Source of the DNA: Chitinophaga sp. LS1
Lineage (GTDB): Bacteria; Bacteroidota; Bacteroidia; Chitinophagales; Chitinophagaceae
Assembly: GCF_034274695.1 (NCBI RefSeq)
Contig: NZ_CP128362.1
Span: 6,264,501-6,328,500, forward strand
Length of the DNA stretch: 64,000 nt
Reading direction: 5' to 3'
Below, in pieces: positions 1 through 64,000 of the stretch; positions within the stretch are counted from its first letter, which is position 1; the number at the start of each line of letters is the position of its first letter. A program made the translations under genes and the position numbers. Under the pieces are notes generated by a model that saw nothing but the letters and a program-made list of their open reading frames with translations, was not told the DNA's origin and made no database searches.

Positions 1-742
1 CCCAGGCTTCCGGAAAGCTCATATGCTCAGGACGGGTGTAGATGGTGGGGCTTGAAGCGCCCATGAACCCGCAGCCTGAGGCCCACAGGTGACTCACCTT
101 TCCCCCATCAGGACAGAACATCTATTTCCCTTTGCTGCCTGGTCTTTGTAGCGGTACACAGTGATTGTGGCCATAAAGCAGGCCGTTTTGACCTCAATCA
201 CATCAAGTTTGGGCAAACATCATCAAACTGGCTTCATCAGCAGGAATCGCCTTATAATGCCACATTTTTTTGTTTCCAACTCATAAGCCAGCACCAGGTT
301 TTTAGCTTTTGCAAAAGTGGGATATACACAGGGCGGGGTATTTAAGACTGCTATATGCTGTGGGCCGTATCCCAGCAAGCTGTCTTTCAGGATATTCTGC
401 CGGATAAAGGCCAGGTTCCGCAGGGCCGCGGTGGCATAACGGTCATCCTTGTTTAATAGAGGTAGTCAGCGGTGGCTGTCATGCCGGTGCGCCATTGCTG
501 TTGCTGTGTGGGCGTTAATGCCAGCTTCTGATAAGACAGCAATAACAACAGCAACTGATCTGTAGTGGTGCCTGTTCACACCAGATGCTGCCATCAGCAG
601 CCTGCCTTTGCAATAAGGCACCTGAAAGGGTGGGTAAAGTACCTGCATAGGCCTTATTGGGATAAAGCTCCTGCGCACTACCAGGCAGGCAAAGGAGCAT
701 GAATCCTGACAATAAAAGGATCAAGTGCTGGCTACGAAACAT
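1..742 (-). pseudogene. decayed secreted-protein gene next to a LacI regulator
   Basis: Reading leftward from ATG 740-742 there is a good signal peptide (MFRSQHLILLLSGFMLLCLP, ending GSAQ) followed by mature sequence, but the reading frame then changes at least five times. Plausible protein segments alternate between frames: TTDQLLLLLLSYQKLAL, then ATAALRNLAFIRQNILKD, then TPPCVYPTFAKAKNLVLAYE, then VKTACFMATITVYRYKDQ, and finally ASSPTIYTRPEHMSFPEAW at the window edge. Each segment looks like ordinary globular coding sequence, so this is one gene broken by several small indels, not a short ORF. It starts 11 nt beyond the regulator's stop codon and was probably its operon partner. I do not recognise the family with certainty; an exported carbohydrate-active or lyase-like protein is possible. 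It continues beyond position 1. Confidence 0.6.
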
Positions 743-753
743 TGTGTGTGTGT

Positions 754-1827
754 TTAATTCCGATAGTACCGGCAATTTTCTTTTGTAACAATCTCAATTG
801 GCATAAGGTACTCAGGCTCTACGGGTTGGTCATAAACAAGGTGCTGGAACAAAGTGATGATACCTCTGTACCCTTGCTCACGCGGCTTCTCACAGATAAG
901 AAAATCAATAGTTCCAGACTGGAGATAGCTTACATTATCTGGAATAAAATCATATCCCAGCAGGATCAGGTGTTTAAGGCCAGCCTTTTCAAGGCAACGG
1001 GCAACCAGTGATACCCTGGAGTTAGTGACGAAAATAGCGCCGATGGCATTATCTTTTTTAAGGAGCTTTGTCAGATGGCGGGCCACTATTTCATAATCCG
1101 TATCCTTAGAATCGAATGTAATCAGCTCATAAGGCAGCTGATTGTCTTTGAAATACGCCCTGAAGCCTTCTTCCTTTCTCAATATGGAATAGTTGGTATC
1201 TATTTCCTGCGCGATTTTCGTAATAACAATCTTCTGCCCTTCCCGGATGCCATAACTTGCAAGCTGAGCGGCCACGTAGCCACTATGAAAGTTTTCAGGC
1301 CCAATATAGCACATGGCGTTAAAGCCGGGAATATCTGTATTGATCAGCACATAAGGAATACCGGACTCCTTGCAGTAATCAATGAGCTGTAAGGCAGTAT
1401 CAGAAAATGTGGGTGTTAGCAGGATGCCATCCGGGGCCGAGCGTATGATTTTTTTTACCTGCTTTTTAAAAGTGGCTTCATCGTTCTGGTCAAAGAAAAG
1501 CCGCTCTACCTTTATTCCATACTGCCTGATTTCATTTTCGGCCTGGTCAATCCCTTCCTTGGGTGCTTCCCAGAAAGCTGTTTCTGGCGAGGTGACAGGC
1601 AATAGCGTGGCCAGCCGCAGATTTCCCCTGCTGGCCAGTGCCAGGCGCCGCGCCAGTACATTGGGCTGGTAATTCAGCCTTTTCATGATCTCCCGGATCA
1701 AGGCCTTTGTCTTCTCAGATACTCCTTCCCTGTTGTGAATTACCCTGTCTACCGTTGCTATAGATACCTGTGCAAGCCTTGCAATTTCTTTTACTCCTGC
1801 GGCTGCTTTGCTATTATCTTTCTTCAT
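754..1827 (-). CDS. LacI/GalR-family transcriptional regulator
   Basis: 357 residues from ATG 1825-1827; an in-frame start 30 nt upstream is less likely because MKKDN begins just before the DNA-binding domain. Residues ~10-60 form the LacI helix-turn-helix (VKEIARLAQVSIATVDRVIH) with the hinge helix (RRLA), followed by a periplasmic-binding-protein-like sensor domain (PDGILLTPTF, GYVAAQLASYG, AIFVTNSR). This family normally binds a sugar or sugar derivative and controls nearby catabolic genes by repression or activation. The only co-directional downstream neighbour is the decayed secreted-protein gene, so its original target may be lost. The upstream sequence contains TATATTTG, a match to the Bacteroidota -7 element TAnnTTTG, about 15 nt before the start. 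The ligand cannot be told from the sequence. Confidence 0.9.
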   Translation of the reverse strand: MKKDNSKAAAGVKEIARLAQVSIATVDRVIHNREGVSEKTKALIREIMKRLNYQPNVLARRLALASRGNLRLATLLPVTSPETAFWEAPKEGIDQAENEIRQYGIKVERLFFDQNDEATFKKQVKKIIRSAPDGILLTPTFSDTALQLIDYCKESGIPYVLINTDIPGFNAMCYIGPENFHSGYVAAQLASYGIREGQKIVITKIAQEIDTNYSILRKEEGFRAYFKDNQLPYELITFDSKDTDYEIVARHLTKLLKKDNAIGAIFVTNSRVSLVARCLEKAGLKHLILLGYDFIPDNVSYLQSGTIDFLICEKPREQGYRGIITLFQHLVYDQPVEPEYLMPIEIVTKENCRYYRN

Positions 1828-1914
1828 AATATTATTAGCTATAACAAATATAAACAATTAAACAGCCGCGTTGTATGACATTGCCTCCATGTTTTTCACT
1901 GTCCTTTCTCCAGT

Positions 1915-2025
1915 ATGATCGAATCCCCTTTCCCGTTCATAATCCACCATAGCGGCAGACCTGTAATTGATGAACGCCTGGTGCAGGTGGCAGAGCTATT
2001 GCCCCTGCTGTACTTACTAAAATAA
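1915..2025 (+). other. 36-codon ORF, doubtful
   Basis: ATG 1915-1917 opens a 36-codon frame (starts MIESPFPFIIHHSGRPV, ends LLPLLYLLK) that stops at 2023-2025, within the left arm of the terminator at 2024-2061. It has no recognisable domain. It could be a small protein or the remnant of a larger gene; nothing in the sequence decides between these. The rest of 1858-2075 holds nothing else I can identify. Confidence 0.2.
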
Positions 2026-2061
2026 AAAAGCGCACCTGCCAGAAGACAGATGCGCTTTTTT
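2024..2061 (-). terminator. intrinsic terminator, A/T-flanked hairpin
   Basis: Arms AAAAAAGCGCA-type (2024-2034) and TGCGCTTTTTT (2051-2061) pair around a 16-nt loop. It lies 15 nt past the stop of the leftward lipoprotein gene, and the run of A on the left arm reads as a U-tract on that transcript, so it should terminate it; it is symmetric enough to work on both strands. Confidence 0.75.
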
Positions 2062-2075
2062 ACATTTGCTTTTTT

Positions 2076-3059
2076 TCAATAGTAGATATCTACCACCCCA
2101 TTCGGGGTACCATTCGTTACCACACTCGCATGTTGTCCGCAATCCGTCACCGCATTCGCCACTGTCCAGGACAATGCTGATTGCGTACCACCCTGTAACT
2201 GTATCTGAATATTACTGAAGGTGGTCTTCGTTGTATTCGGATAATCAGTACATACTACAGGATAGTATACTTCCAGTGACTCAGCTGCCCAATAGAGCTT
2301 TTGGATATTACTCACTGAAAGATTGATAGAAGAATAGCCGGTGAAAGCAGAGGTGTAGCTATAGGTGCTGCCACTGCTGCCGGTGAGGGTCATGATACCA
2401 GTGAGGCTCGTACCGGCACTCACCCTCACAAGGTTACTGAAGATAGCAGTTCCGCTGGAACCATCTACATACCAGTTGGCAATGGCCCAGTAGTTACCAC
2501 CACCTGCTGCAGAAGGCCCCCATTGTAAGACGGGTTGCAGGATGTAGGAACTATTTTGGAGACCATTGAACATAAAGATGGTCTGCCCATTGGAAGTGGA
2601 AGGTGCAGGTGGTACCGTCCAGGTGGTAGAAAAATAAGAAATCGGTGTAGACACCGGGTTACTCCAGTAAGTGTAAGCAATCCAACCGGAGCTGAGGGGT
2701 TTTACTTTCCGCGCTAAAGGAGCAGCGCTGTTGACATTACCAGGGTAATCAGGAAATGCGCCGGCATCGGCATGGATAGCGCCAAAGTCTTTGGCGACTT
2801 TGCCTGTGGCATCGTCGATGGCTCTTAAACGGCCACCCTGTACATCCAGGTGTTGTCCTTGTTCGATTTTGCTGACTTTGTCAGCTGGGCGCCAACCGCC
2901 GGGAGTTAGTACCATACCTGCCTGGGCTGAGTTGTCAGTGGCAACGGTAGTGGTAGAAACGGGGGTCGTGTCCGGAGCAGATTTGGTCGTTTCTTTGCCG
3001 CATGCAGCAAAGAAGAAGGCGCTGATGAGTATCAGACCGCCAACATAGGTGTGTTTCAT
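2076..3059 (-). CDS. eqolisin-like (glutamic peptidase, family G1-like) lipoprotein
   Basis: 327 residues. The N-terminus is a lipoprotein signal ending in FFFAAC (Cys20), followed by a Thr/Ser-rich tether to ~residue 50 and a conserved-looking pro-region to ~120. The C-terminal ~200 residues are beta-rich and resemble fungal eqolisins: TTWTVP at 145-150, ILQPVLQWG with Gln175, and YWAAESLEVYYP with Glu260. In family G1 the catalytic pair is a Gln in an ILQ-type motif and a Glu in an AEW-type motif about 83 residues later; here the spacing is 85. I therefore infer a surface or periplasmic acid endopeptidase, possibly with an N-terminal propeptide. What is seen is the motif pair and spacing; activity is inference. 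It is a single-gene unit ended by the terminator at 2024-2061. Confidence 0.6.
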   Translation of the reverse strand: MKHTYVGGLILISAFFFAACGKETTKSAPDTTPVSTTTVATDNSAQAGMVLTPGGWRPADKVSKIEQGQHLDVQGGRLRAIDDATGKVAKDFGAIHADAGAFPDYPGNVNSAAPLARKVKPLSSGWIAYTYWSNPVSTPISYFSTTWTVPPAPSTSNGQTIFMFNGLQNSSYILQPVLQWGPSAAGGGNYWAIANWYVDGSSGTAIFSNLVRVSAGTSLTGIMTLTGSSGSTYSYTSAFTGYSSINLSVSNIQKLYWAAESLEVYYPVVCTDYPNTTKTTFSNIQIQLQGGTQSALSWTVANAVTDCGQHASVVTNGTPNGVVDIYY

Positions 3060-3169
3060 GCGTGATCGGGTTTTCTGGTTATTATGGGGATGTTCTTAAA
3101 GTTACCTTGTTTGGATGCGGGGACATAGCAGGGGGAGGTTTTTAAGTTGTTTTTAAGTTCCTTTGTGAT

Positions 3170-3790
3170 ATGAAAAGGGAATTACTGGTCACGGCTGATG
3201 GCTCCCATACAATAGCTATTCCGGACATGAACGTAACATATCATAGCACACACGGTGCGATACAGGAAAGTATGCATGTATTTATCCATTCAGGTTTACA
3301 TGCTATACAGGCACCTGCCATTCGCATCTTTGAAATGGGATTTGGTACAGGATTGAATGCTTTGCTCACTTTACAGTATGCTACTACACCTGTATATTAC
3401 TACGCTGTAGAACAATTTCCCTTGACAGCACAGGAAGTAGAAGGATTAAATTATGGTGCCGATCTACATCAATACCCCTGGAATAAAGATGTAAAAATTT
3501 CTGAAAAGTTTACCCTGCACAAAGCCCATGCATCTTTATTAGATGTAGCTCCTTTTGTCCAAACCTTTCATTTAATTTATTACGATGCTTTTGCACCTGC
3601 AGCCCAACCGGAATTATGGTCGGTCGCTGTCTTTGAAAAATTATATAGCTTATTAGAACCGGGAGGAATACTGGTTACCTATTGTAGTAAAGGAGATGTA
3701 AGAAGAGCTATGCTGGCAGCGGGTTTCAATGTAGAAAAATTAGCAGGCCCGCCGGGAAAAAGAGAAATGCTGCGAGCGGTAAGACCCTAA
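3170..3790 (+). CDS. mnmD: tRNA 5-methylaminomethyl-2-thiouridine methyltransferase (MnmD)
   Basis: 206 residues. The SAM-binding glycine motif FEMGFGTGLNAL and acidic strand end YYAVEQFP are followed by the DUF752-type signature YYDAFAPAAQPELW and the C-terminal GGILVTYCSKGDVRRAM and GPPGKREML blocks. This is the stand-alone equivalent of the N-terminal methyltransferase half of MnmC; it makes the last methylation of mnm5s2U at the wobble position of tRNAs for Lys, Glu and Gln. The FAD-dependent MnmC oxidase half is absent, as is usual for MnmD. It stands alone and is closed by a terminator at 3797-3833. Confidence 0.9.
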   Translation: MKRELLVTADGSHTIAIPDMNVTYHSTHGAIQESMHVFIHSGLHAIQAPAIRIFEMGFGTGLNALLTLQYATTPVYYYAVEQFPLTAQEVEGLNYGADLHQYPWNKDVKISEKFTLHKAHASLLDVAPFVQTFHLIYYDAFAPAAQPELWSVAVFEKLYSLLEPGGILVTYCSKGDVRRAMLAAGFNVEKLAGPPGKREMLRAVRP

Positions 3791-3796
3791 CGACAA

Positions 3797-3833
3797 ATGT
3801 CCCAACATATGTTGAGACACCTGTTCTTTTTTT
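3797..3833 (+). terminator. intrinsic terminator after mnmD
   Basis: A near-perfect palindrome (TGTCcCAACATATGTTGaGACA, 3797-3818) is followed after a few bases by a seven-T run. It begins 7 nt past the mnmD stop codon. The same stem could also serve the convergent globin-like gene, whose stop is at 3841. Confidence 0.7.
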
Positions 3834-3840
3834 AAACAGA

Positions 3841-4398
3841 TTATTTTTGTACGACCTGTGTACGCAGCGTTTCTACGAGTGCACCTACCCTTCCGATCAA
3901 CTGATCAGACAAGCCATTTTTCTTTGCACCTATTACGAGGTCTGCAACAAATGCATCGAAATCATCATTGGCAGCCTTCCCATTCATGCGGGAATTCTGT
4001 GCCGGATCGTGTGCTGCTGTCATACTTTTACCACCATATGTATAACTGGTAGAACCTGTACCTACACATACAAAGTCAGTGAGTTTCTTGCTAAGTGCTT
4101 CAAAACCGCTGGTATTGCCGGCGGTAACTTCTGCCAGCAGAGTTTGGAAAAATCCATTGATAGCAGTATCTGCTGCAATCACGAAGATGGTACTGTCTAA
4201 TACAGAACGAATGCCAAGACGACCCTGTTGAATCATAGTACCAGAATTGGCAGGATCATTCACCATAGTGGATCCTCCGAGTGAGTCATACAATGTTTTT
4301 GTTGTTTCCGTTTTATCTGAATCTTTCTTGCACGAGGTGAGGAACAGGCCTGTGCCAAAGATACCAGCTAATAATAACAGTGCTGCGTTACTTTTCAT
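3841..4398 (-). CDS. lipoprotein with truncated-haemoglobin (group 1-like) domain
   Basis: 185 residues. A lipoprotein signal (LFLTSC, Cys23) is followed by a domain that starts TLYDSLGG at ~34 and ends near residue 180. The truncated-globin features seen are LYDSLGG at the start of helix B, a Gly/aromatic segment TSYTYGGKSM, and the probable proximal haem histidine His130 in MTAAHDPAQ, followed by DDFDAFVADLV and KKNGL as in group 1 trHb proteins. Haem binding is therefore likely, but the usual distal Tyr/Gln residues are not obvious. A secreted, lipid-anchored globin is unusual; roles in NO or O2 handling or haem carriage in the periplasm are guesses. It is 3 nt downstream of the membrane protein gene 4402-4827 and is clearly co-transcribed with it. 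Confidence 0.65.
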   Translation of the reverse strand: MKSNAALLLLAGIFGTGLFLTSCKKDSDKTETTKTLYDSLGGSTMVNDPANSGTMIQQGRLGIRSVLDSTIFVIAADTAINGFFQTLLAEVTAGNTSGFEALSKKLTDFVCVGTGSTSYTYGGKSMTAAHDPAQNSRMNGKAANDDFDAFVADLVIGAKKNGLSDQLIGRVGALVETLRTQVVQK

Positions 4399-4401
4399 TT
4401 T

Positions 4402-4827
4402 CTATTTTTTACTGATGAATAAGTTCATAATTTTTCCGGTGAATGACTGTGCCATAGCCGGACAGCCTTTCTGCATATCAGCAGCGCTGGGTACAAATCG
4501 TGTAGCCGTATAATGTAGTGACTGACCACACCTGCTGATGATGTCGTTGGCATCCGCCAGCAATGGAGAATAAGTAAATATAGCGATACGTGTTCCTGCA
4601 TTCACCAATACATGATCTACGCCGGGCTGTGCATAGAGCCAGGCCTGTACCTGTTCTCCTTCCTGGGCCGTAAGTGATTGCTGAATGTCCATTCTGGCCA
4701 TGATTCGTGTATGCGCATCCGCTGGCTTTGGCCGGGTTACAAGGTAAATGTGTACTAACAGTACGAGTACCAGGCACGCGAGTATACCTCCCGCCCATGG
4801 CAGGATTTTCAGAGCTTTCCTTATCAT
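4402..4827 (-). CDS. single-pass membrane protein, partner of globin-like lipoprotein
   Basis: 141 residues. One transmembrane segment lies at ~9-31 (GGILACLVLVLLVHIYLV), with the remainder presumably periplasmic. The soluble part (MDIQQSLTAQEGEQVQAWLY, then GVDHVLVNAGTRIAIFTY, then DANDIISRCG) has the order helix-strand-strand-helix seen in ferredoxin-like HMA folds, but there is no CxxC, so I assign only a possible ferredoxin-like fold. Two cysteines are present at about 100 and 121. It is the first gene of a two-gene unit with the globin-like lipoprotein, so a shared periplasmic redox or haem-related role is the best inference from context. No named family is recognised. Confidence 0.6.
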   Translation of the reverse strand: MIRKALKILPWAGGILACLVLVLLVHIYLVTRPKPADAHTRIMARMDIQQSLTAQEGEQVQAWLYAQPGVDHVLVNAGTRIAIFTYSPLLADANDIISRCGQSLHYTATRFVPSAADMQKGCPAMAQSFTGKIMNLFISKK

Positions 4828-4858
4828 AAAATAATGTGTAAATTATAGAAACCAGCTT

Positions 4859-4899
4859 CCGTATCTGACGATGTAGTTTTGCTACATATTCAGATACGG
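4859..4899. other. nested stem-loop upstream of the globin-like operon
   Basis: Outer arms CCGTATCTGA (4859-4868) and TCAGATACGG (4890-4899), a 2x2 internal loop, and inner arms ATGTAG (4871-4876) and CTACAT (4882-4887) around a five-base loop. A further weaker pairing CCAGCT/AGCTGG flanks it (about 4852-4857 and 4911-4916). There is no T-tract on either side, so it is not a simple terminator. It lies between the DUF1543 stop and the next leftward start. Confidence 0.6.
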
Positions 4900-4947
4900 G
4901 AAATATATTCAGCTGGATTTAAAAGCTAAAAAATAATTGAAGAGGGG

Positions 4948-5532
4948 TTATTCGGAAGTATATTCTCCATTCAGTATGCGATCCAGTTTAAAATATCCCA
5001 GGTGTACCCGATCTGGCTTTGCAGCTGGACCAGCAGGTGTTAACTCCAAAGCATATTGTGCTCTGATAGTAGCAGGGAGTATTTCTTCTATCAATGCAAA
5101 ATCATCGATATCTACACCATACTTGTCATCGATGTGTGATGTAGCACCGGGGAATGTGGTATGCTTGAAAAACGCAGTAGCTTTTGCTTTTCGAAGCGCT
5201 TCGTTCTTTTCTTTACCAGTGGAGAGCAATTTGTAATGGTATTCCTCCATTTCATTTTCTTTGTATCCACCAAGGTTGATGAAGTAAAGTTGTGTACCAC
5301 CAGCTTCTTTTTCTGTACGGGGTATCACTTTTACCTGCATATCATCTACAAGCGTCACTTCCCTGAAAGCATCAAGGTGAAGATTCCCTTTTGCTTCCGG
5401 CCAGAAGGCTTCCAGCGCAGGTATTACCTCCTTCAGTGAAGTAGCGACACCAAAGAAGACATCATGCTGTTCTGTGTGTCTGCCTGCAGGCTTGCATCCT
5501 GCAAGGATCATAAAAAGCTTTACTTGTTCCAT
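4948..5532 (-). CDS. DUF1543 domain protein
   Basis: 194 residues. The N-terminal block MEQVKLFMILAGCKPAGRHT-EQHDVFFG, then LKEVIPALEAFWPEA and HLDAFREVTLVDD is the DUF1543 signature; a second copy-like half (QLYFINLGGYKENEMEEYHY, VDIDDFALIEEILP) follows, as is usual for this family of about 190 residues. Function is unknown; the protein is probably cytoplasmic. Its start codon overlaps the end of cbiA by 13 nt (the cbiA stop lies inside ATGGAACAAGTAA), so translation is likely coupled and it belongs to the cbiA transcript. That link is contextual only; DUF1543 genes are not known to me as B12 genes. Confidence 0.8.
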   Translation of the reverse strand: MEQVKLFMILAGCKPAGRHTEQHDVFFGVATSLKEVIPALEAFWPEAKGNLHLDAFREVTLVDDMQVKVIPRTEKEAGGTQLYFINLGGYKENEMEEYHYKLLSTGKEKNEALRKAKATAFFKHTTFPGATSHIDDKYGVDIDDFALIEEILPATIRAQYALELTPAGPAAKPDRVHLGYFKLDRILNGEYTSE

Positions 5533-6809
5533 AATGATAAAAGTATTGCGACGTCTTCACCCCAGTAAAAATGAATGTAGGAGGCGAGCACATTTTGCTG
5601 TCTGTAAATAGGTGTTGGTACGGCTTTACCACGGGCATTCTGTACTTCGCCGATGGTGATGAGATTTGATGTGGCGTGTGAGTAATGGAATTCGTGCCCT
5701 TTCAAAACCGCATCTTCAATTTTTACTTTGCGATAACCTAGTGATAAGCGACTATCAACCATGCTGGTCTCAAGGTCCAGTACACCACACATGTCGTGGC
5801 GGGTGCCTTCCTGATCTGTAATAACGTTGCCCAGGTACATCATCCCCCCACATTCTGCAATCACACGTCCGCCGTTTTCGCAATAGTCGCGAATAGCTTT
5901 TCGCATGGCGAGGTTCTGCTGTAAGGCGGATAAATATAATTCAGGATAGCCTCCGGCGAGGTAGAGCAGATCTGCTTCAGGTAAAGATGTATCATGTATT
6001 GGACTAAAATAGGTCACATCTCCAAACTGACGGATATTCTCTGCATAGATAAAATTAAATGCTTCGTCCCAGGCTACAGCGATCTTAAATTTCTTTTGAA
6101 AAAAAGAATGCCTTGTCTCTGTCGAAGGTCTGTTTTTCTCCGTCAAAGCCAATAACCCATCGATATCCACCGACTTACTTACATGAGCAGCTGCCAGCTC
6201 TACAATCGCCTCATAATCATTTTCACCTGACAATGCCAACCCCAGATGTCTGGAAGGAATCTTTATCTCTTCATTCACAGGAATATACCCCAATGGCATA
6301 ATACCCACATCCCCGCACGCATCCTTCAGAAACTGATAATGACTCTCCGTATTGACAAAATTGAAAATAACCCCGGCAATCTTTACATCCGTATTAAAAT
6401 TCTTCAACCCATACAACAACGGCGCCACTGAATACGCCATTGCCTTTGCATTCACCACCAGTATCACAGGTATATCCAGCAACAATGCAATCGCCGCACT
6501 ACTCCCCTCCCATTTCACGGCTCCGTCATACAACCCCATCACACCTTCTGTGACTACCACATCTGCATCATCGCTGTAGTGACTATACAGATCCTGCACA
6601 TGTGCCTCACTCATCATAAACGTATCCAGATTGATGCTCTGCCTGCGGGCTGCCCGGGTATGATGGGTTGTATCGATATAATCAGGGCCGCATTTAAAAG
6701 GCTGGACCTGCAAGCCCCTGTTATGCAATGCCCGCAACAACCCCAAAGTGAGTGTGGTCTTGCCTGAATGGCTGGATGGTGCTGCGATTAAAAACTGAGG
6801 CTTCTTCAT
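5520..6809 (-). CDS. cbiA: cobyrinate a,c-diamide synthase (CbiA/CobB)
   Basis: 429 residues, a normal length. It amidates the a and c side chains of cobyrinic acid using glutamine and ATP. The N-terminal dethiobiotin-synthetase-like ATPase shows APSSHSGKTTLTLGLL (P-loop) and KCGPDYID; the middle has GVMGLYDG; the C-terminal class-I-like glutaminase domain has DLLYLAGGYPELY, the nucleophile Cys in VIAECGGMMYLG, and the His of GHEFHYSH. It is divergent from cbiP with only 47 nt between the starts, so the two promoters share one short region. It is followed by DUF1543 in the same transcript. Confidence 0.95.
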   Translation of the reverse strand: MKKPQFLIAAPSSHSGKTTLTLGLLRALHNRGLQVQPFKCGPDYIDTTHHTRAARRQSINLDTFMMSEAHVQDLYSHYSDDADVVVTEGVMGLYDGAVKWEGSSAAIALLLDIPVILVVNAKAMAYSVAPLLYGLKNFNTDVKIAGVIFNFVNTESHYQFLKDACGDVGIMPLGYIPVNEEIKIPSRHLGLALSGENDYEAIVELAAAHVSKSVDIDGLLALTEKNRPSTETRHSFFQKKFKIAVAWDEAFNFIYAENIRQFGDVTYFSPIHDTSLPEADLLYLAGGYPELYLSALQQNLAMRKAIRDYCENGGRVIAECGGMMYLGNVITDQEGTRHDMCGVLDLETSMVDSRLSLGYRKVKIEDAVLKGHEFHYSHATSNLITIGEVQNARGKAVPTPIYRQQNVLASYIHFYWGEDVAILLSLWNK

Positions 6810-6856
6810 TTGGTCAAAGATAGTACATTTGTAAAATTATCTATACGCCCAACGCT

Positions 6857-8323
6857 ATGCAGCAATTAAAACCCATCATGTTTGTAGGTACCGCTTCAGA
6901 CGTCGGGAAAAGCTTTATAAATACCGGTTTCTGCCGCATTTTCAAACAGGATGGTTACCAACCAGCTCCGTTTAAGGCACAGAACATGTCACTCAACAGC
7001 TTCGTTACTCCTGACGGACTTGAAATAGGCCGCGCGCAAGCAGTACAGGCAGAAGCCTGTGGGCTGCCCTGTAGTGCAGATATGAACCCTGTATTGCTGA
7101 AACCTACGAATGACAAGACCTCGCAGGTTGTATTGATGGGTAAACCTGTGGGGAGCCAGTCGGCCTATGATTACTTCATGGGGAATAATAAACAGGAATT
7201 GTTGAATGCTGCCAAAGCAGCCTTTGACAGGTTGCTGGCCCAGTATAGCCCTGTAGTAATGGAAGGTGCAGGTAGTATCAGTGAACTAAACCTGAAACAC
7301 AGGGATATTACAAATATGCGGATGGCACTGCATGCAAGGGCAGATGTATACCTCGTTGCAGACATTGACAAAGGCGGCATCTTTGGGAGTGTATATGGCA
7401 CAATCGCACTTTTACCTCCTGAAGAAAAAGCATTGCTGAAAGGCATCATCGTCAATAAATTCCGTGGCGATGCCCGTCTTTTTGAAACCGGAAAAACCTT
7501 GCTGGAAGAGCTGTGCGGTGTTCCTGTAGTTGGTATCATCCCTTATCGAAGGGATATCTACGTAGAGGAAGAAGACTCTGTGGCACTGGCTCGTAAGCAA
7601 CAACAGGCAGGTAGTGGCAAAGTCAATGTAGTAGTAGTTTTACTAAACCGTTTGTCCAACTTCACAGACTTTACCGTACTCGAAAAAGATGAGCGCGTAC
7701 ACCTGTATTATAGCAATAACGCGGCTGAAATTGCACAGGCAGACATTGTGATTATACCCGGTAGTAAAAATACCATTGCAGACCTGGTGGATATCAAAAA
7801 TAATGGTGTGGCAACAGCCATCACACAGGCATTCAAAGACGGCAAGACTGTGATTGGTATCTGTGGTGGTTACCAGATGATGGGGCATAGTGTGGAAGAT
7901 CCTGTAGGTGTGGAAGGTACTGTTTCTTGTATGCCCGGGCTGGGGTTGCTACCAGTAACAACAGTACTTACTGAAGTAAAGACCACACAACAATGCACCT
8001 TTCAATATAAAAATAGTGCCGCTATCTGTGAAGGATATGAGATTCATATGGGGATTACCTCAAGCAACACCCCATTGAATACGATGCCCCATGGCCACGG
8101 GGATGGGTATATATTGAACGACCGCTGCTGGGGCACCTATATCCATGGCATTTTGGATAACCCTGTAGTCGTGGACGACCTGCTTTCCCCTTTCAGGATG
8201 GAAGCTGCCGCCCCCTTTGATTACAACAATTATAAACATGAGCAGTACGATAAACTGGCACAACATCTGCGCGAACATGTCGATATTGCCTACATTTACA
8301 GTCAATTAAAAAGTGAACAATGA
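6857..8323 (+). CDS. cbiP: adenosylcobyric acid synthase (CbiP/CobQ)
   Basis: 488 residues, family-typical. It performs the four amidations (b, d, e, g) that turn adenosylcobyrinate a,c-diamide into adenosylcobyric acid. Visible motifs: GTASDVGKSFINTGF (ATP loop), KAQNMSLNSFVT, GAGSISELNL, the glutaminase nucleophile Cys in VIGICGGYQMMG, and the C-terminal His in YIHGILDN. First gene of a three-gene rightward run (cbiP-cobD-cbiB); its stop overlaps the next start in ATGA. A TACATTTG box at 6824-6831 about 25 nt upstream of the ATG fits the Bacteroidota -7 element, although no well-spaced -33 TTG is seen. Confidence 0.95.
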   Translation: MQQLKPIMFVGTASDVGKSFINTGFCRIFKQDGYQPAPFKAQNMSLNSFVTPDGLEIGRAQAVQAEACGLPCSADMNPVLLKPTNDKTSQVVLMGKPVGSQSAYDYFMGNNKQELLNAAKAAFDRLLAQYSPVVMEGAGSISELNLKHRDITNMRMALHARADVYLVADIDKGGIFGSVYGTIALLPPEEKALLKGIIVNKFRGDARLFETGKTLLEELCGVPVVGIIPYRRDIYVEEEDSVALARKQQQAGSGKVNVVVVLLNRLSNFTDFTVLEKDERVHLYYSNNAAEIAQADIVIIPGSKNTIADLVDIKNNGVATAITQAFKDGKTVIGICGGYQMMGHSVEDPVGVEGTVSCMPGLGLLPVTTVLTEVKTTQQCTFQYKNSAAICEGYEIHMGITSSNTPLNTMPHGHGDGYILNDRCWGTYIHGILDNPVVVDDLLSPFRMEAAAPFDYNNYKHEQYDKLAQHLREHVDIAYIYSQLKSEQ

Positions 8324-9336
8324 TATTAGGTCATGGAGATGACAGGTATCTGTATTCCCGGGAAATTCTTGCTGATTTTAGTTCTAACGTGTATTACAAA
8401 GGACTTTCCATTGGTTTGGTACATCACCTGAGCACACAACTTTTCAGATTAAAAAATTATCCGGAAGCAAACGCACAAAGTTTGCAGGAAGCATTGGCAC
8501 AATGGCATGAGATTACGCCGTCACAAGTCTTAGCCACAAATGGCGCAACTGAAGCTTTTTATCTGGTAGCCCATGCATGGAGAGGCCAATCGGCAACGGT
8601 TGTCATTCCTGCATTTGCAGAGTATGAAGATGCCTGCAGGGTGAATGATATTTCAGTATCGCATCTTGAATGGTCTTCTCTAAAACAGGATACTACATTT
8701 GCGACAGAGCTGGTATTTTTAGGTAATCCTAATAATCCTACCGGGGCTTTGTTATCAGTTGACTTTCTACAGGCATTGCTGCTAAACAATACTGCAATCA
8801 CGTTTGTGATCGATGAAGCATATGTAGACTTTACCCATGAAAGAAAATCGCTGGTTAACTCACTGGATGACTTACCGAATTTAATTATCATCAAATCACT
8901 CACCAAAACTTATGCAATACCGGGTTTGAGGCTAGGGTATTTATTAAGTAGCACTGATACGATCGCTAAAATAATAGTGTCAAAAATGCCCTGGTCAGTG
9001 AATGCACTGGCCATTGAAGCGGGCTTGTATATTGTGGCGCATAAAGAACAACTGACATTTAATGCAGTAGATTTATTGCAGGATACGGCTAACTTAATGG
9101 CGGCATTGAGTATTCATGTGAAAGTGATGCCTACTCAAACGAACTTCTTTTTATGTGAGTTAATAAATGGTACTGCTGCTGATCTAAAGGCATATCTGGT
9201 AGAGGAGCATAGTTTACTTATCAGGGATGCCAGCAATTTCAAAAGTCTCAGTCCGAAACATTTCAGGGTGGCGACACAAACGCCAGAAAAAAATGCTTTA
9301 TTGATTAAAGGCATCAATGCATGGATGGAAAAATAA
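8320..9336 (+). CDS. cobD: threonine-phosphate decarboxylase-like PLP enzyme
   Basis: 338 residues of the class I/II aminotransferase fold, closest in look to HisC/CobD. It should make (R)-1-amino-2-propanol O-2-phosphate, the linker CbiB attaches to cobyric acid. Seen: NGATEAFYLVAHAW, VVIPAFAEYEDACR, FLGNPNNPTGALL, FVIDEAYVDFTHE (the PLP-binding Asp), KSLTKTYAIPGLRLGY (the Schiff-base Lys), and the C-terminal Arg in HFRVATQT. It overlaps both cbiP (4 nt) and cbiB (16 nt), which is the main reason to prefer CobD over a histidinol-phosphate aminotransferase. Confidence 0.85.
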   Translation: MILGHGDDRYLYSREILADFSSNVYYKGLSIGLVHHLSTQLFRLKNYPEANAQSLQEALAQWHEITPSQVLATNGATEAFYLVAHAWRGQSATVVIPAFAEYEDACRVNDISVSHLEWSSLKQDTTFATELVFLGNPNNPTGALLSVDFLQALLLNNTAITFVIDEAYVDFTHERKSLVNSLDDLPNLIIIKSLTKTYAIPGLRLGYLLSSTDTIAKIIVSKMPWSVNALAIEAGLYIVAHKEQLTFNAVDLLQDTANLMAALSIHVKVMPTQTNFFLCELINGTAADLKAYLVEEHSLLIRDASNFKSLSPKHFRVATQTPEKNALLIKGINAWMEK

Positions 9337-10247
9337 TATGGATTCCTTTGGTGGTAGGGTATGTGTTGGATTTGCTCCTGGGCGATCCAGGGTGGCTGCC
9401 ACATCCGGTGCGGTTGTTTGGCAATCTGATCGCATTTGGTGAAAAGAGACTCAATAATGGATCCAGACGTATTCTAAAAGGAGCTGTATTAACCGTGGTA
9501 TTGTGCCTCGGGGTGTATGCTTTCTTCTATTCCATGCAGGAAATACTGCCGCTCTGGGCGAGGTATATTTTCAACAGTATTTTTGTTTTTTACGGTTTGG
9601 CCAATAAGAGCCTTTTACAGGAGGGCGCAGCCGTTTATGACGCCTTATGCCACCAGGGGCTGGAAGCAGGCAGAAAACGCCTTGTCTGGATCGTAGGCAG
9701 GGATACTTCAAAGCTGCAGGAGAACCAGATCCGGATAGCGGTATTGGAGACCTTGTCAGAGAACCTTAGTGACGGAGTGATTGCCCCCCTGCTCTTTTAT
9801 GCAGTAGGTGGTGTACCTGCTATGATGCTGTACAAGATGATCAATACGCTGGACTCTATGATTGGGTATAAAAGCGAGCGCTATTTATATTTTGGCCGGT
9901 TTGCCGCCAGACTGGATGATGTGGCAAACTATATACCCGCAAGGGTGACGGCGTTTTTGATGGTGCTGGTCTCCTTCAGTAAACGGGGATGGCAGTATAT
10001 ATTTAAATACGGTCACAAGCACGCCAGTCCCAATTCAGGTTACCCGGAGGCGGCGCTGGCTGGGATTATGAATTGCAGGTTCGGCGGGCCGAATGTGTAT
10101 CATGGCGTGGTGGTAGAGAAGCCTTATATCGGTGAGCACCAACGGGAAATTCAACATGAAGAATTACGAAAAGTGATGTTTATAAATCAATCAGTAACTT
10201 TCCTGATGGTGGTGCTGATAATATTATTTAAAGCATTCTATTCATAA
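9321..10247 (+). CDS. cbiB: adenosylcobinamide-phosphate synthase (CbiB)
   Basis: 308 residues, an integral membrane enzyme. It condenses adenosylcobyric acid with aminopropanol phosphate. Signature blocks: GYVLDLLLGDPGWLPHPVRL near the N-terminus, RDTSKLQENQIRIAVLETLS, then LSDGVIAPLLFYAVGGVP, NTLDSMIGYKSERY, and HASPNSGYPEAALAG. Several hydrophobic helices are evident (about 50-70, 75-95, 150-170, 205-225, 285-305). The start overlaps the cobD end by 16 nt; ATG at 9321 gives the normal MDGKIIWIPLVVGY start. It ends the first rightward run and is followed by a hairpin terminator at 10268. Confidence 0.95.
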   Translation: MDGKIIWIPLVVGYVLDLLLGDPGWLPHPVRLFGNLIAFGEKRLNNGSRRILKGAVLTVVLCLGVYAFFYSMQEILPLWARYIFNSIFVFYGLANKSLLQEGAAVYDALCHQGLEAGRKRLVWIVGRDTSKLQENQIRIAVLETLSENLSDGVIAPLLFYAVGGVPAMMLYKMINTLDSMIGYKSERYLYFGRFAARLDDVANYIPARVTAFLMVLVSFSKRGWQYIFKYGHKHASPNSGYPEAALAGIMNCRFGGPNVYHGVVVEKPYIGEHQREIQHEELRKVMFINQSVTFLMVVLIILFKAFYS

Positions 10248-10267
10248 CAATAAAAGCGGAACTCTGA

Positions 10268-10292
10268 AACCTGGTATCAAAGACCAGTTTTT
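10268..10292 (+). terminator. terminator after cbiB
   Basis: Arms CTGGT (10271-10275) and ACCAG (10283-10287) with flanking AAA/TTT pairing and a five-T run. It starts 20 nt after the cbiB stop and separates cbiB from the riboswitch operon. Confidence 0.6.
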
Positions 10293-10378
10293 ATCCCCTC
10301 CCCTAACGAATCTAAATCGTCCGCCAGCTCACTCTTCCCTTCACTATCCATATAGTTATACTTCATAAGGTGGGTTTA

Positions 10379-10408
10379 TTGTCCTTAACTGCCGGAAAGT
10401 TAATTTTA
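10379..10408 (+). promoter_or_regulatory. promoter of the riboswitch operon
   Basis: TTG at 10379-10381, a 19-nt spacer, then TAATTTTA at 10401-10408. This matches the Bacteroidota housekeeping promoter TTG-N19-TAnnTTTG at all but the last base, and places the transcription start just upstream of the riboswitch. Confidence 0.5.
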
Positions 10409-10429
10409 TTTACTACTTTTACCCCGGTT

Positions 10430-10605
10430 TATGGTTTTTATACGCCTCCCAGGCGGATAAAATTAAAAGGGAATCTGGTGTAAATCCAGAACAGTTCCCG
10501 CTGCTGTAAGTTCCATCAATCGCTTTTAACATCTGCAAAGCCACTGTTCCTACCGGAACGGGAAGGCGTTAAAAGTGGAACAAGTCAGAAGACCTGCCAA
10601 AAACT
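10430..10605 (+). ncRNA. cobalamin riboswitch (B12 box)
   Basis: Conserved pieces appear in the right order: GGGAATCTGGTGTAAATCC (about 10469-10487), AGTTCCCGCTGCTGTAAG (10493-10510), GCCACTGTT (10539-10547), ACGGGAAGGCG (10558-10568), and AAGTCAGAAGACCTGCC (10582-10598), with GGTTTTTA/AAAAAC-type closing arms at the ends. The element binds adenosylcobalamin or a related corrinoid and lowers expression of downstream genes. There is no clear terminator hairpin right after it, so control may be at translation of the following genes. It precedes the ferredoxin gene that heads the long B12 operon, and is the only copy in the window; cbiA, cbiP and cobW-cobN lack one. Confidence 0.95.
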
Positions 10606-10620
10606 ATAACTACTTATCCA

Positions 10621-10719
10621 ATGCTTTCGGGAAAAAAGTACAGGGATTGCAAACAACATACACTGCGTTTGCTCTTGCCGCTTTTTCTCCTGTCTGCTTG
10701 TTTAATCGTTAACGGGTAA
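10621..10719 (+). CDS. 32-residue ORF between riboswitch and ferredoxin, possible leader or relic
   Basis: ATG 10621-10623, stop 10717-10719. It starts MLSGKKYRDC and ends LLLPLFLLSACLIVNG, which is a complete signal-peptide-like segment with a lipobox (LLSAC). It begins 22 nt past the last conserved riboswitch base, exactly where the first gene of a riboswitch-controlled transcript is expected. It could be a leader peptide whose translation is gated by the riboswitch, or the surviving N-terminus of a lost exported gene (B12 riboswitches in Bacteroidota often precede BtuB-type receptors). Nothing else identifiable lies between 10720 and 10746. Confidence 0.4.
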   Translation: MLSGKKYRDCKQHTLRLLLPLFLLSACLIVNG

Positions 10720-10746
10720 TTAACTGCATTAAATGTTTTAAAAGGT

Positions 10747-11106
10747 ATGGCTATTAAAGATCTGACCAAGGTTCAGAAGATGGTTTTTATTTGCAATGGT
10801 GGAACCTGTGCTAAAGGCGGTGCAGACGAAAACACTATAGCTTTGAGGGCACACCTCACCAAACATGGCATGGATGATGAAATTCATACTGTTCGCACTA
10901 AATGTATGGGTCAATGTACCAGCGGACCAATTATATTCATTCACCCCGAAGGTGCCTGGTATGGTGGCGTAAACCCTGAGATTGCACGTGATATTGCGAC
11001 TCAGCATCTCTTACAAAACACTTTACTGAAACCACAACTTTGCTTCCCGGAACCAGATGCCTTGGTGTTACAGCCTGTAACGTTTAGCGCAGCGAAAGCA
11101 GAATAA
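10747..11106 (+). CDS. thioredoxin-like [2Fe-2S] ferredoxin
   Basis: 119 residues. The pattern CNGGTCAKGG (two Cys five residues apart) and TKCMGQCTSGP (two Cys four apart), roughly 35 residues later, is that of the thioredoxin-like [2Fe-2S] ferredoxins. The first strand KMVFICNGG and the GPIIFIHPEGAWYGGV block also fit. Such proteins are common inside B12 clusters and may supply electrons for corrin reductions (for example Co(II) to Co(I) before adenosylation), but the partner is not defined by the sequence. ATG 10747 is 141 nt past the riboswitch core. The C-terminal ~30 residues are extra and of low complexity. Confidence 0.85.
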   Translation: MAIKDLTKVQKMVFICNGGTCAKGGADENTIALRAHLTKHGMDDEIHTVRTKCMGQCTSGPIIFIHPEGAWYGGVNPEIARDIATQHLLQNTLLKPQLCFPEPDALVLQPVTFSAAKAE

Positions 11107-11346
11107 ACCACAGCATCGTCACCAACGAAAATGGTGAATATACCCTTGCCTACCTTGCTCCCGGAGAATACACATTGATCCATGCCCGGACTCATAAACA
11201 GAGAACCTGTTCAATACACAATAGGCTGAGGCATAGTTTTACGACGAATCAGGATTGAAAGGTGAGGCGGAACCTGTTTATGATTTTCACATCACACCAG
11301 GCATACCCTTGTTTATAAAAGGAAGTTTGCGCGTATATTTTTAAAT
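11104..11346 (+). pseudogene. remnant of an exported Bacteroidota protein
   Basis: From ~11112 one frame reads SIVTNENGEYTLAYLAPGEY, typical of carboxypeptidase-regulatory-like beta-sandwich repeats in surface proteins. At about 11250 it switches frame to YDESGLKGEAEPVYDFHITP and continues as GIPLFIKGSLRVYF to a stop at 11344-11346, immediately before the permease start at 11348. No start codon joins the parts. I read it as a decayed gene lying inside the B12 operon, perhaps the missing remainder of the exported protein whose leader survives at 10621-10719, although that link is speculative. Confidence 0.45.
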
Positions 11347-11347
11347 T

Positions 11348-12148
11348 ATGGGAACCGATATTTCAGGATTTATCGTATTGGCTGTCCTTGGCCTTCGCCA
11401 CGGACTTGACCCGGACCACATTACAGTGATCGATGGTTATACTTACCGCCTCCACATGCACAAAAGTACATGGAGCAAATGGGTAGGTACCCTCTTTACA
11501 TTTGGACATGGCATTATGGTCACCGCCATTGCATTATTCCTTTGTATACTGAAGAACAATTTCAATATCCCACCATTGCTGGATATCGTGGTTGAATGGA
11601 CTGCCTCGCTGATGCTGTTCTTTATGGGTATTTCTAACCTTATCTATTTGAAGAGAGGTCAGGTACAAATGGCCGGTATCCGACAGAAATTAATCCCGAA
11701 TGCATTCAACAAAAGCCTGAATCCGTTCACAGTAATACTCACAGGCATCATCTTCGGGTTCATCTTCGATACCTCTTCGCAGATTGCAGCCTTTGGTTAT
11801 GCTGTAGCAGTATCAAACCAATGGATCTACGCAATCCTGGGTGGCGTAGTGTTCTCCCTGGGATTAATCCTCACAGGCACCTGCGATTCCATGTTGCTCA
11901 GCAAACTACTCAAGACCTTCGACCAGAAGAAGATCCAAAACCACCGGTTCAAATTAAATGTACTAATCACAATCATGTGTTTCGCAATTCCCATCTATAA
12001 AATACTCAGTACATGGAATACTTCCCTGGAATTGAGCGACACACAGAACAATATTGTGGGAATAATTTTCGTAAGTATCATCATTTCATTGTATGCTGAT
12101 TTATATTTGAGGCACAAATTCAGTAAATCAGACAATGGAACAGAATGA
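11348..12148 (+). CDS. NiCoT/NicO-type nickel/cobalt permease
   Basis: 266 residues with six or more hydrophobic segments. The metal-binding signature of helix II in the HoxN/NixA group, H-x4-D-H, is present as RHGLDPDHITVIDG, near the N-terminus. GTLFTFGHGIMVT and GIIFGFIFDTSSQIAAFGYA are further family blocks. It likely imports Co2+ for corrin synthesis, since it lies in the riboswitch-controlled operon. It overlaps the next gene by 14 nt, indicating coupled translation. A second, shorter member of the superfamily is at 20836-21531. Confidence 0.85.
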   Translation: MGTDISGFIVLAVLGLRHGLDPDHITVIDGYTYRLHMHKSTWSKWVGTLFTFGHGIMVTAIALFLCILKNNFNIPPLLDIVVEWTASLMLFFMGISNLIYLKRGQVQMAGIRQKLIPNAFNKSLNPFTVILTGIIFGFIFDTSSQIAAFGYAVAVSNQWIYAILGGVVFSLGLILTGTCDSMLLSKLLKTFDQKKIQNHRFKLNVLITIMCFAIPIYKILSTWNTSLELSDTQNNIVGIIFVSIIISLYADLYLRHKFSKSDNGTE

Positions 12149-12974
12149 GTATACAAAGAACAGATCCATCAGCATCTTAGGCTGTGGCTGGCTCGGCTTA
12201 CCATTAGCCGAACTTTTTGTTCAGCAGGGATACCAGGTTAAGGGGTCTGTGACCAGTGAAGAAAAGCTGGAAACACTGTCTGAAAAAGGGGTACTCCCCT
12301 ACCAGGTCACCATCACCGACCAGGCCATTGACTGTAATGACCTGCAGGCATTCCTGGATAGCGATATCCTGATCATCAATTTCCCACCCGGTCGCAGACC
12401 GGATATTACCACTTATCACCCTGCCCAGATTGCCCTACTGATTCAGGCAATTGAGGTAAGCCCTGTCAAACACGTGCTGTTTATCAGCTCCACCTCCGTA
12501 TACCCTGACCTGAACAGGGAAATTACGGAAAAGGACATAGTACCCCCGACCAAAGGTAGCGGACAAGCCCTGTTGCAGGCAGAGAACCTGCTCCTTTCAC
12601 AAACGAAATTTACCACTACTATACTTAGATTAGGAGGTTTGATCGGGTACGACCGTATGCCGGCGCACTTCCTGGCGGGCAAAAAAGATGTGGAAAACGG
12701 AGATGCCCCTATCAATGTGATCCACCAGGACGATTGCTTAGGACTGATCAGTGCGCTCATTGAACAGGAGGTTTGGGGAGATATTTTTCATGCTGCTGCC
12801 GATGAACACCCGACCCGCAAAGTTTACTATACATTGGCAGCTGAAAAAGCAGGGCTGGAAGTTCCTACCTTTGCCGAAGGCAAACCATTGTGTTTTAAGA
12901 TTATCAATTCTGATAAGATCAAGCACCGCCTGCGTTATACATTCAAACATCCTAACCCACTGGCATTATTATGA
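12135..12974 (+). CDS. NAD(P)-dependent epimerase-like protein (YeeZ-like)
   Basis: 279 residues with a Rossmann start ISILGCGWLGLPLAELFVQQ and extended-SDR-like blocks HVLFISSTSVYPD, TTILRLGGLIGYDRMP and DIFHAAADEHPTRKVYY. The catalytic YxxxK is not obvious, as in YeeZ-type proteins, so the reaction is unknown. It is embedded between the permease (14-nt overlap) and cbiX (4-nt overlap), so it is co-expressed with B12 synthesis; a role there is inferred from position only. Related genes near B12 loci in Bacteroidota would support this if found by comparison. Confidence 0.75.
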   Translation: MEQNEYTKNRSISILGCGWLGLPLAELFVQQGYQVKGSVTSEEKLETLSEKGVLPYQVTITDQAIDCNDLQAFLDSDILIINFPPGRRPDITTYHPAQIALLIQAIEVSPVKHVLFISSTSVYPDLNREITEKDIVPPTKGSGQALLQAENLLLSQTKFTTTILRLGGLIGYDRMPAHFLAGKKDVENGDAPINVIHQDDCLGLISALIEQEVWGDIFHAAADEHPTRKVYYTLAAEKAGLEVPTFAEGKPLCFKIINSDKIKHRLRYTFKHPNPLALL

Positions 12975-13891
12975 AAGGGATATTAATATGCGGACATGGC
13001 AGCAGGGACCCGGAAGGAGTACGGGGATTTAAAGAGCTGGTCGCTTTGCTTAAAGAGCGATACCCGGACTATATGGTCGATTATGGCTTCCTGGAATTTT
13101 CACATCCCGTATATGCAGCGGCGGTAGAACGCATGTATCTGGCAGGAGTGCGCGAAATCCTGGCAATTCCGGCTATTCTCTTTGCCGGCGCGCATGCCAA
13201 GAATGATATTCCTTATGAGATGAATACCCTGCAAAGCCAGTATGAAGGATTGACGATACGGCTAGGCAGGCATATAGGCATTACGCCGTCTATTTTAAAA
13301 CTCGCACAGAAACTTATACGGGAAGCAGGTGGTACGGGAGATCTTTCTGATACCTGTCTGCTTGTAGTTGGCAGAGGAACTTCCGATCCGGATGCGAATG
13401 CTGATGTGGCGAAAATGACCCGGATGCTGTGGGAAGGAATGGGATTTGGCTTTGCAACGACGGCCTATATCGGAGTGACAAAGCCTTTGCTGCAGGAAGC
13501 CTTGCCCCTGGTGAATCTCTTGCCCTATAAGAGGATCATCGCGGTCCCGGTATTTTTGTTTACAGGCGTGTTATTGAAAAAGATATATACGCAGCTGGAC
13601 GAATACAAAGCACAGACTGATAAAACAATACTATATACTTCCGGTTTCGAATGTGATGACCTATTATTAGAGACGATCGATGAACGGATCAGAGAGGTAG
13701 AAGTTGGAAGACCAGAGATGAATTGCCAGCTTTGTAAGTATAGAACTCAGATAATTGGATTTGAGGAGGAGGTGGGCAAAGAGCAGGTGGGGCACCATCT
13801 GGCTGTGAAAGGGATCTTGTTTGAAGAGGATGAGAAGATTGAATCGGGGAATAAGGTGATCAGCAAATTTAAAAAGATATTGGGGATCTGA
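12971..13891 (+). CDS. cbiX: sirohydrochlorin cobaltochelatase (CbiX, long form)
   Basis: 306 residues, two CbiX-like halves. It inserts Co2+ into sirohydrochlorin at the start of the cobalt-early (anaerobic) route. The N-terminal LICGHGSRDPEG carries the metal-binding His, followed by DYGFLEFSHP and AIPAILFAGAHAKNDIP; the second half has VGRGTSDPDANADVAK and VFLFTGVLLKKIY. Near the C-terminus MNCQLCKYRTQIIGFEEEVG gives the CxxC found in long CbiX proteins. Starts by 4-nt overlap with the epimerase-like gene and ends 3 nt before cbiL. Confidence 0.92.
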   Translation: MKGILICGHGSRDPEGVRGFKELVALLKERYPDYMVDYGFLEFSHPVYAAAVERMYLAGVREILAIPAILFAGAHAKNDIPYEMNTLQSQYEGLTIRLGRHIGITPSILKLAQKLIREAGGTGDLSDTCLLVVGRGTSDPDANADVAKMTRMLWEGMGFGFATTAYIGVTKPLLQEALPLVNLLPYKRIIAVPVFLFTGVLLKKIYTQLDEYKAQTDKTILYTSGFECDDLLLETIDERIREVEVGRPEMNCQLCKYRTQIIGFEEEVGKEQVGHHLAVKGILFEEDEKIESGNKVISKFKKILGI

Positions 13892-13894
13892 GTT

Positions 13895-14602
13895 ATGGCA
13901 AAACAAGGTAAAATTTATGGTGTATCTCTTGGCCCCGGCGATCCTTTATTGATAACCGTTAAGGGCCTGCAGGTTTTGCAGCAGGTAGATAGAATTTATT
14001 ATCCGGGCTCTTTGCTCGAGGATGGCAGTACCATCAGTTACTCACTGGGAATATTGCAATATCATCAACTGGATGAGAGCAAATTCAGGGGCATGTTCCT
14101 GAAAATGAGTAACGACAGAAGCGAGGTAGCAGGCACATATGCAAATACGTTCCTGCAGATGTGGGAGGACTACCAGATGGGATTACAGGCAGCGTTTGTC
14201 AGCGAAGGGGATATTTCCTTTTACAGCACATTTGCTTACCTGATGGAACATATTCAGCAATATAAGTTGGATGTGGAGATCATTGCAGGAGTACCTTCTT
14301 TCCTGAATGGAGCGGCAGCTCACCAATTTCCATTAGGTGTACTGAATGAGAAGATAGCCATTTTGCCACGCATGCAGGATGCTAAACAATTGGATCATTT
14401 ATTAGATTCTTTTGATACAGTAGTACTGATTAAAGTGCGGAGTGTGATCAAAACATTGTTGCCGGTGATGCACAACAGGGCATTGCGGATGATGTATTGC
14501 GAAAGACTGGGTACACCGGATCAGTTTATCACAACAGATATACAGGCTATTAAAGAGAGAGAACTGCCCTATTTTTCGCTGATTATTCTAAAGAAATTAT
14601 GA
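13895..14602 (+). CDS. cbiL: precorrin-2 / cobalt-precorrin-2 C20-methyltransferase
   Basis: 235 residues of the SAM-dependent tetrapyrrole methylase fold: KIYGVSLGPGDPLLITVKG (SAM/tetrapyrrole loop), YYPGSLLEDGSTISYSLGIL, VSEGDISFYSTFAYLMEHI and the C20-methylase hallmark IIAGVPSFLNGAAA. It adds the methyl group at C20 of (cobalt-)precorrin-2. Its stop overlaps the next start (ATGA). Confidence 0.93.
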   Translation: MAKQGKIYGVSLGPGDPLLITVKGLQVLQQVDRIYYPGSLLEDGSTISYSLGILQYHQLDESKFRGMFLKMSNDRSEVAGTYANTFLQMWEDYQMGLQAAFVSEGDISFYSTFAYLMEHIQQYKLDVEIIAGVPSFLNGAAAHQFPLGVLNEKIAILPRMQDAKQLDHLLDSFDTVVLIKVRSVIKTLLPVMHNRALRMMYCERLGTPDQFITTDIQAIKERELPYFSLIILKKL

Positions 14603-15948
14603 GATTAAGTGTAGTGGGCATAGGTCCCGGCGGCGCTGATTACATTTTGCCAGTCGCACAACAGGTATTATCAGATGCAGATATCGTGATTGGATATAGT
14701 TACTATTTCCAGTTCATCAGTCATTTACTAAAACCCACCTGCGAATGTATTGGCAAAGACCTCACTGAAGAAGAAGCACGTGCAGTACTGGCAGTAGATA
14801 GCTGTGCCCCCGGTAAGCATATAGTCGTGATCAGCTCTGGTGATGCAGGGATTTATGCTATGGCATCGCTGGTATACCAGTACGCAGGCAAACACCCGGA
14901 AAAAGAGATTGCATTACAGACTATTCCGGGTATCAGTGCATTCATAGCCGCTGCAGGTAAACTAGGCGCCCCACTGGGCCATGATTTCTGCTGCATTTCC
15001 CTATCAGATTTAATGACACCATGGACCACCATAGAGCAACGTATCAAAGCTGCGGCCTTTGGTGACTTCGTCACCTCATTATATAATCCAAGAAGCAAAA
15101 AACGCTTCTGGCAACTGGAACGCTTTAAAGAGATCTTTTTAGAACATCGTTCGCCGGATACACCTGTGGCAATTATACGCCAGGTAACACGCCCGGAAGA
15201 AAACATCCTCATTACCACACTAAAAGAACTACCTGTAGCAGCTGTAGATATGTTCTCGCTGGTGATGGTGGGTAATTCCCAGACATACCAGTTCAAAAAC
15301 TTCTTAGTTACGCCACGTGGTTATTTAGATAGAAAGCCACAGAGCGGACAGGAGATCCAGGACGAAAGTTTCAGACAGATCGCCGCACAAATGCAACGTA
15401 CTGATTTATCACCTGCCGATAAGTGGGCGGTAATGCGTTGTATACACACAACGGCTGATTTCGAATATGAAGATTTATATCATTCTAACGATAATGCCAT
15501 TGACCGCTGGCAGGAATACCTGCAACAAGGCGGTACAATTGTAACGGATGTGACAATGGTGCAATCTGGTATTACCCGTTCTTTTCTGGAGAAATATCAG
15601 TCTCAGGTACATTGTTATTTAAATGCAGAAGGCGTACTTGAACTCGCGGCACAGAAAGGTTTGACAAGAAGCCAGGCCGGGATGCGGCTGGCGATAGAGA
15701 AGCACCCGGAGGCATTGTTTGTAGTAGGAAATGCACCGACGGCTTTGTTTGAGTTATGTGATCATTTGGGAAATGCGGGCTTTAAACCTGCAGGCATCAT
15801 TGGTGCACCGGTAGGTTTTGTGAATGTGGTGGAGTCAAAATTGAAATTGCAGGCGATGAAGCATATACCTTATGTGATAATAAAAGGTCGCAAGGGAGGT
15901 AGTAATGTGGCAGCAAGTATCGTAAATGCAGCATTCTCTTATGAATAA
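14599..15948 (+). CDS. cbiH: fused C17-methyltransferase / precorrin-8X methylmutase (CbiH-CbiC)
   Basis: 449 residues. Residues 1-~235 are a C17 methylase that also contracts the ring (LSVVGIGPGGADYILPVAQQ, VVISSGDAGIYAMASL, PGISAFIAAAGKLGAPLGHD, FVTSLYNPRSKKR). Residues ~240-449 are the methylmutase that moves the C11 methyl to C12: MRCIHTTADFEYEDLY has the catalytic His, followed by GGTIVTDVTMVQSGI and GAPVGFVNVVESK. The two enzymes act at different stages of the ring synthesis, so the fusion ensures equal dosage, not direct channelling. The join is a charged linker without a low-complexity tract. Confidence 0.92.
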   Translation: MRLSVVGIGPGGADYILPVAQQVLSDADIVIGYSYYFQFISHLLKPTCECIGKDLTEEEARAVLAVDSCAPGKHIVVISSGDAGIYAMASLVYQYAGKHPEKEIALQTIPGISAFIAAAGKLGAPLGHDFCCISLSDLMTPWTTIEQRIKAAAFGDFVTSLYNPRSKKRFWQLERFKEIFLEHRSPDTPVAIIRQVTRPEENILITTLKELPVAAVDMFSLVMVGNSQTYQFKNFLVTPRGYLDRKPQSGQEIQDESFRQIAAQMQRTDLSPADKWAVMRCIHTTADFEYEDLYHSNDNAIDRWQEYLQQGGTIVTDVTMVQSGITRSFLEKYQSQVHCYLNAEGVLELAAQKGLTRSQAGMRLAIEKHPEALFVVGNAPTALFELCDHLGNAGFKPAGIIGAPVGFVNVVESKLKLQAMKHIPYVIIKGRKGGSNVAASIVNAAFSYE

Positions 15949-17128
15949 ATACGTGGTCATAGGTATTTCAGATCAAGCACACTTCACCTTACCAGATGAA
16001 GTGCAGACCCTATTACCACAACACCGGTATTTTTCGGGAGGCAAACGACACCATGAACGGATACAGCAATACCTGCCTGAGAAATATGAATGGATCAATA
16101 TTACAGGTGACGTTCCCGGCTTGATACAACAGTTTCGCCAGCTGGATGGCACTATAGTGATCTTTGCTTCAGGCGATCCTTTATTTTATGGATTTGCAAA
16201 TAGCATCCGGAAGTATGATCCACTGGCAGCTATGAAGGTCTATCCTTATTTTAACAGCCTACAGTTATTATGTCAGAAATGCAATATCGCTTATGCCGGA
16301 ATGTATAACACATCTGTTCACGGGCGTGGATGGGATGAATTGGATACAGCACTGATCAAAAGAGAAAAGCTGATCGGAGTATTGACAGATGGAGTAAAAA
16401 CACCTGGTGCTATAGCAAAAAGACTTTTATCATTTGGGTATAACAACTACACAATGATAATAGGTGAAGGGTTGGAAGGTGTGGAGGAAAAAATCACAAG
16501 ACACTCATTATCAGAAGCCACAAACAGTTTATTTCACACCTTGAATTGTGTATTATTAATACAATCTACGCCACGCAAAAAATATTCAGGCATACCAGAT
16601 GCATTATTCGAAGGACTACCGAACAGGCCAAACATGATCACCAAGATGCCGATAAGGCTATTGAGTTTGACCCAACTGGATTTGTTTCAGCGAAGTGTAT
16701 TATGGGATATCGGTTTTTGTACCGGCTCAGTAGCCATTGAAGCAAAGAATAATTTCCCTCATTTACAGGTAGTCGCTTTTGAAAAGAGAGAAGAATGTGA
16801 TGCATTGCTGGATATAAATGCCTGCAAATTTGGAGTACCTGGAATCATAAAGGTGATGGGTGATATTTTCGAGCAGGACTTATCTGTCTATCCCCTACCC
16901 GATGCGATATTTATTGGAGGCCATGGAAATAGGTTAGACACTTTAATCCATCGCTTGCATTTGCATATACAAAAAGGCGCCCGCATTGTCATGAATGCGG
17001 TCAAACCCGACAGCAGGGAGCAATTTACGCAGGCCATAACGACCTTAGGCTATCACCTGCATCCCCCTGTAGATATTACAATTGACGATCATAATCCGAT
17101 TACTGTCCTCACGGCAGAAAAAATATAA
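15941..17128 (+). CDS. cbiET: precorrin-6B C5,15-methyltransferase/decarboxylase (CbiE-CbiT, CobL)
   Basis: 395 residues from ATG 15941, which overlaps the preceding stop by 8 nt; an in-frame ATG 15 nt upstream is inside the previous gene and less likely. CbiE half (to ~205): IVIFASGDPLFYGFANSI and VHGRGWDELDTAL. CbiT half: PNRPNMITKMPIRLLSL, WDIGFCTGSVAIEAK (SAM loop, usually GAGTGS), PDAIFIGGHGNRLD and ARIVMNAVKPDS. It methylates C5 and C15 and removes the acetate CO2. The next gene starts 3 nt later. Confidence 0.92.
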   Translation: MNKYVVIGISDQAHFTLPDEVQTLLPQHRYFSGGKRHHERIQQYLPEKYEWINITGDVPGLIQQFRQLDGTIVIFASGDPLFYGFANSIRKYDPLAAMKVYPYFNSLQLLCQKCNIAYAGMYNTSVHGRGWDELDTALIKREKLIGVLTDGVKTPGAIAKRLLSFGYNNYTMIIGEGLEGVEEKITRHSLSEATNSLFHTLNCVLLIQSTPRKKYSGIPDALFEGLPNRPNMITKMPIRLLSLTQLDLFQRSVLWDIGFCTGSVAIEAKNNFPHLQVVAFEKREECDALLDINACKFGVPGIIKVMGDIFEQDLSVYPLPDAIFIGGHGNRLDTLIHRLHLHIQKGARIVMNAVKPDSREQFTQAITTLGYHLHPPVDITIDDHNPITVLTAEKI

Positions 17129-17130
17129 AC

Positions 17131-18951
17131 ATGAACAAAACAGCGATCATAGCCAGTACAGACAGAGGCGTGGAATTAGGTTTGCGCATCAGACAGGAAT
17201 TTCCTCATGCTGTAGTGGTAAGTACGCGCACACATGAGCAGATAACCTCCATCCCTGCTATTGCAGATTTCTTACAGACCAATTACGACAACTTCGACAC
17301 CCTGGTATTCATTGGCGCATTAGGTATTTGTGTAAGAAGTATTGCACCCTATTTACAGAACAAACATACAGACCCTGCAGTCATCAATATGGACGACCAT
17401 GGGTATTATGTGCAGGCAGTAGTATCCGGGCATGAAGGTGGCGCAAATGCATTAGCCACGAAACTCGCACTTGCTACGGCAGGACAGGCCGTGATCACGA
17501 CCAGTAGTGACCTGCAACAGTTATGGGCACTGGATACATTGGCCGCGCAGTTTAATTGGAAAGCAACTCCAAATAATGCATTGATTGCTTTATTTGTCAA
17601 TAACAAACCCACAGCAGTTTTATTAGATATTAAAGATAAAGGCACACAGTATCTGGAAAGAACAAAGCCGGCCTTTGCCAATATTTATTACGCTTTTGAG
17701 GAGATCGACTTTTCGAAATATGAATTACTGATTGCAGTAACTTATAAAAACTATGAGGCCCCCATTCCGGTATTTCACTACCATGTCCCCGTATTGAATA
17801 TAGGTATGGGATGTTCAAGAGATATTGAAACTGACCTGCTGGAAGCTTCACTCCATGAGCAGTTTCAGATACAGGGACTGGCTTTATCCGCTTTAAAAGC
17901 AATCGGCTCTATTGATATCAAAGGAGACGAAACTGCTTTCATCGCCTTAGCACAAACATTAAGTGTACCCTTTATCACCTTTACTGCGGATGAATTAAAT
18001 ACACAGGTAGTTCCAAATGCATCTGAAGTAGTTCTGTCTAAATTAGGCGTGCACAGTGTATCTGAAGCTGCTGCCATGTTGCTCTCCGGTAATACCGGTT
18101 TATTTCTCGAAAAGCAAAAGATAACAGTAGCCTCCGGCAAAAAACATACACTGGCTATTGCCATTGATAAAAGTGCAGTGCGCAAAGCAGAGGTGGTGAT
18201 CGTAGGTGCAGGACCGGGAGATGCTGAATTGATCAGTATCAAAGGAAAACAGTTATTAGAGACTGCGGACCTGATCTTATATGCAGGTAGCCTGGTTCCG
18301 GAAGAACTCACCCATTATGCGAAAACAGGCGCAGTGGTACGTAACTCCGCTAGCATGACGCTGGAAGATCAAATCAGTCTCATGGAAACACATTATGCGA
18401 AAGGACATCTGATCGTACGTTTACAATCCGGCGATCCTTCCATATATGGCGCGATACAGGAGCAGATGACCATCTTTGATGAGAAAGGCATGGACTACTC
18501 CATCGTACCGGGTATCTCTTCGTTCCAGGCGGCAGCAGCTTATCTGAAATCTGAGTTTACCATCCCGGAAGTCGTGCAAAGCATCATCTTAACACGCGGT
18601 GCCGGCAAAACCCCATTACCGGAAAATGAGAAACTGAATGAGATGGCAAAGCATAAAGCGACCATGTGTATCTTCCTGAGTGCGACTATTGCTAAATCAG
18701 TACAGGCACAACTACTGGAACATTACGCACCTGAAACACCGGTGGCAGTTTTGTACAGAGTAACATGGAAAGACGAAGCAGTATTTACCGGTCAGTTAAA
18801 AGATCTTGCCCAGATTATCAGGGATAATAAACTGACCCTCACTACCCTGGTCATTGTTGGTGATGCAATTGGTGCAAGAAAAAACAGGTCACATTTATAT
18901 AGTCCTGAATGGAAACACACATTCAGAACAGGTAAAACATTAAAAGTATAA
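17131..18951 (+). CDS. cbiGF: fused cobalt-precorrin-5A hydrolase / C11-methyltransferase (CbiG-CbiF)
   Basis: 606 residues. Residues 1-~335 are CbiG: FIGALGICVRSIAPYL, VSGHEGGANALATKLA, and the C-terminal CbiG block LNIGMGCSRDIETDLL. Residues ~350-606 are the C11 methylase CbiF/CobM: VVIVGAGPGDAELISIKGKQ, LILYAGSLVPEELTHYA, VRLQSGDPSIYGAIQEQM, PGISSFQAAAAYL. CbiF methylates C11 and CbiG opens the delta-lactone of cobalt-precorrin-5A and releases acetaldehyde, so the fused enzymes catalyse consecutive steps. CbiG is a marker of the oxygen-independent route. Confidence 0.92.
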   Translation: MNKTAIIASTDRGVELGLRIRQEFPHAVVVSTRTHEQITSIPAIADFLQTNYDNFDTLVFIGALGICVRSIAPYLQNKHTDPAVINMDDHGYYVQAVVSGHEGGANALATKLALATAGQAVITTSSDLQQLWALDTLAAQFNWKATPNNALIALFVNNKPTAVLLDIKDKGTQYLERTKPAFANIYYAFEEIDFSKYELLIAVTYKNYEAPIPVFHYHVPVLNIGMGCSRDIETDLLEASLHEQFQIQGLALSALKAIGSIDIKGDETAFIALAQTLSVPFITFTADELNTQVVPNASEVVLSKLGVHSVSEAAAMLLSGNTGLFLEKQKITVASGKKHTLAIAIDKSAVRKAEVVIVGAGPGDAELISIKGKQLLETADLILYAGSLVPEELTHYAKTGAVVRNSASMTLEDQISLMETHYAKGHLIVRLQSGDPSIYGAIQEQMTIFDEKGMDYSIVPGISSFQAAAAYLKSEFTIPEVVQSIILTRGAGKTPLPENEKLNEMAKHKATMCIFLSATIAKSVQAQLLEHYAPETPVAVLYRVTWKDEAVFTGQLKDLAQIIRDNKLTLTTLVIVGDAIGARKNRSHLYSPEWKHTFRTGKTLKV

Positions 18952-18953
18952 TC

Positions 18954-19691
18954 ATGATACTTGTATTTGGTGGAACGACAGAAGGAAGAAAAACGATGGC
19001 CCTGCTGGAACAGGCAGGCTTACCCTATTGCTATTCCACCAAATCGGAACTCGAAATACCATCGCAGACCTATGGTACATACAGGCATGGCGCGCTCACC
19101 CCTGCTGCATTACAGGCTTTCTGTAAAGAACAAAGTGTACGGGTAATAGTACATGCCAGTCATCCGTTTGCAACTGTATTACACCAGACAATTGCGGAAG
19201 CAGGCTTGCCTGTTCTACGCTTTGAAAGAGAATATCCGGCGCGTACAGTACATCCGCTGGTGCATTATTTTGATAGTTATAATGCAGCAATGGACTACCT
19301 GTCCATACATCCTGTAAAAAAACTATTAGCATTGACAGGTGTACAGACAATCAGTCAACTATACAGATATTGGCAGCATAATGAAACACTCTTCAGGATC
19401 CTGCCAAGGAATAGTTCACTGGAACAGGCCTTGGCAGCAGGTTTTCCGAAAGAAAACCTGATCATGGAAATGCCGGGCAATGAAGCGGCACTGATTGCTT
19501 TTCACAATATTACAGGTATACTGACAAAAGAAAGTGGAGAATCAGGTTTATTATCTGTCAAGATCAATGAAGCACTGGCAGCTAATATTCCCATTTTTAT
19601 CATTTCCAGACCTGTTATGCCGGCAGGCTTTATATCCGTAAATGAGGATGATTTATTGGATCATTTAAAAGTCTATGGAGCATGTCTCTAA
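18954..19691 (+). CDS. cbiJ: precorrin-6A reductase (CbiJ/CobK)
   Basis: 245 residues. The N-terminal ILVFGGTTEGRKTMALLEQA is the NAD(P)H-binding loop typical of this family, followed by VIVHASHPFA, LPVLRFEREYPA, LLALTGVQTI and GILTKESGESG. It reduces the C18-C19 double bond of (cobalt-)precorrin-6A. It lies 2 nt after cbiGF and overlaps cbiD by 10 nt. Confidence 0.92.
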   Translation: MILVFGGTTEGRKTMALLEQAGLPYCYSTKSELEIPSQTYGTYRHGALTPAALQAFCKEQSVRVIVHASHPFATVLHQTIAEAGLPVLRFEREYPARTVHPLVHYFDSYNAAMDYLSIHPVKKLLALTGVQTISQLYRYWQHNETLFRILPRNSSLEQALAAGFPKENLIMEMPGNEAALIAFHNITGILTKESGESGLLSVKINEALAANIPIFIISRPVMPAGFISVNEDDLLDHLKVYGACL

Positions 19692-20737
19692 GAACAGGAT
19701 ATACCACCGGCGCCTGTGCGACTGCCTGTACCAAGGCAGCCCTTACAGCGCTGTTGACTCAGACACCTGTTGAAGAAATTGAGATCACATTGCCACTGGG
19801 TCAAAAGGTATTATTCAAAGTAACCTGTTCTTTTAACAACCTGAATGCAACCTGCACCACGATCAAAGACGGTGGCGATGATCCGGATGCAACACATGGA
19901 GCTACCATCGGAAGCAGGGTTTCATTAAATACAGGTGACGATATCGTTTTTCTAAGAGGCGAAGGTGTAGGTGTAGTCACATTACCCGGTCTGGCCATCG
20001 GTGTTGGCGAGCCTGCGATCAATCCCGTTCCAAGAAAAATGATGCAGGATGCCGTGAATTTTATCCGGCATCAGTACCAGCTCACACAAGGCGTTGACAT
20101 ACAGGTATTCGTGGTGAATGGAGAAGAGATCGCAAAGAAGACGTTGAATGCACGTATCGGTATTATTGGCGGTATATCTATATTAGGTACCACGGGAATT
20201 GTAAAACCATTCAGTGCCTCCGCTTATATCGCCAGTATTACCCAGGGCATCGATGTATCAATTGCCAATGGTTGCGATACCGTAGTGATCAATTCAGGAG
20301 GTCGCTCTGAAAATATATTAAGAAAGCGCTTCGCGCATCTGCCTGAGTTTGCCTTTGTGCAATATGGTAACTGGATTGGTGAAACATTGAATAAAATAAA
20401 AACCACGCCCCTTCGGAAAGTGAAGATGGGGATTATGCTTGGTAAGGCCTGTAAACTGGCACAGGGAGAGCTAGACACACATAGTGGTAAATCCAGCTGG
20501 GATAAACAATTCATAAATGAATTGGCTATGGGGTGCGGGTATCCTCCGGAACAATGTCAGCCTATTCTGGATCTGAACCTGGCACGGAGACTAACAGAAT
20601 TGTTTCCTTTTAATGCGGAAGAACCTTTCTACAAAGCATTGGCAGAACACTGCTATGCGGTATGTAAAGCGATCATCCCTGCCGTAAGACTGGAAATATT
20701 ATTGATTGATGCGAATGATAATATAATTAGCTGGTAG
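19682..20737 (+). CDS. cbiD: cobalt-precorrin-5B C1-methyltransferase (CbiD)
   Basis: 351 residues. MSLRTGYTTGACATACTKA at the start and KDGGDDPDATHGA are CbiD hallmarks; GIGIIGGISIL-like (ARIGIIGGISILGTTGI) and MGIMLGKACKLAQGELDTHS follow. It methylates C1 in the anaerobic route. Its last codons (LLIDANDNIISW then stop) are repeated twice downstream; see the repeat entry at 20692-20836. Confidence 0.93.
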   Translation: MSLRTGYTTGACATACTKAALTALLTQTPVEEIEITLPLGQKVLFKVTCSFNNLNATCTTIKDGGDDPDATHGATIGSRVSLNTGDDIVFLRGEGVGVVTLPGLAIGVGEPAINPVPRKMMQDAVNFIRHQYQLTQGVDIQVFVVNGEEIAKKTLNARIGIIGGISILGTTGIVKPFSASAYIASITQGIDVSIANGCDTVVINSGGRSENILRKRFAHLPEFAFVQYGNWIGETLNKIKTTPLRKVKMGIMLGKACKLAQGELDTHSGKSSWDKQFINELAMGCGYPPEQCQPILDLNLARRLTELFPFNAEEPFYKALAEHCYAVCKAIIPAVRLEILLIDANDNIISW

Positions 20738-20836
20738 TGATGGTTGGATTTATTATTGATTGATGCGAATGACAATATAATTAGCTGCTAGCGAGGTTTG
20801 GAAATACTATTGATTGATGCGAATGATAATATAATA
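20692..20836 (+). repeat. in-frame tandem copies of the cbiD 3' end
   Basis: The segment encoding ILLIDANDNIISW-stop is followed by two further copies at an exact 54-nt spacing (TTGATTGATGCG at 20702, 20756 and 20810). Copies read LLLIDANDNIISC-stop and EILLIDANDNII-stop, both in the cbiD frame. The third copy's stop (TGA 20837-20839) overlaps the ATG of the next gene at 20836. Several of the differences are synonymous (GAT/GAC, TTA/CTA). Confidence 0.9.
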
Positions 20837-21531
20837 TGATTGGATTTTTATTAACAGATTCTATTTTATTAGGAGTACAACATTCTTTTGAACCGGACCA
20901 TATGGCCGCCGTTTCAGTATTAGCATCTGAAAAAGCGAACAACAAACTAAGTCTCCGCAAACTCATCTGGCGATCTTCCCAATGGGCATTAGGACACTCG
21001 GTTTCTTTGATCCTCTTCAGCTTTTTTGCTTTATTACTGAAATCGGCTTTGCCCGTAAATATATCCGGCTATGCAGAAATGGCGGTAGGCCCCGTCATGA
21101 TATGGCTGGGAATTTCCGCCATCCGCCGCAACCACCAGTTAAAGAAACTGATGGCTACCCACAAGGAATTTGCAGAACACGACCACCTGAACAATGCCCT
21201 GCATATTCATGGTAAACAAGGGAAGGAGATCGCCATGAATCCCCTGAGCCGTAGCTTTTGGGTAGGCATGCTACATGGCCTTGCAGGTACAGGTGGCGCC
21301 TGTGCCATCGCCCTCATCCTGGCATCAAAAGATGCAGGTACGGCCATGTGGATCATCGTATTGCAAAGTTTGGGAATCGTTATTGCCATGACCACCTATA
21401 GTTGTGTACTGGCATTTTCCGTATCCCGTTTTATTGAAAGAAATCAGGTGGCGTTCAAATCAATGAATGCGATCGTCGGCCTCTTCTCGATTGGAGTAGG
21501 CTGTGTATGGGTATATAATTGTTTTGTATGA
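20836..21531 (+). CDS. NicO/UreH-like metal permease
   Basis: 231 residues, about six membrane segments. The motif HSFEPDHMAAV (H-x4-D-H) near the N-terminus is shared with Ni/Co transporters, and GHSVSLILFSF and GMLHGLAGTGG are further superfamily blocks. A His-rich cytoplasmic stretch (THKEFAEHDHLNNALHIHG) lies between helices. It probably moves Co2+ or Ni2+; direction is uncertain because this superfamily contains both importers and exporters. Starts at the end of the third cbiD-tail repeat and overlaps the chelatase gene by 4 nt (ATGA). Confidence 0.75.
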   Translation: MIGFLLTDSILLGVQHSFEPDHMAAVSVLASEKANNKLSLRKLIWRSSQWALGHSVSLILFSFFALLLKSALPVNISGYAEMAVGPVMIWLGISAIRRNHQLKKLMATHKEFAEHDHLNNALHIHGKQGKEIAMNPLSRSFWVGMLHGLAGTGGACAIALILASKDAGTAMWIIVLQSLGIVIAMTTYSCVLAFSVSRFIERNQVAFKSMNAIVGLFSIGVGCVWVYNCFV

Positions 21532-22451
21532 TCACGTATCCTTTTACTGCTATCTGCGGACAGGAAGATTTTAAACTGGCGCTGACACTGTGTATGATCG
21601 ATCCCGGATTGGGAGGCGTACTCGCACTGGGTGACAAAGGCACTGGTAAAACCACCACTGTAAGAGGGCTAAGCCATCTCCTGCAGGATGTTCCTTTTGT
21701 AAACCTGCCAATAGGTGCAACAGAAGATCGTGTACTGGGCACCGTAAAACTGGATGTACTCCTGAACGAAAAGCGGCTGGAAATACAACCCGGTTTGCTG
21801 GCAGCAGCACATCATGGAATACTCTATATAGACGAAGTGAACCTCCTGAGTGATTATCTCATGGATGTATTACTGGATGCTGCGGCAAGCGGTGGCTATT
21901 ATCTGGAAAGAGATACCATCTCTCAGTGGATGGAAAGCCGCTTTTGCCTGGTAGGCACCATGAACCCGGAAGAAGGGAATCTTCGTCCACAGTTGTTAGA
22001 TCGGTTTGGACTGAGTGTACATATCAGTACACCTACAGATAAAGCATTGCGCATGGAAATTGTACAACGCAGGGTAGCTTTTGATACAGACGCAGCAAAG
22101 TTTGTTAAAGAATATTGTGAACATGAAAAGATGCTTGAAGCGCAGATCGTAGCCGCTCAGAATTTTTTACCCGCTGTTGCGATTCCAACAAAGATCTATG
22201 ATGTAGTAACTGACCTTTGTATCCAGCACCAGGTGGAAGGGATGCGTGCAGATATATTATTGATGAAAGCAGCCAGGGCACATGCCGCGTTTCATGGACA
22301 AAATACAATAAGAGAAGATGATGTGCGTGTAGTACAAAACTTTGTCCTCTCCCATCGTTCACGTCAAACACCGCCCTCTCAAAGCTCTTCCCGCGAAAGT
22401 AAGCCTTCGGGCGATAAGGAGGGTGAGCCGAAAAAGGTCAGAACGATTTAA
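21528..22451 (+). CDS. chlI: ChlI-like AAA+ subunit of the cobalt chelatase (0-frame product)
   Basis: 307 residues from ATG 21528 (overlapping the permease stop). An AAA+ motor of the ChlI/BchI/CobS type: Walker A GDKGTGKTT (35-43), TVKLDVLL, Walker B GILYIDEVNLL (97-107), GTMNPEEGNLRPQLLDRFGL. It should couple ATP hydrolysis to Co2+ insertion by CobN. After ~residue 275 there is a Ser/Pro/Lys-rich linker (RQTPPSQSSSRESKPSGDKE) which in this frame ends abruptly at GEPKKVRTI. The next frame carries the missing VWA half without a start codon, so this ORF is best read as the unshifted product of a frameshifting chlD-type gene. Confidence 0.9.
   Translation: MITYPFTAICGQEDFKLALTLCMIDPGLGGVLALGDKGTGKTTTVRGLSHLLQDVPFVNLPIGATEDRVLGTVKLDVLLNEKRLEIQPGLLAAAHHGILYIDEVNLLSDYLMDVLLDAAASGGYYLERDTISQWMESRFCLVGTMNPEEGNLRPQLLDRFGLSVHISTPTDKALRMEIVQRRVAFDTDAAKFVKEYCEHEKMLEAQIVAAQNFLPAVAIPTKIYDVVTDLCIQHQVEGMRADILLMKAARAHAAFHGQNTIREDDVRVVQNFVLSHRSRQTPPSQSSSRESKPSGDKEGEPKKVRTI
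22416..22436 (+). promoter_or_regulatory. candidate programmed -1 frameshift site
   Basis: AAGGAGGG (22416-22423), a full Shine-Dalgarno match and unusual for Bacteroidota, lies 6 nt before G-AAA-AAG (22430-22436). In the chlI frame the codons are CCG AAA AAG GTC; slipping back one base on AAA-AAG continues as GGT CAG AAC, directly into the VWA frame. Without slipping, translation stops four codons later at 22449-22451. The arrangement resembles dnaX-type frameshift signals. Confidence 0.6.
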
Positions 22452-23134
22452 ATAATTACCTTTTACAGGCAGCTGGCACTGAAAAGAGGTTGAACCTCAA
22501 AAGCGGTCCGAAAGGCCGTAAAAGAGGCCTGCCAATGCCTGTAATGTCCACTCCGGTCATCGGCAATGATCATCGAACACGCGATCTGCTAGGCACAGTG
22601 AAAAATTACTTACTCACTGGCCAACCTGAAATAATATACCAGCGTAAAGCTTCCAAAGCCGCCCTGTCCTTGCTATTTTTGATTGACAGCAGCGGCTCCA
22701 TGATCAAAGACAGGCAGATCGCTTATATCAAAGGAGTCATTGCTCAAACCATTGCGCAGCATCAACACAAACGGCTGCGATATGGCGCAGTAGCCCTTAC
22801 ACAGGGCGATGCACAACTGGTATCACATTATACAACAGACACGACCAGTTTTATCGAAAGTATCGCCCAATTACGGTCAGGCGGCAAAACCAATCTGAAA
22901 GCAGGGTTACAACTAATACAACAAATGAAAACATCCGATAAGACACAACTTTACATCTTCACAGATGGAAAGATCAATACCGGCGGAAGTTTGCAGGAAT
23001 CGGCCCTGTATTTCAAACAACACCTCCGGACTTTATCGGCAACCACTGTTGTCAATATTGAAAGCGGTTTTGTGAAACTGGGTAAGGCTGCTGAACTGGC
23101 AAAAGGTATCGGTGCTACTTACTTAAACTTATAA
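22427..23134 (+). CDS. chlD: ChlD-like VWA domain of the cobalt chelatase, reached by frameshift
   Basis: This frame is open from 22427 (after a TGA at 22424-22426) to 23134 with no ATG or GTG before the conserved sequence; a TTG at 22490 is possible but would drop conserved-looking residues (QNDLNNYLLQAAGTEKR). Then come the ChlD-type PKGRKRG motif and a VWA domain with the metal-ion-dependent adhesion site LFLIDSSGSM, LRSGGKTNLKAGL and IFTDGKINTGG. Fused to the ChlI frame by a -1 shift near 22433 the product is about 535 residues, a normal ChlD-type AAA-linker-VWA protein. With CobN it would complete the three-part chelatase. A real frameshift mutation or a base-calling error in the A run is the alternative. 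Confidence 0.8.
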   Translation, partial: AEKGQNDLNNYLLQAAGTEKRLNLKSGPKGRKRGLPMPVMSTPVIGNDHRTRDLLGTVKNYLLTGQPEIIYQRKASKAALSLLFLIDSSGSMIKDRQIAYIKGVIAQTIAQHQHKRLRYGAVALTQGDAQLVSHYTTDTTSFIESIAQLRSGGKTNLKAGLQLIQQMKTSDKTQLYIFTDGKINTGGSLQESALYFKQHLRTLSATTVVNIESGFVKLGKAAELAKGIGATYLNL

Positions 23135-23209
23135 GAAGTGGTCCATTTTCAAACTGGCAGAATGCATGAACTGGCAAAAGGTATCAGTACTACTTACTTA
23201 AACTTATAA
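23060..23209 (+). repeat. in-frame duplicate of the chlD 3' end
   Basis: The last 24 codons plus stop of the VWA frame (ending ELAKGIGATYLNL) are repeated once, exactly 75 nt (25 codons) downstream and in frame. The copy ends ELAKGISTTYLNL-stop at 23207-23209, 3 nt before the cobU start. The last 42 nt are nearly identical; the upstream half has diverged. Confidence 0.9.
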
Positions 23210-23212
23210 CAG

Positions 23213-23716
23213 ATGATCCATTACATTTCTGGCGGACAAAGGTCCGGCAAAACAAAATTTGCTATGCAGACTGCCTCGCAGCTGTCCCCAAACCCTGTTT
23301 ACCTGGCCACCAGCCGCATCTGGGATACAGAACACCAGGCAAGGATTGAGCTGCATAAACAGGAACGGGATCATCAATGGGAAAATATAGAAGAAGAAAA
23401 AGAAGTAAGTAAACTATCACTGCCCAACAGAACCGTGGTTTTTGACTGCGTCACCCTGTGGCTGACCAACTTCTTCACCGATGCACATTATAACATAGAC
23501 ATCGCACTAAGAGAGGCCAAAGCAGAATTTGACCTATTTGCTGCACAGGAATTTAATCTCATCATCATATCCAACGAAATCGGTATGGGCGTTCACGCAG
23601 AGACTGAAATCGGCAGGAAGTTCGTTGACCTGCAGGGATGGATGAATCAATATATCGCACAAAAAGCGGATAAGGCAACTCTGATGGTATCAGGACTACC
23701 TATTACAGTTAAATAA
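23213..23716 (+). CDS. cobU: adenosylcobinamide kinase / phosphate guanylyltransferase (CobU)
   Basis: 167 residues, family-typical. It phosphorylates adenosylcobinamide and adds GMP to give AdoCbi-GDP. IHYISGGQRSGKTKFAMQ is the P-loop; YLATSRIWDTEH, RIELHKQERDHQW (candidate guanylylated His region), VVFDCVTLWLTNFF and IIISNEIGMGVHAE follow. Three degenerate copies of its 3' end separate it from cobT. Confidence 0.93.
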   Translation: MIHYISGGQRSGKTKFAMQTASQLSPNPVYLATSRIWDTEHQARIELHKQERDHQWENIEEEKEVSKLSLPNRTVVFDCVTLWLTNFFTDAHYNIDIALREAKAEFDLFAAQEFNLIIISNEIGMGVHAETEIGRKFVDLQGWMNQYIAQKADKATLMVSGLPITVK

Positions 23717-23862
23717 AACTGGCAACCCTGATAATATCAGAACCACCTTCACAGTAACAAAACTGCCAAGGCAACCCTGATAATATCAGAACTACCACCT
23801 CAGTAAAAAAACCGAAAAGGCAACCCTGACAATATCAGAACTACCCATTATAATTAATCAGA
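23674..23862 (+). repeat. tandem copies of the cobU 3' end
   Basis: The cobU end (ATLMVSGLPITVK-stop) is echoed by three copies beginning GGCAACCCTG at 23721, 23770 and 23819 (gene copy 23674; spacings 47, 49, 49). Each encodes a similar tail with its own stop: ATLIISEPPSQ, ATLIISELPPQ and ATLTISELPIIINQT. The last runs into the cobT start (ATGA-type overlap with its TGA at 23865-23867). These copies are not in the cobU frame. Confidence 0.9.
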
Positions 23863-23863
23863 C

Positions 23864-24904
23864 ATGACCGAATTTAACATTACACCACTTGACCGCAGCC
23901 TTGACGCTGCCCTCACCGAAAAGATCAATTTAAAAACCAAACCATTAGGCTCCTTAGGCAAACTTGAAAAACTCGCCTTACAGATAGGGAAAATTCAAAA
24001 CACCCTCTCGCCAACATTAACAAAACCTACCATCGTTGTATTCGCAGGTGACCATGGCATTGCAAAAGAAGGCGTAAGCCCATATCCCCAGGAAGTAACC
24101 TGGCAGATGGTATACAACTTCCTGCAGGGTGGAGCAGGTATCAATGTATTTGCCCGCCAGCACCAGATCGCCATCAAAGTAGTTGATGCCGGTGTGAATT
24201 ATACATTTCCCCCCCATCCTGCCCTGATTGACTTAAAGGTAGCACCAGGTACACAAAGCTATCTCCATGCACCTGCTATGAGTGTAGAAGAATGTAACAC
24301 CGCGATTAGCCGTGCGGCATCACTGGTAGCGCAATTACATGCGGAAGGTTGTAATGTAATCGGATTTGGAGAAATGGGTATCGGCAATACTTCTGCTGCA
24401 GCATTGCTGATGAGTCTTTTATGTAACCTGCCACTGGAACAATGCATAGGCAGAGGTACAGGTCTGGATGATAAAGGATTAGAAAAGAAGAAAACAATCC
24501 TGGGCGAAGCTCTGCGTACACAAACACCGGCTGACAAATCTCCGCTGGAAATATTAAGAACCTTTGGTGGCTTCGAAGTAGCCATGATCTGCGGTGCCAT
24601 GCTGAAAGCCGCTGAATTGAAAATGGTTGTTCTGATAGATGGCTTTATTACAACAGCCGCCTTGCTGGTAGCAGCTGCATTACATCCTGCAATATTGGAT
24701 TATTGTGTATTTGCACATCAATCAAACGAACAGGGACATCAGCAATTATTAACTTATTTAAAAGCAGATCCGTTGTTGCAACTGGGTATGCGTTTGGGTG
24801 AAGGCACCGGTGCAGCTGTAGCATATCCTCTGGTACAGTCAGCCGTAGCATTCCTGAATGAAATGGCCAGCTTTGCATCTGCGGGTGTAACAAATAAAGA
24901 CTAA
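23864..24904 (+). CDS. cobT: nicotinate-nucleotide-dimethylbenzimidazole phosphoribosyltransferase (CobT)
   Basis: 346 residues. It makes alpha-ribazole phosphate, the lower-ligand precursor. Motifs: KTKPLGSLGKLEKLALQIG, VVFAGDHGIAKEGVSPYPQE, NFLQGGAGINVFARQ, GFGEMGIGNTSAAALLMSLL, GRGTGLDDKGLEKK, and the C-terminal MRLGEGTGAAVAYPLV with the catalytic Glu. No BluB (DMB synthase) is in the window, so the base may come from elsewhere in the genome or the environment. Confidence 0.95.
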   Translation: MTEFNITPLDRSLDAALTEKINLKTKPLGSLGKLEKLALQIGKIQNTLSPTLTKPTIVVFAGDHGIAKEGVSPYPQEVTWQMVYNFLQGGAGINVFARQHQIAIKVVDAGVNYTFPPHPALIDLKVAPGTQSYLHAPAMSVEECNTAISRAASLVAQLHAEGCNVIGFGEMGIGNTSAAALLMSLLCNLPLEQCIGRGTGLDDKGLEKKKTILGEALRTQTPADKSPLEILRTFGGFEVAMICGAMLKAAELKMVVLIDGFITTAALLVAAALHPAILDYCVFAHQSNEQGHQQLLTYLKADPLLQLGMRLGEGTGAAVAYPLVQSAVAFLNEMASFASAGVTNKD

Positions 24905-24905
24905 C

Positions 24906-25676
24906 ATGATCAAAAGGGAGATCCTGTACTTCAGGGCCGCTTTAATGTTTTTCACCCGTCTGCCGGCGGGACATAACATCACCGTCGGGCTACAAAGTGC
25001 CGCCAGGTATTTGCCACTGATAGGAATACTGGTAGGTGCAACTGGCGCCACTGTATATTATCTGGGGCATTTGCTATTCAAAGATCCGTATGTAGCATCT
25101 GTACTCTCGATTGTAGCCACGATACTGATGACAGGTGGCTTTCATGAAGACGGACTGGCAGATGTGGCTGATGGCTTCGGAGGTGGCTGGACAAAAGAAA
25201 AGATCCTGGAGATTATGAAGGATCCCCGAACAGGAGCTTATGGTGTGATGGCGCTGGTATGTAGTATTGGATTAAAAATATTCGTACTCGCGAAGCTAGG
25301 GACGTTGCTGCCAGATCAGTTCTTTTTGATCTATGTATGTGGGCATACAATCAGCAGGGTAACACCGTTGTTTCTGATGCGTTTTTTGGAGTATGCCCGC
25401 CTGGATGGAACCAGTAAGGTTGGTGTAGTGATCACCCCGGTCAGTATCGGCGCTTTGGTATTTGCGACAGTTATCGGATTCGTACCACTGGCTATACTCG
25501 GTGTGGAAGCTGCATGGATCAGTGTAATATCTTGTGCTACGATGACATTATATTTAGGATGGTATTTCCAGAAGTGGATAGATGGGTATACAGGCGATTG
25601 CCTGGGTGCTACTCAACAATTGAATGAGCTTATTTTTTACCTGTGTTTACTTGCAATATGGAATTATGCTTTGTAA
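24906..25676 (+). CDS. cobS: adenosylcobinamide-GDP ribazoletransferase (CobS)
   Basis: 256 residues, a multi-pass membrane enzyme joining AdoCbi-GDP and alpha-ribazole (phosphate). RAALMFFTRLPAGH at the N-terminus, TGGFHEDGLADVADGFGGGW with the conserved acidic metal-binding residues, and GYTGDCLGATQQLNEL near the C-terminus are diagnostic. It starts 1 nt after cobT and overlaps cobC by 19 nt. Confidence 0.95.
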   Translation: MIKREILYFRAALMFFTRLPAGHNITVGLQSAARYLPLIGILVGATGATVYYLGHLLFKDPYVASVLSIVATILMTGGFHEDGLADVADGFGGGWTKEKILEIMKDPRTGAYGVMALVCSIGLKIFVLAKLGTLLPDQFFLIYVCGHTISRVTPLFLMRFLEYARLDGTSKVGVVITPVSIGALVFATVIGFVPLAILGVEAAWISVISCATMTLYLGWYFQKWIDGYTGDCLGATQQLNELIFYLCLLAIWNYAL

Positions 25677-26173
25677 GACATGTACAGCCGGCGATTGAAG
25701 CTGGAATTTGTTATGGGCAGCTGGATGTACCTTTGCCGGCAGGATATGAAACACTGCATAATGAGATCATCGCTGGCCTGGGTCGTTTCGACAAAATATA
25801 TACCAGTCCTTTACAAAGATGTCAGTTATTAGCTCAAACCCTTTCAGCAAACTTTGTCTCGGATGAACGACTGATGGAATTGAATTTTGGTGAATGGGAA
25901 GGAATAAAATGGGATGAAATTGATCGTAAATTGATGGATCACTGGGGAGCTAATTACATAACTTCAGGCCCTCCGGGAGGCGAATCATTACAACAACTGG
26001 TAGCAAGACTAGATGCTTTTTTAAAAACAATTCCCTTCGCGGATCGCATCGTTATTGTAACCCATGCAGGCGTAATCCGTGCAGCACGACATCTGCTGGA
26101 AGCCCGGCCACTGAACAAAATCATGTCAGAAAAAATTAATTACGGAGGAATCTATACATTCAACTTATTATGA
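25658..26173 (+). CDS. cobC: alpha-ribazole-5'-phosphate phosphatase (CobC, histidine phosphatase)
   Basis: 171 residues from ATG 25658 (MELCFVRHVQP); an in-frame upstream start at 25643 would only add residues encoded inside cobS. It is a histidine phosphatase: the phospho-accepting His is in FVRHVQPAIE (normally RHG, here RHV), then YTSPLQRCQLLAQTL, LNFGEWEGIKWDEI and IVTHAGVIRA with the second catalytic His. It removes the phosphate from alpha-ribazole phosphate or adenosylcobalamin phosphate. Overlaps pduO by 4 nt. Confidence 0.88.
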   Translation: MELCFVRHVQPAIEAGICYGQLDVPLPAGYETLHNEIIAGLGRFDKIYTSPLQRCQLLAQTLSANFVSDERLMELNFGEWEGIKWDEIDRKLMDHWGANYITSGPPGGESLQQLVARLDAFLKTIPFADRIVIVTHAGVIRAARHLLEARPLNKIMSEKINYGGIYTFNLL

Positions 26174-26748
26174 AGATCTATACAAAAAAAGGAGACCAGG
26201 GTACAACCGCCTTATTCGGCGGAAGCCGTGTAGATAAAGACGATGTAAGAGTAGAAAGCTATGGTACATTGGATGAAGTAAATTCTACCATCGGCCTGTT
26301 AAGAGCCAAACTGGGACCAGAACACGAATGGCAACCCCGCTTACATAAGATCCAGAAAGACATGATGAACATGATGTCGCATCTGGCCCGTCCATCTGAC
26401 TGTAAAAAGGAAAACCCGAATCCAAAGCCGGAAGACGGTGCAGCCTTTTGTGAAGAATGGATTGATGAACTGGAAGCTGCCATGACATCAAAATCTGATT
26501 ACTTCTTACTACCAGGTGGCAATGAGATTTCTGCTTTGTGCCATGTAGTAAGAACACAATTGAGAAGAGGCGAAAGACGACTGGTATCGCTGATGAAAGT
26601 AGATACCATTGAAGATTATATACCCGCGTATGTAAACAGACTATCTGATCTGTTCTTCATTCTCGCAAGAGCAGAGATGGACAAGACAGGGGTAGCTGAG
26701 GAAAAATGGCAGCTGTTTCTTTACAAAAGAAAGAAACAGCCGGAATGA
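26170..26748 (+). CDS. pduO: cob(I)alamin / corrinoid adenosyltransferase, PduO type
   Basis: 192 residues. KIYTKKGDQGTTALFGGSRV is the ATP-binding PduO N-terminus, with SYGTLDEVNSTIGLLRA, VVRTQLRRGERRLVSL and YVNRLSDLFFILARAEMD completing the signature. It transfers the 5'-deoxyadenosyl group of ATP to Co(I) corrinoid. It is the last gene of the riboswitch operon. A GC-poor hairpin (GCTGTTTCTTT / AAAGAAACAGC, about 26711-26739) lies within its last codons and may end the transcript, although a T-tract is lacking. Confidence 0.93.
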   Translation: MKIYTKKGDQGTTALFGGSRVDKDDVRVESYGTLDEVNSTIGLLRAKLGPEHEWQPRLHKIQKDMMNMMSHLARPSDCKKENPNPKPEDGAAFCEEWIDELEAAMTSKSDYFLLPGGNEISALCHVVRTQLRRGERRLVSLMKVDTIEDYIPAYVNRLSDLFFILARAEMDKTGVAEEKWQLFLYKRKKQPE

Positions 26749-26763
26749 TTGTTGCCTTCATCT

Positions 26764-26907
26764 CGCTAAAGCAAAGATGTACAAGCCTGTAATGCTCTAC
26801 GCCCTGACGTCACAAAAGTAAAGCTGTACAAGGCATAATGATTTATGCCCTGACCTCACAAATGCGGAGCTGTACAAGGCAGTAATGATCTACTCCATAT
26901 CCACAAA
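26764..26907 (-). repeat. tandem copies of the cobN 3' end
   Basis: On the minus strand the cobN end (TTTGTGGATATGGAGTAG) is followed by copies beginning TTTGTGA at spacing 45, 46 and a more worn TTTAGCGA at 46 (plus-strand anchors about 26902, 26857, 26811, 26765). Shared parts include GCATAA/GCGTAG in stop-like positions and the spacer ATCATTA-CCTTGTACAGCT. The copies fill the convergent gap between pduO and cobN. Confidence 0.85.
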
Positions 26908-29900
26908 CATACTTTGCAGCTTTTCCAGCGTCTCCGGTTTTGGCGTCTGCCACATTCCCCGTTGAATAGCTTCCAACATACGTTCTGTCATATCCTTCAA
27001 AGCCCACGGATTTGCCTGTTCGATGAACTGACGATTCGCTTCATTGAACAGGTATTCCTGGGTAATCCCTTCATACATAAAATCATCTACCATATTAGTC
27101 GTCGCATCATAAGCAAAGAGATAATCCATAGTAGCTGCCATCTCAAATGCCCCCTTATAACCATGGCGCTTCACACCAGCAATCCACTTCGGATTCACCA
27201 CCCTTGAACGATATACTTTCAGCAACTCTTCTTTTAAACTCTTTATACGCGGCGTCTCCGGACGTGCATGGTCTCCAAAATAAATAGAAGGTTGCTCTCC
27301 TTTGATAGTTTCCACCGCATTTGCTAAGCCTCCCTGGAACTGGTAATAGTCATCCGAATCGAGAATATCATGCTCCCTGTTATCCTGATTATGCATCACG
27401 ATTTGCAGATCAGATAAACGCTTTTCAAATACCTCATGCGCAGATTCACCTGTGCGGTCAGCACCATAAGCATACCCACTCCAATTGATATAAATTTTAG
27501 CAAGGTCTTCCCTCGTCTGCCAGTTCTTTTCATCTATTACTGCCTGCAACCCTGCGCCATAAGCACCTGGCTTCGAACCAAAAACCCTGAAAAGAGATCT
27601 TTTATGTGCCTTGGTTTCATCCAATCCCTTATTGAGCCATTCCTGCTTTTCAGCGAGATAGCGTTTGCGGATAGGATTCTGTTCCAACGGTTCATCCAGT
27701 AAAGCCACCTTTTCTACCACTGCATTCAACAAGGAGATCACATCCGGAAATGCATCCCTGAAAAACCCTGAAATACGTAGCATGACATCGATGCGTGGCC
27801 TTCTCAATTGAATAAGCGGAATGATCTCAAAATCAGACACCCGCCTGTTAGCCGCCTGCCATACGGGTTGTACCCCCATAAGAGCCAGTGCCTGTGCAAT
27901 GTCATCTCCACCTGTACGCATGGTACTGGTACCCCATACAGAAAGCCCTATAGATTCAGGATAATCCCCCTGCTCCTGCATGTAACGACTGATGATAAGG
28001 TTCGCGCTTTTTACCCCCAGTGTGTAAGCGGCCTGTGTGGGTATAGCCCGGACATCTACAGAATAGAAATTTCTTCCTGTTGGCAATACATCCATACGAC
28101 CACGTGTAGGTGCGCCGGAGCTACCACTGGGAACATAACCAGCGTCTAAACCGTGTAAGAGGTTGGTGATTTCCTCCGTAGTACGTTGAATCTTTGGTAA
28201 GGTATGAGTAAGGATATTGTGACAATAAGCTTTGGTCGCTGGAAGATGGTAGTCTTCGCCTTGCAGGATATGATGACCACTCAGCATCCTCTCACCTTTC
28301 AAAAGACCTTCCCCATCCAACATCCCCATACCCTTCAGCATCTCTTTCACAACCCCCTCCAACACCTCCACTGCATCCCCCCTGTTCCTACACCCCCTAA
28401 ACAACAAATGCTCACTTTTAAAAGCCATCTCATAATCCCCTCCCAAAGGATCAAATCCTAACCCCATCTCCTCAGCCGGCACCTGCGTAATCCCCTTCTG
28501 CCCCGCCACAGGCACCCTATGCAATGCTATCAGCAAATCAATCAGCTGCTCATCCACTGGTGCCTTCCCCAAAATATGCAATCCATCCCGGATCTGCGCC
28601 TCTTTCAATTCACACAAATACCCATCCAGCTTCAACAACAACGTATCCATATCAGAAACCGCTGCCTGCAGATCTGTTTCCAGATCCGCCTCCTTCACCA
28701 ACTGTGTGATCTGCGCACGAATCACCGCCGTACGCTTCGGATCCACACTAAACGCTTCATAATATTCATCAATCAAATGTTCCAGCTTAGTCAACGTACC
28801 ATAATTCTCCGCTCTCGTCATGGGCGGAATCAGGTGATCTATAATAATAGCATGTGTCCTGCGCTTTGCCTGCGTTCCTTCCCCCGGATCATTCACTATG
28901 AACGGATAGAAATGCGGAACAGGACTTAACAACACAGCCGGGAAACAACTCTCCTTGCTCAATGCCACACTCTTTCCCGGCAACCATTCCAGGTTTCCAT
29001 GCTTACCACAATGAATCAAAGCATCTGCTTTGAACACCTCATTCACCCAACAGTAATAAGCAAGGTATCTATAAGTAGGCGGTAAATCAGGCGAGTGGTA
29101 AATAGCCTTCTCATCCTGATTATAACCGCGCGCAGGCTGAATACTCACGAAGACATTCCCCAACAAACACCCTGGAATAATAAAATCCTCTTCCTGTGAA
29201 GGCCCCCATTGCTGAAGGATCTTCTCTTTAAGCAATGGTGATAACTGCTCAAAATATTCCTGAAACCGATCCTTGTCTATACTAATCTGATAAGGACGAT
29301 AAAGCGTAGTATCCGTATCATTCGTAACATAATGCGTGATCAGCCCGATCAACTCCCCGCTGTTAGCAGGAATATAATCTCCCGTATCATACCCTGCTGT
29401 TTTCAACGCATGCAGGATCTCCACAATACTCGCAGGTGTATCTAATCCTACCCCATTTGCCAAACGACTATCCTTATTTGGATAGTTCGGCATAATAAGG
29501 GCAATATGTTTATCTTTTTGTTCCTTCTTACCAAGCTGTATCCAATTATTTGCAAAAGCCACCACAAAATCACACCCTTCCTCATGCGTACTATATTGCA
29601 GAATATCTGAATCCGTCAACACGTCCTTGCCCATAGAAGATTTAAAAGAAATAGCCGTCGTAATAATGCGACCATCTATCTCCGGCAATGCAATATTCAT
29701 CGCCACATCTACTGGTGTCAGACCAAATAGATTCTGCTCCCATACCTCTTTTGTACAGGCAGCAAAGATGCCCTGTATAACAGGTACATCAAGATTATCA
29801 AATAAGAAACTTTCATCCTTATCCATAGACTTAATTGAAAAGCTGGTCGTGTTGATCAACACTTTTACCTTTCCTTTCAATAAAGATTCAAGTTCCTGTA

Positions 29901-30633
29901 AACTATGCTGATCACGAAGATTGCTCACAAAAGCAATCACAGGCTTCAGCCCTTTAACTGCCAACGCCTTTATTAAATAATACACCGGCGCCAGATTATC
30001 CGCCAGATAATGCGTTTGGTAAACAAGGATGGCTACATCTGCTATATAATCCCCCGGCGGGATCATTCCCTTCTCCGGATGAAATAAAAACAGATCCGCA
30101 ATTTTTTGAGGAGGTGCGAATTGTAAATCTTTATTAAAGCAATGATGAAATATATAAGCCAACCCATTCTTCAGGTTATGCTTTCCACCGGCACAACAGT
30201 ATTTCCATAAGGTATCAGCAATCTTCACATCCACAGTGGAACTATTCAGCAATTCTACATCCGGCGCGTCATAACCCGGCAGGAAGAGTACGGGAATACT
30301 TTGCTGTTCACAGGCAATGCTGATAGCTTCAAACAAATACGGGTAGTAATTCCTGCCACCTAACAGGCGACAGATCACCAGCTTTGCATGGCTGATCACC
30401 TCCTCTACATATTTATCGATGGTCAGTTCCTGCTTCAGGTATACCAGGTTGGCAATTCGCAGGGACGGGAGCTGTGTGTGGGTTTGGTGTAACTCCCTAT
30501 AAGCATTGCTCAGTGAATGGATCTCCGTATCGGCAGCAGAGAGGAATACGACGTCTCCTATTGATTGCTGTATGTGGAAGACCCCATCCCCGTTGGGATT
30601 CCACCCACCGGGGATTGTTGGGATCAGGTGCAT
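26890..30633 (-). CDS. cobN: cobaltochelatase large subunit (CobN)
   Basis: 1247 residues, full length for CobN. It inserts Co2+ into hydrogenobyrinate a,c-diamide together with the AAA+ and VWA subunits. Family blocks seen: IANLVYLKQELTIDKYVEEV, LVYQTHYLADNLAPVYYLIK, HCGKHGNLEWLPGKS, PGEGTQAKRRTHAIIIDHLI, GRNFYSVDVRAIPTQAAY, VWGTSTMRTGGDDIAQALAL, and NWSGYAYGADRTG. It is leftward, 1 nt after cobW, converging on the riboswitch operon that carries its chlI/chlD partners. No riboswitch precedes the cobW-cobN pair. Confidence 0.96.
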   Translation of the reverse strand: MHLIPTIPGGWNPNGDGVFHIQQSIGDVVFLSAADTEIHSLSNAYRELHQTHTQLPSLRIANLVYLKQELTIDKYVEEVISHAKLVICRLLGGRNYYPYLFEAISIACEQQSIPVLFLPGYDAPDVELLNSSTVDVKIADTLWKYCCAGGKHNLKNGLAYIFHHCFNKDLQFAPPQKIADLFLFHPEKGMIPPGDYIADVAILVYQTHYLADNLAPVYYLIKALAVKGLKPVIAFVSNLRDQHSLQELESLLKGKVKVLINTTSFSIKSMDKDESFLFDNLDVPVIQGIFAACTKEVWEQNLFGLTPVDVAMNIALPEIDGRIITTAISFKSSMGKDVLTDSDILQYSTHEEGCDFVVAFANNWIQLGKKEQKDKHIALIMPNYPNKDSRLANGVGLDTPASIVEILHALKTAGYDTGDYIPANSGELIGLITHYVTNDTDTTLYRPYQISIDKDRFQEYFEQLSPLLKEKILQQWGPSQEEDFIIPGCLLGNVFVSIQPARGYNQDEKAIYHSPDLPPTYRYLAYYCWVNEVFKADALIHCGKHGNLEWLPGKSVALSKESCFPAVLLSPVPHFYPFIVNDPGEGTQAKRRTHAIIIDHLIPPMTRAENYGTLTKLEHLIDEYYEAFSVDPKRTAVIRAQITQLVKEADLETDLQAAVSDMDTLLLKLDGYLCELKEAQIRDGLHILGKAPVDEQLIDLLIALHRVPVAGQKGITQVPAEEMGLGFDPLGGDYEMAFKSEHLLFRGCRNRGDAVEVLEGVVKEMLKGMGMLDGEGLLKGERMLSGHHILQGEDYHLPATKAYCHNILTHTLPKIQRTTEEITNLLHGLDAGYVPSGSSGAPTRGRMDVLPTGRNFYSVDVRAIPTQAAYTLGVKSANLIISRYMQEQGDYPESIGLSVWGTSTMRTGGDDIAQALALMGVQPVWQAANRRVSDFEIIPLIQLRRPRIDVMLRISGFFRDAFPDVISLLNAVVEKVALLDEPLEQNPIRKRYLAEKQEWLNKGLDETKAHKRSLFRVFGSKPGAYGAGLQAVIDEKNWQTREDLAKIYINWSGYAYGADRTGESAHEVFEKRLSDLQIVMHNQDNREHDILDSDDYYQFQGGLANAVETIKGEQPSIYFGDHARPETPRIKSLKEELLKVYRSRVVNPKWIAGVKRHGYKGAFEMAATMDYLFAYDATTNMVDDFMYEGITQEYLFNEANRQFIEQANPWALKDMTERMLEAIQRGMWQTPKPETLEKLQSMFVDME

Positions 30634-30634
30634 A

Positions 30635-31672
30635 TTAGTTTAACTTTTCGTGTAACAGTGCGGACAGGTCTTTTTCCATCAGTTCATCGCCGATGAATAC
30701 CAGACTGGTTTTGCGGACTTCGCCCTCCTTCCATTTACGATCAAAATAATGATCAAAACGGTGAGATACGCCCTGCAATACCATGCGCATAGGCTTATTG
30801 GGAATATCGATAAACCCTTTGATTCGGTAGATCTCATGCTCTGCCACCATTTCTTTCAGCGCAGCTACCAGTGATTCCGGGGTATGCGGTGCCGTTACAG
30901 TTACCACGATCGAGTCGATATCATCATCGTGATGGTGATCCAGGCCATTGGCATGATCTTCCTCGTGGTGAGAGTGACGGCTTTCCAGGTCGTTTTCTGC
31001 AGCAGCCTGCACGCCTAACAGTACGTCGGCAGACAGGTCGCCATTGTTAGCAGTCACCATCTTCACATTCGGACGAAGTTTGCTGCTTATAATACCTGTT
31101 ACTTCATCAAACTGTAATCCTTCCAGCAGATCTTTCTTAGTTAATACAACGAGGTCAGCACAGGAGAGCTGGTCTTCGAAAAGTTCTTCGATCGGTGTTT
31201 CATGATCCAGGGAGTCATCGGCCTCACGCTGTGCCTGTAAGCGTTCACGGTCACAGATTTCGCCGGTCGCCTGACCTACCAGGTCTACCACAGTGACAAC
31301 TGCATCTACAGTGATCTGTGATTTCAGGTCAGGCCAGTTAAATGCATGCAGCAGCGGTTTGGGCAGTGCAAGACCTGAAGTTTCGATGATGATATGATCG
31401 ATCGTATCTTTTCTATCCATCAATTGCAGCATCACTGGCAGGAACTCTTCCTGCACGGTACAACACAGGCAACCGTTGTTCAGTTCAAGTACGTCTTCTT
31501 CATTGGAGCAGCAGGATTTGATAAGGTCTCCGTCGATGCCCATTTCACCAAATTCATTGACAATTACTGCAAGTCGACGACCATTGGCGTTCTGAATCAG
31601 GTTGCGGATCAATGTAGTTTTTCCGGAGCCTAAGAACCCCGTAATGATGGTTACCGGTATTTTGGAAGTCAT
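30635..31672 (-). CDS. cobW: CobW-type metal-binding GTPase (COG0523)
   Basis: 345 residues. P-loop GFLGSGKTTLIRNL, metal-transfer motif CLCC in NNGCLCCTVQEEF, and the guanine-specificity motif TKKD (VVLTKKDLL). A His/Asp-rich segment at ~231-250 (RHSHHEEDHANGLDHHHDDD) probably binds Co2+ or another divalent metal. The C-terminal CobW_C domain (HEIYRIKGFIDIPNK) is complete. CobW-type proteins deliver metal to target enzymes; immediate linkage to cobN (1-nt gap) suggests delivery of cobalt to the chelatase. Confidence 0.93.
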   Translation of the reverse strand: MTSKIPVTIITGFLGSGKTTLIRNLIQNANGRRLAVIVNEFGEMGIDGDLIKSCCSNEEDVLELNNGCLCCTVQEEFLPVMLQLMDRKDTIDHIIIETSGLALPKPLLHAFNWPDLKSQITVDAVVTVVDLVGQATGEICDRERLQAQREADDSLDHETPIEELFEDQLSCADLVVLTKKDLLEGLQFDEVTGIISSKLRPNVKMVTANNGDLSADVLLGVQAAAENDLESRHSHHEEDHANGLDHHHDDDIDSIVVTVTAPHTPESLVAALKEMVAEHEIYRIKGFIDIPNKPMRMVLQGVSHRFDHYFDRKWKEGEVRKTSLVFIGDELMEKDLSALLHEKLN

Positions 31673-31714
31673 GTTATTGTTTTGTGTAGGCCGCTAAAAT
31701 ACGTGATTTTTATA

Positions 31715-31722
31715 TACTTTTG
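31715..31722 (+). promoter_or_regulatory. -7 promoter element of the phosphotransferase gene
   Basis: TACTTTTG matches TAnnTTTG and ends 27 nt before the ATG at 31750. It helps decide the start: a frame-open TTG at 31720 lies inside this element and so cannot be the start codon if the promoter is real. No well-spaced -33 TTG is seen. Confidence 0.35.
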
Positions 31723-31749
31723 CTGGCCCCGTTTAAACCCATTCATACC

Positions 31750-32739
31750 ATGACACATTTTCCGGTAGTTAGTTCTATTTTGTCGGCCCAATACCTGGTC
31801 CCTTTATTTCAGGTGAAGTATAATTTGAGTCGTGATACGACCTGCAGATTGCTGAAAGCTGGCGTAAATCACAGTTATCTCGTGACCGATGGTGACAATA
31901 AGTACATCTTTAGGATATATTGCATCAACTGGCGTACGAAAAAGGATATTGCAGAAGAGATCCGTTTGTTAAATCTATTGCGCACACATGCTATGCCAGT
32001 CTCCTATCCTATTGCAGATTTTGACAACGACTATGTACAGCTACTGCATGCGCCGGAAGGGTTGCGGTATGGCGTGCTGTTTTCCTATGCCCATGGAGAA
32101 AAGCTTTTACAGTACCCGACAGCCCTACATTACAAAATGGGTGTTGCAATAGCACGTCTTCACCAGGTAACCGAAAATTTCAAACTGGATAGAGTAGACT
32201 ATACCCCCTCTGTCATGGTAGTCGATTCATTTGAAAGACTGAAAGGTTATCTCCCATTGGAGACAGAAGAAATGCAATGGATGCAGCAGGCGCAGGACTA
32301 CTTATTAAAGCTATACGCCACCATCGATCACTCCAGCGTGAGAAATGGTGCCGTGCACATGGACCTGTGGTTTGACAACATGAATATTACTAACGATGGG
32401 TTTACCATTTTCGACTTTGACTTTTGTGGCAATGGCATGCTCTGTTATGATCTGGCCTATTACATCCTGCAGGTACATAGTACAGAAAGAGAAAATATGG
32501 AGGTGTGTAAAGAAAAGGTAGCTGCTTTCCTGGACGGTTATTCTTCCATTACCCCCATCTCAGAAGAGGAAAAGGCATTGATCCCGGCCTTCGGTATAAG
32601 TATGTATTTCTTCTACCTGGGCATTCAGTGCCAGCGATATGAGGACTGGTCCAATACTTTCCTGAATGAAGTATACCTAAAGCGATTTATAAAATTATTA
32701 ATAAAAAGATATGCAGACTTATATGAGTTAGCTATCTGA
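31750..32739 (+). CDS. aminoglycoside-phosphotransferase-fold small-molecule kinase
   Basis: 329 residues from ATG 31750. The APH/homoserine-kinase-II fold is shown by AGVNHSYLVTDGDNKYIFRI (nucleotide loop and the ATP-binding Lys/Arg strand), the Brenner motif GAVHMDLWFDNMNI (catalytic Asp, Asn) and TIFDFDFCGNGMLCYDLAYY (metal-binding Asp). The substrate is not identifiable; homoserine, threonine, choline or a sugar amine are possibilities. It is divergent from cobW with a 77-nt gap, so a link to B12 metabolism (threonine phosphate supply for CobD) is possible but unproven. Confidence 0.8.
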   Translation: MTHFPVVSSILSAQYLVPLFQVKYNLSRDTTCRLLKAGVNHSYLVTDGDNKYIFRIYCINWRTKKDIAEEIRLLNLLRTHAMPVSYPIADFDNDYVQLLHAPEGLRYGVLFSYAHGEKLLQYPTALHYKMGVAIARLHQVTENFKLDRVDYTPSVMVVDSFERLKGYLPLETEEMQWMQQAQDYLLKLYATIDHSSVRNGAVHMDLWFDNMNITNDGFTIFDFDFCGNGMLCYDLAYYILQVHSTERENMEVCKEKVAAFLDGYSSITPISEEEKALIPAFGISMYFFYLGIQCQRYEDWSNTFLNEVYLKRFIKLLIKRYADLYELAI

Positions 32740-32824
32740 AATCACCTACCATTCACACATTTTTTTAAAAAACCTATCGCTTTTTGATTATTTTTCAATG
32801 AATCTATGCTAAAAAGTGAATTTT

Positions 32825-34378
32825 ATGAAACGTGTGTTTTTTCTAATGGCAAGTTATTGCCTTATGGGTGGCGCCATTGCGCAGAATAAGCTGCCCCGTA
32901 TAGCTATCGCAGGCCTCGCTATCGAGTCCAGCACTTTCTCTCCTGCCACGTCAGACGAAGCGGCTTTCAAGGCGCAGTATGGCAATGAGGTATTTAAGAC
33001 GTATCCATTTATGTCGGCAGATTCGCCCCTGCGAAAGGCTGCTATGTGGTTCCCGACAATTACGGGCCATGCATTGCCGGGTGGCGCGGTGACCAAAGTG
33101 GCATATGAGTCGCTGGTTAGAAAAACACTGGATTCATTGAAGAAACACCTCCCTTACGATGGATTGTATTTCGATATTCATGGAGCGATGAGTGTAGTGG
33201 GCATGGAAGATCCGGAAGGTGATTTTATAGTACGCATCCGCAAAGTAGTGGGTACGAAAACGCTGATCAGTACCTCTATGGACCTGCATGGAAATGTAAG
33301 CTGGCGACTGGCGGAAAATACAGATCTCATTACCTGTTATCGCATGGCGCCTCACGAAGATGCACTGGATACAAAGGAAAGAGCAATACGTAATCTCGTA
33401 GAACGCCTGAAAAGTGGTAAAGGGAAACCCGCCTACAAAGCCTGGATTCCAGTGCCAATCTTATTGCCGGGCGAAAAAACATCTACCCGAATAGAACCCG
33501 GTAAGAGTTTGTATGCGCAGGTAGATCCGGCTTCCAGACAACCCGGTGTAATTGATGCTGCAATCTGGATCGGGTATGCATGGGCAGATGAACCACGCAA
33601 TCATGCAGTCGTAATGGTAACAGGTGATGACAAGGAAAATGTAACCATTGCCGCCGAAAAACTGGCAAAAAGCTTTTGGGATGTGCGCAAACAATTTGAA
33701 TTTGTAGCACCGACTGCCACCTTGCAGGAAGCGCTGGATGCTGCCGTGAAAAGTGATAAACATCCTTTCTATATCAGTGATTCTGGTGATAATCCAACTG
33801 CGGGTGGTGCAGGCGATGTAACCTGGACATTGACGCAGATACTGGCACGACCTGAGTTTAAATCAGAGAATGGGCCTACATTGATTTATGCAAGTATCCC
33901 TGGCCCCGATTTGGTAAAGAAAGCCATAGAACTGGGTGTAGGAAAGCATATAGAAGCTGAAGCAGGAGCAAAGGTGGATGCGCGTTTTGCAGGTCCTGTG
34001 AAGCTGTCCGGTACGATTGAATCAATTGAATATGGTGATAAAGATGCTGTGGTAGAAGTCGTGGTAAAGGTAGGGAGTGTGCACGTGATCGTGACACAGA
34101 AGCGGAAACCTTATCACAAAGAGAAAGATTTTACACGGTTAGGATTGAATCCCCGTAAAGCAGATATTGTGGTGGTGAAGATTGGCTATCTGGAACCTGA
34201 ATTGTATAATATGCGTGCAGATTGGCTGCTGGCGCTGACACCGGGTGGTGTGGATCAGAATTTGGAACGGTTAGGATATAAGCATATAGTGCATCCGATG
34301 TTTCCGGTTGATATGGATATGAAGGATCCGGATTTGAAAGTGAGGTGGGTACCTGCGGCAGATAAGTTGAAGAAATAG
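32825..34378 (+). CDS. secreted M81-family (MlrC-like) metallopeptidase
   Basis: 517 residues from ATG 32825; the frame also offers GTG at 32816 but ATG gives a clean signal peptide (MKRVFFLMASYCLMGGAIAQ). The MlrC body follows: RIAIAGLAIESSTFSP, FDIHGAMSVVGMEDPEGD, TSMDLHGNVSWRLAENTDL, RMAPHEDALDT and ISDSGDNPTAGGAGDVTW, which carry the His/Asp metal ligands of the family. MlrC of sphingomonads degrades linearised microcystin; most homologues act on unknown peptides and the usual forms are cytosolic, so export is notable. It ends in a strong terminator at 34381. Confidence 0.88.
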   Translation: MKRVFFLMASYCLMGGAIAQNKLPRIAIAGLAIESSTFSPATSDEAAFKAQYGNEVFKTYPFMSADSPLRKAAMWFPTITGHALPGGAVTKVAYESLVRKTLDSLKKHLPYDGLYFDIHGAMSVVGMEDPEGDFIVRIRKVVGTKTLISTSMDLHGNVSWRLAENTDLITCYRMAPHEDALDTKERAIRNLVERLKSGKGKPAYKAWIPVPILLPGEKTSTRIEPGKSLYAQVDPASRQPGVIDAAIWIGYAWADEPRNHAVVMVTGDDKENVTIAAEKLAKSFWDVRKQFEFVAPTATLQEALDAAVKSDKHPFYISDSGDNPTAGGAGDVTWTLTQILARPEFKSENGPTLIYASIPGPDLVKKAIELGVGKHIEAEAGAKVDARFAGPVKLSGTIESIEYGDKDAVVEVVVKVGSVHVIVTQKRKPYHKEKDFTRLGLNPRKADIVVVKIGYLEPELYNMRADWLLALTPGGVDQNLERLGYKHIVHPMFPVDMDMKDPDLKVRWVPAADKLKK

Positions 34379-34380
34379 TT

Positions 34381-34429
34381 TTTATAAAAAGGGGGCGTCT
34401 CGAAGTTTCGAGACATCCCCTTTTTATAA
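34381..34429. terminator. bidirectional terminator
   Basis: Long stem with arms TTTATAAAAAGGGGG-c-GTCTCGAA and TTCGAGAC-a-TCCCCtTTTTATAAA around a 2-nt loop. The A and T runs at its ends give a U-tract on both strands. It immediately follows the M81 peptidase stop and may also serve the convergent FMN reductase. Confidence 0.85.
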
Positions 34430-34505
34430 AAATGGTTTTCATTCCCCGTTGGAGAATTCCCTCTTTCATGAATGTTGTATTAGGTACCTGATGGAAAGAA
34501 TTTTT

Positions 34506-35060
34506 CTAAGCGTTTTTATTAAACCAATCTATATACGCTTTCACCACCTTTGCAATAAACTCTTTAGTATCCCCTTCTTTCAGATTCCCCTTATCATCAA
34601 ACAGCTCATTAGATTTCTGAATATACACCTCTGGCTGTTGCATCACAGGAATATTAAGAAATACAAGACTTTGCCTTAAATGATGATTTGCCCCAAACCC
34701 ACCAATATTACCAGGAGAATTACTAAACACAGCACCGGGCTTGCCATTCCACACACTTTTCCCATAAGGTCTTGACCCTACATCCAGCGCATTTTTCAAA
34801 GCCGCAGGTATAGACCTGTTATGCTCAGGTGTCACAAAAATGACCCCATCCACAGATTGTATCGCATTTCTGAAAGCAACATAGGAACCCGGCACAGTTT
34901 GATGATCATCAAAATCCTGATTATAAATGGGCAGCTCATCAATGGCGATGATTTTAAACTCAAACCCCGCCGGAGCCATGGGAAGTAATCCACTGGCAAT
35001 CTTCTTTGAAAAAGATTCTTTGCGCAGACTCCCTGCGATAATGCCTATAATCTTGCTCAT
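34506..35060 (-). CDS. NADPH-dependent FMN reductase-like flavoprotein
   Basis: 184 residues from ATG 35058-35060 (MSKIIGIIAGSLRKESFSKK); an in-frame start further upstream would add 16 residues without family resemblance. The flavodoxin-like FMN site is GSLRKESFSKK and VTPEHNRSIPAALKNALD, followed by GKPGAVFSNSPGNIGGFGA. Such enzymes reduce quinones, azo dyes, chromate or free FMN in the cytoplasm. Single-gene unit; no operon partners. Confidence 0.88.
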   Translation of the reverse strand: MSKIIGIIAGSLRKESFSKKIASGLLPMAPAGFEFKIIAIDELPIYNQDFDDHQTVPGSYVAFRNAIQSVDGVIFVTPEHNRSIPAALKNALDVGSRPYGKSVWNGKPGAVFSNSPGNIGGFGANHHLRQSLVFLNIPVMQQPEVYIQKSNELFDDKGNLKEGDTKEFIAKVVKAYIDWFNKNA

Positions 35061-35260
35061 AATACTTGATTTTTTAGCATTAACACGGCAATGATAATGC
35101 CATAGCAATATTTACAAAGTTGGGGAATGTGACAGGACTTACTGGTACACTTTCACAGAATATTAGTATTTTCTCACGATTTGATAGATGCGGCGGAGGT
35201 ATCCGTTTAGAGAGTCAGAAAGCGTACCCGGAAAAAAGTTTGAAAAAAGTAGTCGGAAAG

Positions 35261-35290
35261 TGCAACCTTTTTCACTAAAACGGGACTAAT
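35261..35290 (+). promoter_or_regulatory. possible ECF-type promoter of the broken sigma gene
   Basis: TGCAACCTTTTT (35261-35272) and CGGGACTAAT (35281-35290) lie just ahead of the ECF sigma relic. I recall similar GCAACC / GTCTAA-like pairs ahead of ECF sigma genes in Chitinophagaceae, but cannot check it here. The remainder of 35061-35260 shows no gene or clear structure. Confidence 0.3.
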
Positions 35291-35311
35291 ATATACAAAC
35301 AAGGACAACAA

Positions 35312-35742
35312 TTGACAGATCAGGAACTGATACAACAGGTTTTGAATGGTAATAAGCAGGCCTTTGGAGTGATCATTAAACAATCAGAAGGACTTGTAGC
35401 CCAGATCATGTATAAAATGATCACAGAGGCGCATGTTCGGAAGGGTCTGGTGCAGGAGGTGTATTGAAGGTATATCTGTCATTGAAAGAGTTCAGGTATC
35501 AGTCCAAGTTAAATACATGGATAGGCGGGATAGCATATAAGACTTGTCTGAAGTACCTGGAAAGACGGCACCTGGAATTTGTATCCGCTGACCTTATGGA
35601 GGAGGAAAATGAGATAATGGATAATGGAAATGCGACAAAGGCAATGACGCAGAAAGAGCTGGCAGGAATATTAAAAGAAGTGATCGATCAGTTGTCGCCA
35701 ATATTCAGGACGTTGATAATACTACTCATTCATCCCTTATGA
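35312..35742 (+). pseudogene. ECF sigma factor, frameshifted and truncated
   Basis: TTG at 35312 opens TDQELIQQVLNGNKQAFGVI and continues through AQIMYKMITEAHVRKGLVQEVY to a TGA at 35465. Restoring one T there continues as LKVYLSLKEFRYQSKLNTWI and GGIAYKTCLKYLERRHLE, the classic sigma region 2 of Bacteroidota ECF factors. The downstream part reaches QLSPIFRTLIILL and then loses the rest of region 4, where the convergent gene begins. One indel plus loss of the DNA-binding half means no functional product. Confidence 0.8.
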
Positions 35743-36216
35743 GGATAAGCCTTTCAACCTTTCTTTTTGCGGCCCTCTTTTCAAAGAGTATATTTTTAAC
35801 GATGCTTCCACTGCTGAAGTGTAATCAATCAGCACCTGTATTTTTGCAAGTAATAGCAGTTGCTGTGGGCTATCCACCACTAATCGGATTTCATGATTTG
35901 CATCCCCCTCTTCAGCATTAGGAGCCTCCATTGCCAACTGCTCCAACACCTGATCCCTATTAATCTCCGCCTCCTCCAAAAGTATATCCACCATATAATC
36001 CACTGCTCTATAATCCACCTCCTTCTCCCTCAGAAAAACCGCTAACTCCTCTGCACTTAAACCATCAAAAAACGCCTTGCTCCCAAACTTCGTCCCACTA
36101 AACGCAGCTTTAATCTCCTCCAACGCCTTTGCAGGCTGATCCTTTCTCCGAGCAATAATTGCCCTCATGGCTCTTCCCAGCTCCTCTATCATTTCTAAAA
36201 TATAATCTATTGGCAT
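35737..36216 (-). CDS. helical protein of unknown function (DUF6483-like?)
   Basis: 159 residues, soluble, almost wholly helical by composition, with no signal peptide. The start MPIDYILEMIEELGRAMRAI resembles a short family I associate with DUF6483, and the middle FFDGLSAEELAVFLREKEVD and AVDYMVDILLEEAE suggest a tetratricopeptide-like helix bundle. I do not claim a function. Its stop overlaps the end of the broken sigma gene by 6 nt on the other strand, so it may mark the rearrangement that removed the sigma factor's C-terminus. Confidence 0.6.
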   Translation of the reverse strand: MPIDYILEMIEELGRAMRAIIARRKDQPAKALEEIKAAFSGTKFGSKAFFDGLSAEELAVFLREKEVDYRAVDYMVDILLEEAEINRDQVLEQLAMEAPNAEEGDANHEIRLVVDSPQQLLLLAKIQVLIDYTSAVEASLKIYSLKRGPQKERLKGLSS

Positions 36217-36379
36217 ATTATCAGCGAATTTAACGTTTTTAAAAGGTTATAAATAAAGCCTTCCCCCACAATGGCATAATTCTGGAAGTTAGTAAGACAA
36301 AGACGAAAATACTTACCAGTCACAGCCGCTTATTTGAAAACTAAATTACTTTATTGAAAAAACCTAAAACAACTGAGTT

Positions 36380-37141
36380 ATGGAAACAATCACCCAAAAT
36401 TACCGATATAAATATATTCGTGAAATGCCTTGTGGAGATTACGAAACAGAAGGCGAACCGGAAACAACCATCTTTCCTTCCATCTTATACGACACTGCAA
36501 AAGATGGATGCCACCGTCTTCTCGGCAAAGTCGCGCTGATAGAGGGCGGAGATACTGGCCTTGGCCGTGCCATTGCCGTACAGTTTGCCAAAGAAGGCGC
36601 GGAAGTTGCTATCCTTTTCAATGATGATGGCAGCCAGGCCAGAGAGACAGCAGACATGATCAGGGAATATGGCAAACAAGCACTTTTACTTTCCTGTAAT
36701 GTAACAAGTGAAGATGGTTGCAAACTAGCTGTCGATAAAACGATTAGCAGGTTTGGAAAGATCGATATCCTTGTAAACAATGCAGCACAGGAAAATCTTG
36801 TTCCGCAATATTATCTCGTCAATCATGCCATCCCACACCTGGCAATAGGGAGCAGTATTATCAATACTTCAACCCAGGAAGCCATTATCGACTTTACCAG
36901 GGTCTTGTCTTCCCAATTAATTAAAAAAGGGATCAGGGTGAATGGAGTGGCGCCAGGCGCAATATGGGATTCATCTGTCTATGACATAGCCGACCCTGAC
37001 TATGGGAAAGATGCCCTTTTCGGACATGCCGCTCACCCTGCAGACATTGCACCTTGTTATATTTTTCTGGCTTCCGAAGATGCGGCCTTTATTTCCGGGG
37101 AAATATTGCATCCGAACGGAGGAATTGCAATCACCAGTTGA
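36380..37141 (+). CDS. short-chain dehydrogenase lacking the catalytic YxxxK (YghA-like)
   Basis: 253 residues versus roughly 285-300 for YghA-type SDRs. The NAD(P) site is present although altered (LIEGGDTGLGRAIA, residues 53-66), as are the NNAAQ motif (133-137) and the C-terminal RVNGVAPGAIW and ASEDAAFISGEILHPNGG. But SSIINTSTQEA (158-168) passes straight into IIDFTRVLS: the segment that normally holds Y-x-x-x-K is missing, and a second gap follows QENLVPQ (137-143). Both gaps keep the reading frame. The product is probably a non-catalytic remnant or pseudoenzyme. A 24-nt repeat array derived from its 3' end follows. Confidence 0.75.
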   Translation: METITQNYRYKYIREMPCGDYETEGEPETTIFPSILYDTAKDGCHRLLGKVALIEGGDTGLGRAIAVQFAKEGAEVAILFNDDGSQARETADMIREYGKQALLLSCNVTSEDGCKLAVDKTISRFGKIDILVNNAAQENLVPQYYLVNHAIPHLAIGSSIINTSTQEAIIDFTRVLSSQLIKKGIRVNGVAPGAIWDSSVYDIADPDYGKDALFGHAAHPADIAPCYIFLASEDAAFISGEILHPNGGIAITS

Positions 37142-37245
37142 AGAGAAACGATGATGTTCTGTTAAGGAGACACCATGATGCCCGGTTGGAGGCATCATGA
37201 TTTCCAGTTAATGAAGCACGATGATGCCCCAGTTAAAATTTGATC
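37131..37245 (+). repeat. short tandem copies of the SDR 3' end
   Basis: The end ATCACCAGTTGA is followed by four degenerate units with GTTRA/GTTGG anchors at 37161, 37185, 37207 and 37232 (gene copy 37137; spacings 24, 24, 22, 25). Typical unit ATGATGCCCSGTT-AAGG. Three of the four units retain TAA at the stop position. The last unit ends within 13 nt of the ligD start at 37249. Confidence 0.8.
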
Positions 37246-37248
37246 GCT

Positions 37249-40092
37249 ATGAGCTTAGCTAAGTACAAGCAAAAAAGAACTTTTACAAAGACACCTGAAC
37301 CTACAGGTGGCAAGAGTGATAATAAGGAATTGCATTTTGTAATTCAGAAGCACGATGCTTCGCATTTGCATTATGATTTCAGACTGGAAATGAAGGGTGT
37401 ACTTAAAAGCTGGGCGGTGCCAAAAGGGCCTTCAATGGATCCGAAAGTGAAAAGACTCGCCATGATGGTAGAGGATCATCCTTATGATTATAAAGATTTT
37501 GAAGGTGTGATCCCAGCCGGCAACTACGGCGCAGGTACGGTGATTGTCTGGGATGAGGGGACCTATGTTCCGCAGATAAGCGGACTCAATAAAAAGGGGT
37601 GGGAAAAGGAGTTGTTACATGCCATCGAAAACGGAAAGCTTCATTTTATTTTGCAGGGAGAAAAGCTGAAAGGGGAATTTGCCTTGGTGAAAACACACGG
37701 CAGAGGGGAGAATTCATGGTTATTAATGAAGATAAAGGATGAATATGCCGCAACAGCGGATGTGACAAAGAAAGAGAAATCGGTTTTATCCGGCAGGACA
37801 CTTAAGCAGGTGGAGAAAGACCCGGAGATGGTTACCACACATCCTCGCGTTAAAAAATCCGTCCCTCAGCCTACGGCGAAAGATCTTGCCACTCATCCTC
37901 CCCTTAACGAAATCGCTACTCATCCTGCATACGACTTCTCTACCCTCCTTTCAAAGGGCAAAAAAGCCCCCATGCCCAAAGAAATAAAACCCATGCTGGC
38001 CACCCTCACTGAAAAACCATTTGATAAAAAAGACTGGCTCTATGAAATCAAATGGGATGGCTACAGGGCCATCAGCTATATAAACAAAGGCAATGTAACC
38101 ATCCTCTCCAGGAACCAACTTTCCTTCAACGAAAAGTTTGACGTGATTGCTGATGCCCTAAAAGAATGGAATACAAAAGCTATTATCGATGGCGAAATAG
38201 TTGCATTGAATAAAAACGGTAACCCTGATTTCCAGGCGCTACAAAATTACCTGAAGACGGGCAAATCCGTACAACTTGCTTATTATGTCTTTGACCTGCT
38301 ATGGTATGATGGCAAGGATATCACCCAACTACCTTTACTGGAAAGAAAGGAAATATTACAACAGGTATTACCACAGAATAATAAACTGATACGGTACAGT
38401 GAACACATCACAGGAGGAAATAGTCAGGGCACCGCATTCTTTAAAGCCGCTTTGAAAAAAGGACTGGAAGGCGTAATGGCTAAAGATGCGGATAGTACCT
38501 ATTCTTTAGGCCGCCGCACGGATAGTTGGCTAAAAATTAAAAACAATTTGCAGACGGAAGCGATCATCTGTGGCTATACCGTCGGCCGGAATAGCCGGAA
38601 ACATTTTGGTGCGTTGATATTAGGAAAGTATAAGAATGGCGTATTGAATTATATAGGTCATACAGGAGGAGGATTTGATACGAAGTCACTGAAAGAATTG
38701 TATGAAAAATTCCAACCTTTGATAACAAACGAATTTCCCTTTAAAATAAAACCAAAAACCAATATGCCGGCTACCTGGATAAAGCCTGAGTTGGTATGTG
38801 AAGTGAAATTTGCCGAGGAGACAAGAGAAGGCATTTTAAGACAACCGATTTTTCTTGGTTTGAGAGAAGATAAAAGTGCGAAGAAGGAGAAGAAGGAAAA
38901 AGTAGTGGCGGCACCAGTTTCTGATAAAAAAACAAAGACAGTGAAAAAGACAGCTAAACCCGAAAAAGTAGTAGAAAATTTGACAGCGAAAAAAGCAACA
39001 CCCCCAAAAGCTACTACTAAAAAAGCTACCGCAGGAAAGACCTCCGCTAAGAAAGCTGCTGCCTCAAAAGCAACACCACCTGTCCCCAAGGCCACCTCTA
39101 AGCCTTCCACCTCTCCTAAAAAATCAACGCCCAAACCAACTTCAAAAAAAAAGCCCACTACCCTCCTCCTTCCGGAGGATCAAAACGAAGTCGAAATCAA
39201 AATAGACGGGAAACTCCTAAAATTCACCAACCTTGACAAACTCTACTGGCCAGATGAAAACATCACCAAACGAGACATGCTCAACTACTACGCAACCATC
39301 TCCGATACCATTCTCCCCTACCTCATCGACCGCCCGCAATCCCTCAACAGATTCCCCGACGGTATCAAAGGCTTCCACTTCTATCAAAAAAATGTAGAAG
39401 ACAAAGTCGCCGACTGGATCCAAACCTTTCCCTACGTCAGCGAATCAGATGGCGAAACAAAAAACTTCCTTGTCTGCAAAGACAAAGCCAGTCTACTTTA
39501 TATGGCCAACCTTGGTTGCATTGAACTCAACCCATGGCATAGCCGCATTCAAAAACCAGACAATCCAGACTACTGTCTCATCGACCTCGATCCAGACACC
39601 AATGACTTCAATGAAGTCATTCAAACCGCACTCGAAATAAAAAAATTACTCGATGATATAGGCGCTGATTCCTACATCAAAACCTCCGGCTCTACCGGCA
39701 TGCACATCCTCATTCCTCTTGGCGCAAAGTATACATTTGATCAATCCCGTATGCTTGCAGAACTCATCGTCCAGGTCATCAATAAAAGACTACCTGACAT
39801 TACAAGTATTGAACGCTCTCCTAATAAGCGAAAGGGAAAAATCTACTTAGATTTCCTTCAAAACAGGCAAATCCAAACCATGGCAGTTGCCTACTCTTTA
39901 AGACCCAAACCAGGCGCCACCGTATCTGCCCCACTAAAATGGGAAGAGGTCAAAAAAGGATTAACAATTAAACACTTTGATATCTTCAATATGCCTGATA
40001 GAATTGCTGAAACAGGGGATTTACTGAAAGGAGTATTAGGAAAAGGAATCAATATGCAACAGGTATTAAAAAAACTACAAAAATTCATCTGA
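37249..40092 (+). CDS. ligD: DNA ligase D (phosphoesterase-ligase-polymerase)
   Basis: 947 residues from ATG 37249 (MSLAKYKQKR); the frame is open slightly further up but only via TTG. Domain order: 3'-phosphoesterase ~20-180 (HFVIQKHDASHLHYDFRLE, AVPKGPSMDP), ATP-dependent ligase ~245-545 with adenylated Lys268 in YEIKWDGYR, a Lys/Ala/Pro/Thr-rich linker ~555-640 resembling histone H1 tails, and an archaeo-eukaryotic-primase-type polymerase ~647-945 (LDKLYWPDENITKRDMLNYY, DRPQSLNRFPDGIKGFHFYQ, LIDLDPD, IKTSGSTGMHILIPLG). It acts in non-homologous end joining with Ku, but no ku gene lies in this window. The PE-Lig-Pol order is the one seen in many Bacteroidota. Confidence 0.95.
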   Translation: MSLAKYKQKRTFTKTPEPTGGKSDNKELHFVIQKHDASHLHYDFRLEMKGVLKSWAVPKGPSMDPKVKRLAMMVEDHPYDYKDFEGVIPAGNYGAGTVIVWDEGTYVPQISGLNKKGWEKELLHAIENGKLHFILQGEKLKGEFALVKTHGRGENSWLLMKIKDEYAATADVTKKEKSVLSGRTLKQVEKDPEMVTTHPRVKKSVPQPTAKDLATHPPLNEIATHPAYDFSTLLSKGKKAPMPKEIKPMLATLTEKPFDKKDWLYEIKWDGYRAISYINKGNVTILSRNQLSFNEKFDVIADALKEWNTKAIIDGEIVALNKNGNPDFQALQNYLKTGKSVQLAYYVFDLLWYDGKDITQLPLLERKEILQQVLPQNNKLIRYSEHITGGNSQGTAFFKAALKKGLEGVMAKDADSTYSLGRRTDSWLKIKNNLQTEAIICGYTVGRNSRKHFGALILGKYKNGVLNYIGHTGGGFDTKSLKELYEKFQPLITNEFPFKIKPKTNMPATWIKPELVCEVKFAEETREGILRQPIFLGLREDKSAKKEKKEKVVAAPVSDKKTKTVKKTAKPEKVVENLTAKKATPPKATTKKATAGKTSAKKAAASKATPPVPKATSKPSTSPKKSTPKPTSKKKPTTLLLPEDQNEVEIKIDGKLLKFTNLDKLYWPDENITKRDMLNYYATISDTILPYLIDRPQSLNRFPDGIKGFHFYQKNVEDKVADWIQTFPYVSESDGETKNFLVCKDKASLLYMANLGCIELNPWHSRIQKPDNPDYCLIDLDPDTNDFNEVIQTALEIKKLLDDIGADSYIKTSGSTGMHILIPLGAKYTFDQSRMLAELIVQVINKRLPDITSIERSPNKRKGKIYLDFLQNRQIQTMAVAYSLRPKPGATVSAPLKWEEVKKGLTIKHFDIFNMPDRIAETGDLLKGVLGKGINMQQVLKKLQKFI

Positions 40093-40152
40093 CAGATCTT
40101 ATAGAAAATGTCTTTCTTATAGAAATTCCCAACCCTTAAACCTTTTTAATCC

Positions 40153-40884
40153 ATGCCCGAAGGCCCCTCTATCGTCATCCTGAAAGAAGCCATCTCCCAC
40201 TTCAAAGGAAAAAAAATCCTCGCCGCCTCCGGCTACGCGAAAATTGACCTATCAAAACTTAAAAACAAAAAAATCACCGCCATCAAATCCTGGGGAAAAC
40301 ATCTCCTCATCTGCTTCAACACCTTCACCATCCGCATCCACCTCCTCCTCTTCGGCACCTATCTTATCAACAACCGCAAACCCGCAAACCCCACCCTCCG
40401 CCTCACCTTTACAAATGACGAATTGAACTTCTACACCTGCTCCGTCATCATCATCGACCAACCACTTAATGAAGTCTACGACTGGGAAATCGATTTGCTC
40501 AGCGACCAATGGAACGCTGAAAAGGTATTGAAACAACTCAAAAAAATCCCTGACATGTTAGCATGCGATGCCCTCCTCAACCAGGACATCTTTGCCGGCT
40601 CCGGCAATATCATTAAAAACGAAGTCCTATTCCGTACCCACATCCACCCACTCAGCAAAGTGGGGAAATTACCCCTTAAAAAGAAGAAAGAACTGGTACA
40701 GGAAGCCCGTCAGTACAGCTTCGATTTCCTGGAATGGAAAAAAACTTCTGTACTAAAACAACACTGGCTCGCCCACACCCGCAAAACCTGCCCCCGCTGC
40801 CATATAGCATTTAATAAAGAATACCTGGGCACGACCAGACGAAGATCATTTTTCTGCAATAATTGCCAGTTTTTATATGAATAA
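40153..40884 (+). CDS. Fpg/Nei-type DNA glycosylase
   Basis: 243 residues. It starts MPEGPSIVILKEAI, so after Met removal Pro is N-terminal with Glu next to it, the catalytic pair of the family. SWGKHLLICF supplies the conserved Lys, LNQDIFAGSGNIIKNEVLF the helix-two-turn-helix, and CPRC-x16-CNNC at the C-terminus the zinc finger (with the TTRRRSFFC arginine). It removes oxidised bases and nicks by beta-elimination. Close placement behind ligD (60 nt) suggests a DNA-repair unit. The whole C-terminus reads as intact. Confidence 0.9.
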   Translation: MPEGPSIVILKEAISHFKGKKILAASGYAKIDLSKLKNKKITAIKSWGKHLLICFNTFTIRIHLLLFGTYLINNRKPANPTLRLTFTNDELNFYTCSVIIIDQPLNEVYDWEIDLLSDQWNAEKVLKQLKKIPDMLACDALLNQDIFAGSGNIIKNEVLFRTHIHPLSKVGKLPLKKKKELVQEARQYSFDFLEWKKTSVLKQHWLAHTRKTCPRCHIAFNKEYLGTTRRRSFFCNNCQFLYE

Positions 40885-40944
40885 CGATTGTAATGGCATG
40901 AATTTTACCACCCTATGCCCTATAACTAATTGCTCTGGAAATTA

Positions 40945-43137
40945 ATGAAGAACAGTCCACAAACCCTCCATCTACCAGTCCACATTACCCCTGGTAGTCC
41001 ATATCCATTAGGCGCAACCCCTGATGATAAAGGCGTGAATTTCGCCATCTACGCCGACTATGCAACCAGTGTAGACCTTTGCCTGTTCAACAGCCCCTCA
41101 GACCCAAAAGAATCGCAAAGAATCAAAATGACTGAGCGGTTTCATCAGGTATGGCACGTGCATGTATCCGGCCTGAAACCCGGTCAACTGTACGGTTACC
41201 GTGTAAATGGCCCATACACTCCACAGGAAGGTAGCCGTTTCAATGAAAATAAATTACTCTTAGATCCATACGCCAAAGCCATATCAGGCACTATCAACTG
41301 GCACGACTGCCTCTTTGGCTACCAAATAGGCAGTCCGGAAGAAGACCTGAGTTTCAGCGACGCTGACAGCGCTCCGTATATTCCGAAATCGGTAGTGGTC
41401 GATGATGCCTTTGATTGGGAAGACGATAAATTTCCAAAAATCCCCTACAATGCCACCATCATCTATGAGATGCATGTAAAGGGCTTTACAAAAATGCATC
41501 CGGACATTCCTGAAGAGATCCGCGGAACATATGCGGCCATCGGCCATCCGGTTACAATCGACTACCTCAAAAAGCTAGGGGTAACGGCGGTTGAATTAAT
41601 GCCGGTACATCACTTTGTGGCCGACAGACACCTGGTTGAGAAAGGATTGACTAACTACTGGGGCTATAATACCATTGGGTATTTTGCCCCTGATGCGCGG
41701 TATTCTTCTTCCGGTATCGAAGGCCAGCAGGTAACCGAGTTCAAGGAAATGGTCAAAGCCCTTCATAAAGCTGGTATTGAAGTATTCCTGGATGTCGTTT
41801 ACAATCATACTGCCGAAGGTAACCATATGGGACCGACACTGAGCTTCAGAGGAGTGGATAATTGTAGTTATTACCGGCTTACTGAAGATAAACGATACTA
41901 CATGGATTTTACCGGCACAGGCAATACACTGAATGCACAGTTGCCCAATGTACTGCGCCTGATCATGGATAGTCTTCGTTATTGGGTAGAACAGATGCAT
42001 ATTGACGGATTCCGTTTCGACCTGGCGGCAGCATTAGCACGGGAACTACATGAGGTGAACAGCTTGAGTGCTTTCTTTGAAATCATTTACCAGGATCCGG
42101 TGATCAGTCAGGTGAAGTTGATTGCTGAACCCTGGGATGTGGGAGAAGGTGGCTATCAGGTAGGAAAATTCCCTCCTGGATGGGCGGAATGGAATGGTCT
42201 ATATAGGGATTGTATCAGGGGATACTGGAAAGGTGATGATAGTATGCTGGCTGAGTTTGCCCTTCGGTTTACAGGAAGTCCGGATTTGTATGAGGCGGAT
42301 TATCGCAGACCAACGGCTAGTATCAACTTCATTACCGCCCATGATGGTTTTACCCTGCATGACCTTGTCTCTTATAATGGCAAGCATAATGAAAGTAATG
42401 GTGAAGACAACAGGGATGGGGCGAATGTTAATTACTCTTTTAACTGGGGGGCTGAAGGTGACACCAATGATGAAGGCATCAATAATATCCGTGCACAGAT
42501 CAAGCGCAATTTTATTACAACCTTATTCCTTTCACAGGGTGTGCCTATGCTTGTAGCGGGTGATGAATCAGGGAATACGCAACATGGGAATAACAATGCT
42601 TATTGTCAGGATAATGAAATTTCATGGTTGGATTGGGAGAAACAGGATCCGCAATTACGGGAGTTTACGAGGAATATCATTAAGTTACGAAAGAGTCATT
42701 CTGTTTTTGCGAGGCCGGGATGGTTTCAGGGAATTCCGATTAAGGGAGTGGAAGATATTGGATGGTTCCTGCCGGATGGTGCGGAGATGCAGGAGGATCA
42801 TTGGAAAGAATATTATGCGAAATCAATTGCTATTTACTTGAATGGAAAAGGGTTGAGGTGTGTGAATGAAGTGGGTGAAAAGATGGTGGATGATTCTTTT
42901 TATGTTATTTTCAATGCGCATCATGATGCAATTGAGTTTGCGTTGCCTACAGAAAAGTATGCGAAGAAGTGGCAGCGGATCCTGGATACCAGTGTATGGA
43001 AGACGGAAGATCAAAATACGTATGTGGCTGGGAATAAGGTGCAGGTGCAGGGACACTCTATTTCGTTATTCATTCATAAAGAGGATTTGCTGCCTGTAGC
43101 AGGATTGCCGGTTCCGGAAGTTACGCATGCTAAATAA
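40945..43137 (+). CDS. glgX: glycogen debranching enzyme (GlgX-like isoamylase)
   Basis: 730 residues from ATG 40945 (MKNSPQTLHLPVHITPGSPY). An N-terminal carbohydrate-binding beta domain (GVNFAIYADYATSVDLCLF) precedes a GH13 barrel: DVVYNHTAEGNHMGP, DGFRFDLAAALARE (nucleophile Asp), KLIAEPWDVGEGGYQVGKFP (acid Glu), FITAHDGFTLHDLVSYN. It cleaves alpha-1,6 branches of glycogen or limit dextrins in the cytoplasm. The C-terminus GLPVPEVTHAK is repeated once after the stop. Convergent with the metallophosphatase. Confidence 0.93.
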   Translation: MKNSPQTLHLPVHITPGSPYPLGATPDDKGVNFAIYADYATSVDLCLFNSPSDPKESQRIKMTERFHQVWHVHVSGLKPGQLYGYRVNGPYTPQEGSRFNENKLLLDPYAKAISGTINWHDCLFGYQIGSPEEDLSFSDADSAPYIPKSVVVDDAFDWEDDKFPKIPYNATIIYEMHVKGFTKMHPDIPEEIRGTYAAIGHPVTIDYLKKLGVTAVELMPVHHFVADRHLVEKGLTNYWGYNTIGYFAPDARYSSSGIEGQQVTEFKEMVKALHKAGIEVFLDVVYNHTAEGNHMGPTLSFRGVDNCSYYRLTEDKRYYMDFTGTGNTLNAQLPNVLRLIMDSLRYWVEQMHIDGFRFDLAAALARELHEVNSLSAFFEIIYQDPVISQVKLIAEPWDVGEGGYQVGKFPPGWAEWNGLYRDCIRGYWKGDDSMLAEFALRFTGSPDLYEADYRRPTASINFITAHDGFTLHDLVSYNGKHNESNGEDNRDGANVNYSFNWGAEGDTNDEGINNIRAQIKRNFITTLFLSQGVPMLVAGDESGNTQHGNNNAYCQDNEISWLDWEKQDPQLREFTRNIIKLRKSHSVFARPGWFQGIPIKGVEDIGWFLPDGAEMQEDHWKEYYAKSIAIYLNGKGLRCVNEVGEKMVDDSFYVIFNAHHDAIEFALPTEKYAKKWQRILDTSVWKTEDQNTYVAGNKVQVQGHSISLFIHKEDLLPVAGLPVPEVTHAK

Positions 43138-43182
43138 CCCGTTCCGGGCTTACCTGTTCAGGAAGTAAAGCGTTCCATGTAA
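43102..43182 (+). repeat. in-frame duplicate of the glgX 3' end
   Basis: The glgX tail GLPVPEVTHAK-stop is followed, 45 nt (15 codons) later and in the same frame, by GLPVQEVKRSM-stop (stop TAA about 43180-43182). The nucleotide match is strongest over GTTCMGGAAGT. This is one clear degenerate copy. Confidence 0.75.
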
Positions 43183-43201
43183 TATGGGATAAAAAGCAGG
43201 C

Positions 43202-43273
43202 GGTCAGGAATTTTGCCTTCGGCAAAATTCCTGACCTAGCGGCTTTCGGCGGGCGATAAGCCCGCCGAAAGCC
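43202..43273. terminator. two perfect hairpins between convergent glgX and metallophosphatase
   Basis: Stem 1: arms 43202-43217 and 43221-43236 (GGTCAGGAATTTTGCC and its complement) around TTC, forming a C(UUCG)G tetraloop. Stem 2: arms 43241-43254 and 43260-43273 (GGCTTTCGGCGGGC and complement). Neither has a long T-tract, but very stable stems between convergent genes are most likely transcript 3' ends for both directions. Confidence 0.65.
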
Positions 43274-43310
43274 AATAAAATAACGAGCCCGACACCCGCC
43301 TACAACCTAA

Positions 43311-44798
43311 CTAAATGCTCTCCTCATACACATTCCCAAACCTATCCGTCGCCCTCACCATTATTTTCTTCACCCCCACGGACGGCTTCGCAAAAAACAG
43401 ATGATCCGTCAATGAAGGCTCTACAAACTTATGTTTCTTCGGCAACTCCGGCCCCAAATACAACTCCACCGCCCATGGATCATATGCCACCCGCCTCTCC
43501 ATCTCCCCATTACTCACCCCATCCTCAAACCACTCCACCTTCCACTTCTTATCCCAATTCCATACATTCACCGCTACCTCATCAGGCGAAGCCTGCACCC
43601 GCCCCTTCTCATAAATCCTTAACTGCTTCTCCTTTGGTAACCCCGTCCCTTTATACACCCACTTTATATCTGTCCCATCCACATCATAGATCCCATACCC
43701 TGCCGGCGTTCCATCACTACAAATTGGCCCCGTCCACCAGGCCCCACACACCGTTCCATGATTATGCTCCATGATATTCCCTTCTTCCCAATTATCATTG
43801 AAATGCGTATGCCCACTCATTATGTGCACCTTATAAGGCGCAAACATCTTGTACAACTTCTTCCTGTTCGCCACCGTACCACCTCCCGGTTCATCCTTCT
43901 TCCCCTCTCTCCTTGCCTGTCCGGTATAAGTCGGTATATGCAAACTCAATACGATCATACTCCCAGCCTTCACCTGCGCCAGATCCTGATCCAGCCATTG
44001 TAATTGGTTCTCTGTCAGATAACCAATGTAATTTTTAGCTTCCCCCAAAAAGAACACATCATCCAACACAATGTAATGGATCTCTCCCCTGTTATATGAA
44101 TAATAAGTAGGCCCGAAATGAGACTTAAATGTATTAGCCGAACCATCATCCGTCCTCGCCTCATTATCCATATCATGATTCCCAATCACATTAAAGAAAG
44201 GAATTCCACACAACTCCACCGCCCTGCGATAACCATGATACAACTCAAACTCATCCCATACCAGATCACCACAACCAATACCATGTATCAACGTATCCTT
44301 AGGATAAGATTTAATCACCCCCTGCAAATCAGGCACAGACTCTTTCAACAACTGATCTACATCTTTCTGCGACTTCATCTGCGGATCCGCCCAAACCATA
44401 AAGGTGTGTTTTGTATCATCCACCTTCAACTTCTCCAATTTGAAATCAGCCGTAAAGGAAGGCTTGTTCTTTGGAATAGCCTGATAAAAAGATGCGATGC
44501 CCCGTTCCTCCGGAAACGCATACCCACGTGGTATACTCATGTACACAAACTCCGCCGTACCATTGGATTGCAGCTCATACCCACCATTTTTATCTGTCAG
44601 CGTAATATTAATCCCATCTGTCACCGGAACACCTGCCACGCCTTTCCCCTCACAAAGAACCTTGCCCCTGAGCGACACAGTAGAAAGATCAATATTGTTC
44701 TCCCGCAGCAAAGGCCTTGCATTCACTATCGCCGCCGGCAAAGCTAACAATGAACCGGTCACACCTACATTCTTTAAAAAGTTTCTTCTGTTAAGCAT
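43311..44798 (-). CDS. exported calcineurin-like metallophosphatase
   Basis: 495 residues with a Tat-like leader (NRRNFLKNVGVTGS). An N-terminal beta domain (~40-125) precedes the phosphoesterase core with all motif residues: WADPQ, GCGDLVWDE, VIGNHDMDNE, LSLHIP and MSGHTHFND, which bind two metals. A C-terminal domain (VAVNVWNWDKKWKVEWFEDG) completes the common Bacteroidota architecture. It should hydrolyse an organic phosphate ester outside the cytoplasm. It is the last gene of the leftward ECF-FecR-SusC-SusD-DUF5689 run, so its substrate is probably imported or processed with that system. Its start lies 5 nt after the last copy of the DUF5689 tail repeat. Confidence 0.9.
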   Translation of the reverse strand: MLNRRNFLKNVGVTGSLLALPAAIVNARPLLRENNIDLSTVSLRGKVLCEGKGVAGVPVTDGINITLTDKNGGYELQSNGTAEFVYMSIPRGYAFPEERGIASFYQAIPKNKPSFTADFKLEKLKVDDTKHTFMVWADPQMKSQKDVDQLLKESVPDLQGVIKSYPKDTLIHGIGCGDLVWDEFELYHGYRRAVELCGIPFFNVIGNHDMDNEARTDDGSANTFKSHFGPTYYSYNRGEIHYIVLDDVFFLGEAKNYIGYLTENQLQWLDQDLAQVKAGSMIVLSLHIPTYTGQARREGKKDEPGGGTVANRKKLYKMFAPYKVHIMSGHTHFNDNWEEGNIMEHNHGTVCGAWWTGPICSDGTPAGYGIYDVDGTDIKWVYKGTGLPKEKQLRIYEKGRVQASPDEVAVNVWNWDKKWKVEWFEDGVSNGEMERRVAYDPWAVELYLGPELPKKHKFVEPSLTDHLFFAKPSVGVKKIMVRATDRFGNVYEESI

Positions 44799-45034
44799 AC
44801 ATCTTATTTAAGTGTTGTTGCGCCATCACCTTCTATATCGGTTATCGCTGATGTTTTTATACCATTACTTTCTATATCAGTTATCGCTGAGCCTTATTTA
44901 AGCGTCGTTGCGCCATCACCTTCTATATCCGTTATCACCGATGTTTTTATACCATTACTTTCTATATCAGTTATCGCTGAGCCTTATTTAAGCGTCGTTG
45001 CGCCATCACCTTCTATATCCGTTATCACCGATGT
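44799..45034 (-). repeat. in-frame tandem copies of the DUF5689 gene 3' end
   Basis: Reading leftward, the tail TSVITDIEGDGATTLK-stop (stop at 44984-44986) is followed by two 90-nt units with stops at 44894-44896 and 44804-44806, exactly 30 codons apart and all in one frame. Each unit reads GSAITDIESNGIKT then TSVITDIEGDGATTLK-stop (TSAITDIEGDGATTLK in the last), so each contains two half-repeats. The first copy's tail is identical to the gene; in the second three of four changes are synonymous. Confidence 0.95.
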
Positions 45035-46489
45035 TGTACTAAGTTGTTTATTATTCTGCGCCCTTGCCTGTACCCACTTACCCAACGATACATTATACAC
45101 TCCACCCAGCATATTAAATATCCCCAAATCCGCCGTATTATACGACAGCGCCAATGTATTAGACCCCTGACGATAAAATGGCTGTTCTTCCAGCGTGATC
45201 GGATTGATTATATCATAAAAATCGGTATTCGCAATGCGATAACCTTTCGCCGGTGGCCCAGCTGTATACAAACTACCACCCGTCGACACCCACATCACAT
45301 CTACCGGTTTTGAATCTACCGTTACCACTGTATCCTGGAATACCGCCATCCCAAATGCATTCCCACTATTCGCCATCAAACCTGTCGTCGCTGTACCAAA
45401 TCCATCTCCACCCGTAGTCGTATAGTCAAATGTACGTACCCAGTTAGCACTACTGATATCTGTAGATTTGGACCCATTTATTTTTTTCCCGATACCTCCT
45501 ACATAAAAGAACGTTCCTTTCGCTGCCTTACCAGCATAAAGATTAAACTTGTAAGAACGCTTTTCACCTGTCGCCCACCCCTTGGATGGATAACCTGTAG
45601 GCGTGCTGGCATTGGCATTGTTCGTCACCACGAGCGCAAATGGCGTAGCTGCAAAGTCAATATCCCTCGTCGCCATCATCTGCACATATTCATAATTACC
45701 ATCCGCACCACTTGCATCCGACATAAAACCAGTGATCAACACGGGTGCTATAGAAATTTCTGAACTCAATACAGTGACATCAGCAGCAGTGCGCATACGG
45801 AACACAGGCGTATTATCCGCACCTATAAACACAATACCATAGAAGTTGGCGCTCACCGGCGCAGTGATATTCGCAAACGCACTGGTATCTGCTGTACGTA
45901 ACAACAAATTTCCAAAACCATCATTCAATACTTTATCGCCTTTCAATACATCTCCTTTTGCAGGCAATGGATCGAACCCACCTTTTACAACTACCGCCAA
46001 TGTACTTTCAAAATCACCCGGATTCGCCAATATTGCCGCAGTCGTAACACGGTTTACCGGAATCGTATTCCCGGAAGAGATCTTCCTCATTTTCGTCAGT
46101 GATACCCCGGTCAGTTCCAACATGCCATCTGTTTTTTCCAATACTGCCCCCTGCACATCGATCAACACAGAATCTCCCGGCACATAACTATTCGCTACAT
46201 CCCCCAATTGAATCGCGATCCCTCTCAGCTTTGACAAACGACGCGCATCCTGCACAATCAGCAGTCCGGCTGGCAAATTGCCTCCGCTATGATCTGATAC
46301 GACCATCGCTGCTATACTCGTAGAGCCAAGCATGTTTTCTTTGCTGAGTGTAACGGGTTTTGACTTATACAGATTCCTGATATCGTATATCGAAATATAA
46401 GGGCTGATGGTTCCACCGGGATAGGTCTCACTTTTTTCACAACCCCAAATGAATAATATGAGTGGTAAGTATACTAAGAATTTCTTCAT
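44984..46489 (-). CDS. DUF5689 surface lipoprotein
   Basis: 501 residues with a lipoprotein signal (LILFIWGC, Cys17). The DUF5689 domain fills about 30-235 (TISPYISIYDIRNLYKSKPV, GLLIVQDARRLSKLRGIAIQ, GDSVLIDVQGAVLEKTDGML). The second half (~240-500) is another beta-rich region including a choice-of-anchor-like segment (GKAAKGTFFYVGGIGKKING). Proteins of this kind are found next to SusCD pairs and exported nucleases or phosphatases and are thought to bind substrate at the cell surface; the ligand is unknown. It lies 18 nt after the SusD-like gene. Its 3' end is repeated downstream. Confidence 0.85.
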   Translation of the reverse strand: MKKFLVYLPLILFIWGCEKSETYPGGTISPYISIYDIRNLYKSKPVTLSKENMLGSTSIAAMVVSDHSGGNLPAGLLIVQDARRLSKLRGIAIQLGDVANSYVPGDSVLIDVQGAVLEKTDGMLELTGVSLTKMRKISSGNTIPVNRVTTAAILANPGDFESTLAVVVKGGFDPLPAKGDVLKGDKVLNDGFGNLLLRTADTSAFANITAPVSANFYGIVFIGADNTPVFRMRTAADVTVLSSEISIAPVLITGFMSDASGADGNYEYVQMMATRDIDFAATPFALVVTNNANASTPTGYPSKGWATGEKRSYKFNLYAGKAAKGTFFYVGGIGKKINGSKSTDISSANWVRTFDYTTTGGDGFGTATTGLMANSGNAFGMAVFQDTVVTVDSKPVDVMWVSTGGSLYTAGPPAKGYRIANTDFYDIINPITLEEQPFYRQGSNTLALSYNTADLGIFNMLGGVYNVSLGKWVQARAQNNKQLSTTSVITDIEGDGATTLK

Positions 46490-46507
46490 TGTAAAATGAT
46501 TTTATTG

Positions 46508-48001
46508 TTACGGTTTCTGCCACCATACCTGTGTACTGATTTCATCTGGTCCCTGACTGGCTATCGCCAGCTTGTAGTTCGTCGGATTGGTAGACTGCAC
46601 ATACACCGGGTAAGTCATTCTGGCTGGCATCACACCATTATTCCGCAACCCTGCACCCTTTGGTAATTCAGGATGCCCTGTACGACGATACTCAAACCAC
46701 TGCTGCATATCCGTCAGGAACAACGCATAATACTTTTGCTTATGTATTTTCTCCATCTTCTGATCCAGCGTTTCATCATTCAGCCACTCGATATCTGCCG
46801 CTGCCAGCCAGGTGGTGATGGATATAGGCCAGGTAGGAATCCACTGTGTAATGCTGTTGAGCGCACCTGTATTATAATACGTCTCTGCCGAACCACTGAT
46901 CCATCCTTTCGCCGCCGCTTCTGCCAGTATAAATTCCAACTCTGCATAGTTCATCATCATCCCCGTCATCGGTTCTGTCATGAGAGAAACAGCCGATGTA
47001 TTGGAATAGAAATAACATTTCTTCACAGGATTCTCACCCGGTGAATAACCACTTGGCACACCCTGATAAGAACCGGAATAAGGCGCGATCCCCCACCTGT
47101 TAAAACCTCCCGTACCATAAGTAGGTATATCAATACGTGGATCATTCCACTGAGAAAGATTATCAATAAAGAAACTCGCGATACCCGGTGAACGGAAATC
47201 CTGCTCCCTCACTGCCAGATAAGGTGATGAATAAGGCCCCACACCCGTCCATCGCAATATCGCAGATTCATCATTGCTGGTCATAATAGGATAGCTACTT
47301 TTATTCGTCTCCACGATATCCTTAATTTTCAGAATTGCTGAATCCGACTTTGCTGACACACGCAATAACAAACGCAGGTAAAGTGAGTTACCAAACTTCC
47401 TCCACTTTGCTACATCCCCATTGTACACCGGATCACTAGAACCTGTAATAGCCGTACCCGCACTCAGCAACGTATTGGCTGTATCCAGTTTTTTGAAGAT
47501 ATCGAGATAAATATCCTTCTGCGCATCAAAGCGAGGCTCATAGATCAGGCTGTCTTTTGCAAGGTTAGACTGGAAATAAGGAATATCCCCATAAGTATCT
47601 GTAAGTATGGAATAGATCCATGACTGACAAATGAGCGAGATCCCCATATAAGATTTATTGTAGTTCAGCTCATCACTGGATATGGTATACATATCCTTGA
47701 AGTTGGTCAACTCAGAATAGAGACCATTGTACAGATAATCTGACCAGGTTGAACGAAAGTCGTAACGGAACACCTGACCTTCTGCATCACTCATGTTCAC
47801 CGTCACCTGCATCAGCTCATTGTTAAAGTTGCGGTTACGCAGCATGTTGTATGTAAGGGTATTCACCAGTGCCGGGGCCATCAATTGCGATGGCAAAGCT
47901 TCAGGCGTACCATTCGGGTTCGTATTCGTCTCCTGAAAATTTTTCGTACAGGAACTCAAAATGATACCCAGTAAAAGTATGTATGTAAATTGCTTCATCA
48001 T
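46508..48001 (-). CDS. SusD/RagB-family outer-membrane lipoprotein
   Basis: 497 residues. Lipoprotein signal with Cys at about 18 (LGIILSSCTKNF), then the SusD_2-type fold: NFNNELMQVTVNMSDAEGQV, LICQSWIYSILTDTYGDIPY, KWRKFGNSLYLRLLLRVS and MMMNYAELEFILAEAAAKGW, closing with KYYALFLTDMQQWFEYRRTG. It forms the surface lid of the SusC transporter encoded 8 nt upstream and contacts the substrate. The sugar or other ligand cannot be read from the sequence; the companion phosphatase hints at a phosphorylated compound. Confidence 0.93.
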   Translation of the reverse strand: MMKQFTYILLLGIILSSCTKNFQETNTNPNGTPEALPSQLMAPALVNTLTYNMLRNRNFNNELMQVTVNMSDAEGQVFRYDFRSTWSDYLYNGLYSELTNFKDMYTISSDELNYNKSYMGISLICQSWIYSILTDTYGDIPYFQSNLAKDSLIYEPRFDAQKDIYLDIFKKLDTANTLLSAGTAITGSSDPVYNGDVAKWRKFGNSLYLRLLLRVSAKSDSAILKIKDIVETNKSSYPIMTSNDESAILRWTGVGPYSSPYLAVREQDFRSPGIASFFIDNLSQWNDPRIDIPTYGTGGFNRWGIAPYSGSYQGVPSGYSPGENPVKKCYFYSNTSAVSLMTEPMTGMMMNYAELEFILAEAAAKGWISGSAETYYNTGALNSITQWIPTWPISITTWLAAADIEWLNDETLDQKMEKIHKQKYYALFLTDMQQWFEYRRTGHPELPKGAGLRNNGVMPARMTYPVYVQSTNPTNYKLAIASQGPDEISTQVWWQKP

Positions 48002-48009
48002 GTCGAATA

Positions 48010-51000
48010 TTAAAGTCCAATTACCAGATTAAAACCGAGGGTTCGTGTGGATGGGAACTGACCGATCTCAAAGCCCTGCAGTATGTCAGAACCATAGAGG
48101 GTACCAAATTCAGGATCAAACATCGGCCATGGTGACCAGATGAACAGATCACGACCATACACACCTACTGTGGCGCGCTGGAATCCCAACCTTTTTACCA
48201 ACCCCTTGCTGAATGTATAGTCTATACGTGCTTCTCTGAATTTGATAAAGTCTGTACGAAACACACTACCTTCTGCATTGTCTACACCATAGTGTGAACG
48301 GTAGTATTCGTCTATATCAGTTGCGATCACATCGTTCTTACGATATTTACCATCAGTGGTCGCCACTACACCATTACCGACGATGCCGTTGTAACGGCCC
48401 GGCAGCGTCTCCTTCAGTTTACCCTGCTCTGCCATTTTATAGTGTGTAAGCGAGTGCGATACGCCACCATATTGTGCATCAAAAAGCAGGTGCAGATTGA
48501 AACCCTTATACCTGAAATCGTTCGTCCAGCCGATCTTTGCTTTTGGCAGAATGTTGCCAAGATATTTTACATCTTCTGTCAACAGTGCTACTCCCGTGCT
48601 GGCATCATAAATAACCTGACCATCCGGCGCACGCTGATAACCACGACCATACAGGTCGCCCATGCTACCACCTACTTTCGCCACGATCTGACCACCGCCT
48701 ACAGGGCCAGTTCTCAATACGACAGAGCTATCGGCCAGACTCATAATACGGTTACGGTTCGCAGAGAATACCACATTGGAACTCCACGAAAATCCATTCT
48801 TCACACTAACAGGTGTTGTGTTAAGGGCGATTTCTATCCCTTCATTTCTCACATCCCCCGCATTGATCAATACCTGTGTATAACCAGATGCACGGTCTAC
48901 CACCCGCTTTAAGTGCTGGTCTTTTGTATTACCTCTGTACACCGCTACATCAATACCGAATCTGTTATTCAGGAACTGTACATTCGCGCCTACTTCATAG
49001 GTAATGGTACGCAGTGGCTTCAGGTTCGGATTCGTCAGCAGATCTGGCGCTGACAAACCACCATTATACAAACTACCCGCAGATGAATAATTGTACGAAG
49101 TGAGGTAAGCAGTTGTACCACCACTACCTACGCTGGATGCAGAAAAGCGTACCTTTGCAAAGTTGATCGCCTTGGGCATATGCAATACTTCCGATGCTAC
49201 AAAACTCAGGTTGGCAGCAGGATAAAAGAACCCGGAGTTAGTCGTACGGTCAGGTGTAGCCAGCGTACTGGTCCAGTCCTGTCTGCCGGTAAGATCCAGG
49301 AATAAATAATCCCTGAAACTACCCGTCACCATACCATAAAAACTATTGATGGCATATTTACTTCTGTAGGGCATAGTCACCAAAGGACCCGCTGCATTGG
49401 AGAAAGTAAAGATACCCGGGAATGTCAGTGAATCCGCACGGGTTTCATCTTTGTTATAATTATTTGTCAGGGTGCTTCCACCAGCTGTAGCAGAGAATTC
49501 AATATCTTCATTTATGCGCTTGCTGTATTTCAACAGGAAGTCACTACTTGCTTCCATAGAAAAGATATTCTGTGTACGATAACTTCCCTTTGGTAGTTTC
49601 GCACCTGCATCATACGGACGTTCCTGCGCACGCTGGTCATAAGCAAAGTCAATGGATGTTCTCACCAGTAAACTCAGTTCTTTGGTGAAGTTGTAAGTAG
49701 CCTGCACATTCCCCGTAATGCCGTTACGGTTTGTTTTGTTGATGAACTCATTTGCTACGGCAAACGGGTTTTCAGGATAAGAGCTAAAAGGGTACTTAAT
49801 AGCACGACCCTCCTGGCCTTTCACCCAGTAGTCACGCAACCAGTCGATATTTGCATTGGGTTGCCAGAAGATGTACCAGTACATCAGCGATTGGTTACCA
49901 TAACCTGAACCGGGTAGGTTATCACTCCCTTTATTTGTATAGTTAACTTTGGAAGAGATGGTTAGTTTGTCACTGATCTTTGAATTCACAGACATGGCAA
50001 CGGTGTTACGTTTGTAACCCGTGTTTGGCACGATCCAGTCGTTGTTCACGTTTGTGAATGAAAAGCGCGCAGTGGTTTTGTCCGTACCACCATCTACACT
50101 AATGCTGTTCGTAAAAGTCTTTCCGGTCTGAAAGAATTTCTGTAACTGATTTGTATAAGGTCTCCACAGCGTTCTTTCTGTGCCTACCTTTTGCGTAACC
50201 GGATCATATTGAAAGAACATCTGTCCGTCGAACTTTGGGCCATAAGCAGAGCTGGTACCACTGGTGCTGGCGCCATCTGCAGATGTACCGTAGGAATAAT
50301 AAGCGGCACCATCCAGACCTTGTCCATATTCATATTGCAACTCCGGCCAACGGTTTACCTGTTCCAGCGATTCGTTGCTATTGAAAGTAACACCTAACCC
50401 TCTTTTGTGGGGCGTACCAGCTTTGGTGGTGATGATCACCGCACCATTTGCACCACGCTGACCATAGAGCGCTGCAGCACCGGGGCCTTTCAGCACGGTA
50501 ACCGATTCAATATCTTCAGCGTTCAGGTCGTTCAAACCTGTGCCATAGTCGGCAGGCATGTTGTCAGAACCTGTACCATAGGGTGTTTCACCATCTATAC
50601 CTGTACGGCGTCCGCTACCATTGTTGATCACCACGCCATCTACTACGATGAGGGCTTCGTTGTCGCCATTCAGGTTGTTCTCACCACGAAGAATGATTTT
50701 GTTAGAGCCTGTAGGTCCCGCATTGGAACGAACCAGGTTAAGACCTGCTACTTTTCCGGAAAGGGCGTCTGTCCAGTTGTTAGACAAGGCGTTAGTCAGC
50801 TGTTCACCTTTAACCACTGTGGTGGCATAACCAAGCCCTTTTTCTTCTCTTTTAATACCTAATGCCGTTGTTACCACCACTTCATTCAGTGCTTTGGCAT
50901 CAGGGGCCATTTGCAGGTCCAGTTTCTGTGATTCATTTACCGCTACCTGACGGGTGATATAACCTATAAAGGAAAATACGAGTGTAGGATTATTACCGGG

Positions 51001-51480
51001 TATCTTCAGGAAGTAGTTACCATCCGTACCGGAAATAGTGCCGATATTACCGCTTTTAATACGCACATTCACCCCCACCAGCGGTTCCCCCCGCTCGTCT
51101 GAAATACGCCCCCGTATCACAATGTCCTCGGGTTTGCGGGTTACGATAAATGTATTGCCGGTTTGCGTGAATACATAACCTGTATTTGCCAGGGCAACAT
51201 GCAAAATTTCCTTTGCTGTGGCATCGTAGATCTTAATGCTGACCCGTACATTAGCATCTACATCATTAGGACTATAATTTATGAGATAACGGCTATTTTT
51301 CTGGATGTACTGAAATACATCTTTCAGAGGCTGGTTGCTCACCGTGAGGTCCAGCTTCTTTTCAATGGTTTGTGCATTGATGTTGGTCAGCCATGCTACA
51401 AAGAAGAATAATACCCATACAGAAAGTTTGGGGTAGGAAATCCCTAACGGGCATCCCCGCTTTTTTGTACATTTGTCCAT
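48010..51480 (-). CDS. SusC/RagA TonB-dependent transporter with STN domain
   Basis: 1156 residues. Signal peptide to ~37 (FFFVAWLTNINAQ), secretin/TonB short N-terminal (STN) domain ~40-105, carboxypeptidase-like beta-sandwich ~118-200 (GRISDERGEPLVGVNVRIKS), plug ~205-345 with the SusC marker ESVTVLKGPGAAALYGQRGA, then a C-terminal 22-strand-type barrel ending LGFNLVIGL. The STN domain allows signalling to a FecR anti-sigma factor, which is the next gene upstream, so import induces its own expression. Partner of the SusD-like lipoprotein downstream. Confidence 0.95.
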   Translation of the reverse strand: MDKCTKKRGCPLGISYPKLSVWVLFFFVAWLTNINAQTIEKKLDLTVSNQPLKDVFQYIQKNSRYLINYSPNDVDANVRVSIKIYDATAKEILHVALANTGYVFTQTGNTFIVTRKPEDIVIRGRISDERGEPLVGVNVRIKSGNIGTISGTDGNYFLKIPGNNPTLVFSFIGYITRQVAVNESQKLDLQMAPDAKALNEVVVTTALGIKREEKGLGYATTVVKGEQLTNALSNNWTDALSGKVAGLNLVRSNAGPTGSNKIILRGENNLNGDNEALIVVDGVVINNGSGRRTGIDGETPYGTGSDNMPADYGTGLNDLNAEDIESVTVLKGPGAAALYGQRGANGAVIITTKAGTPHKRGLGVTFNSNESLEQVNRWPELQYEYGQGLDGAAYYSYGTSADGASTSGTSSAYGPKFDGQMFFQYDPVTQKVGTERTLWRPYTNQLQKFFQTGKTFTNSISVDGGTDKTTARFSFTNVNNDWIVPNTGYKRNTVAMSVNSKISDKLTISSKVNYTNKGSDNLPGSGYGNQSLMYWYIFWQPNANIDWLRDYWVKGQEGRAIKYPFSSYPENPFAVANEFINKTNRNGITGNVQATYNFTKELSLLVRTSIDFAYDQRAQERPYDAGAKLPKGSYRTQNIFSMEASSDFLLKYSKRINEDIEFSATAGGSTLTNNYNKDETRADSLTFPGIFTFSNAAGPLVTMPYRSKYAINSFYGMVTGSFRDYLFLDLTGRQDWTSTLATPDRTTNSGFFYPAANLSFVASEVLHMPKAINFAKVRFSASSVGSGGTTAYLTSYNYSSAGSLYNGGLSAPDLLTNPNLKPLRTITYEVGANVQFLNNRFGIDVAVYRGNTKDQHLKRVVDRASGYTQVLINAGDVRNEGIEIALNTTPVSVKNGFSWSSNVVFSANRNRIMSLADSSVVLRTGPVGGGQIVAKVGGSMGDLYGRGYQRAPDGQVIYDASTGVALLTEDVKYLGNILPKAKIGWTNDFRYKGFNLHLLFDAQYGGVSHSLTHYKMAEQGKLKETLPGRYNGIVGNGVVATTDGKYRKNDVIATDIDEYYRSHYGVDNAEGSVFRTDFIKFREARIDYTFSKGLVKRLGFQRATVGVYGRDLFIWSPWPMFDPEFGTLYGSDILQGFEIGQFPSTRTLGFNLVIGL

Positions 51481-51510
51481 TCATTTTAAAATTTAGCTTG
51501 TACTGAATTT

Positions 51511-51540
51511 TGGCGCCCTGTTACCGCAGGGTGCTTTTTT
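51511..51540. other. hairpin between fecR and susC
   Basis: GCGCCCTG / CAGGGTGC around a short loop, followed on the plus strand by seven T. On the leftward operon strand the A run precedes the stem, so it is not a terminator for the operon; it could end antisense transcription or act as a processing structure between fecR and susC. Confidence 0.4.
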
Positions 51541-52523
51541 TACCTGATAACTATTTGATTGTCTGTAATTGTGTACTGGAAACTGCTCATCAATTTTAAC
51601 TGCTGCATGATGTTTTCGATCGTATTATTCCGGAATGTGGCAGTGTATTTCCTTTTAAATAAGGTGGCATCCTTCACATCAAAGTGAACAGCGTACTTAT
51701 GCTGTAATACCTGTAAGACCTGTTGTAAACCTGCATCCTGGAAAATTAATTCTCCCCTGATCCAGGCGGTTGTAGTGGCAGTGTCAATTTCCTCTTTTAT
51801 AAATGTCCCGTTTCTCTTATCTGCGGTCAATCCCATACCGGCGCTCAAAACGAGTCCTTTTAAGCCGATTTTACCGCTATTTACGTTTACGATGGCAGTC
51901 TGTTCATCTTTATAATCCCTGACGGTAAAAGACGTCCCTAATACCTTTACATTGAGTTGTAGTGACCTTACATAGAATGGTCGTTTGGCGTCTTTGGCAA
52001 TTTCAAAATAAGCCTCTCCTTCTTCTACATATACTATACGTGCGCTATCTTCAAATTCTTCCGGAAAATACAAGGTGGATCCGCCATTAATAGTCACCCG
52101 ACTCCCATCAGACAAGTTGATGGACCCGTGATTACCATCTGCTATACGCATTGTCCTAAAGCGGCGCTCTGCTTTTTGCTCCCAGTTTAATACCCCTTTG
52201 CGTATTAAAAAACTACTCCCCAATAATAACACAAAGATGGCGGCGTAACGGCTGACATTTTTCAACAAAACAGGTTTTAATTTTAATGAAGCCAGTTTTA
52301 CAGCCGGTTTCCTGTTATGCCGGAAGCGAGTCAGTGCTGTATCAATTTCTGCCTCGGGCAACTGATGTGCTATATTATTTACAAATGCATCTACGGGAAA
52401 TAGTTCCGACAATTCCTGTTCAGACAGACCTTCTAATGCCTGCTGCAATTCCTGCTTACCGGCGGCGTCCAATCTGCCTGCCTGATAGTCTTCCAGTCTG
52501 TGTCTGATGTCGGAAATATTCAT
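51540..52523 (-). CDS. FecR-family anti-sigma factor
   Basis: 327 residues. A cytoplasmic N-terminal part (~1-85), one membrane span at ~93-110 (AAIFVLLLGSSFLIRKG), then the FecR domain (GNHGSINLSDGSRVTINGGS, YVEEGEAYFEIAKDAKRPF, VLGTSFTVRDYKDEQTAIVN) and a C-terminal STN-like DUF4974 domain (LIFQDAGLQQVLQVLQHKYA). It relays the substrate-bound state of the SusC transporter to the ECF sigma factor encoded upstream. The space to the sigma gene holds a 51-nt repeat array. Confidence 0.93.
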   Translation of the reverse strand: MNISDIRHRLEDYQAGRLDAAGKQELQQALEGLSEQELSELFPVDAFVNNIAHQLPEAEIDTALTRFRHNRKPAVKLASLKLKPVLLKNVSRYAAIFVLLLGSSFLIRKGVLNWEQKAERRFRTMRIADGNHGSINLSDGSRVTINGGSTLYFPEEFEDSARIVYVEEGEAYFEIAKDAKRPFYVRSLQLNVKVLGTSFTVRDYKDEQTAIVNVNSGKIGLKGLVLSAGMGLTADKRNGTFIKEEIDTATTTAWIRGELIFQDAGLQQVLQVLQHKYAVHFDVKDATLFKRKYTATFRNNTIENIMQQLKLMSSFQYTITDNQIVIR

Positions 52524-52595
52524 TTAAGAGACGTCGTTTTATATAAGAACGGCGAATTAAAATGGGCACCGACAGGAAAGTAGGTTAAGGAATTG

Positions 52596-52815
52596 TTACC
52601 AGAAAAAATTCATGACGGTAGGTGCTCCCAATGGGAATGAAACCCCTTACCTGATAAAATTCATGACGGTAGGTGCTCATCAATGGGAATGAAACCCCTT
52701 ACCTGATAAAATTCATGACGGCGGGTGCTCCCAATGGGAATGAAACCCCTTACCTGATAAAATTCATGACGGTAGGTGCTCCCAACGGGAATGAAACCCC
52801 TTACCAGGTAAAAAA
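52596..52815 (-). repeat. 51-nt tandem array continuing the ECF sigma 3' end
   Basis: Plus-strand anchors TTACC at 52801 (gene stop), 52750, 52699, 52647 and 52596 give spacings 51, 51, 52, 51. On the minus strand the gene ends TTTTTTACCTGGTAA and each unit ends with the related ATTTTATCAGGTAA. The first two units stay in the sigma frame and read GVSFPLGAPTVMNFIR-stop and GVSFPLGAPAVMNFIR-stop. It fills most of the otherwise empty 52524-52800 gap before fecR. Confidence 0.9.
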
Positions 52816-53340
52816 GATAGTAGCCAGACGTGAACGAAGCGAGCGAAGTACTCTACCTATATACCGTTCTACAGTTTTTTCAGACACCCCTTCCTGCAGG
52901 GCGATTTCCTTGTAAGTCAATCCGTACTCGCGATTAAGCAGGTAATAACGGCGAACCGTTTCTTCGTGATTATTAATGGTATGATTAACGATTTGCTGCT
53001 GTTCTTTAGCTTCTATAACAGTCATAGCCGGAGAGAAATGTCCGGATTCAGGGAAACTCACCTTATACGCATCGTGCTGTTTACGTTCCCGAAGCGCAAC
53101 TTTCAGATGATCAAGAAAACAATTACGGGCGATGACAAGGATATAACGTGCTATTTCAGTTTCTTCTTCAGGAAGCAGGTGGAATTTTTGCCAGGCTTTC
53201 AGGTAGGCTTCCTGCGCCAGATCTTCGGCTAGTTCATTATTATTACTTATTTTTATAAGATATGCAACAGTGCCCGACCAGGTCTCTTTAAAGATCCTGT
53301 CGAAAATTGCAGCAGTATTTTCAGAATTGGAACGCATCAT
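52801..53340 (-). CDS. ECF-type RNA polymerase sigma factor
   Basis: 179 residues. Region 2 (IFDRIFKETWSGTVAYLIKI, DLAQEAYLKAWQKFHLLPEE) and region 4 helix-turn-helix (YGLTYKEIALQEGVSEKTVE, RYIGRVLRSLRSRL) are complete. The start has two adjacent Met codons (53340 and 53337). It directs transcription of the FecR-SusC-SusD locus downstream in response to the surface transporter. Unlike the relic at 35312 it is intact. Its last codons are the seed of the 51-nt repeat array. Confidence 0.93.
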   Translation of the reverse strand: MMRSNSENTAAIFDRIFKETWSGTVAYLIKISNNNELAEDLAQEAYLKAWQKFHLLPEEETEIARYILVIARNCFLDHLKVALRERKQHDAYKVSFPESGHFSPAMTVIEAKEQQQIVNHTINNHEETVRRYYLLNREYGLTYKEIALQEGVSEKTVERYIGRVLRSLRSRLATIFFTW

Positions 53341-53445
53341 ATAAATTGACGCACAAAATTAGGAAGTCAGTTTAAAGTGAGTGTTAAGTTATTATAAACA
53401 AAATCGGTGTGACTTTTGTATTGATTTGCATAAATTTTTAATAAC

Positions 53446-54192
53446 ATGGCAGAGACAGGACATATTTTAGCGATTGATGTGGGTGGGTCGCATATCAAAT
53501 GTACGATCCTCAATGATAAAGGGGAATGGCAGATGGAGTATAAGCGGGTAAAAACGCCGGAGGCAGCCACCCCCGAGAGTGTGTTAAGTACCATACAGGG
53601 TTTGGTACAAGGCATGCCGGAATATGATAAGATCTCTGTTGGATTTCCAGGGTATGTAAGGAATGGTATCGTGTATACGGCACCGAACCTGGGAAATCCG
53701 AACTGGAAGAATATTGATTTGGGACAGCGTATTGCGGATTTGCTGAATAAACCGGTGAGACTGGTAAATGATGCGGATCAGCTGGGACTGGGTGTTGTAA
53801 GTGGCAAGGGGTATGAGCTGGCGGTAACACTGGGAACTGGGTTTGGAACAGCGGTTTTGATTGATGGGTATTTACTGCCGCACCTGGAACTGGCACATCA
53901 CCCCTTGACGAAGGAGCATGATTATGACGAATATATAGGCAATAAGGCGTTGGAAAAAGAAGGGTTGGAAAAGTGGAATAAGCGGATGGAACGGGTGATG
54001 GAGGTGCTGAAAGTTGTGTTTAATTACGATCGGTTGTATTTGGGAGGGGGAAATGCGGATAAGATTAGTTTTAAACTGGATAAGAATGTGATATTGTTTA
54101 CGAATAAAGATGGGATTAAAGGAGGGGCGAAATTGTGGGAGATGGAGGATAAGTATCATATCAGTACTAATTTTCCCAAAAATAAACAGTAA
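53446..54192 (+). CDS. ROK-family sugar kinase (polyphosphate-glucokinase-like)
   Basis: 248 residues. ATP/polyphosphate phosphate-binding motifs ILAIDVGGSHIKCTILN and VTLGTGFGTAVLIDG, plus a substrate loop VRLVNDADQLGLG with the catalytic Asp. The zinc-binding CxCGxxGC of many ROK proteins is absent, and the body is short, as in polyphosphate glucokinases. It probably phosphorylates glucose in the cytoplasm, which would fit the nearby glycogen debranching gene only loosely. Single-gene unit closed by a strong terminator. Confidence 0.85.
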   Translation: MAETGHILAIDVGGSHIKCTILNDKGEWQMEYKRVKTPEAATPESVLSTIQGLVQGMPEYDKISVGFPGYVRNGIVYTAPNLGNPNWKNIDLGQRIADLLNKPVRLVNDADQLGLGVVSGKGYELAVTLGTGFGTAVLIDGYLLPHLELAHHPLTKEHDYDEYIGNKALEKEGLEKWNKRMERVMEVLKVVFNYDRLYLGGGNADKISFKLDKNVILFTNKDGIKGGAKLWEMEDKYHISTNFPKNKQ

Positions 54193-54231
54193 AAATTGAG
54201 GGAGATTGCTTCGCAATCTCCCTCAATTTTT
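54191..54231 (+). terminator. terminator after the ROK kinase gene
   Basis: A perfect 19-bp stem (54191-54209 with 54213-54231) with loop TTC and terminal A5/T5. It overlaps the stop codon region of the kinase gene. Symmetric, so active on both strands. Confidence 0.9.
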
Positions 54232-54277
54232 AAATGCTGTATTTCGGCCGTCGAAAGACGGCCGAAATACAGCATTT
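54232..54277 (-). terminator. second perfect hairpin, probable terminator of the T6SS module
   Basis: A perfect 21-bp stem (54232-54252 with 54257-54277) closed by a GAAA tetraloop; ends AAATGCTG/CAGCATTT. It abuts the kinase terminator and lies 38 nt past the DUF4280 stop, so it should end the leftward VgrG transcript. Confidence 0.7.
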
Positions 54278-54315
54278 AGGCAATCCCTGCTTCGCTAGCG
54301 CGTTTGGCGGTCCTT

Positions 54316-54657
54316 CTATTCTTCAGTAGCAGCGAAACCATTTTGCCCTGTCGATGCAAAAGAAATCTTTCCACCCAACCCGCACATACAATACGATTTA
54401 TCTGTCAATTCCTTATCTGATCCAATCACATCCAATACCGTCGTATCCATCCACGCCGTAGGCTTCGGCATACACGGCTTCTGCGTTACACTACACACCC
54501 CAAACGGCGGTATATTCGTATTCGCTCCTTTATCCTTCTCCGTCGCCACCAGCTTATCTTCTATATACACATACGACTGACTGGTGACCTTTAGCACAGC
54601 TGGTGCCGCACCCTTATCACACTTCATCCGGGCGGTATCTGTAATAATTGTAAGCAT
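54316..54657 (-). CDS. DUF4280 PAAR-like spike protein
   Basis: 113 residues. ARMKCDKGAAPAVLKVTSQS, IPPFGVCSVTQKPCMPKP and SYCMCGLGGKISFASTGQNG are the DUF4280 pattern, which is PAAR-like: a small cone that caps a VgrG spike, with Cys residues likely binding metal. It is the last of three tightly packed leftward genes after vgrG and a lipoprotein gene (1-nt gap), so it likely sharpens the tip of that VgrG in a type VI or related contractile injection system. Confidence 0.85.
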   Translation of the reverse strand: MLTIITDTARMKCDKGAAPAVLKVTSQSYVYIEDKLVATEKDKGANTNIPPFGVCSVTQKPCMPKPTAWMDTTVLDVIGSDKELTDKSYCMCGLGGKISFASTGQNGFAATEE

Positions 54658-54658
54658 A

Positions 54659-55252
54659 TCAGTTATCGTGATGAGTAGATGTTTTAATTGTAATCACCTT
54701 GCCAGTCACCGCATCCAGATTCACATGCTTCAGCTGAATATCCGCCCCACCTATATGCCCGTCTTCATGCGTCACTATCCAGCGATCGCCAATAGTATCT
54801 GACTTTCTATTGATGCTCGTCCAGCGATCTGCCAGTGACAGATTATTGCGTTTCAGGAATTCCATCACCTTATCGAGCGTAAAAGTATATGGCGCATCGT
54901 AGTTCACAGATTTTTGTTCAACTCCCTGCTCATTGAAGAAACGCCACGTACCCAGGCGGAACACACTTTTATTGAACAAGTCACCTTCCTCCTTGAGTGT
55001 ACCATTTTTATAATATTCACGATAGTGATCAATATACGTATCGGGTTTACTGGTCGTTTCGGCATATCCCCCATCAAAGTCGGTCTGTCTTACCTTCACA
55101 CCATCGTGCTCAAAGGTATACTCACCTGCCTGTTTGTTTTTATTATAGGTCTCTATATCGAATCGGTTGTTCATATTTGTTTGTTTGGTTTGTGCACAGG
55201 CCGCAAATGAGTGGATGATGATCAGTACGGCAAGCCAGAACTTTTTATACAT
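54659..55252 (-). CDS. lipoprotein between VgrG and PAAR-like genes, candidate immunity protein
   Basis: 197 residues. Signal peptide with Cys19 (IIIHSFAACAQ) for lipidation or cleavage. MORN-like segments are visible (YYKNGTLKEEGDLF, then GTWRFFNEQGVEQKSVNYD), and the C-terminal part RWIVTHEDGHIGGADIQL then VTGKVITIKTSTHHDN is beta-rich. Its position directly behind a VgrG carrying a protease domain, and export to the periplasm where that toxin would act on sister cells, suggest an immunity protein. That is inference from context; no known immunity family is recognised. Confidence 0.65.
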   Translation of the reverse strand: MYKKFWLAVLIIIHSFAACAQTKQTNMNNRFDIETYNKNKQAGEYTFEHDGVKVRQTDFDGGYAETTSKPDTYIDHYREYYKNGTLKEEGDLFNKSVFRLGTWRFFNEQGVEQKSVNYDAPYTFTLDKVMEFLKRNNLSLADRWTSINRKSDTIGDRWIVTHEDGHIGGADIQLKHVNLDAVTGKVITIKTSTHHDN

Positions 55253-55262
55253 ATTGATTGAT

Positions 55263-58200
55263 TTATTCTTTTCCTACATTCGCTCTCACCTTCTCCCACT
55301 GCCACTTCCAGGTACTGATACGCGTCTTGCCATATTGGTGCGAATAGTCCATGATATTCTCAGTTTCACCAATCTTAAACACATGACTGCCACTATTGTC
55401 AAACGTGTGATACAGTCCCATTGCATGCAGCAATTCGTGGGTGGTCGTAGCAGTATTATGGGTATTGAAGAGCACTACACTCTTCGCCACTATATCTTTG
55501 GCGCCACCATTCAGGCCCTGGTAATTGCTTCCGGCCATATACCCGCCTTCTTCATCAAAGAAGAATACTTTGTAATAGTCTTTGTAAGTAGCATGCTTTG
55601 CATTGAAGGCCGTTTCCAGTGAATCGTGGATCTGCTTACCTCCCGGATAAGCATTCACAGCAGTGGAACCGGAAGCCGTGGTCAATGCATTCGTTTTGAT
55701 AGCTGCATCTGCCGTCATATCCAGTTCTTCTTCTACCAGGTTCAATAAAATTAAACCCTGATTCATATATTTTTCCAGAAAAGCCTTTTCTCCGGTGGTC
55801 TTGCCTGTATTTACACTTGTCCCAAATTTGGTCTTCACTTTCACAAAAACCACATTTGCTTTATAACGTACTTTGTTTTTGACAACAATCAATTTTCCGG
55901 CCAGCTTAGGCGTATCCAAAGTACCATCTGCTTTCTTAGTATAAGCCATCACTTTTATTTCCTGATCTGCATCTGATTCTTTCAAACATTCTACTGTCAG
56001 TTCCAGTTTATGACTACCCTTACTCTTTGGTGTGATCTCCTTTTTATCGCATTTGATAAATTCATCCTTGAATAACAGCTCTATTTTTTCCGGCTCTTCA
56101 TCTACTTCTACAAGCAACTGCACAGTAGCTTTCGTATTATTATAACTCTTACCACCGGGGAATAAGCATAACCATGACTGGTAGTATTCCGCCGTCGTTT
56201 TACCATCCGCTTCCTTCTTCCATGGAATGAGTGCCGGACTGTAACGGGTAGTTTTCAGTGTATTAAATTTAGCATCGCTTTGTGTAAACACAGCGCCAGA
56301 CTGGGTGGCATAGACACTGCCATAGCTACCTACAATCTTTTTATATTCTACATCACCCACAATGCTGGTATCTTTGATACGCAACCAGTCAAAGCCATAC
56401 TCTCCTGTCCACCCACTTTTTGGGCGGAAGCTTACAATCACTTTAGCCGGAATTTCCGGTTTTGCTGTTTCGTAAGTATCTGCTTTATTATAGTGTTTAT
56501 TGCCCTGCTCACCTTTCATGTGCAACTCACCTTTACTATTTGCCAGGATCTTCTCATCGCTGTGCAGCATGATCTGGCTCTGGCCTGCGGCATAAAGTTG
56601 CTGGGCTTCTATCTTGATTTCATCTTTTGAATTGAATAGCGCCTTGCCCGCCTGCATGTGCAGGAAGTCAGCAATCATCTGCGTCATGAGTGGCGTATTC
56701 ACGACCATTGCTTTCATCACATTCATGAGCAGCTGTCCGCCTACGTTCATCTCCATTTGCTCACCCACATTGATGTTCATGTTGCGGGCATTCAGCGTCA
56801 TGTTCTCCGGCGCAGTGATTTCGATGCTGGATGTGCTGGTATTTAGGTAAATGACATTACTGTTTTTGTCAGTGATAGTAATGCTTTCACTACCATCCGT
56901 ATCATCCAGACGAATGACATGGCCACTGCGGGTTTTGATCACCTTCAGGTTATTCTGCGCATCACCAAAACCTGTCTTTGCCGTACCATTGTACGTGGTA
57001 CCTGTTACAAAAGGTGCTTCGGGATTCCCTCCTTCAAAGTCTACCCATACCTCCTCCCCTTTTTCAGGCATGAAGTAAATACCTTTGTCCGAACCGCTGT
57101 GTGCATTCAGCACACGTATCCAGGGAGTTGTACCGCTCTCCTGCCAGCGAAACCGAACCTTTACACGGCCCAGACCTTTGGGGTCATGGTTCTCAATCAC
57201 GGTGGCGCTTTGTGGCTCGCAATATGGAATGGCATGCAGGTCTATGTACGGTACAGCCGTATCCGCAGGAATGGCTTCGAATGTATTTACATAAAGACCA
57301 TTATCCGTACAGGAATGTTGCAATGAAGTAATAAGGAATTGTCCATGATCTTCGGTAGATAGAAAGTTTTCTCTCACCGTAATCAAATCCCCAATTCTTA
57401 AAGACGTTTCATTGGAGCGGCCTTTCATCACCACCATGCTGGCGGCTTTGCCTTTATACTGCAAGGTAGTCAGATCGTCTACCTGCGACTGGGCACTACT
57501 GCTAAAGCCATAGTTCATTTTGTACAGCGAGGGTTTGCTATAGAGCTGTTTGCTCACCTCCTGCACATGGGTGCTGTATTGATTCGTACCACTGCCAGCC
57601 TGTGATTGCGTGTCATTGTTCACCACAGATTCCTGGCGGTAGTCATAGCCATTCAGTTTTAAGTTGTTTGGCTTTACATCCAGTGCCAGGTCAAAATCCA
57701 GTAAATTCACCTGGTGGATTAATTCAGTTTGCCGGTTTTTGTACTGCCCGAAAATGAGTTGTTGCCCGTCGTAAAAGAACCATTCACCATAGCGTGCCGC
57801 GAGGCGGGACACAAAGGTGTAAGCGGTTTCCTTGTATTGAACAATGTACTTGAGCGACGCTGTGTTATTGGGTTTGACCGATAACGGCGGCATGAGTGGG
57901 CCCCCTGATTTAAGCACAGTATCAATGATGTCGCTGAGCGGACGGCGCTCAAATGTAGCGATGTGGGGATCGTTTTCCAGCAAAATATCGGGGCTGAAAC
58001 CTCTGATCACACAGAAACCGTTGGTACCATCGTTTTCTTTGCCGGCATTGATACCGGTAACAATGCCATCAAAAATCAATGGTTGAGCAGTGCTCAATGG
58101 ATCCGCGGGTTTGATGCTGATTTTGATTTCTTTGCCAAGAAAGTTCTTACTGGCGTTGAACAGACCTTTTCCTAACTTATTCAACCAATCGTAGCTAATG

Positions 58201-58310
58201 AGAATTTCAAATGAATGATGTCCTCTGATTTGCTGGTACAGATTGAGTGAATGAAATGAGGAAAACAGGTTCCCATCAATGGAGAATGAAGTTTGGGTAT
58301 GTAAAGACAT
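55263..58310 (-). CDS. vgrG: VgrG spike with C-terminal metzincin protease domain
   Basis: 1015 residues. About 1-590 is VgrG: gp27-like part (FSIDGNLFSSFHSLNLYQQI), ATFERRPLSDIIDTVLKSGG, the OB-fold/gp5 region (DPKGLGRVKVRFRWQ, YFMPEKGEEVWVDFEGGNPE) and the beta-helix (VIRLDDTDGSESITITDKNS onward). From ~600 an extra region follows: a beta domain (~605-800, KVIVSFRPKSGWTGEYGFDW) and a zinc protease with HELLHAMGLYH at 958-968 (HExxHxxGxxH) and a Met-turn NIMDYSH at 985-991. This is an evolved VgrG whose effector rides on the spike. Probable target: proteins in a neighbouring cell. No structural T6SS genes are in the window, so this is an orphan tip module. Confidence 0.9.
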   Translation of the reverse strand: MSLHTQTSFSIDGNLFSSFHSLNLYQQIRGHHSFEILISYDWLNKLGKGLFNASKNFLGKEIKISIKPADPLSTAQPLIFDGIVTGINAGKENDGTNGFCVIRGFSPDILLENDPHIATFERRPLSDIIDTVLKSGGPLMPPLSVKPNNTASLKYIVQYKETAYTFVSRLAARYGEWFFYDGQQLIFGQYKNRQTELIHQVNLLDFDLALDVKPNNLKLNGYDYRQESVVNNDTQSQAGSGTNQYSTHVQEVSKQLYSKPSLYKMNYGFSSSAQSQVDDLTTLQYKGKAASMVVMKGRSNETSLRIGDLITVRENFLSTEDHGQFLITSLQHSCTDNGLYVNTFEAIPADTAVPYIDLHAIPYCEPQSATVIENHDPKGLGRVKVRFRWQESGTTPWIRVLNAHSGSDKGIYFMPEKGEEVWVDFEGGNPEAPFVTGTTYNGTAKTGFGDAQNNLKVIKTRSGHVIRLDDTDGSESITITDKNSNVIYLNTSTSSIEITAPENMTLNARNMNINVGEQMEMNVGGQLLMNVMKAMVVNTPLMTQMIADFLHMQAGKALFNSKDEIKIEAQQLYAAGQSQIMLHSDEKILANSKGELHMKGEQGNKHYNKADTYETAKPEIPAKVIVSFRPKSGWTGEYGFDWLRIKDTSIVGDVEYKKIVGSYGSVYATQSGAVFTQSDAKFNTLKTTRYSPALIPWKKEADGKTTAEYYQSWLCLFPGGKSYNNTKATVQLLVEVDEEPEKIELLFKDEFIKCDKKEITPKSKGSHKLELTVECLKESDADQEIKVMAYTKKADGTLDTPKLAGKLIVVKNKVRYKANVVFVKVKTKFGTSVNTGKTTGEKAFLEKYMNQGLILLNLVEEELDMTADAAIKTNALTTASGSTAVNAYPGGKQIHDSLETAFNAKHATYKDYYKVFFFDEEGGYMAGSNYQGLNGGAKDIVAKSVVLFNTHNTATTTHELLHAMGLYHTFDNSGSHVFKIGETENIMDYSHQYGKTRISTWKWQWEKVRANVGKE

Positions 58311-58464
58311 GGTTAAGGGTTAAAAAATCAAGGTGAATATACGAAAAAATATTAATTACGAATAGATGCACCCTGCCTGCGGCCAACTAATTTTCTCCAA
58401 AAAATATTGTTAAAAAACAGCAGCGGTCTCATCACCCATAAATATTTTTTATATATTGATAGCT

Positions 58465-59091
58465 ATGCTTCAACTCACAAATGTTCGCAAAGCCTATCAG
58501 GGAAAAGTAATCCTCAATATACCTTCCCTCCTGCTGGATCCCGGCATCTACTGGATACAGGGCGCCAATGGGTCAGGCAAATCCACGTTACTGAAAATCA
58601 TCGCCGGCATGGTGCCTTTTGAAGGAGAGATCACCTTCAAAGACAGCAGTCTCAGGCATTCACCCCTCATTTACAGACAACACATAGGTTGGGCTGCAGC
58701 AGAACCGCTCTTCCCTCCTTTTATGACAGGCATGGATCTCGTGATCCTGTACCAGCGGATCAGGAAAGTGCCACAACCCGAAATCGATCGGCTCATAGAA
58801 CGGTTTAATGTCGGTAACTTCATACAGGGACAAGCTTCCGCATATTCCGCAGGGATGACCAAACGATTGTCGCTGTTACTGGCCTTCATCGGAAATCCTG
58901 CTCTTATTATACTGGATGAACCATTGACGACACTGGATACGAATTCATTTACACTCATCTCTGATCTGATACTGGAATTCAACCAGAAAGCCGGCACTTC
59001 ATTTTTAATGAGCTCACACCAGGACCTGGATACCAGTTTATTAAATGCACAGCGGGCACTCACAGTTATTAACCAAAGCATCATACAATAA
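58465..59091 (+). CDS. ABC transporter ATP-binding protein
   Basis: 208 residues from ATG 58465 (MLQLTNVRKAYQGKVILNIP). Walker A GANGSGKSTLL, signature SAGMTKRLSLLLAF (variant of LSGGQ), Walker B ALIILDEPLTTLD and switch MSSHQD. A short ATPase typical of exporters of the CcmA/NatA sort. It is followed without a gap by its membrane partner. Substrate unknown. Confidence 0.92.
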   Translation: MLQLTNVRKAYQGKVILNIPSLLLDPGIYWIQGANGSGKSTLLKIIAGMVPFEGEITFKDSSLRHSPLIYRQHIGWAAAEPLFPPFMTGMDLVILYQRIRKVPQPEIDRLIERFNVGNFIQGQASAYSAGMTKRLSLLLAFIGNPALIILDEPLTTLDTNSFTLISDLILEFNQKAGTSFLMSSHQDLDTSLLNAQRALTVINQSIIQ

Positions 59092-60189
59092 ATGACAAGA
59101 TATCTACTCCGTTCATTGGTTTCACCCTTCTTCAGAGAGAATGGCGGGTTGATCATTTTCATTTACACCATGACGGTGTTTATTGTCAATTCCCAATCTG
59201 GCGCAGGCGTATATGAATATCATTTATTCCTGGTACTGGGTACTTTCAGACATGCGGGTATGATGAGCATGGTGTTTTTACTTTGGTTCCTGTATACGAG
59301 AAAGTTTACCGCCTTTGTGGTCACGGAAATATATAAACCTGAAAATATGTTCCTGCATGTATTCAATTATCTCAGTAAAAAAAAGCAGACAGGATTACTA
59401 TTCATTGCCACATTTTTATTGATGATACCCGTGTGGGCGTATGTGATCTTTATAGTAAGAACAGGTATTCAATATGGCTATATCGGAGGTGTATGCCTTG
59501 TGATCGGTTATTTATTATTGCTGTGCTTACTCTCCGCGCTCTGGTTGGGAAACAGGCTAAGACACATTGCGGAAGGAAATGCACCGGTGCTGAAATCTTT
59601 TAAATTCACTTCTATGACAGGGATGCTTTTGCGATACATAGCCACGAAACAACTTGTTACATGGACAGGATTAAAGATCTTCACATGTGGCCTGCTATAC
59701 CTCATTGCTGTCAATAATTCAATGAAATATTATGATGGACAAACCATCTTTATTGTAATAAGCTTAGGTATTTTAGGCAATGGCATATTGGTATACAGAT
59801 GCAGGGAATTTGAAGATGTGTATTTGAATTTTTATAGAACAATGCCGGTATCACTAAGTATGCGATTCCTTGAATATGCATTACTGGATTTTATATTGAT
59901 CATCCCCGAGGTATTGTTGTTAGTACTGTTAGTACCCAAACACATGCCGCTGACCGATGCTGCTATCTTTTTTTTATGTGGGTATAGCAGTATGTTGCTG
60001 ATGACGAGTCTTACCTTCTACAGGCATTTTACAAAATCACAGTTCTATAAGATCTTATCAGTCGTACTTTGTGTACAGTATATTTTTTTATTGACAGTAG
60101 GCTTACCGGCCCTTTATATTTCACTTACAATGATCGCCATCGCGCTGTTCAGGTGGAGATATTATAAATATGAAACGCTTCTGCCTTAA
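59092..60189 (+). CDS. ABC transporter membrane protein
   Basis: 365 residues, about ten membrane segments (for example MMSMVFLLWFLY, LLFIATFLLMIPVWAYVIFI, VCLVIGYLLLLCLLSALWL, FILIIPEVLLLVLLVP, YIFLLTVGLPALYISLTMIA). No motif names the substrate. ATG 59092 directly follows the ATPase stop codon, so the two are one transporter. The final codons form one arm of the terminator at 60172-60210. Confidence 0.8.
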   Translation: MTRYLLRSLVSPFFRENGGLIIFIYTMTVFIVNSQSGAGVYEYHLFLVLGTFRHAGMMSMVFLLWFLYTRKFTAFVVTEIYKPENMFLHVFNYLSKKKQTGLLFIATFLLMIPVWAYVIFIVRTGIQYGYIGGVCLVIGYLLLLCLLSALWLGNRLRHIAEGNAPVLKSFKFTSMTGMLLRYIATKQLVTWTGLKIFTCGLLYLIAVNNSMKYYDGQTIFIVISLGILGNGILVYRCREFEDVYLNFYRTMPVSLSMRFLEYALLDFILIIPEVLLLVLLVPKHMPLTDAAIFFLCGYSSMLLMTSLTFYRHFTKSQFYKILSVVLCVQYIFLLTVGLPALYISLTMIAIALFRWRYYKYETLLP

Positions 60190-60210
60190 AAAAACAGAAG
60201 CGTTTCTATT
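60172..60210 (+). terminator. terminator overlapping the permease stop codon
   Basis: Arms GAAACGCTTCTG (60172-60183) and CAGAAGCGTTTC (60195-60206) followed by TATTTTTA. The left arm encodes the last residues of the permease and the loop contains its stop codon. Confidence 0.8.
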
Positions 60211-60211
60211 T

Positions 60212-61519
60212 TTATTGATTGCTTTCGCTTTGAGGTAATGGGAAATGACTCCACACATCATCATCTGCTCTGTCTACAGGAAGTGTATGCAACAATACAT
60301 ATCTTCTCATATCAATCCATCTATGTCCTTCCATGAACAGGGAATACCGCCTGTTGTACAATAATTCCGTCGTCAAAGCAGCAGTGGTCAAAGCGCCTGC
60401 ATATGCTGTCAGATTGTGGGCAGTACGTATACGGTTCAGGGCCACTATCGCATTCGGAAAGTTATTTGTTTGAATATTAGCTTCTGCATAGATCAAAATG
60501 AGTTCTTCATTGCGAATAATGCTCACAGGCGCATTCAGTGAATTCCAGACAATCACATCTCTGTTGCCGGTCAATCCATTCTGACTGGCAGACGAATTAC
60601 GTACCTGTGTTTTATTGATCCGATCATCACCCGGCACAATGTCATTAGCATAAGAAGGATGCGCTATCCGCACTTCCCCATTACTATTTGGTGCGATATA
60701 CAATGTGTTGGAAACATCTCCCCCATTGGTAGAGAAAAAATGCCATACACCTGTCGTAAGATTCCCATTCAGGTCAAAGAAAGATTCATTCAAAGCAGTC
60801 AGCGCTTCCGCCCATTGCTTACGATATAAATGCACCCTTGCAGCCAGTGCCCTGTTGAATTTCAACAAGCCCGCAGCATCCGAAAATCCTGCAAAACCAC
60901 CTGACAAAGGGAAGATAATATCTGCACCTGTAAGGTCCGCCTTTCCATCATCCAGGAATTGTAATACTGAATCCAATACAATACCCGGATCAGTGATCAC
61001 CGGTCCCTGTGCTGCGCCATTGGCCACCGGAATGCGGGCCCCACTGGAATCCGTCATATTGATATTGAGTAATAACTGGTAACCTATCAAAGTCTTTGCA
61101 TATCCGGAAAATCCTTTCTTCTGCGCATCACTCGCTACAGATCCGCTGGTATGACTAATGGCCTCCAAAAGAATAAAACACTGCCGCATCACCTGATAAC
61201 GGGATGCCCAGGGATTGGTCAGGTAAAAAGTATTATTGTCCAGCACCTTCGTACCACCACCCAACATATCTGTTGTATAACGGGGTTCTGAACTGGAAAA
61301 GCGATAGACTTCACGACCAATAATCCCTTCTGCATCCAGGTAAAAATTGATACTGGTACGCATACCCGATTCAGCACCGGTAGCGAGATTAAATAAGTCA
61401 CTTCGGGTTGGATTGCCTGTTACACCACCCACCACCGGCGTATTCAGACTGTTTATTTCTCCCTTCTGACAGGCATTCAGCAATATTAGCAGACAGAAGG
61501 CTATTATGTTGTGTTTCAT
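60212..61519 (-). CDS. SusD/RagB-family outer-membrane lipoprotein (second locus)
   Basis: 435 residues. Lipoprotein signal (FCLLILLNAC, Cys16), then SusD-like helices: YQVMRQCFILLEAISHTSGS, SGYAKTLIGYQLLLNINM, LLKFNRALAARVHLYRKQWA (TPR-like) and the C-terminal IRNEELILIYAEANIQTNNF and LYNRRYSLFMEGHRWIDMRR. Substrate-binding partner of the SusC encoded just upstream (22-nt gap). Shorter than the SusD at 46508 and of a different subfamily. Confidence 0.93.
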   Translation of the reverse strand: MKHNIIAFCLLILLNACQKGEINSLNTPVVGGVTGNPTRSDLFNLATGAESGMRTSINFYLDAEGIIGREVYRFSSSEPRYTTDMLGGGTKVLDNNTFYLTNPWASRYQVMRQCFILLEAISHTSGSVASDAQKKGFSGYAKTLIGYQLLLNINMTDSSGARIPVANGAAQGPVITDPGIVLDSVLQFLDDGKADLTGADIIFPLSGGFAGFSDAAGLLKFNRALAARVHLYRKQWAEALTALNESFFDLNGNLTTGVWHFFSTNGGDVSNTLYIAPNSNGEVRIAHPSYANDIVPGDDRINKTQVRNSSASQNGLTGNRDVIVWNSLNAPVSIIRNEELILIYAEANIQTNNFPNAIVALNRIRTAHNLTAYAGALTTAALTTELLYNRRYSLFMEGHRWIDMRRYVLLHTLPVDRADDDVWSHFPLPQSESNQ

Positions 61520-61541
61520 GTGTCAATGTTTTTAAAAAGGA

Positions 61542-64000
61542 TCAGAAATCTACACCAATATGGAAACTGGCTCTCTTCGATGCAGGGAAAGGCATTACAT
61601 CCACCCCTGTGGACAAACCATTGCTACCACGGCTGGAAGAAGTGCTGATGGTATTACTACCAAAATTGGATACTTCCGGATCATACCCTACATAATGGGT
61701 CCAGGTAAAGAAATTGTTCGCTGATACACCCAGCCGGATACCGGAAATGGTTTTGGTATTTTTTAACGGCACATTGTAATACAACCCGATTTCGCGGATG
61801 CGCACATAACTGGCATCCTGTACATAAATGCTGGCATCGCCGGCACCTAAGCGGTATACGCCTGCTTTCTGTCCATTGATGATATCATCATAATCGAAGG
61901 AGGTTGCCCCCGCATCGGTGAGCAACTGGGTCAGGTTGATATTATCCCCGCCTTTCTTCCAATGCAGCAGGAAACGCAGTGACCAGTTTTTAAACACCGT
62001 CACTTCATTGTAGAAGCTCATCTGGAATTTAGGCTCTGAGTTCCCGATCAGTTTCAGGTCACTCCCTACAGTACCTTTGATCTGTGTGGCGGGCTGACCT
62101 TCTTCGAGGTAGAATGTACCAAGTGAGTTACCAAATGCACCAATGGCATACGGAGGAATCACCAGTCTGGTGACCTTGCTACGGTTGTACCACCAGTTGA
62201 TAGACGAAGTCCATTTGATATTCGTTTTATTGACAGGCACCAGGTTCAATCCTATTTCCACACCCTGATTTTTCAGGTCGCCGCTGTTTTTCCATTCAGC
62301 GCTGTAACCGGAGGATGCTGCCAGCGAGTGACGCAACAGTACATCCTGAATTCTTTTATTGTAATAAGTTGCTTCCAGGCTAATACGGCCATTCAGCACA
62401 CTGATGTCCAAACCGGTTTCAAACTCCTCCTGTCTTTCAGGTTTGATATCTGGATTTCCCTGCAGATTATCGACCAATACACCGGGCAGACCATCGATAT
62501 TACTACCCAGCATGCCGGTGAACTTACTGCTGTAAGGCGGTACATTGCCTGACTGTCCATAGGCCGCCCTGATCTTGAGGTTATCGACATTATCGATTGA
62601 CCACCCTTTCAATTTGGTGAAGTTGAAAGAGAATGCGCCTTTCGGGAATGCATAGTACTTTTTGTATTCACCATTATTGGTAGAACGGTCAAAACGAACA
62701 CCACCACTCAACGTAATGGCTTCAATCAGGGAAAGGTCTTCCTGTATGAAAACACCATTGTCCCTGAATTTGGATCGAAACTGTCGGGTAGCCGTATTGG
62801 CACTGGCATCGACATTGCTCTGACCTGCTACAATATTGGTAGCCACCGTTACGATGTTATCAAAATACCCGGTTTCCAATGTGGCACCTACAGTACTCGT
62901 CAGGCTGATAGCCGGTGTTGGCGTAAAAGTATTGGCGAGGAAACCACCGAGGTTGGTATTGAGGTTATTGGTATTGCCCTGAATGGAATGTCCCTGTTTT
63001 GAATTTTCTTCAAACTGCAGGTCACGTGGAAAGAGGGCCATCGTTTTATAATTGAAATAGTCCACTCCACCACGACCAATAAAGCGGGTATGAGAATGCT
63101 CGCTTTGTTGCAGGTGCACTTCCAGGTTACCTCCACCGACAAAACGGTTGGTAGTTTCATTGTTCGTCATCTTATCGCGGGTTTCCAGGGGGTTGGAAGC
63201 GGCGAAAGGATTGCGTGGATATTCCCCCAAAGCATTGGGATGGAGGTCAACGAAATTGGGGGTGGAAGAGAGCGCTACGCCATAGCTGACGCCATTGTTA
63301 TCGTTGTTGGTTAAGCCCCTGTCGGCAGAAGAATAGATGTAGTTCGTCGTGACACCGAGCGATACCCGGTCACTGAGTTTATGGTCAATATTGAGGCGAA
63401 CGGAGTTGTTAAAATAACCGGTACCTTTTACAATTCCTTCTTCCTGACGGCGGTTGCCCGAGAGGTAGAAAGTTGTCTTGTCTCCACCACCGCTGATGGC
63501 GAGATTGGTGTTTAGCACCTGCCCTTTCTGGCCAAACATTTCCTTTTCATAATCGAAGATCCTGCCGGCACTTTGGGCGTCGGTAAATTGCGTTTTATAG
63601 GCTTCTCTTTTGGCGATTACATCCGGATCAGTATTATCTGCACTACCGGCAAGATCGGCCGCCGTTTCGGCTGTAAATGGCCTTACACCCATCAGGTGTC
63701 GCACCTTCACAAAGCCGACTTCCTGGTTAAGGCTCACTTTTGTTTTGCCTGCCCTTCCTTTTTTGGTAGTAATGATCACCACCCCGGCAGCGGCTTTGGC
63801 ACCATACATAGCGGCGGCAGAAGCGCCTTTGAGGATCTCAATATTTTCAATATCGGTGGGGCTCAGGTCTGCAATACGGCTGGAGGGGTTGTCCTGGTTA
63901 TTGGGGTTTCCGGCAGTAGCGGCGCCGGTTACGTCATTGAGGCCGGCAGGGATACTGCTGTTATTAAAGAAGATACCATCTACAACATACAGCGGTTGCG
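61542..64000 (-). CDS. SusC/RagA TonB-dependent transporter, N-terminus beyond window
   Basis: About 819 residues are visible; the frame is open to the window edge, so the signal peptide and most of the N-terminal domains lie beyond position 64000. The visible part begins in the plug (QPLYVVDGIFFNNS, SPTDIENIEILKGASAAMYG, the SusC marker) and continues through the barrel (GYFNNSVRLNIDHKLSDRVS, LNGRISLEATYYNKRIQDVL, KNWSLRFLLHWKKGGDNINL) to a normal end ASFHIGVDF. Co-transcribed with the SusD gene downstream; substrate unknown. Confidence 0.95.
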   Translation of the reverse strand, partial: QPLYVVDGIFFNNSSIPAGLNDVTGAATAGNPNNQDNPSSRIADLSPTDIENIEILKGASAAAMYGAKAAAGVVIITTKKGRAGKTKVSLNQEVGFVKVRHLMGVRPFTAETAADLAGSADNTDPDVIAKREAYKTQFTDAQSAGRIFDYEKEMFGQKGQVLNTNLAISGGGDKTTFYLSGNRRQEEGIVKGTGYFNNSVRLNIDHKLSDRVSLGVTTNYIYSSADRGLTNNDNNGVSYGVALSSTPNFVDLHPNALGEYPRNPFAASNPLETRDKMTNNETTNRFVGGGNLEVHLQQSEHSHTRFIGRGGVDYFNYKTMALFPRDLQFEENSKQGHSIQGNTNNLNTNLGGFLANTFTPTPAISLTSTVGATLETGYFDNIVTVATNIVAGQSNVDASANTATRQFRSKFRDNGVFIQEDLSLIEAITLSGGVRFDRSTNNGEYKKYYAFPKGAFSFNFTKLKGWSIDNVDNLKIRAAYGQSGNVPPYSSKFTGMLGSNIDGLPGVLVDNLQGNPDIKPERQEEFETGLDISVLNGRISLEATYYNKRIQDVLLRHSLAASSGYSAEWKNSGDLKNQGVEIGLNLVPVNKTNIKWTSSINWWYNRSKVTRLVIPPYAIGAFGNSLGTFYLEEGQPATQIKGTVGSDLKLIGNSEPKFQMSFYNEVTVFKNWSLRFLLHWKKGGDNINLTQLLTDAGATSFDYDDIINGQKAGVYRLGAGDASIYVQDASYVRIREIGLYYNVPLKNTKTISGIRLGVSANNFFTWTHYVGYDPEVSNFGSNTISTSSSRGSNGLSTGVDVMPFPASKRASFHIGVDF

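Follow-up and report, generated by a model that had tools for sequence, protein, structure and literature searches.

Why should the 3' ends of unrelated genes, stop codons included, recur in tandem in the gaps that follow them? An earlier note had described such echoes at eight loci of a 64,000-nucleotide stretch (the window) of Chitinophaga sp. LS1, a soil-type bacterium. Repeats were present at all eight loci (Table 1). The spacings it gave fit the sequence, but its generalization that they are mostly multiples of three did not hold, as the periods of 3'-touching arrays in the window genome and C. silvisoli left remainders of 0, 1 and 2 on division by three in the ratio 7 : 4 : 10, with no surplus of periods divisible by three.

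Table 1. Repeat arrays of the window and the adjoining ligD gene
Feature	Position	Strand	Description and basis
cbiD array	20691..20835	+	54-bp unit, 2.7 copies (TRF); unit made up of the final 47 nt of cbiD and spacer
VWA (chlD-like) gene tail and single 75-nt echo	23070..23209	+	Ends 3 nt upstream of ATG 23213
cobU tail and three echoes	23661..23857	+	Spacing 47-49 bp; TRF, 500-shuffle test
Array in convergent cobO/cobN gap	26768..26893	-	46-bp unit; TRF
SDR gene end and 22-25 bp units	37134..37236	+	Self-match peaks at lags 46 and 24
ligD (end-joining ligase-polymerase)	37249..40092	+	Pfam LigD_Prim-Pol, LigD_N and ligase domains; adjoins SDR array
glgX (alpha-amylase/CBM48) tail and one 45-nt echo	43093..43182	+	Shuffle test; followed by terminator-like hairpin
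DUF5689 gene tail and 90-bp units	44803..45035	-	Each unit two 45-nt halves; TRF, shuffle test
ECF-like sigma gene array	52596..52813	-	Four 51-52 bp units; TRF

Echoes and repeats at the eight loci

The last 100 nt of each gene were compared with the downstream gap, using 500 dinucleotide shuffles per gap. Scores of 39 (cbiD), 43 (VWA), 30 (cobU), 15 (glgX) and 52 (DUF5689) were each equalled by 0/500 shuffles, so that the described echo of gene 3' ends stood for these five genes. It did not stand for cobN (a putative name, taken from the earlier note), SDR and sigma, where the echo was not above chance, with scores of 6 (499/500), 8 (385/500) and 10 (142/500), and where by eye the arrays take in only ~4-15 nt of the gene. 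The arrays themselves are nevertheless real, given the TRF detection of those at cobN and sigma, the strain length differences at SDR and sigma, and the shorter gaps in relatives. The VWA, SDR and glgX arrays are absent from the TRF list of the window and are based on the shuffle test, self-match and strain comparison.

The final copy of the cbiD array extends into the start codon of the next gene, and a TGA lies immediately 3' of the cbiD stop codon. The convergent cobO/cobN array holds just the final few nucleotides of cobN, whilst the SDR units contain a short gene-end echo, CAGTT[A/G]A, and leave 13 nt to the called ligD start (37249). Each sigma unit consists of ~14 nt of gene end and ~37 nt without visible source. 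At some loci, 22-44 nt without visible source follow the first copy, and ligD is a possible source of such filler.

The 37-nt block and 14-nt duplication at sigma resemble an insertion, and this array weakly matches (E 0.008) an element dispersed in the genome, as might be expected had a family of mobile or dispersed repeats landed at gene ends, duplicating the target, and been amplified afterwards. However, a search of 800 kb (~9 % of the genome) left the other seven arrays without dispersed relatives; apart from self-matches, it returned only the sigma match and the extension of the cobN array into cobO. The cbiD array occurs in one place only in the whole genome. We therefore consider a mobile family highly improbable, and the earlier proposal that each locus carries its own sequence, reflecting a process and not a mobile repeat, was upheld, the sigma match apart.

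Distribution of echoes and arrays in the genome

A scan of 800 of the 8674 kb of the genome, including the window, itself chosen for its arrays, identified echoes at a score of at least 16 for 23/466 3' ends, 5/512 5' ends and 0/466 shuffled neighbours, bearing out the excess over shuffled neighbours that the earlier note had envisaged; some of the weak echoes, those scoring 16-18, could be fortuitous. The scan scored gaps of at least 20 nt, with abutting or overlapping genes outside the denominators. An earlier shuffle over the first 400 kb gave 0/211 shuffled neighbours, with 2/231 for 5' ends. Genes were called with an in-house and not a published caller, whose starts are approximate (the ATG at 23213 was missed); retrained calls gave 22/465 3' ends and 4/509 5' ends in the same 800 kb. 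With the window removed, 60 kb added and the score raised to at least 20, the counts were 12/460 3' ends versus 1/504 5' ends (Fisher p 0.0012). Echo density was patchy, at 1/112 3' ends in one 200-kb sample and 0/27 in the added 60 kb.

Arrays per 800 kb (window included) numbered 43 non-coding in the window genome versus 16 in six other members of the genus, and 16 versus 3 inside coding sequence. The 43 non-coding arrays comprised 26 intergenic, 15 at 3' ends, one at a 5' end and one touching both, where random placement predicts 25.7, 7.5, 7.8 and 2.0, respectively; under a less strict overlap rule, 18 rather than 15 arrays count as 3' alone. TRF classes in C. silvisoli lay near random, with four 3', one 5', nine intergenic and one both (expected 3.1, 3.3, 7.0 and 1.6). 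A duplication process favouring gene 3' ends or stop regions, for example at transcript ends or through break repair with filler, would fit the doubling of 3' arrays over random expectation, their ratio of 15 to 1 to 5' arrays and the filler at several loci. It would also fit the position of the last echo: among the 28 listed co-directional arrays (those with gaps over 400 nt excluded), 12 leave just 0-6 nt between it and the called start of the following gene. Yet wholly intergenic arrays are more numerous, many arrays lie inside genes, and the second 60-kb sample combined its lack of echoed 3' ends with five tandem-repeat changes. Selection against extra starts, moreover, would give the same asymmetry. 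A mechanism aimed at 3' ends, as the earlier note had entertained, thus appears improbable.

Neither of two further associations was borne out. One was a surplus of arrays where the ancestral gap had been very short. The other was inclusion of the next gene's start in the unit, which was matched at p below 0.05 in just 2/28 co-directional arrays: cbiD in genome G070 (match score 12, p 0.000) and an array of C. silvisoli (p 0.045). Many of the spacers were too short for this test. The VWA spacer is like the next start by eye only.

The sequence of the copies bears on whether they could function as spare C-terminal cassettes, readthrough extensions or operon-tuning RNA elements. Stops were mostly kept, as the earlier note had said (24/26 copies covering the stop; 21/25 running through it), but echoed stops fell at random among the three frames of the gene (11 : 8 : 7). 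Gaps occurred in 25/53 copies. Mismatch between echo and gene was 0.16-0.23 per site. Between echoes, mismatches were highest at third codon positions (0.137, 0.108 and 0.187), an excess that may point to coding constraint but would arise equally if a constrained gene had given rise to echoes repeatedly. The A content of arrays was slightly raised (0.354 versus 0.307). Folding of 20 units (from 23 echoes, three excluded for length) gave a mean z of -0.65, compared with -0.24 for 75 control gene ends; 4/20 units and 7/75 controls folded better than z -2, and no consistent hairpin per unit of the REP/BIME type was found in the 20 units. No Rfam family scored above its gathering score in the window arrays. 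The only such match in the window was a cobalamin riboswitch, outside the arrays.

Kept stops, the third-position excess, the few well-folded units and the parting by arrays of genes that overlap or abut in relatives might all be read as signs of function. The random frame, the frequent gaps, the near-control folding, the absence of Rfam matches within arrays and a copy number that varies or falls to zero in close relatives argue against it, and we judge functional copies very unlikely. The suggestion of C-terminal cassettes read through stop codons finds a further obstacle in the TGA right after the cbiD stop.

Junctions in relatives and change between strains

The trait marks a single Chitinophaga clade. 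Strong echoes (score at least 20) were present in 17/465 3' ends of the window genome, 6/109 of G070, 3/102 of G069 and 4/175 of C. silvisoli, versus 1/1086 in samples outside the clade. There, a score of at least 16 gave 13/1086 3' ends and 15 5' ends, a low background with no asymmetry.

At most compared loci (the 80 named loci cluster around cobO and are a non-random sample) the junctions of relatives were shorter or overlapping and lacked these arrays, and their C-termini were homologous to the first copy. The cobU gap, for instance, is 147 nt in the window versus 4, 17 and 19 nt in relatives. In both C. silvisoli and G069, cbiD runs into the following gene (ATGA overlap), and in the window, ATCC 35208 and G070 the final copy preserves this junction. 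The match of relatives' C-termini to the first copy, together with several short gaps, indicates that the arrays are the derived state. Some relatives have long junctions of their own: that of VWA measures 192 nt in G007 and 280 nt in G010, and G069 carries its own long repeat-rich gap after cobU.

Copy number varied between genomes. The cbiD array has three copies in the window, two in ATCC 35208, more in G070 and none in G069 or C. silvisoli. At cobU, ATCC 35208 has five copies, whilst C. silvisoli has no array and a gap of 2 nt. G070 has a single copy of the VWA tail and lacks the glgX echo. The SDR gap differs in ATCC 35208 and G070 and is compact in G069 and C. silvisoli; the cobO/cobN gap is compact in C. 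silvisoli and G007. In ATCC 35208 the DUF5689 array is one unit short and the sigma array shorter by 153 bp (three units); G069 has neither, and C. silvisoli also lacks the DUF5689 array.

Two strains of >99 % identity were compared over ~137 kb in two regions, and all internal indels of at least 10 bp (11/11), between genes and inside genes, lay in tandem repeats. Region one (77.6 kb, 0.58 % mismatch) held six, at five of the eight arrays, with lengths of 54, 49, 23+51, 90 and 153, which fit whole units; this count omits seven gaps of at least 10 bp, of which six fall within the initial ~210 bases of the G040 contig and the seventh at the opposite end. Those initial ~210 bases gave no BLAST match. 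In region two (59 kb, not picked for arrays, ends trimmed to exact 40-base blocks), 5/5 indels lay in tandem repeats by eye, three of them inside genes. With head-to-tail units of ~10-200 bp and whole-unit copy-number variation between strains, the arrays have the properties of VNTRs. The two arrays that match in length between the strains gave no sign of faster point change, with no mismatch in the 143-bp VWA array and one in the 145-bp cobN gap; divergence there is ordinary.

Tandem arrays are prone to assembly error, at least in the part of the literature cited here (PMC6868369). Yet arrays occupy the same sites in the assemblies G000 and G070 (both single-contig) and G040 (draft) with differing copy numbers and divergent copies, and G069 and C. 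silvisoli hold arrays at other places. G040 is of the same species as the window genome and hence not independent, and G070 has most window arrays. An assembly or sequencing artefact, which the earlier note had raised, can be given next to no weight.

Origin of the arrays and comparison with known systems

These data are probably best explained by locally born minisatellites (VNTRs), arising from raised short tandem duplication in the clade and filtered by selection. Short stretches of ~20-180 bp would be duplicated in tandem at a raised rate, after which copies would slip or recombine with one another and whole units be gained or lost. The strain comparison shows this change by whole units; slippage, one of the earlier note's options, is its most likely motor. 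Duplication of a gene end would be tolerated, since the upstream gene retains its tail and stop in the first copy and the next gene has its former spacing preserved by the last; the tails in between are surplus. A copied gene start, in contrast, would add rival start signals and be removed, as the rarity of 5' echoes suggests. Nothing in this scheme needs aiming at stop codons. Selection in promoters or some preference must still supply the remainder of the 3' arrays (15 versus 7.5 at random), and plain slippage does not give the filler after first copies, for which end joining is a candidate.

A more specific version, of low probability, is that DNA repair or replication in the clade has undergone an inherited, mutator-like alteration by which short tandem duplication becomes the main form of indel, often with filler and with some 3' preference beyond selection. 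Among the genomes searched, none of Ku, recJ, mutS1 and xseA separated clade from non-clade by loss. Ku and recJ were each found in 9/9 genomes (G070 and G069 in neither list), mutS1 was above cut-off in 11/11, and xseA was present in 10/11, including all five clade genomes, missing only in G024 outside the clade. Loss of mutS1 or recJ could raise slippage, and their presence in every genome searched counts against such a cause.

Bacterial minisatellites are mostly encountered as a handful of typing loci whose beginnings can no longer be traced. Across the five related genomes, in contrast, a given junction occurs in ancestral, one-unit and many-unit form, so that the birth, expansion and loss of a minisatellite become traceable event by event. 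Since genes that overlap or adjoin in relatives are pushed apart by the arrays, these also offer a simple route to the loosening of tight operons. If a repair difference underlies the rate of the clade, it can be looked for by comparing a few genomes; if the mutator-like change is true, the clade would be a natural system for studying minisatellite birth and the uncoupling of overlapping operon genes.

Most likely, then, the arrays are a variant of bacterial minisatellites and not a C-terminal system. They share units of at least 20 bp and strain copy-number variation with minisatellites as presented in the cited sections of PMC2884548. In the E. coli comparison given there, non-PU minisatellites make up 2-4 % of variable loci (segments of at least 20 bp), whereas tandem repeats here hold 11/11 indels of at least 10 bp in ~137 kb. 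The earlier statement that no described system matches was too strong, as two come close. According to the passages of PMC2734929 on the locus, VNTR3239 (ETR-F) of Mycobacterium tuberculosis has lineage-specific units (55 and 79 bp) of strain-dependent copy number at an operon junction where other mycobacteria have a few bp from stop to start. The arrays here likewise place lineage-specific units of variable copy number in otherwise tight junctions, but the repeats of VNTR3239 begin 40 bp after the stop, and a gene-end echo does not figure in those passages. MIRUs, covered in the same source, are sequences scattered at 41 places, unlike the sequence private to each locus here, where no family recurred at many loci in the 800 kb searched (seven arrays without dispersed copies, sigma with its single weak match). 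The fixed TAACTGA heptamer of Beggiatoaceae also forms direct intergenic repeats, but in the portion of PMC4679880 that treats it, it lies chiefly upstream of start codons, unlike the arrays here. The tandem repeats of Borgs, in the relevant part of PMC9879509, are the other close match: they too are recent, independently formed, fast changing and located within and between genes, and are virtually absent from host genomes. Their units are perfect and strongly A-rich, whereas the copies described here have diverged from their genes and are only slightly enriched in A.

Gene-end repeats in the window and their frequency

Repeats were present at all eight places in the window where the earlier note had described gene 3' ends, stop codons included, as echoed downstream. 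The gene's own tail was repeated above 500 of 500 gap shuffles at five of these loci (cbiD, VWA, cobU, glgX and DUF5689); the same test was negative at cobN, SDR and sigma, whose arrays abut or barely overlap the stop codon. Pfam assignments, which cover the array loci except cobN, were CbiD, CobU, Cob_adeno_trans, a VWA-domain protein, a short-chain dehydrogenase, LigD, DUF5689 and a sigma-70 region 2/4 protein, whilst the gene previously called glgX encodes an amylase-type protein with CBM48. A cobalamin riboswitch was also found in the window (Table).

Each gene's last 100 nt, as defined by our own gene caller, was compared with up to 400 nt of the gap that follows it and, as a mirror control, its first 100 nt with the gap ahead of it. 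In 800 kb of the window genome (8.67 Mb, single contig), echoes scoring at least 16, i.e. copies of a gene end in the adjoining gap, were found at 23/466 3' ends and 5/512 5' ends. Shuffled neighbours from the same 800 kb gave 0/466 and 0/512, and an earlier shuffle of the first 400 kb gave 0/211 and 2/231. With the window excluded and a further 60 kb added, echoes scoring at least 20 numbered 12/460 (3') versus 1/504 (5'; Fisher p 0.0012). The observation that 3' ends are echoed in excess of shuffled neighbours is therefore not refuted by the scan that the earlier note had set for it. Echo density was uneven, with 1/112 in the 200-kb sample at 3.5 Mb and 0/27 in the added 60 kb.

Tandem arrays with a period of at least 20 were also counted with TRF. 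In 800 kb of the window genome, 26 were wholly intergenic, 15 touched a 3' end, one a 5' end and one both, and a further 16 lay inside genes. If the 43 non-coding arrays were placed at random, 25.7, 7.5, 7.8 and 2.0 would be expected in these four classes, respectively. Six other genus members, at 800 kb together, yielded 15 intergenic arrays, one at a 5' end, three inside genes and none touching a 3' end. These counts indicate a general surplus of short tandem arrays in the window genome, with gene starts strongly depleted and gene ends mildly enriched. In 320 kb of Chitinophaga silvisoli, the split (nine intergenic, four 3', one 5', one both; five inside genes) was close to random expectation (7.0, 3.1, 3.3 and 1.6).

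Coordinates of features discussed in the text (G000:C1, window genome contig, in which the window spans 6264501-6328500; L232, cbiD-junction locus of relative G070)
Feature	Sequence	Position	Details
Cobalamin riboswitch	Window	10415-10615	115.8 bits; 5' of cobalamin genes
Dispersed element TGGTTTTCATTCCCC..TTTCATGAATGTTTTATT	Window	34434-34494	About 40-55 nt
Dispersed element	6.1-Mb segment	77050-77144	
Dispersed element	6.1-Mb segment	371185-371221	
Dispersed element	1.0-Mb segment	28800-28855	
MutS-family match	G000:C1	2291621-2292268	Frame 293 aa; 594 aa in ATCC 35208, G070, G069 and C. silvisoli
Gene with internal tandem repeats	G000:C1	3263076-3268097	Differs between strains
Gene with internal tandem repeats	G000:C1	3305293-3306849	Differs between strains
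Expanded cbiD array	L232	From about 2900	Two alternating unit types, higher-order pattern

Histories of individual junctions

The closest named relative found was [Flexibacter] sp. ATCC 35208 (99.1-99.7 % DNA identity in flanking sequence; apparently the same species), followed by G070 (about 93 %); G069 and C. silvisoli each showed roughly 75-88 %, varying by stretch. Comparison with these genomes shows tandem duplication at junctions and change by whole units, with the last copy preserving the ancestral junction where relatives permit the test; the first copy is the one matching orthologous C-termini. In C. silvisoli and G069, cbiD overlaps its downstream neighbour (ATGA); ATCC 35208 carries two copies, the window three and G070 many (Table), and the last copy preserves the ancestral junction in all three. 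The next start lies 2 nt beyond cobU in C. silvisoli, and the window carries four copies and ATCC 35208 five; G069 has a different gap, long and repeat-rich. DUF5689 is followed by a 5 nt gap in G069 and C. silvisoli, its tail is duplicated in G070 and ATCC 35208, and the window has one 90-bp unit more. The 51-bp sigma unit is absent from G069, single in G070 and ATCC 35208 and present four times in the window, with a longer gap lacking it in C. silvisoli. The cobN/cobO gap is compact in C. silvisoli and the compared genome G007, and holds other extra sequence in G069. VWA is single-copy in G070, and its ancestral state is less clear because G069 and C. silvisoli have some 27 nt of additional, different sequence there and the gaps in G007 and G010 are long (192 and 280 nt).

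Across 77.6 kb aligned with ATCC 35208 (0.58 % mismatch), there were six internal indels of at least 10 bp, a count that leaves out seven gaps at contig ends, and these were located at five of the eight arrays. Point change was ordinary in the two arrays whose length is the same in the two strains, as indicated by 0 mismatches in 143 bp at VWA and 1 in 145 bp in the cobN gap. A second region not selected for arrays (59 kb, 0.79 % mismatch, 0/27 echoed 3' ends) contained five such indels, located in tandem repeats as judged by eye, three of them inside genes. Two genes with internal tandem repeats (Table) differed between strains by 162, 48 and 72 bp, each length being divisible by three.

Content of the copies and clade distribution

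The echoed stops were spread randomly over the three frames (11:8:7), and gaps occurred in 25 of the 53 copies. Mismatch by codon position had some coding shape, both from gene to echo (0.172, 0.158 and 0.226) and from echo to echo (0.137, 0.108 and 0.187); a gene under constraint that gave rise to copies repeatedly would yield the same. No consistent hairpin was found, with a mean fold z of -0.65 in 20 units versus -0.24 in 75 controls, and z -2 passed by four units and seven controls. A dispersed element (Table) lies after a terminator-like hairpin and T run at several places, and the sigma array resembles it weakly.

Strong 3' echoes (score at least 20) occurred at 17/465 ends in the window genome, 5/40 in ATCC 35208 (in 77 kb around the same region), 6/109 in G070, 3/102 in G069 and 4/175 in C. 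silvisoli. Outside the clade, the summed samples gave 1/1086, comprising six genus members (0/392), eleven loci of other close kin (0/67), Flavobacterium (1/43), Hymenobacter (0/108), Dyadobacter (0/214) and the remainder (0/262). At a score of at least 16, 13/1086 3' echoes and 15 5' echoes formed a symmetric background. The abundance of short tandem duplications is real, striking and clade-specific. The single outside echo, in Flavobacterium sp. ZT3R18 (locus L105, score 32), indicates that the pattern occurs elsewhere in the phylum, rarely. The three strong echoes in G069 all fell outside the eight loci of the window, and the window arrays were missing from C. silvisoli at the junctions open to comparison; arrays therefore arise anew.

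Mechanism and precedent

The 3'-end pattern most plausibly reflects survival rather than targeting: slippage or unequal recombination would generate arrays and purifying selection would filter them. The clade's rate is high, and the presence of the repair proteins Ku, RecJ, MutS1 and XseA does not set the clade apart. A MutS-family gene may be interrupted in the window genome, judging from its shortened frame (Table); this cannot explain the arrays, because relatives with the longer frame also carry them. Among the literature matches listed, with subscription journals mostly outside coverage, there was no account of such arrays in Chitinophaga. Filler blocks at some loci are not a product of plain slippage. 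End joining of staggered breaks could yield duplications with filler, and Ku and LigD-like proteins, which would make this route available, were found in the genus.
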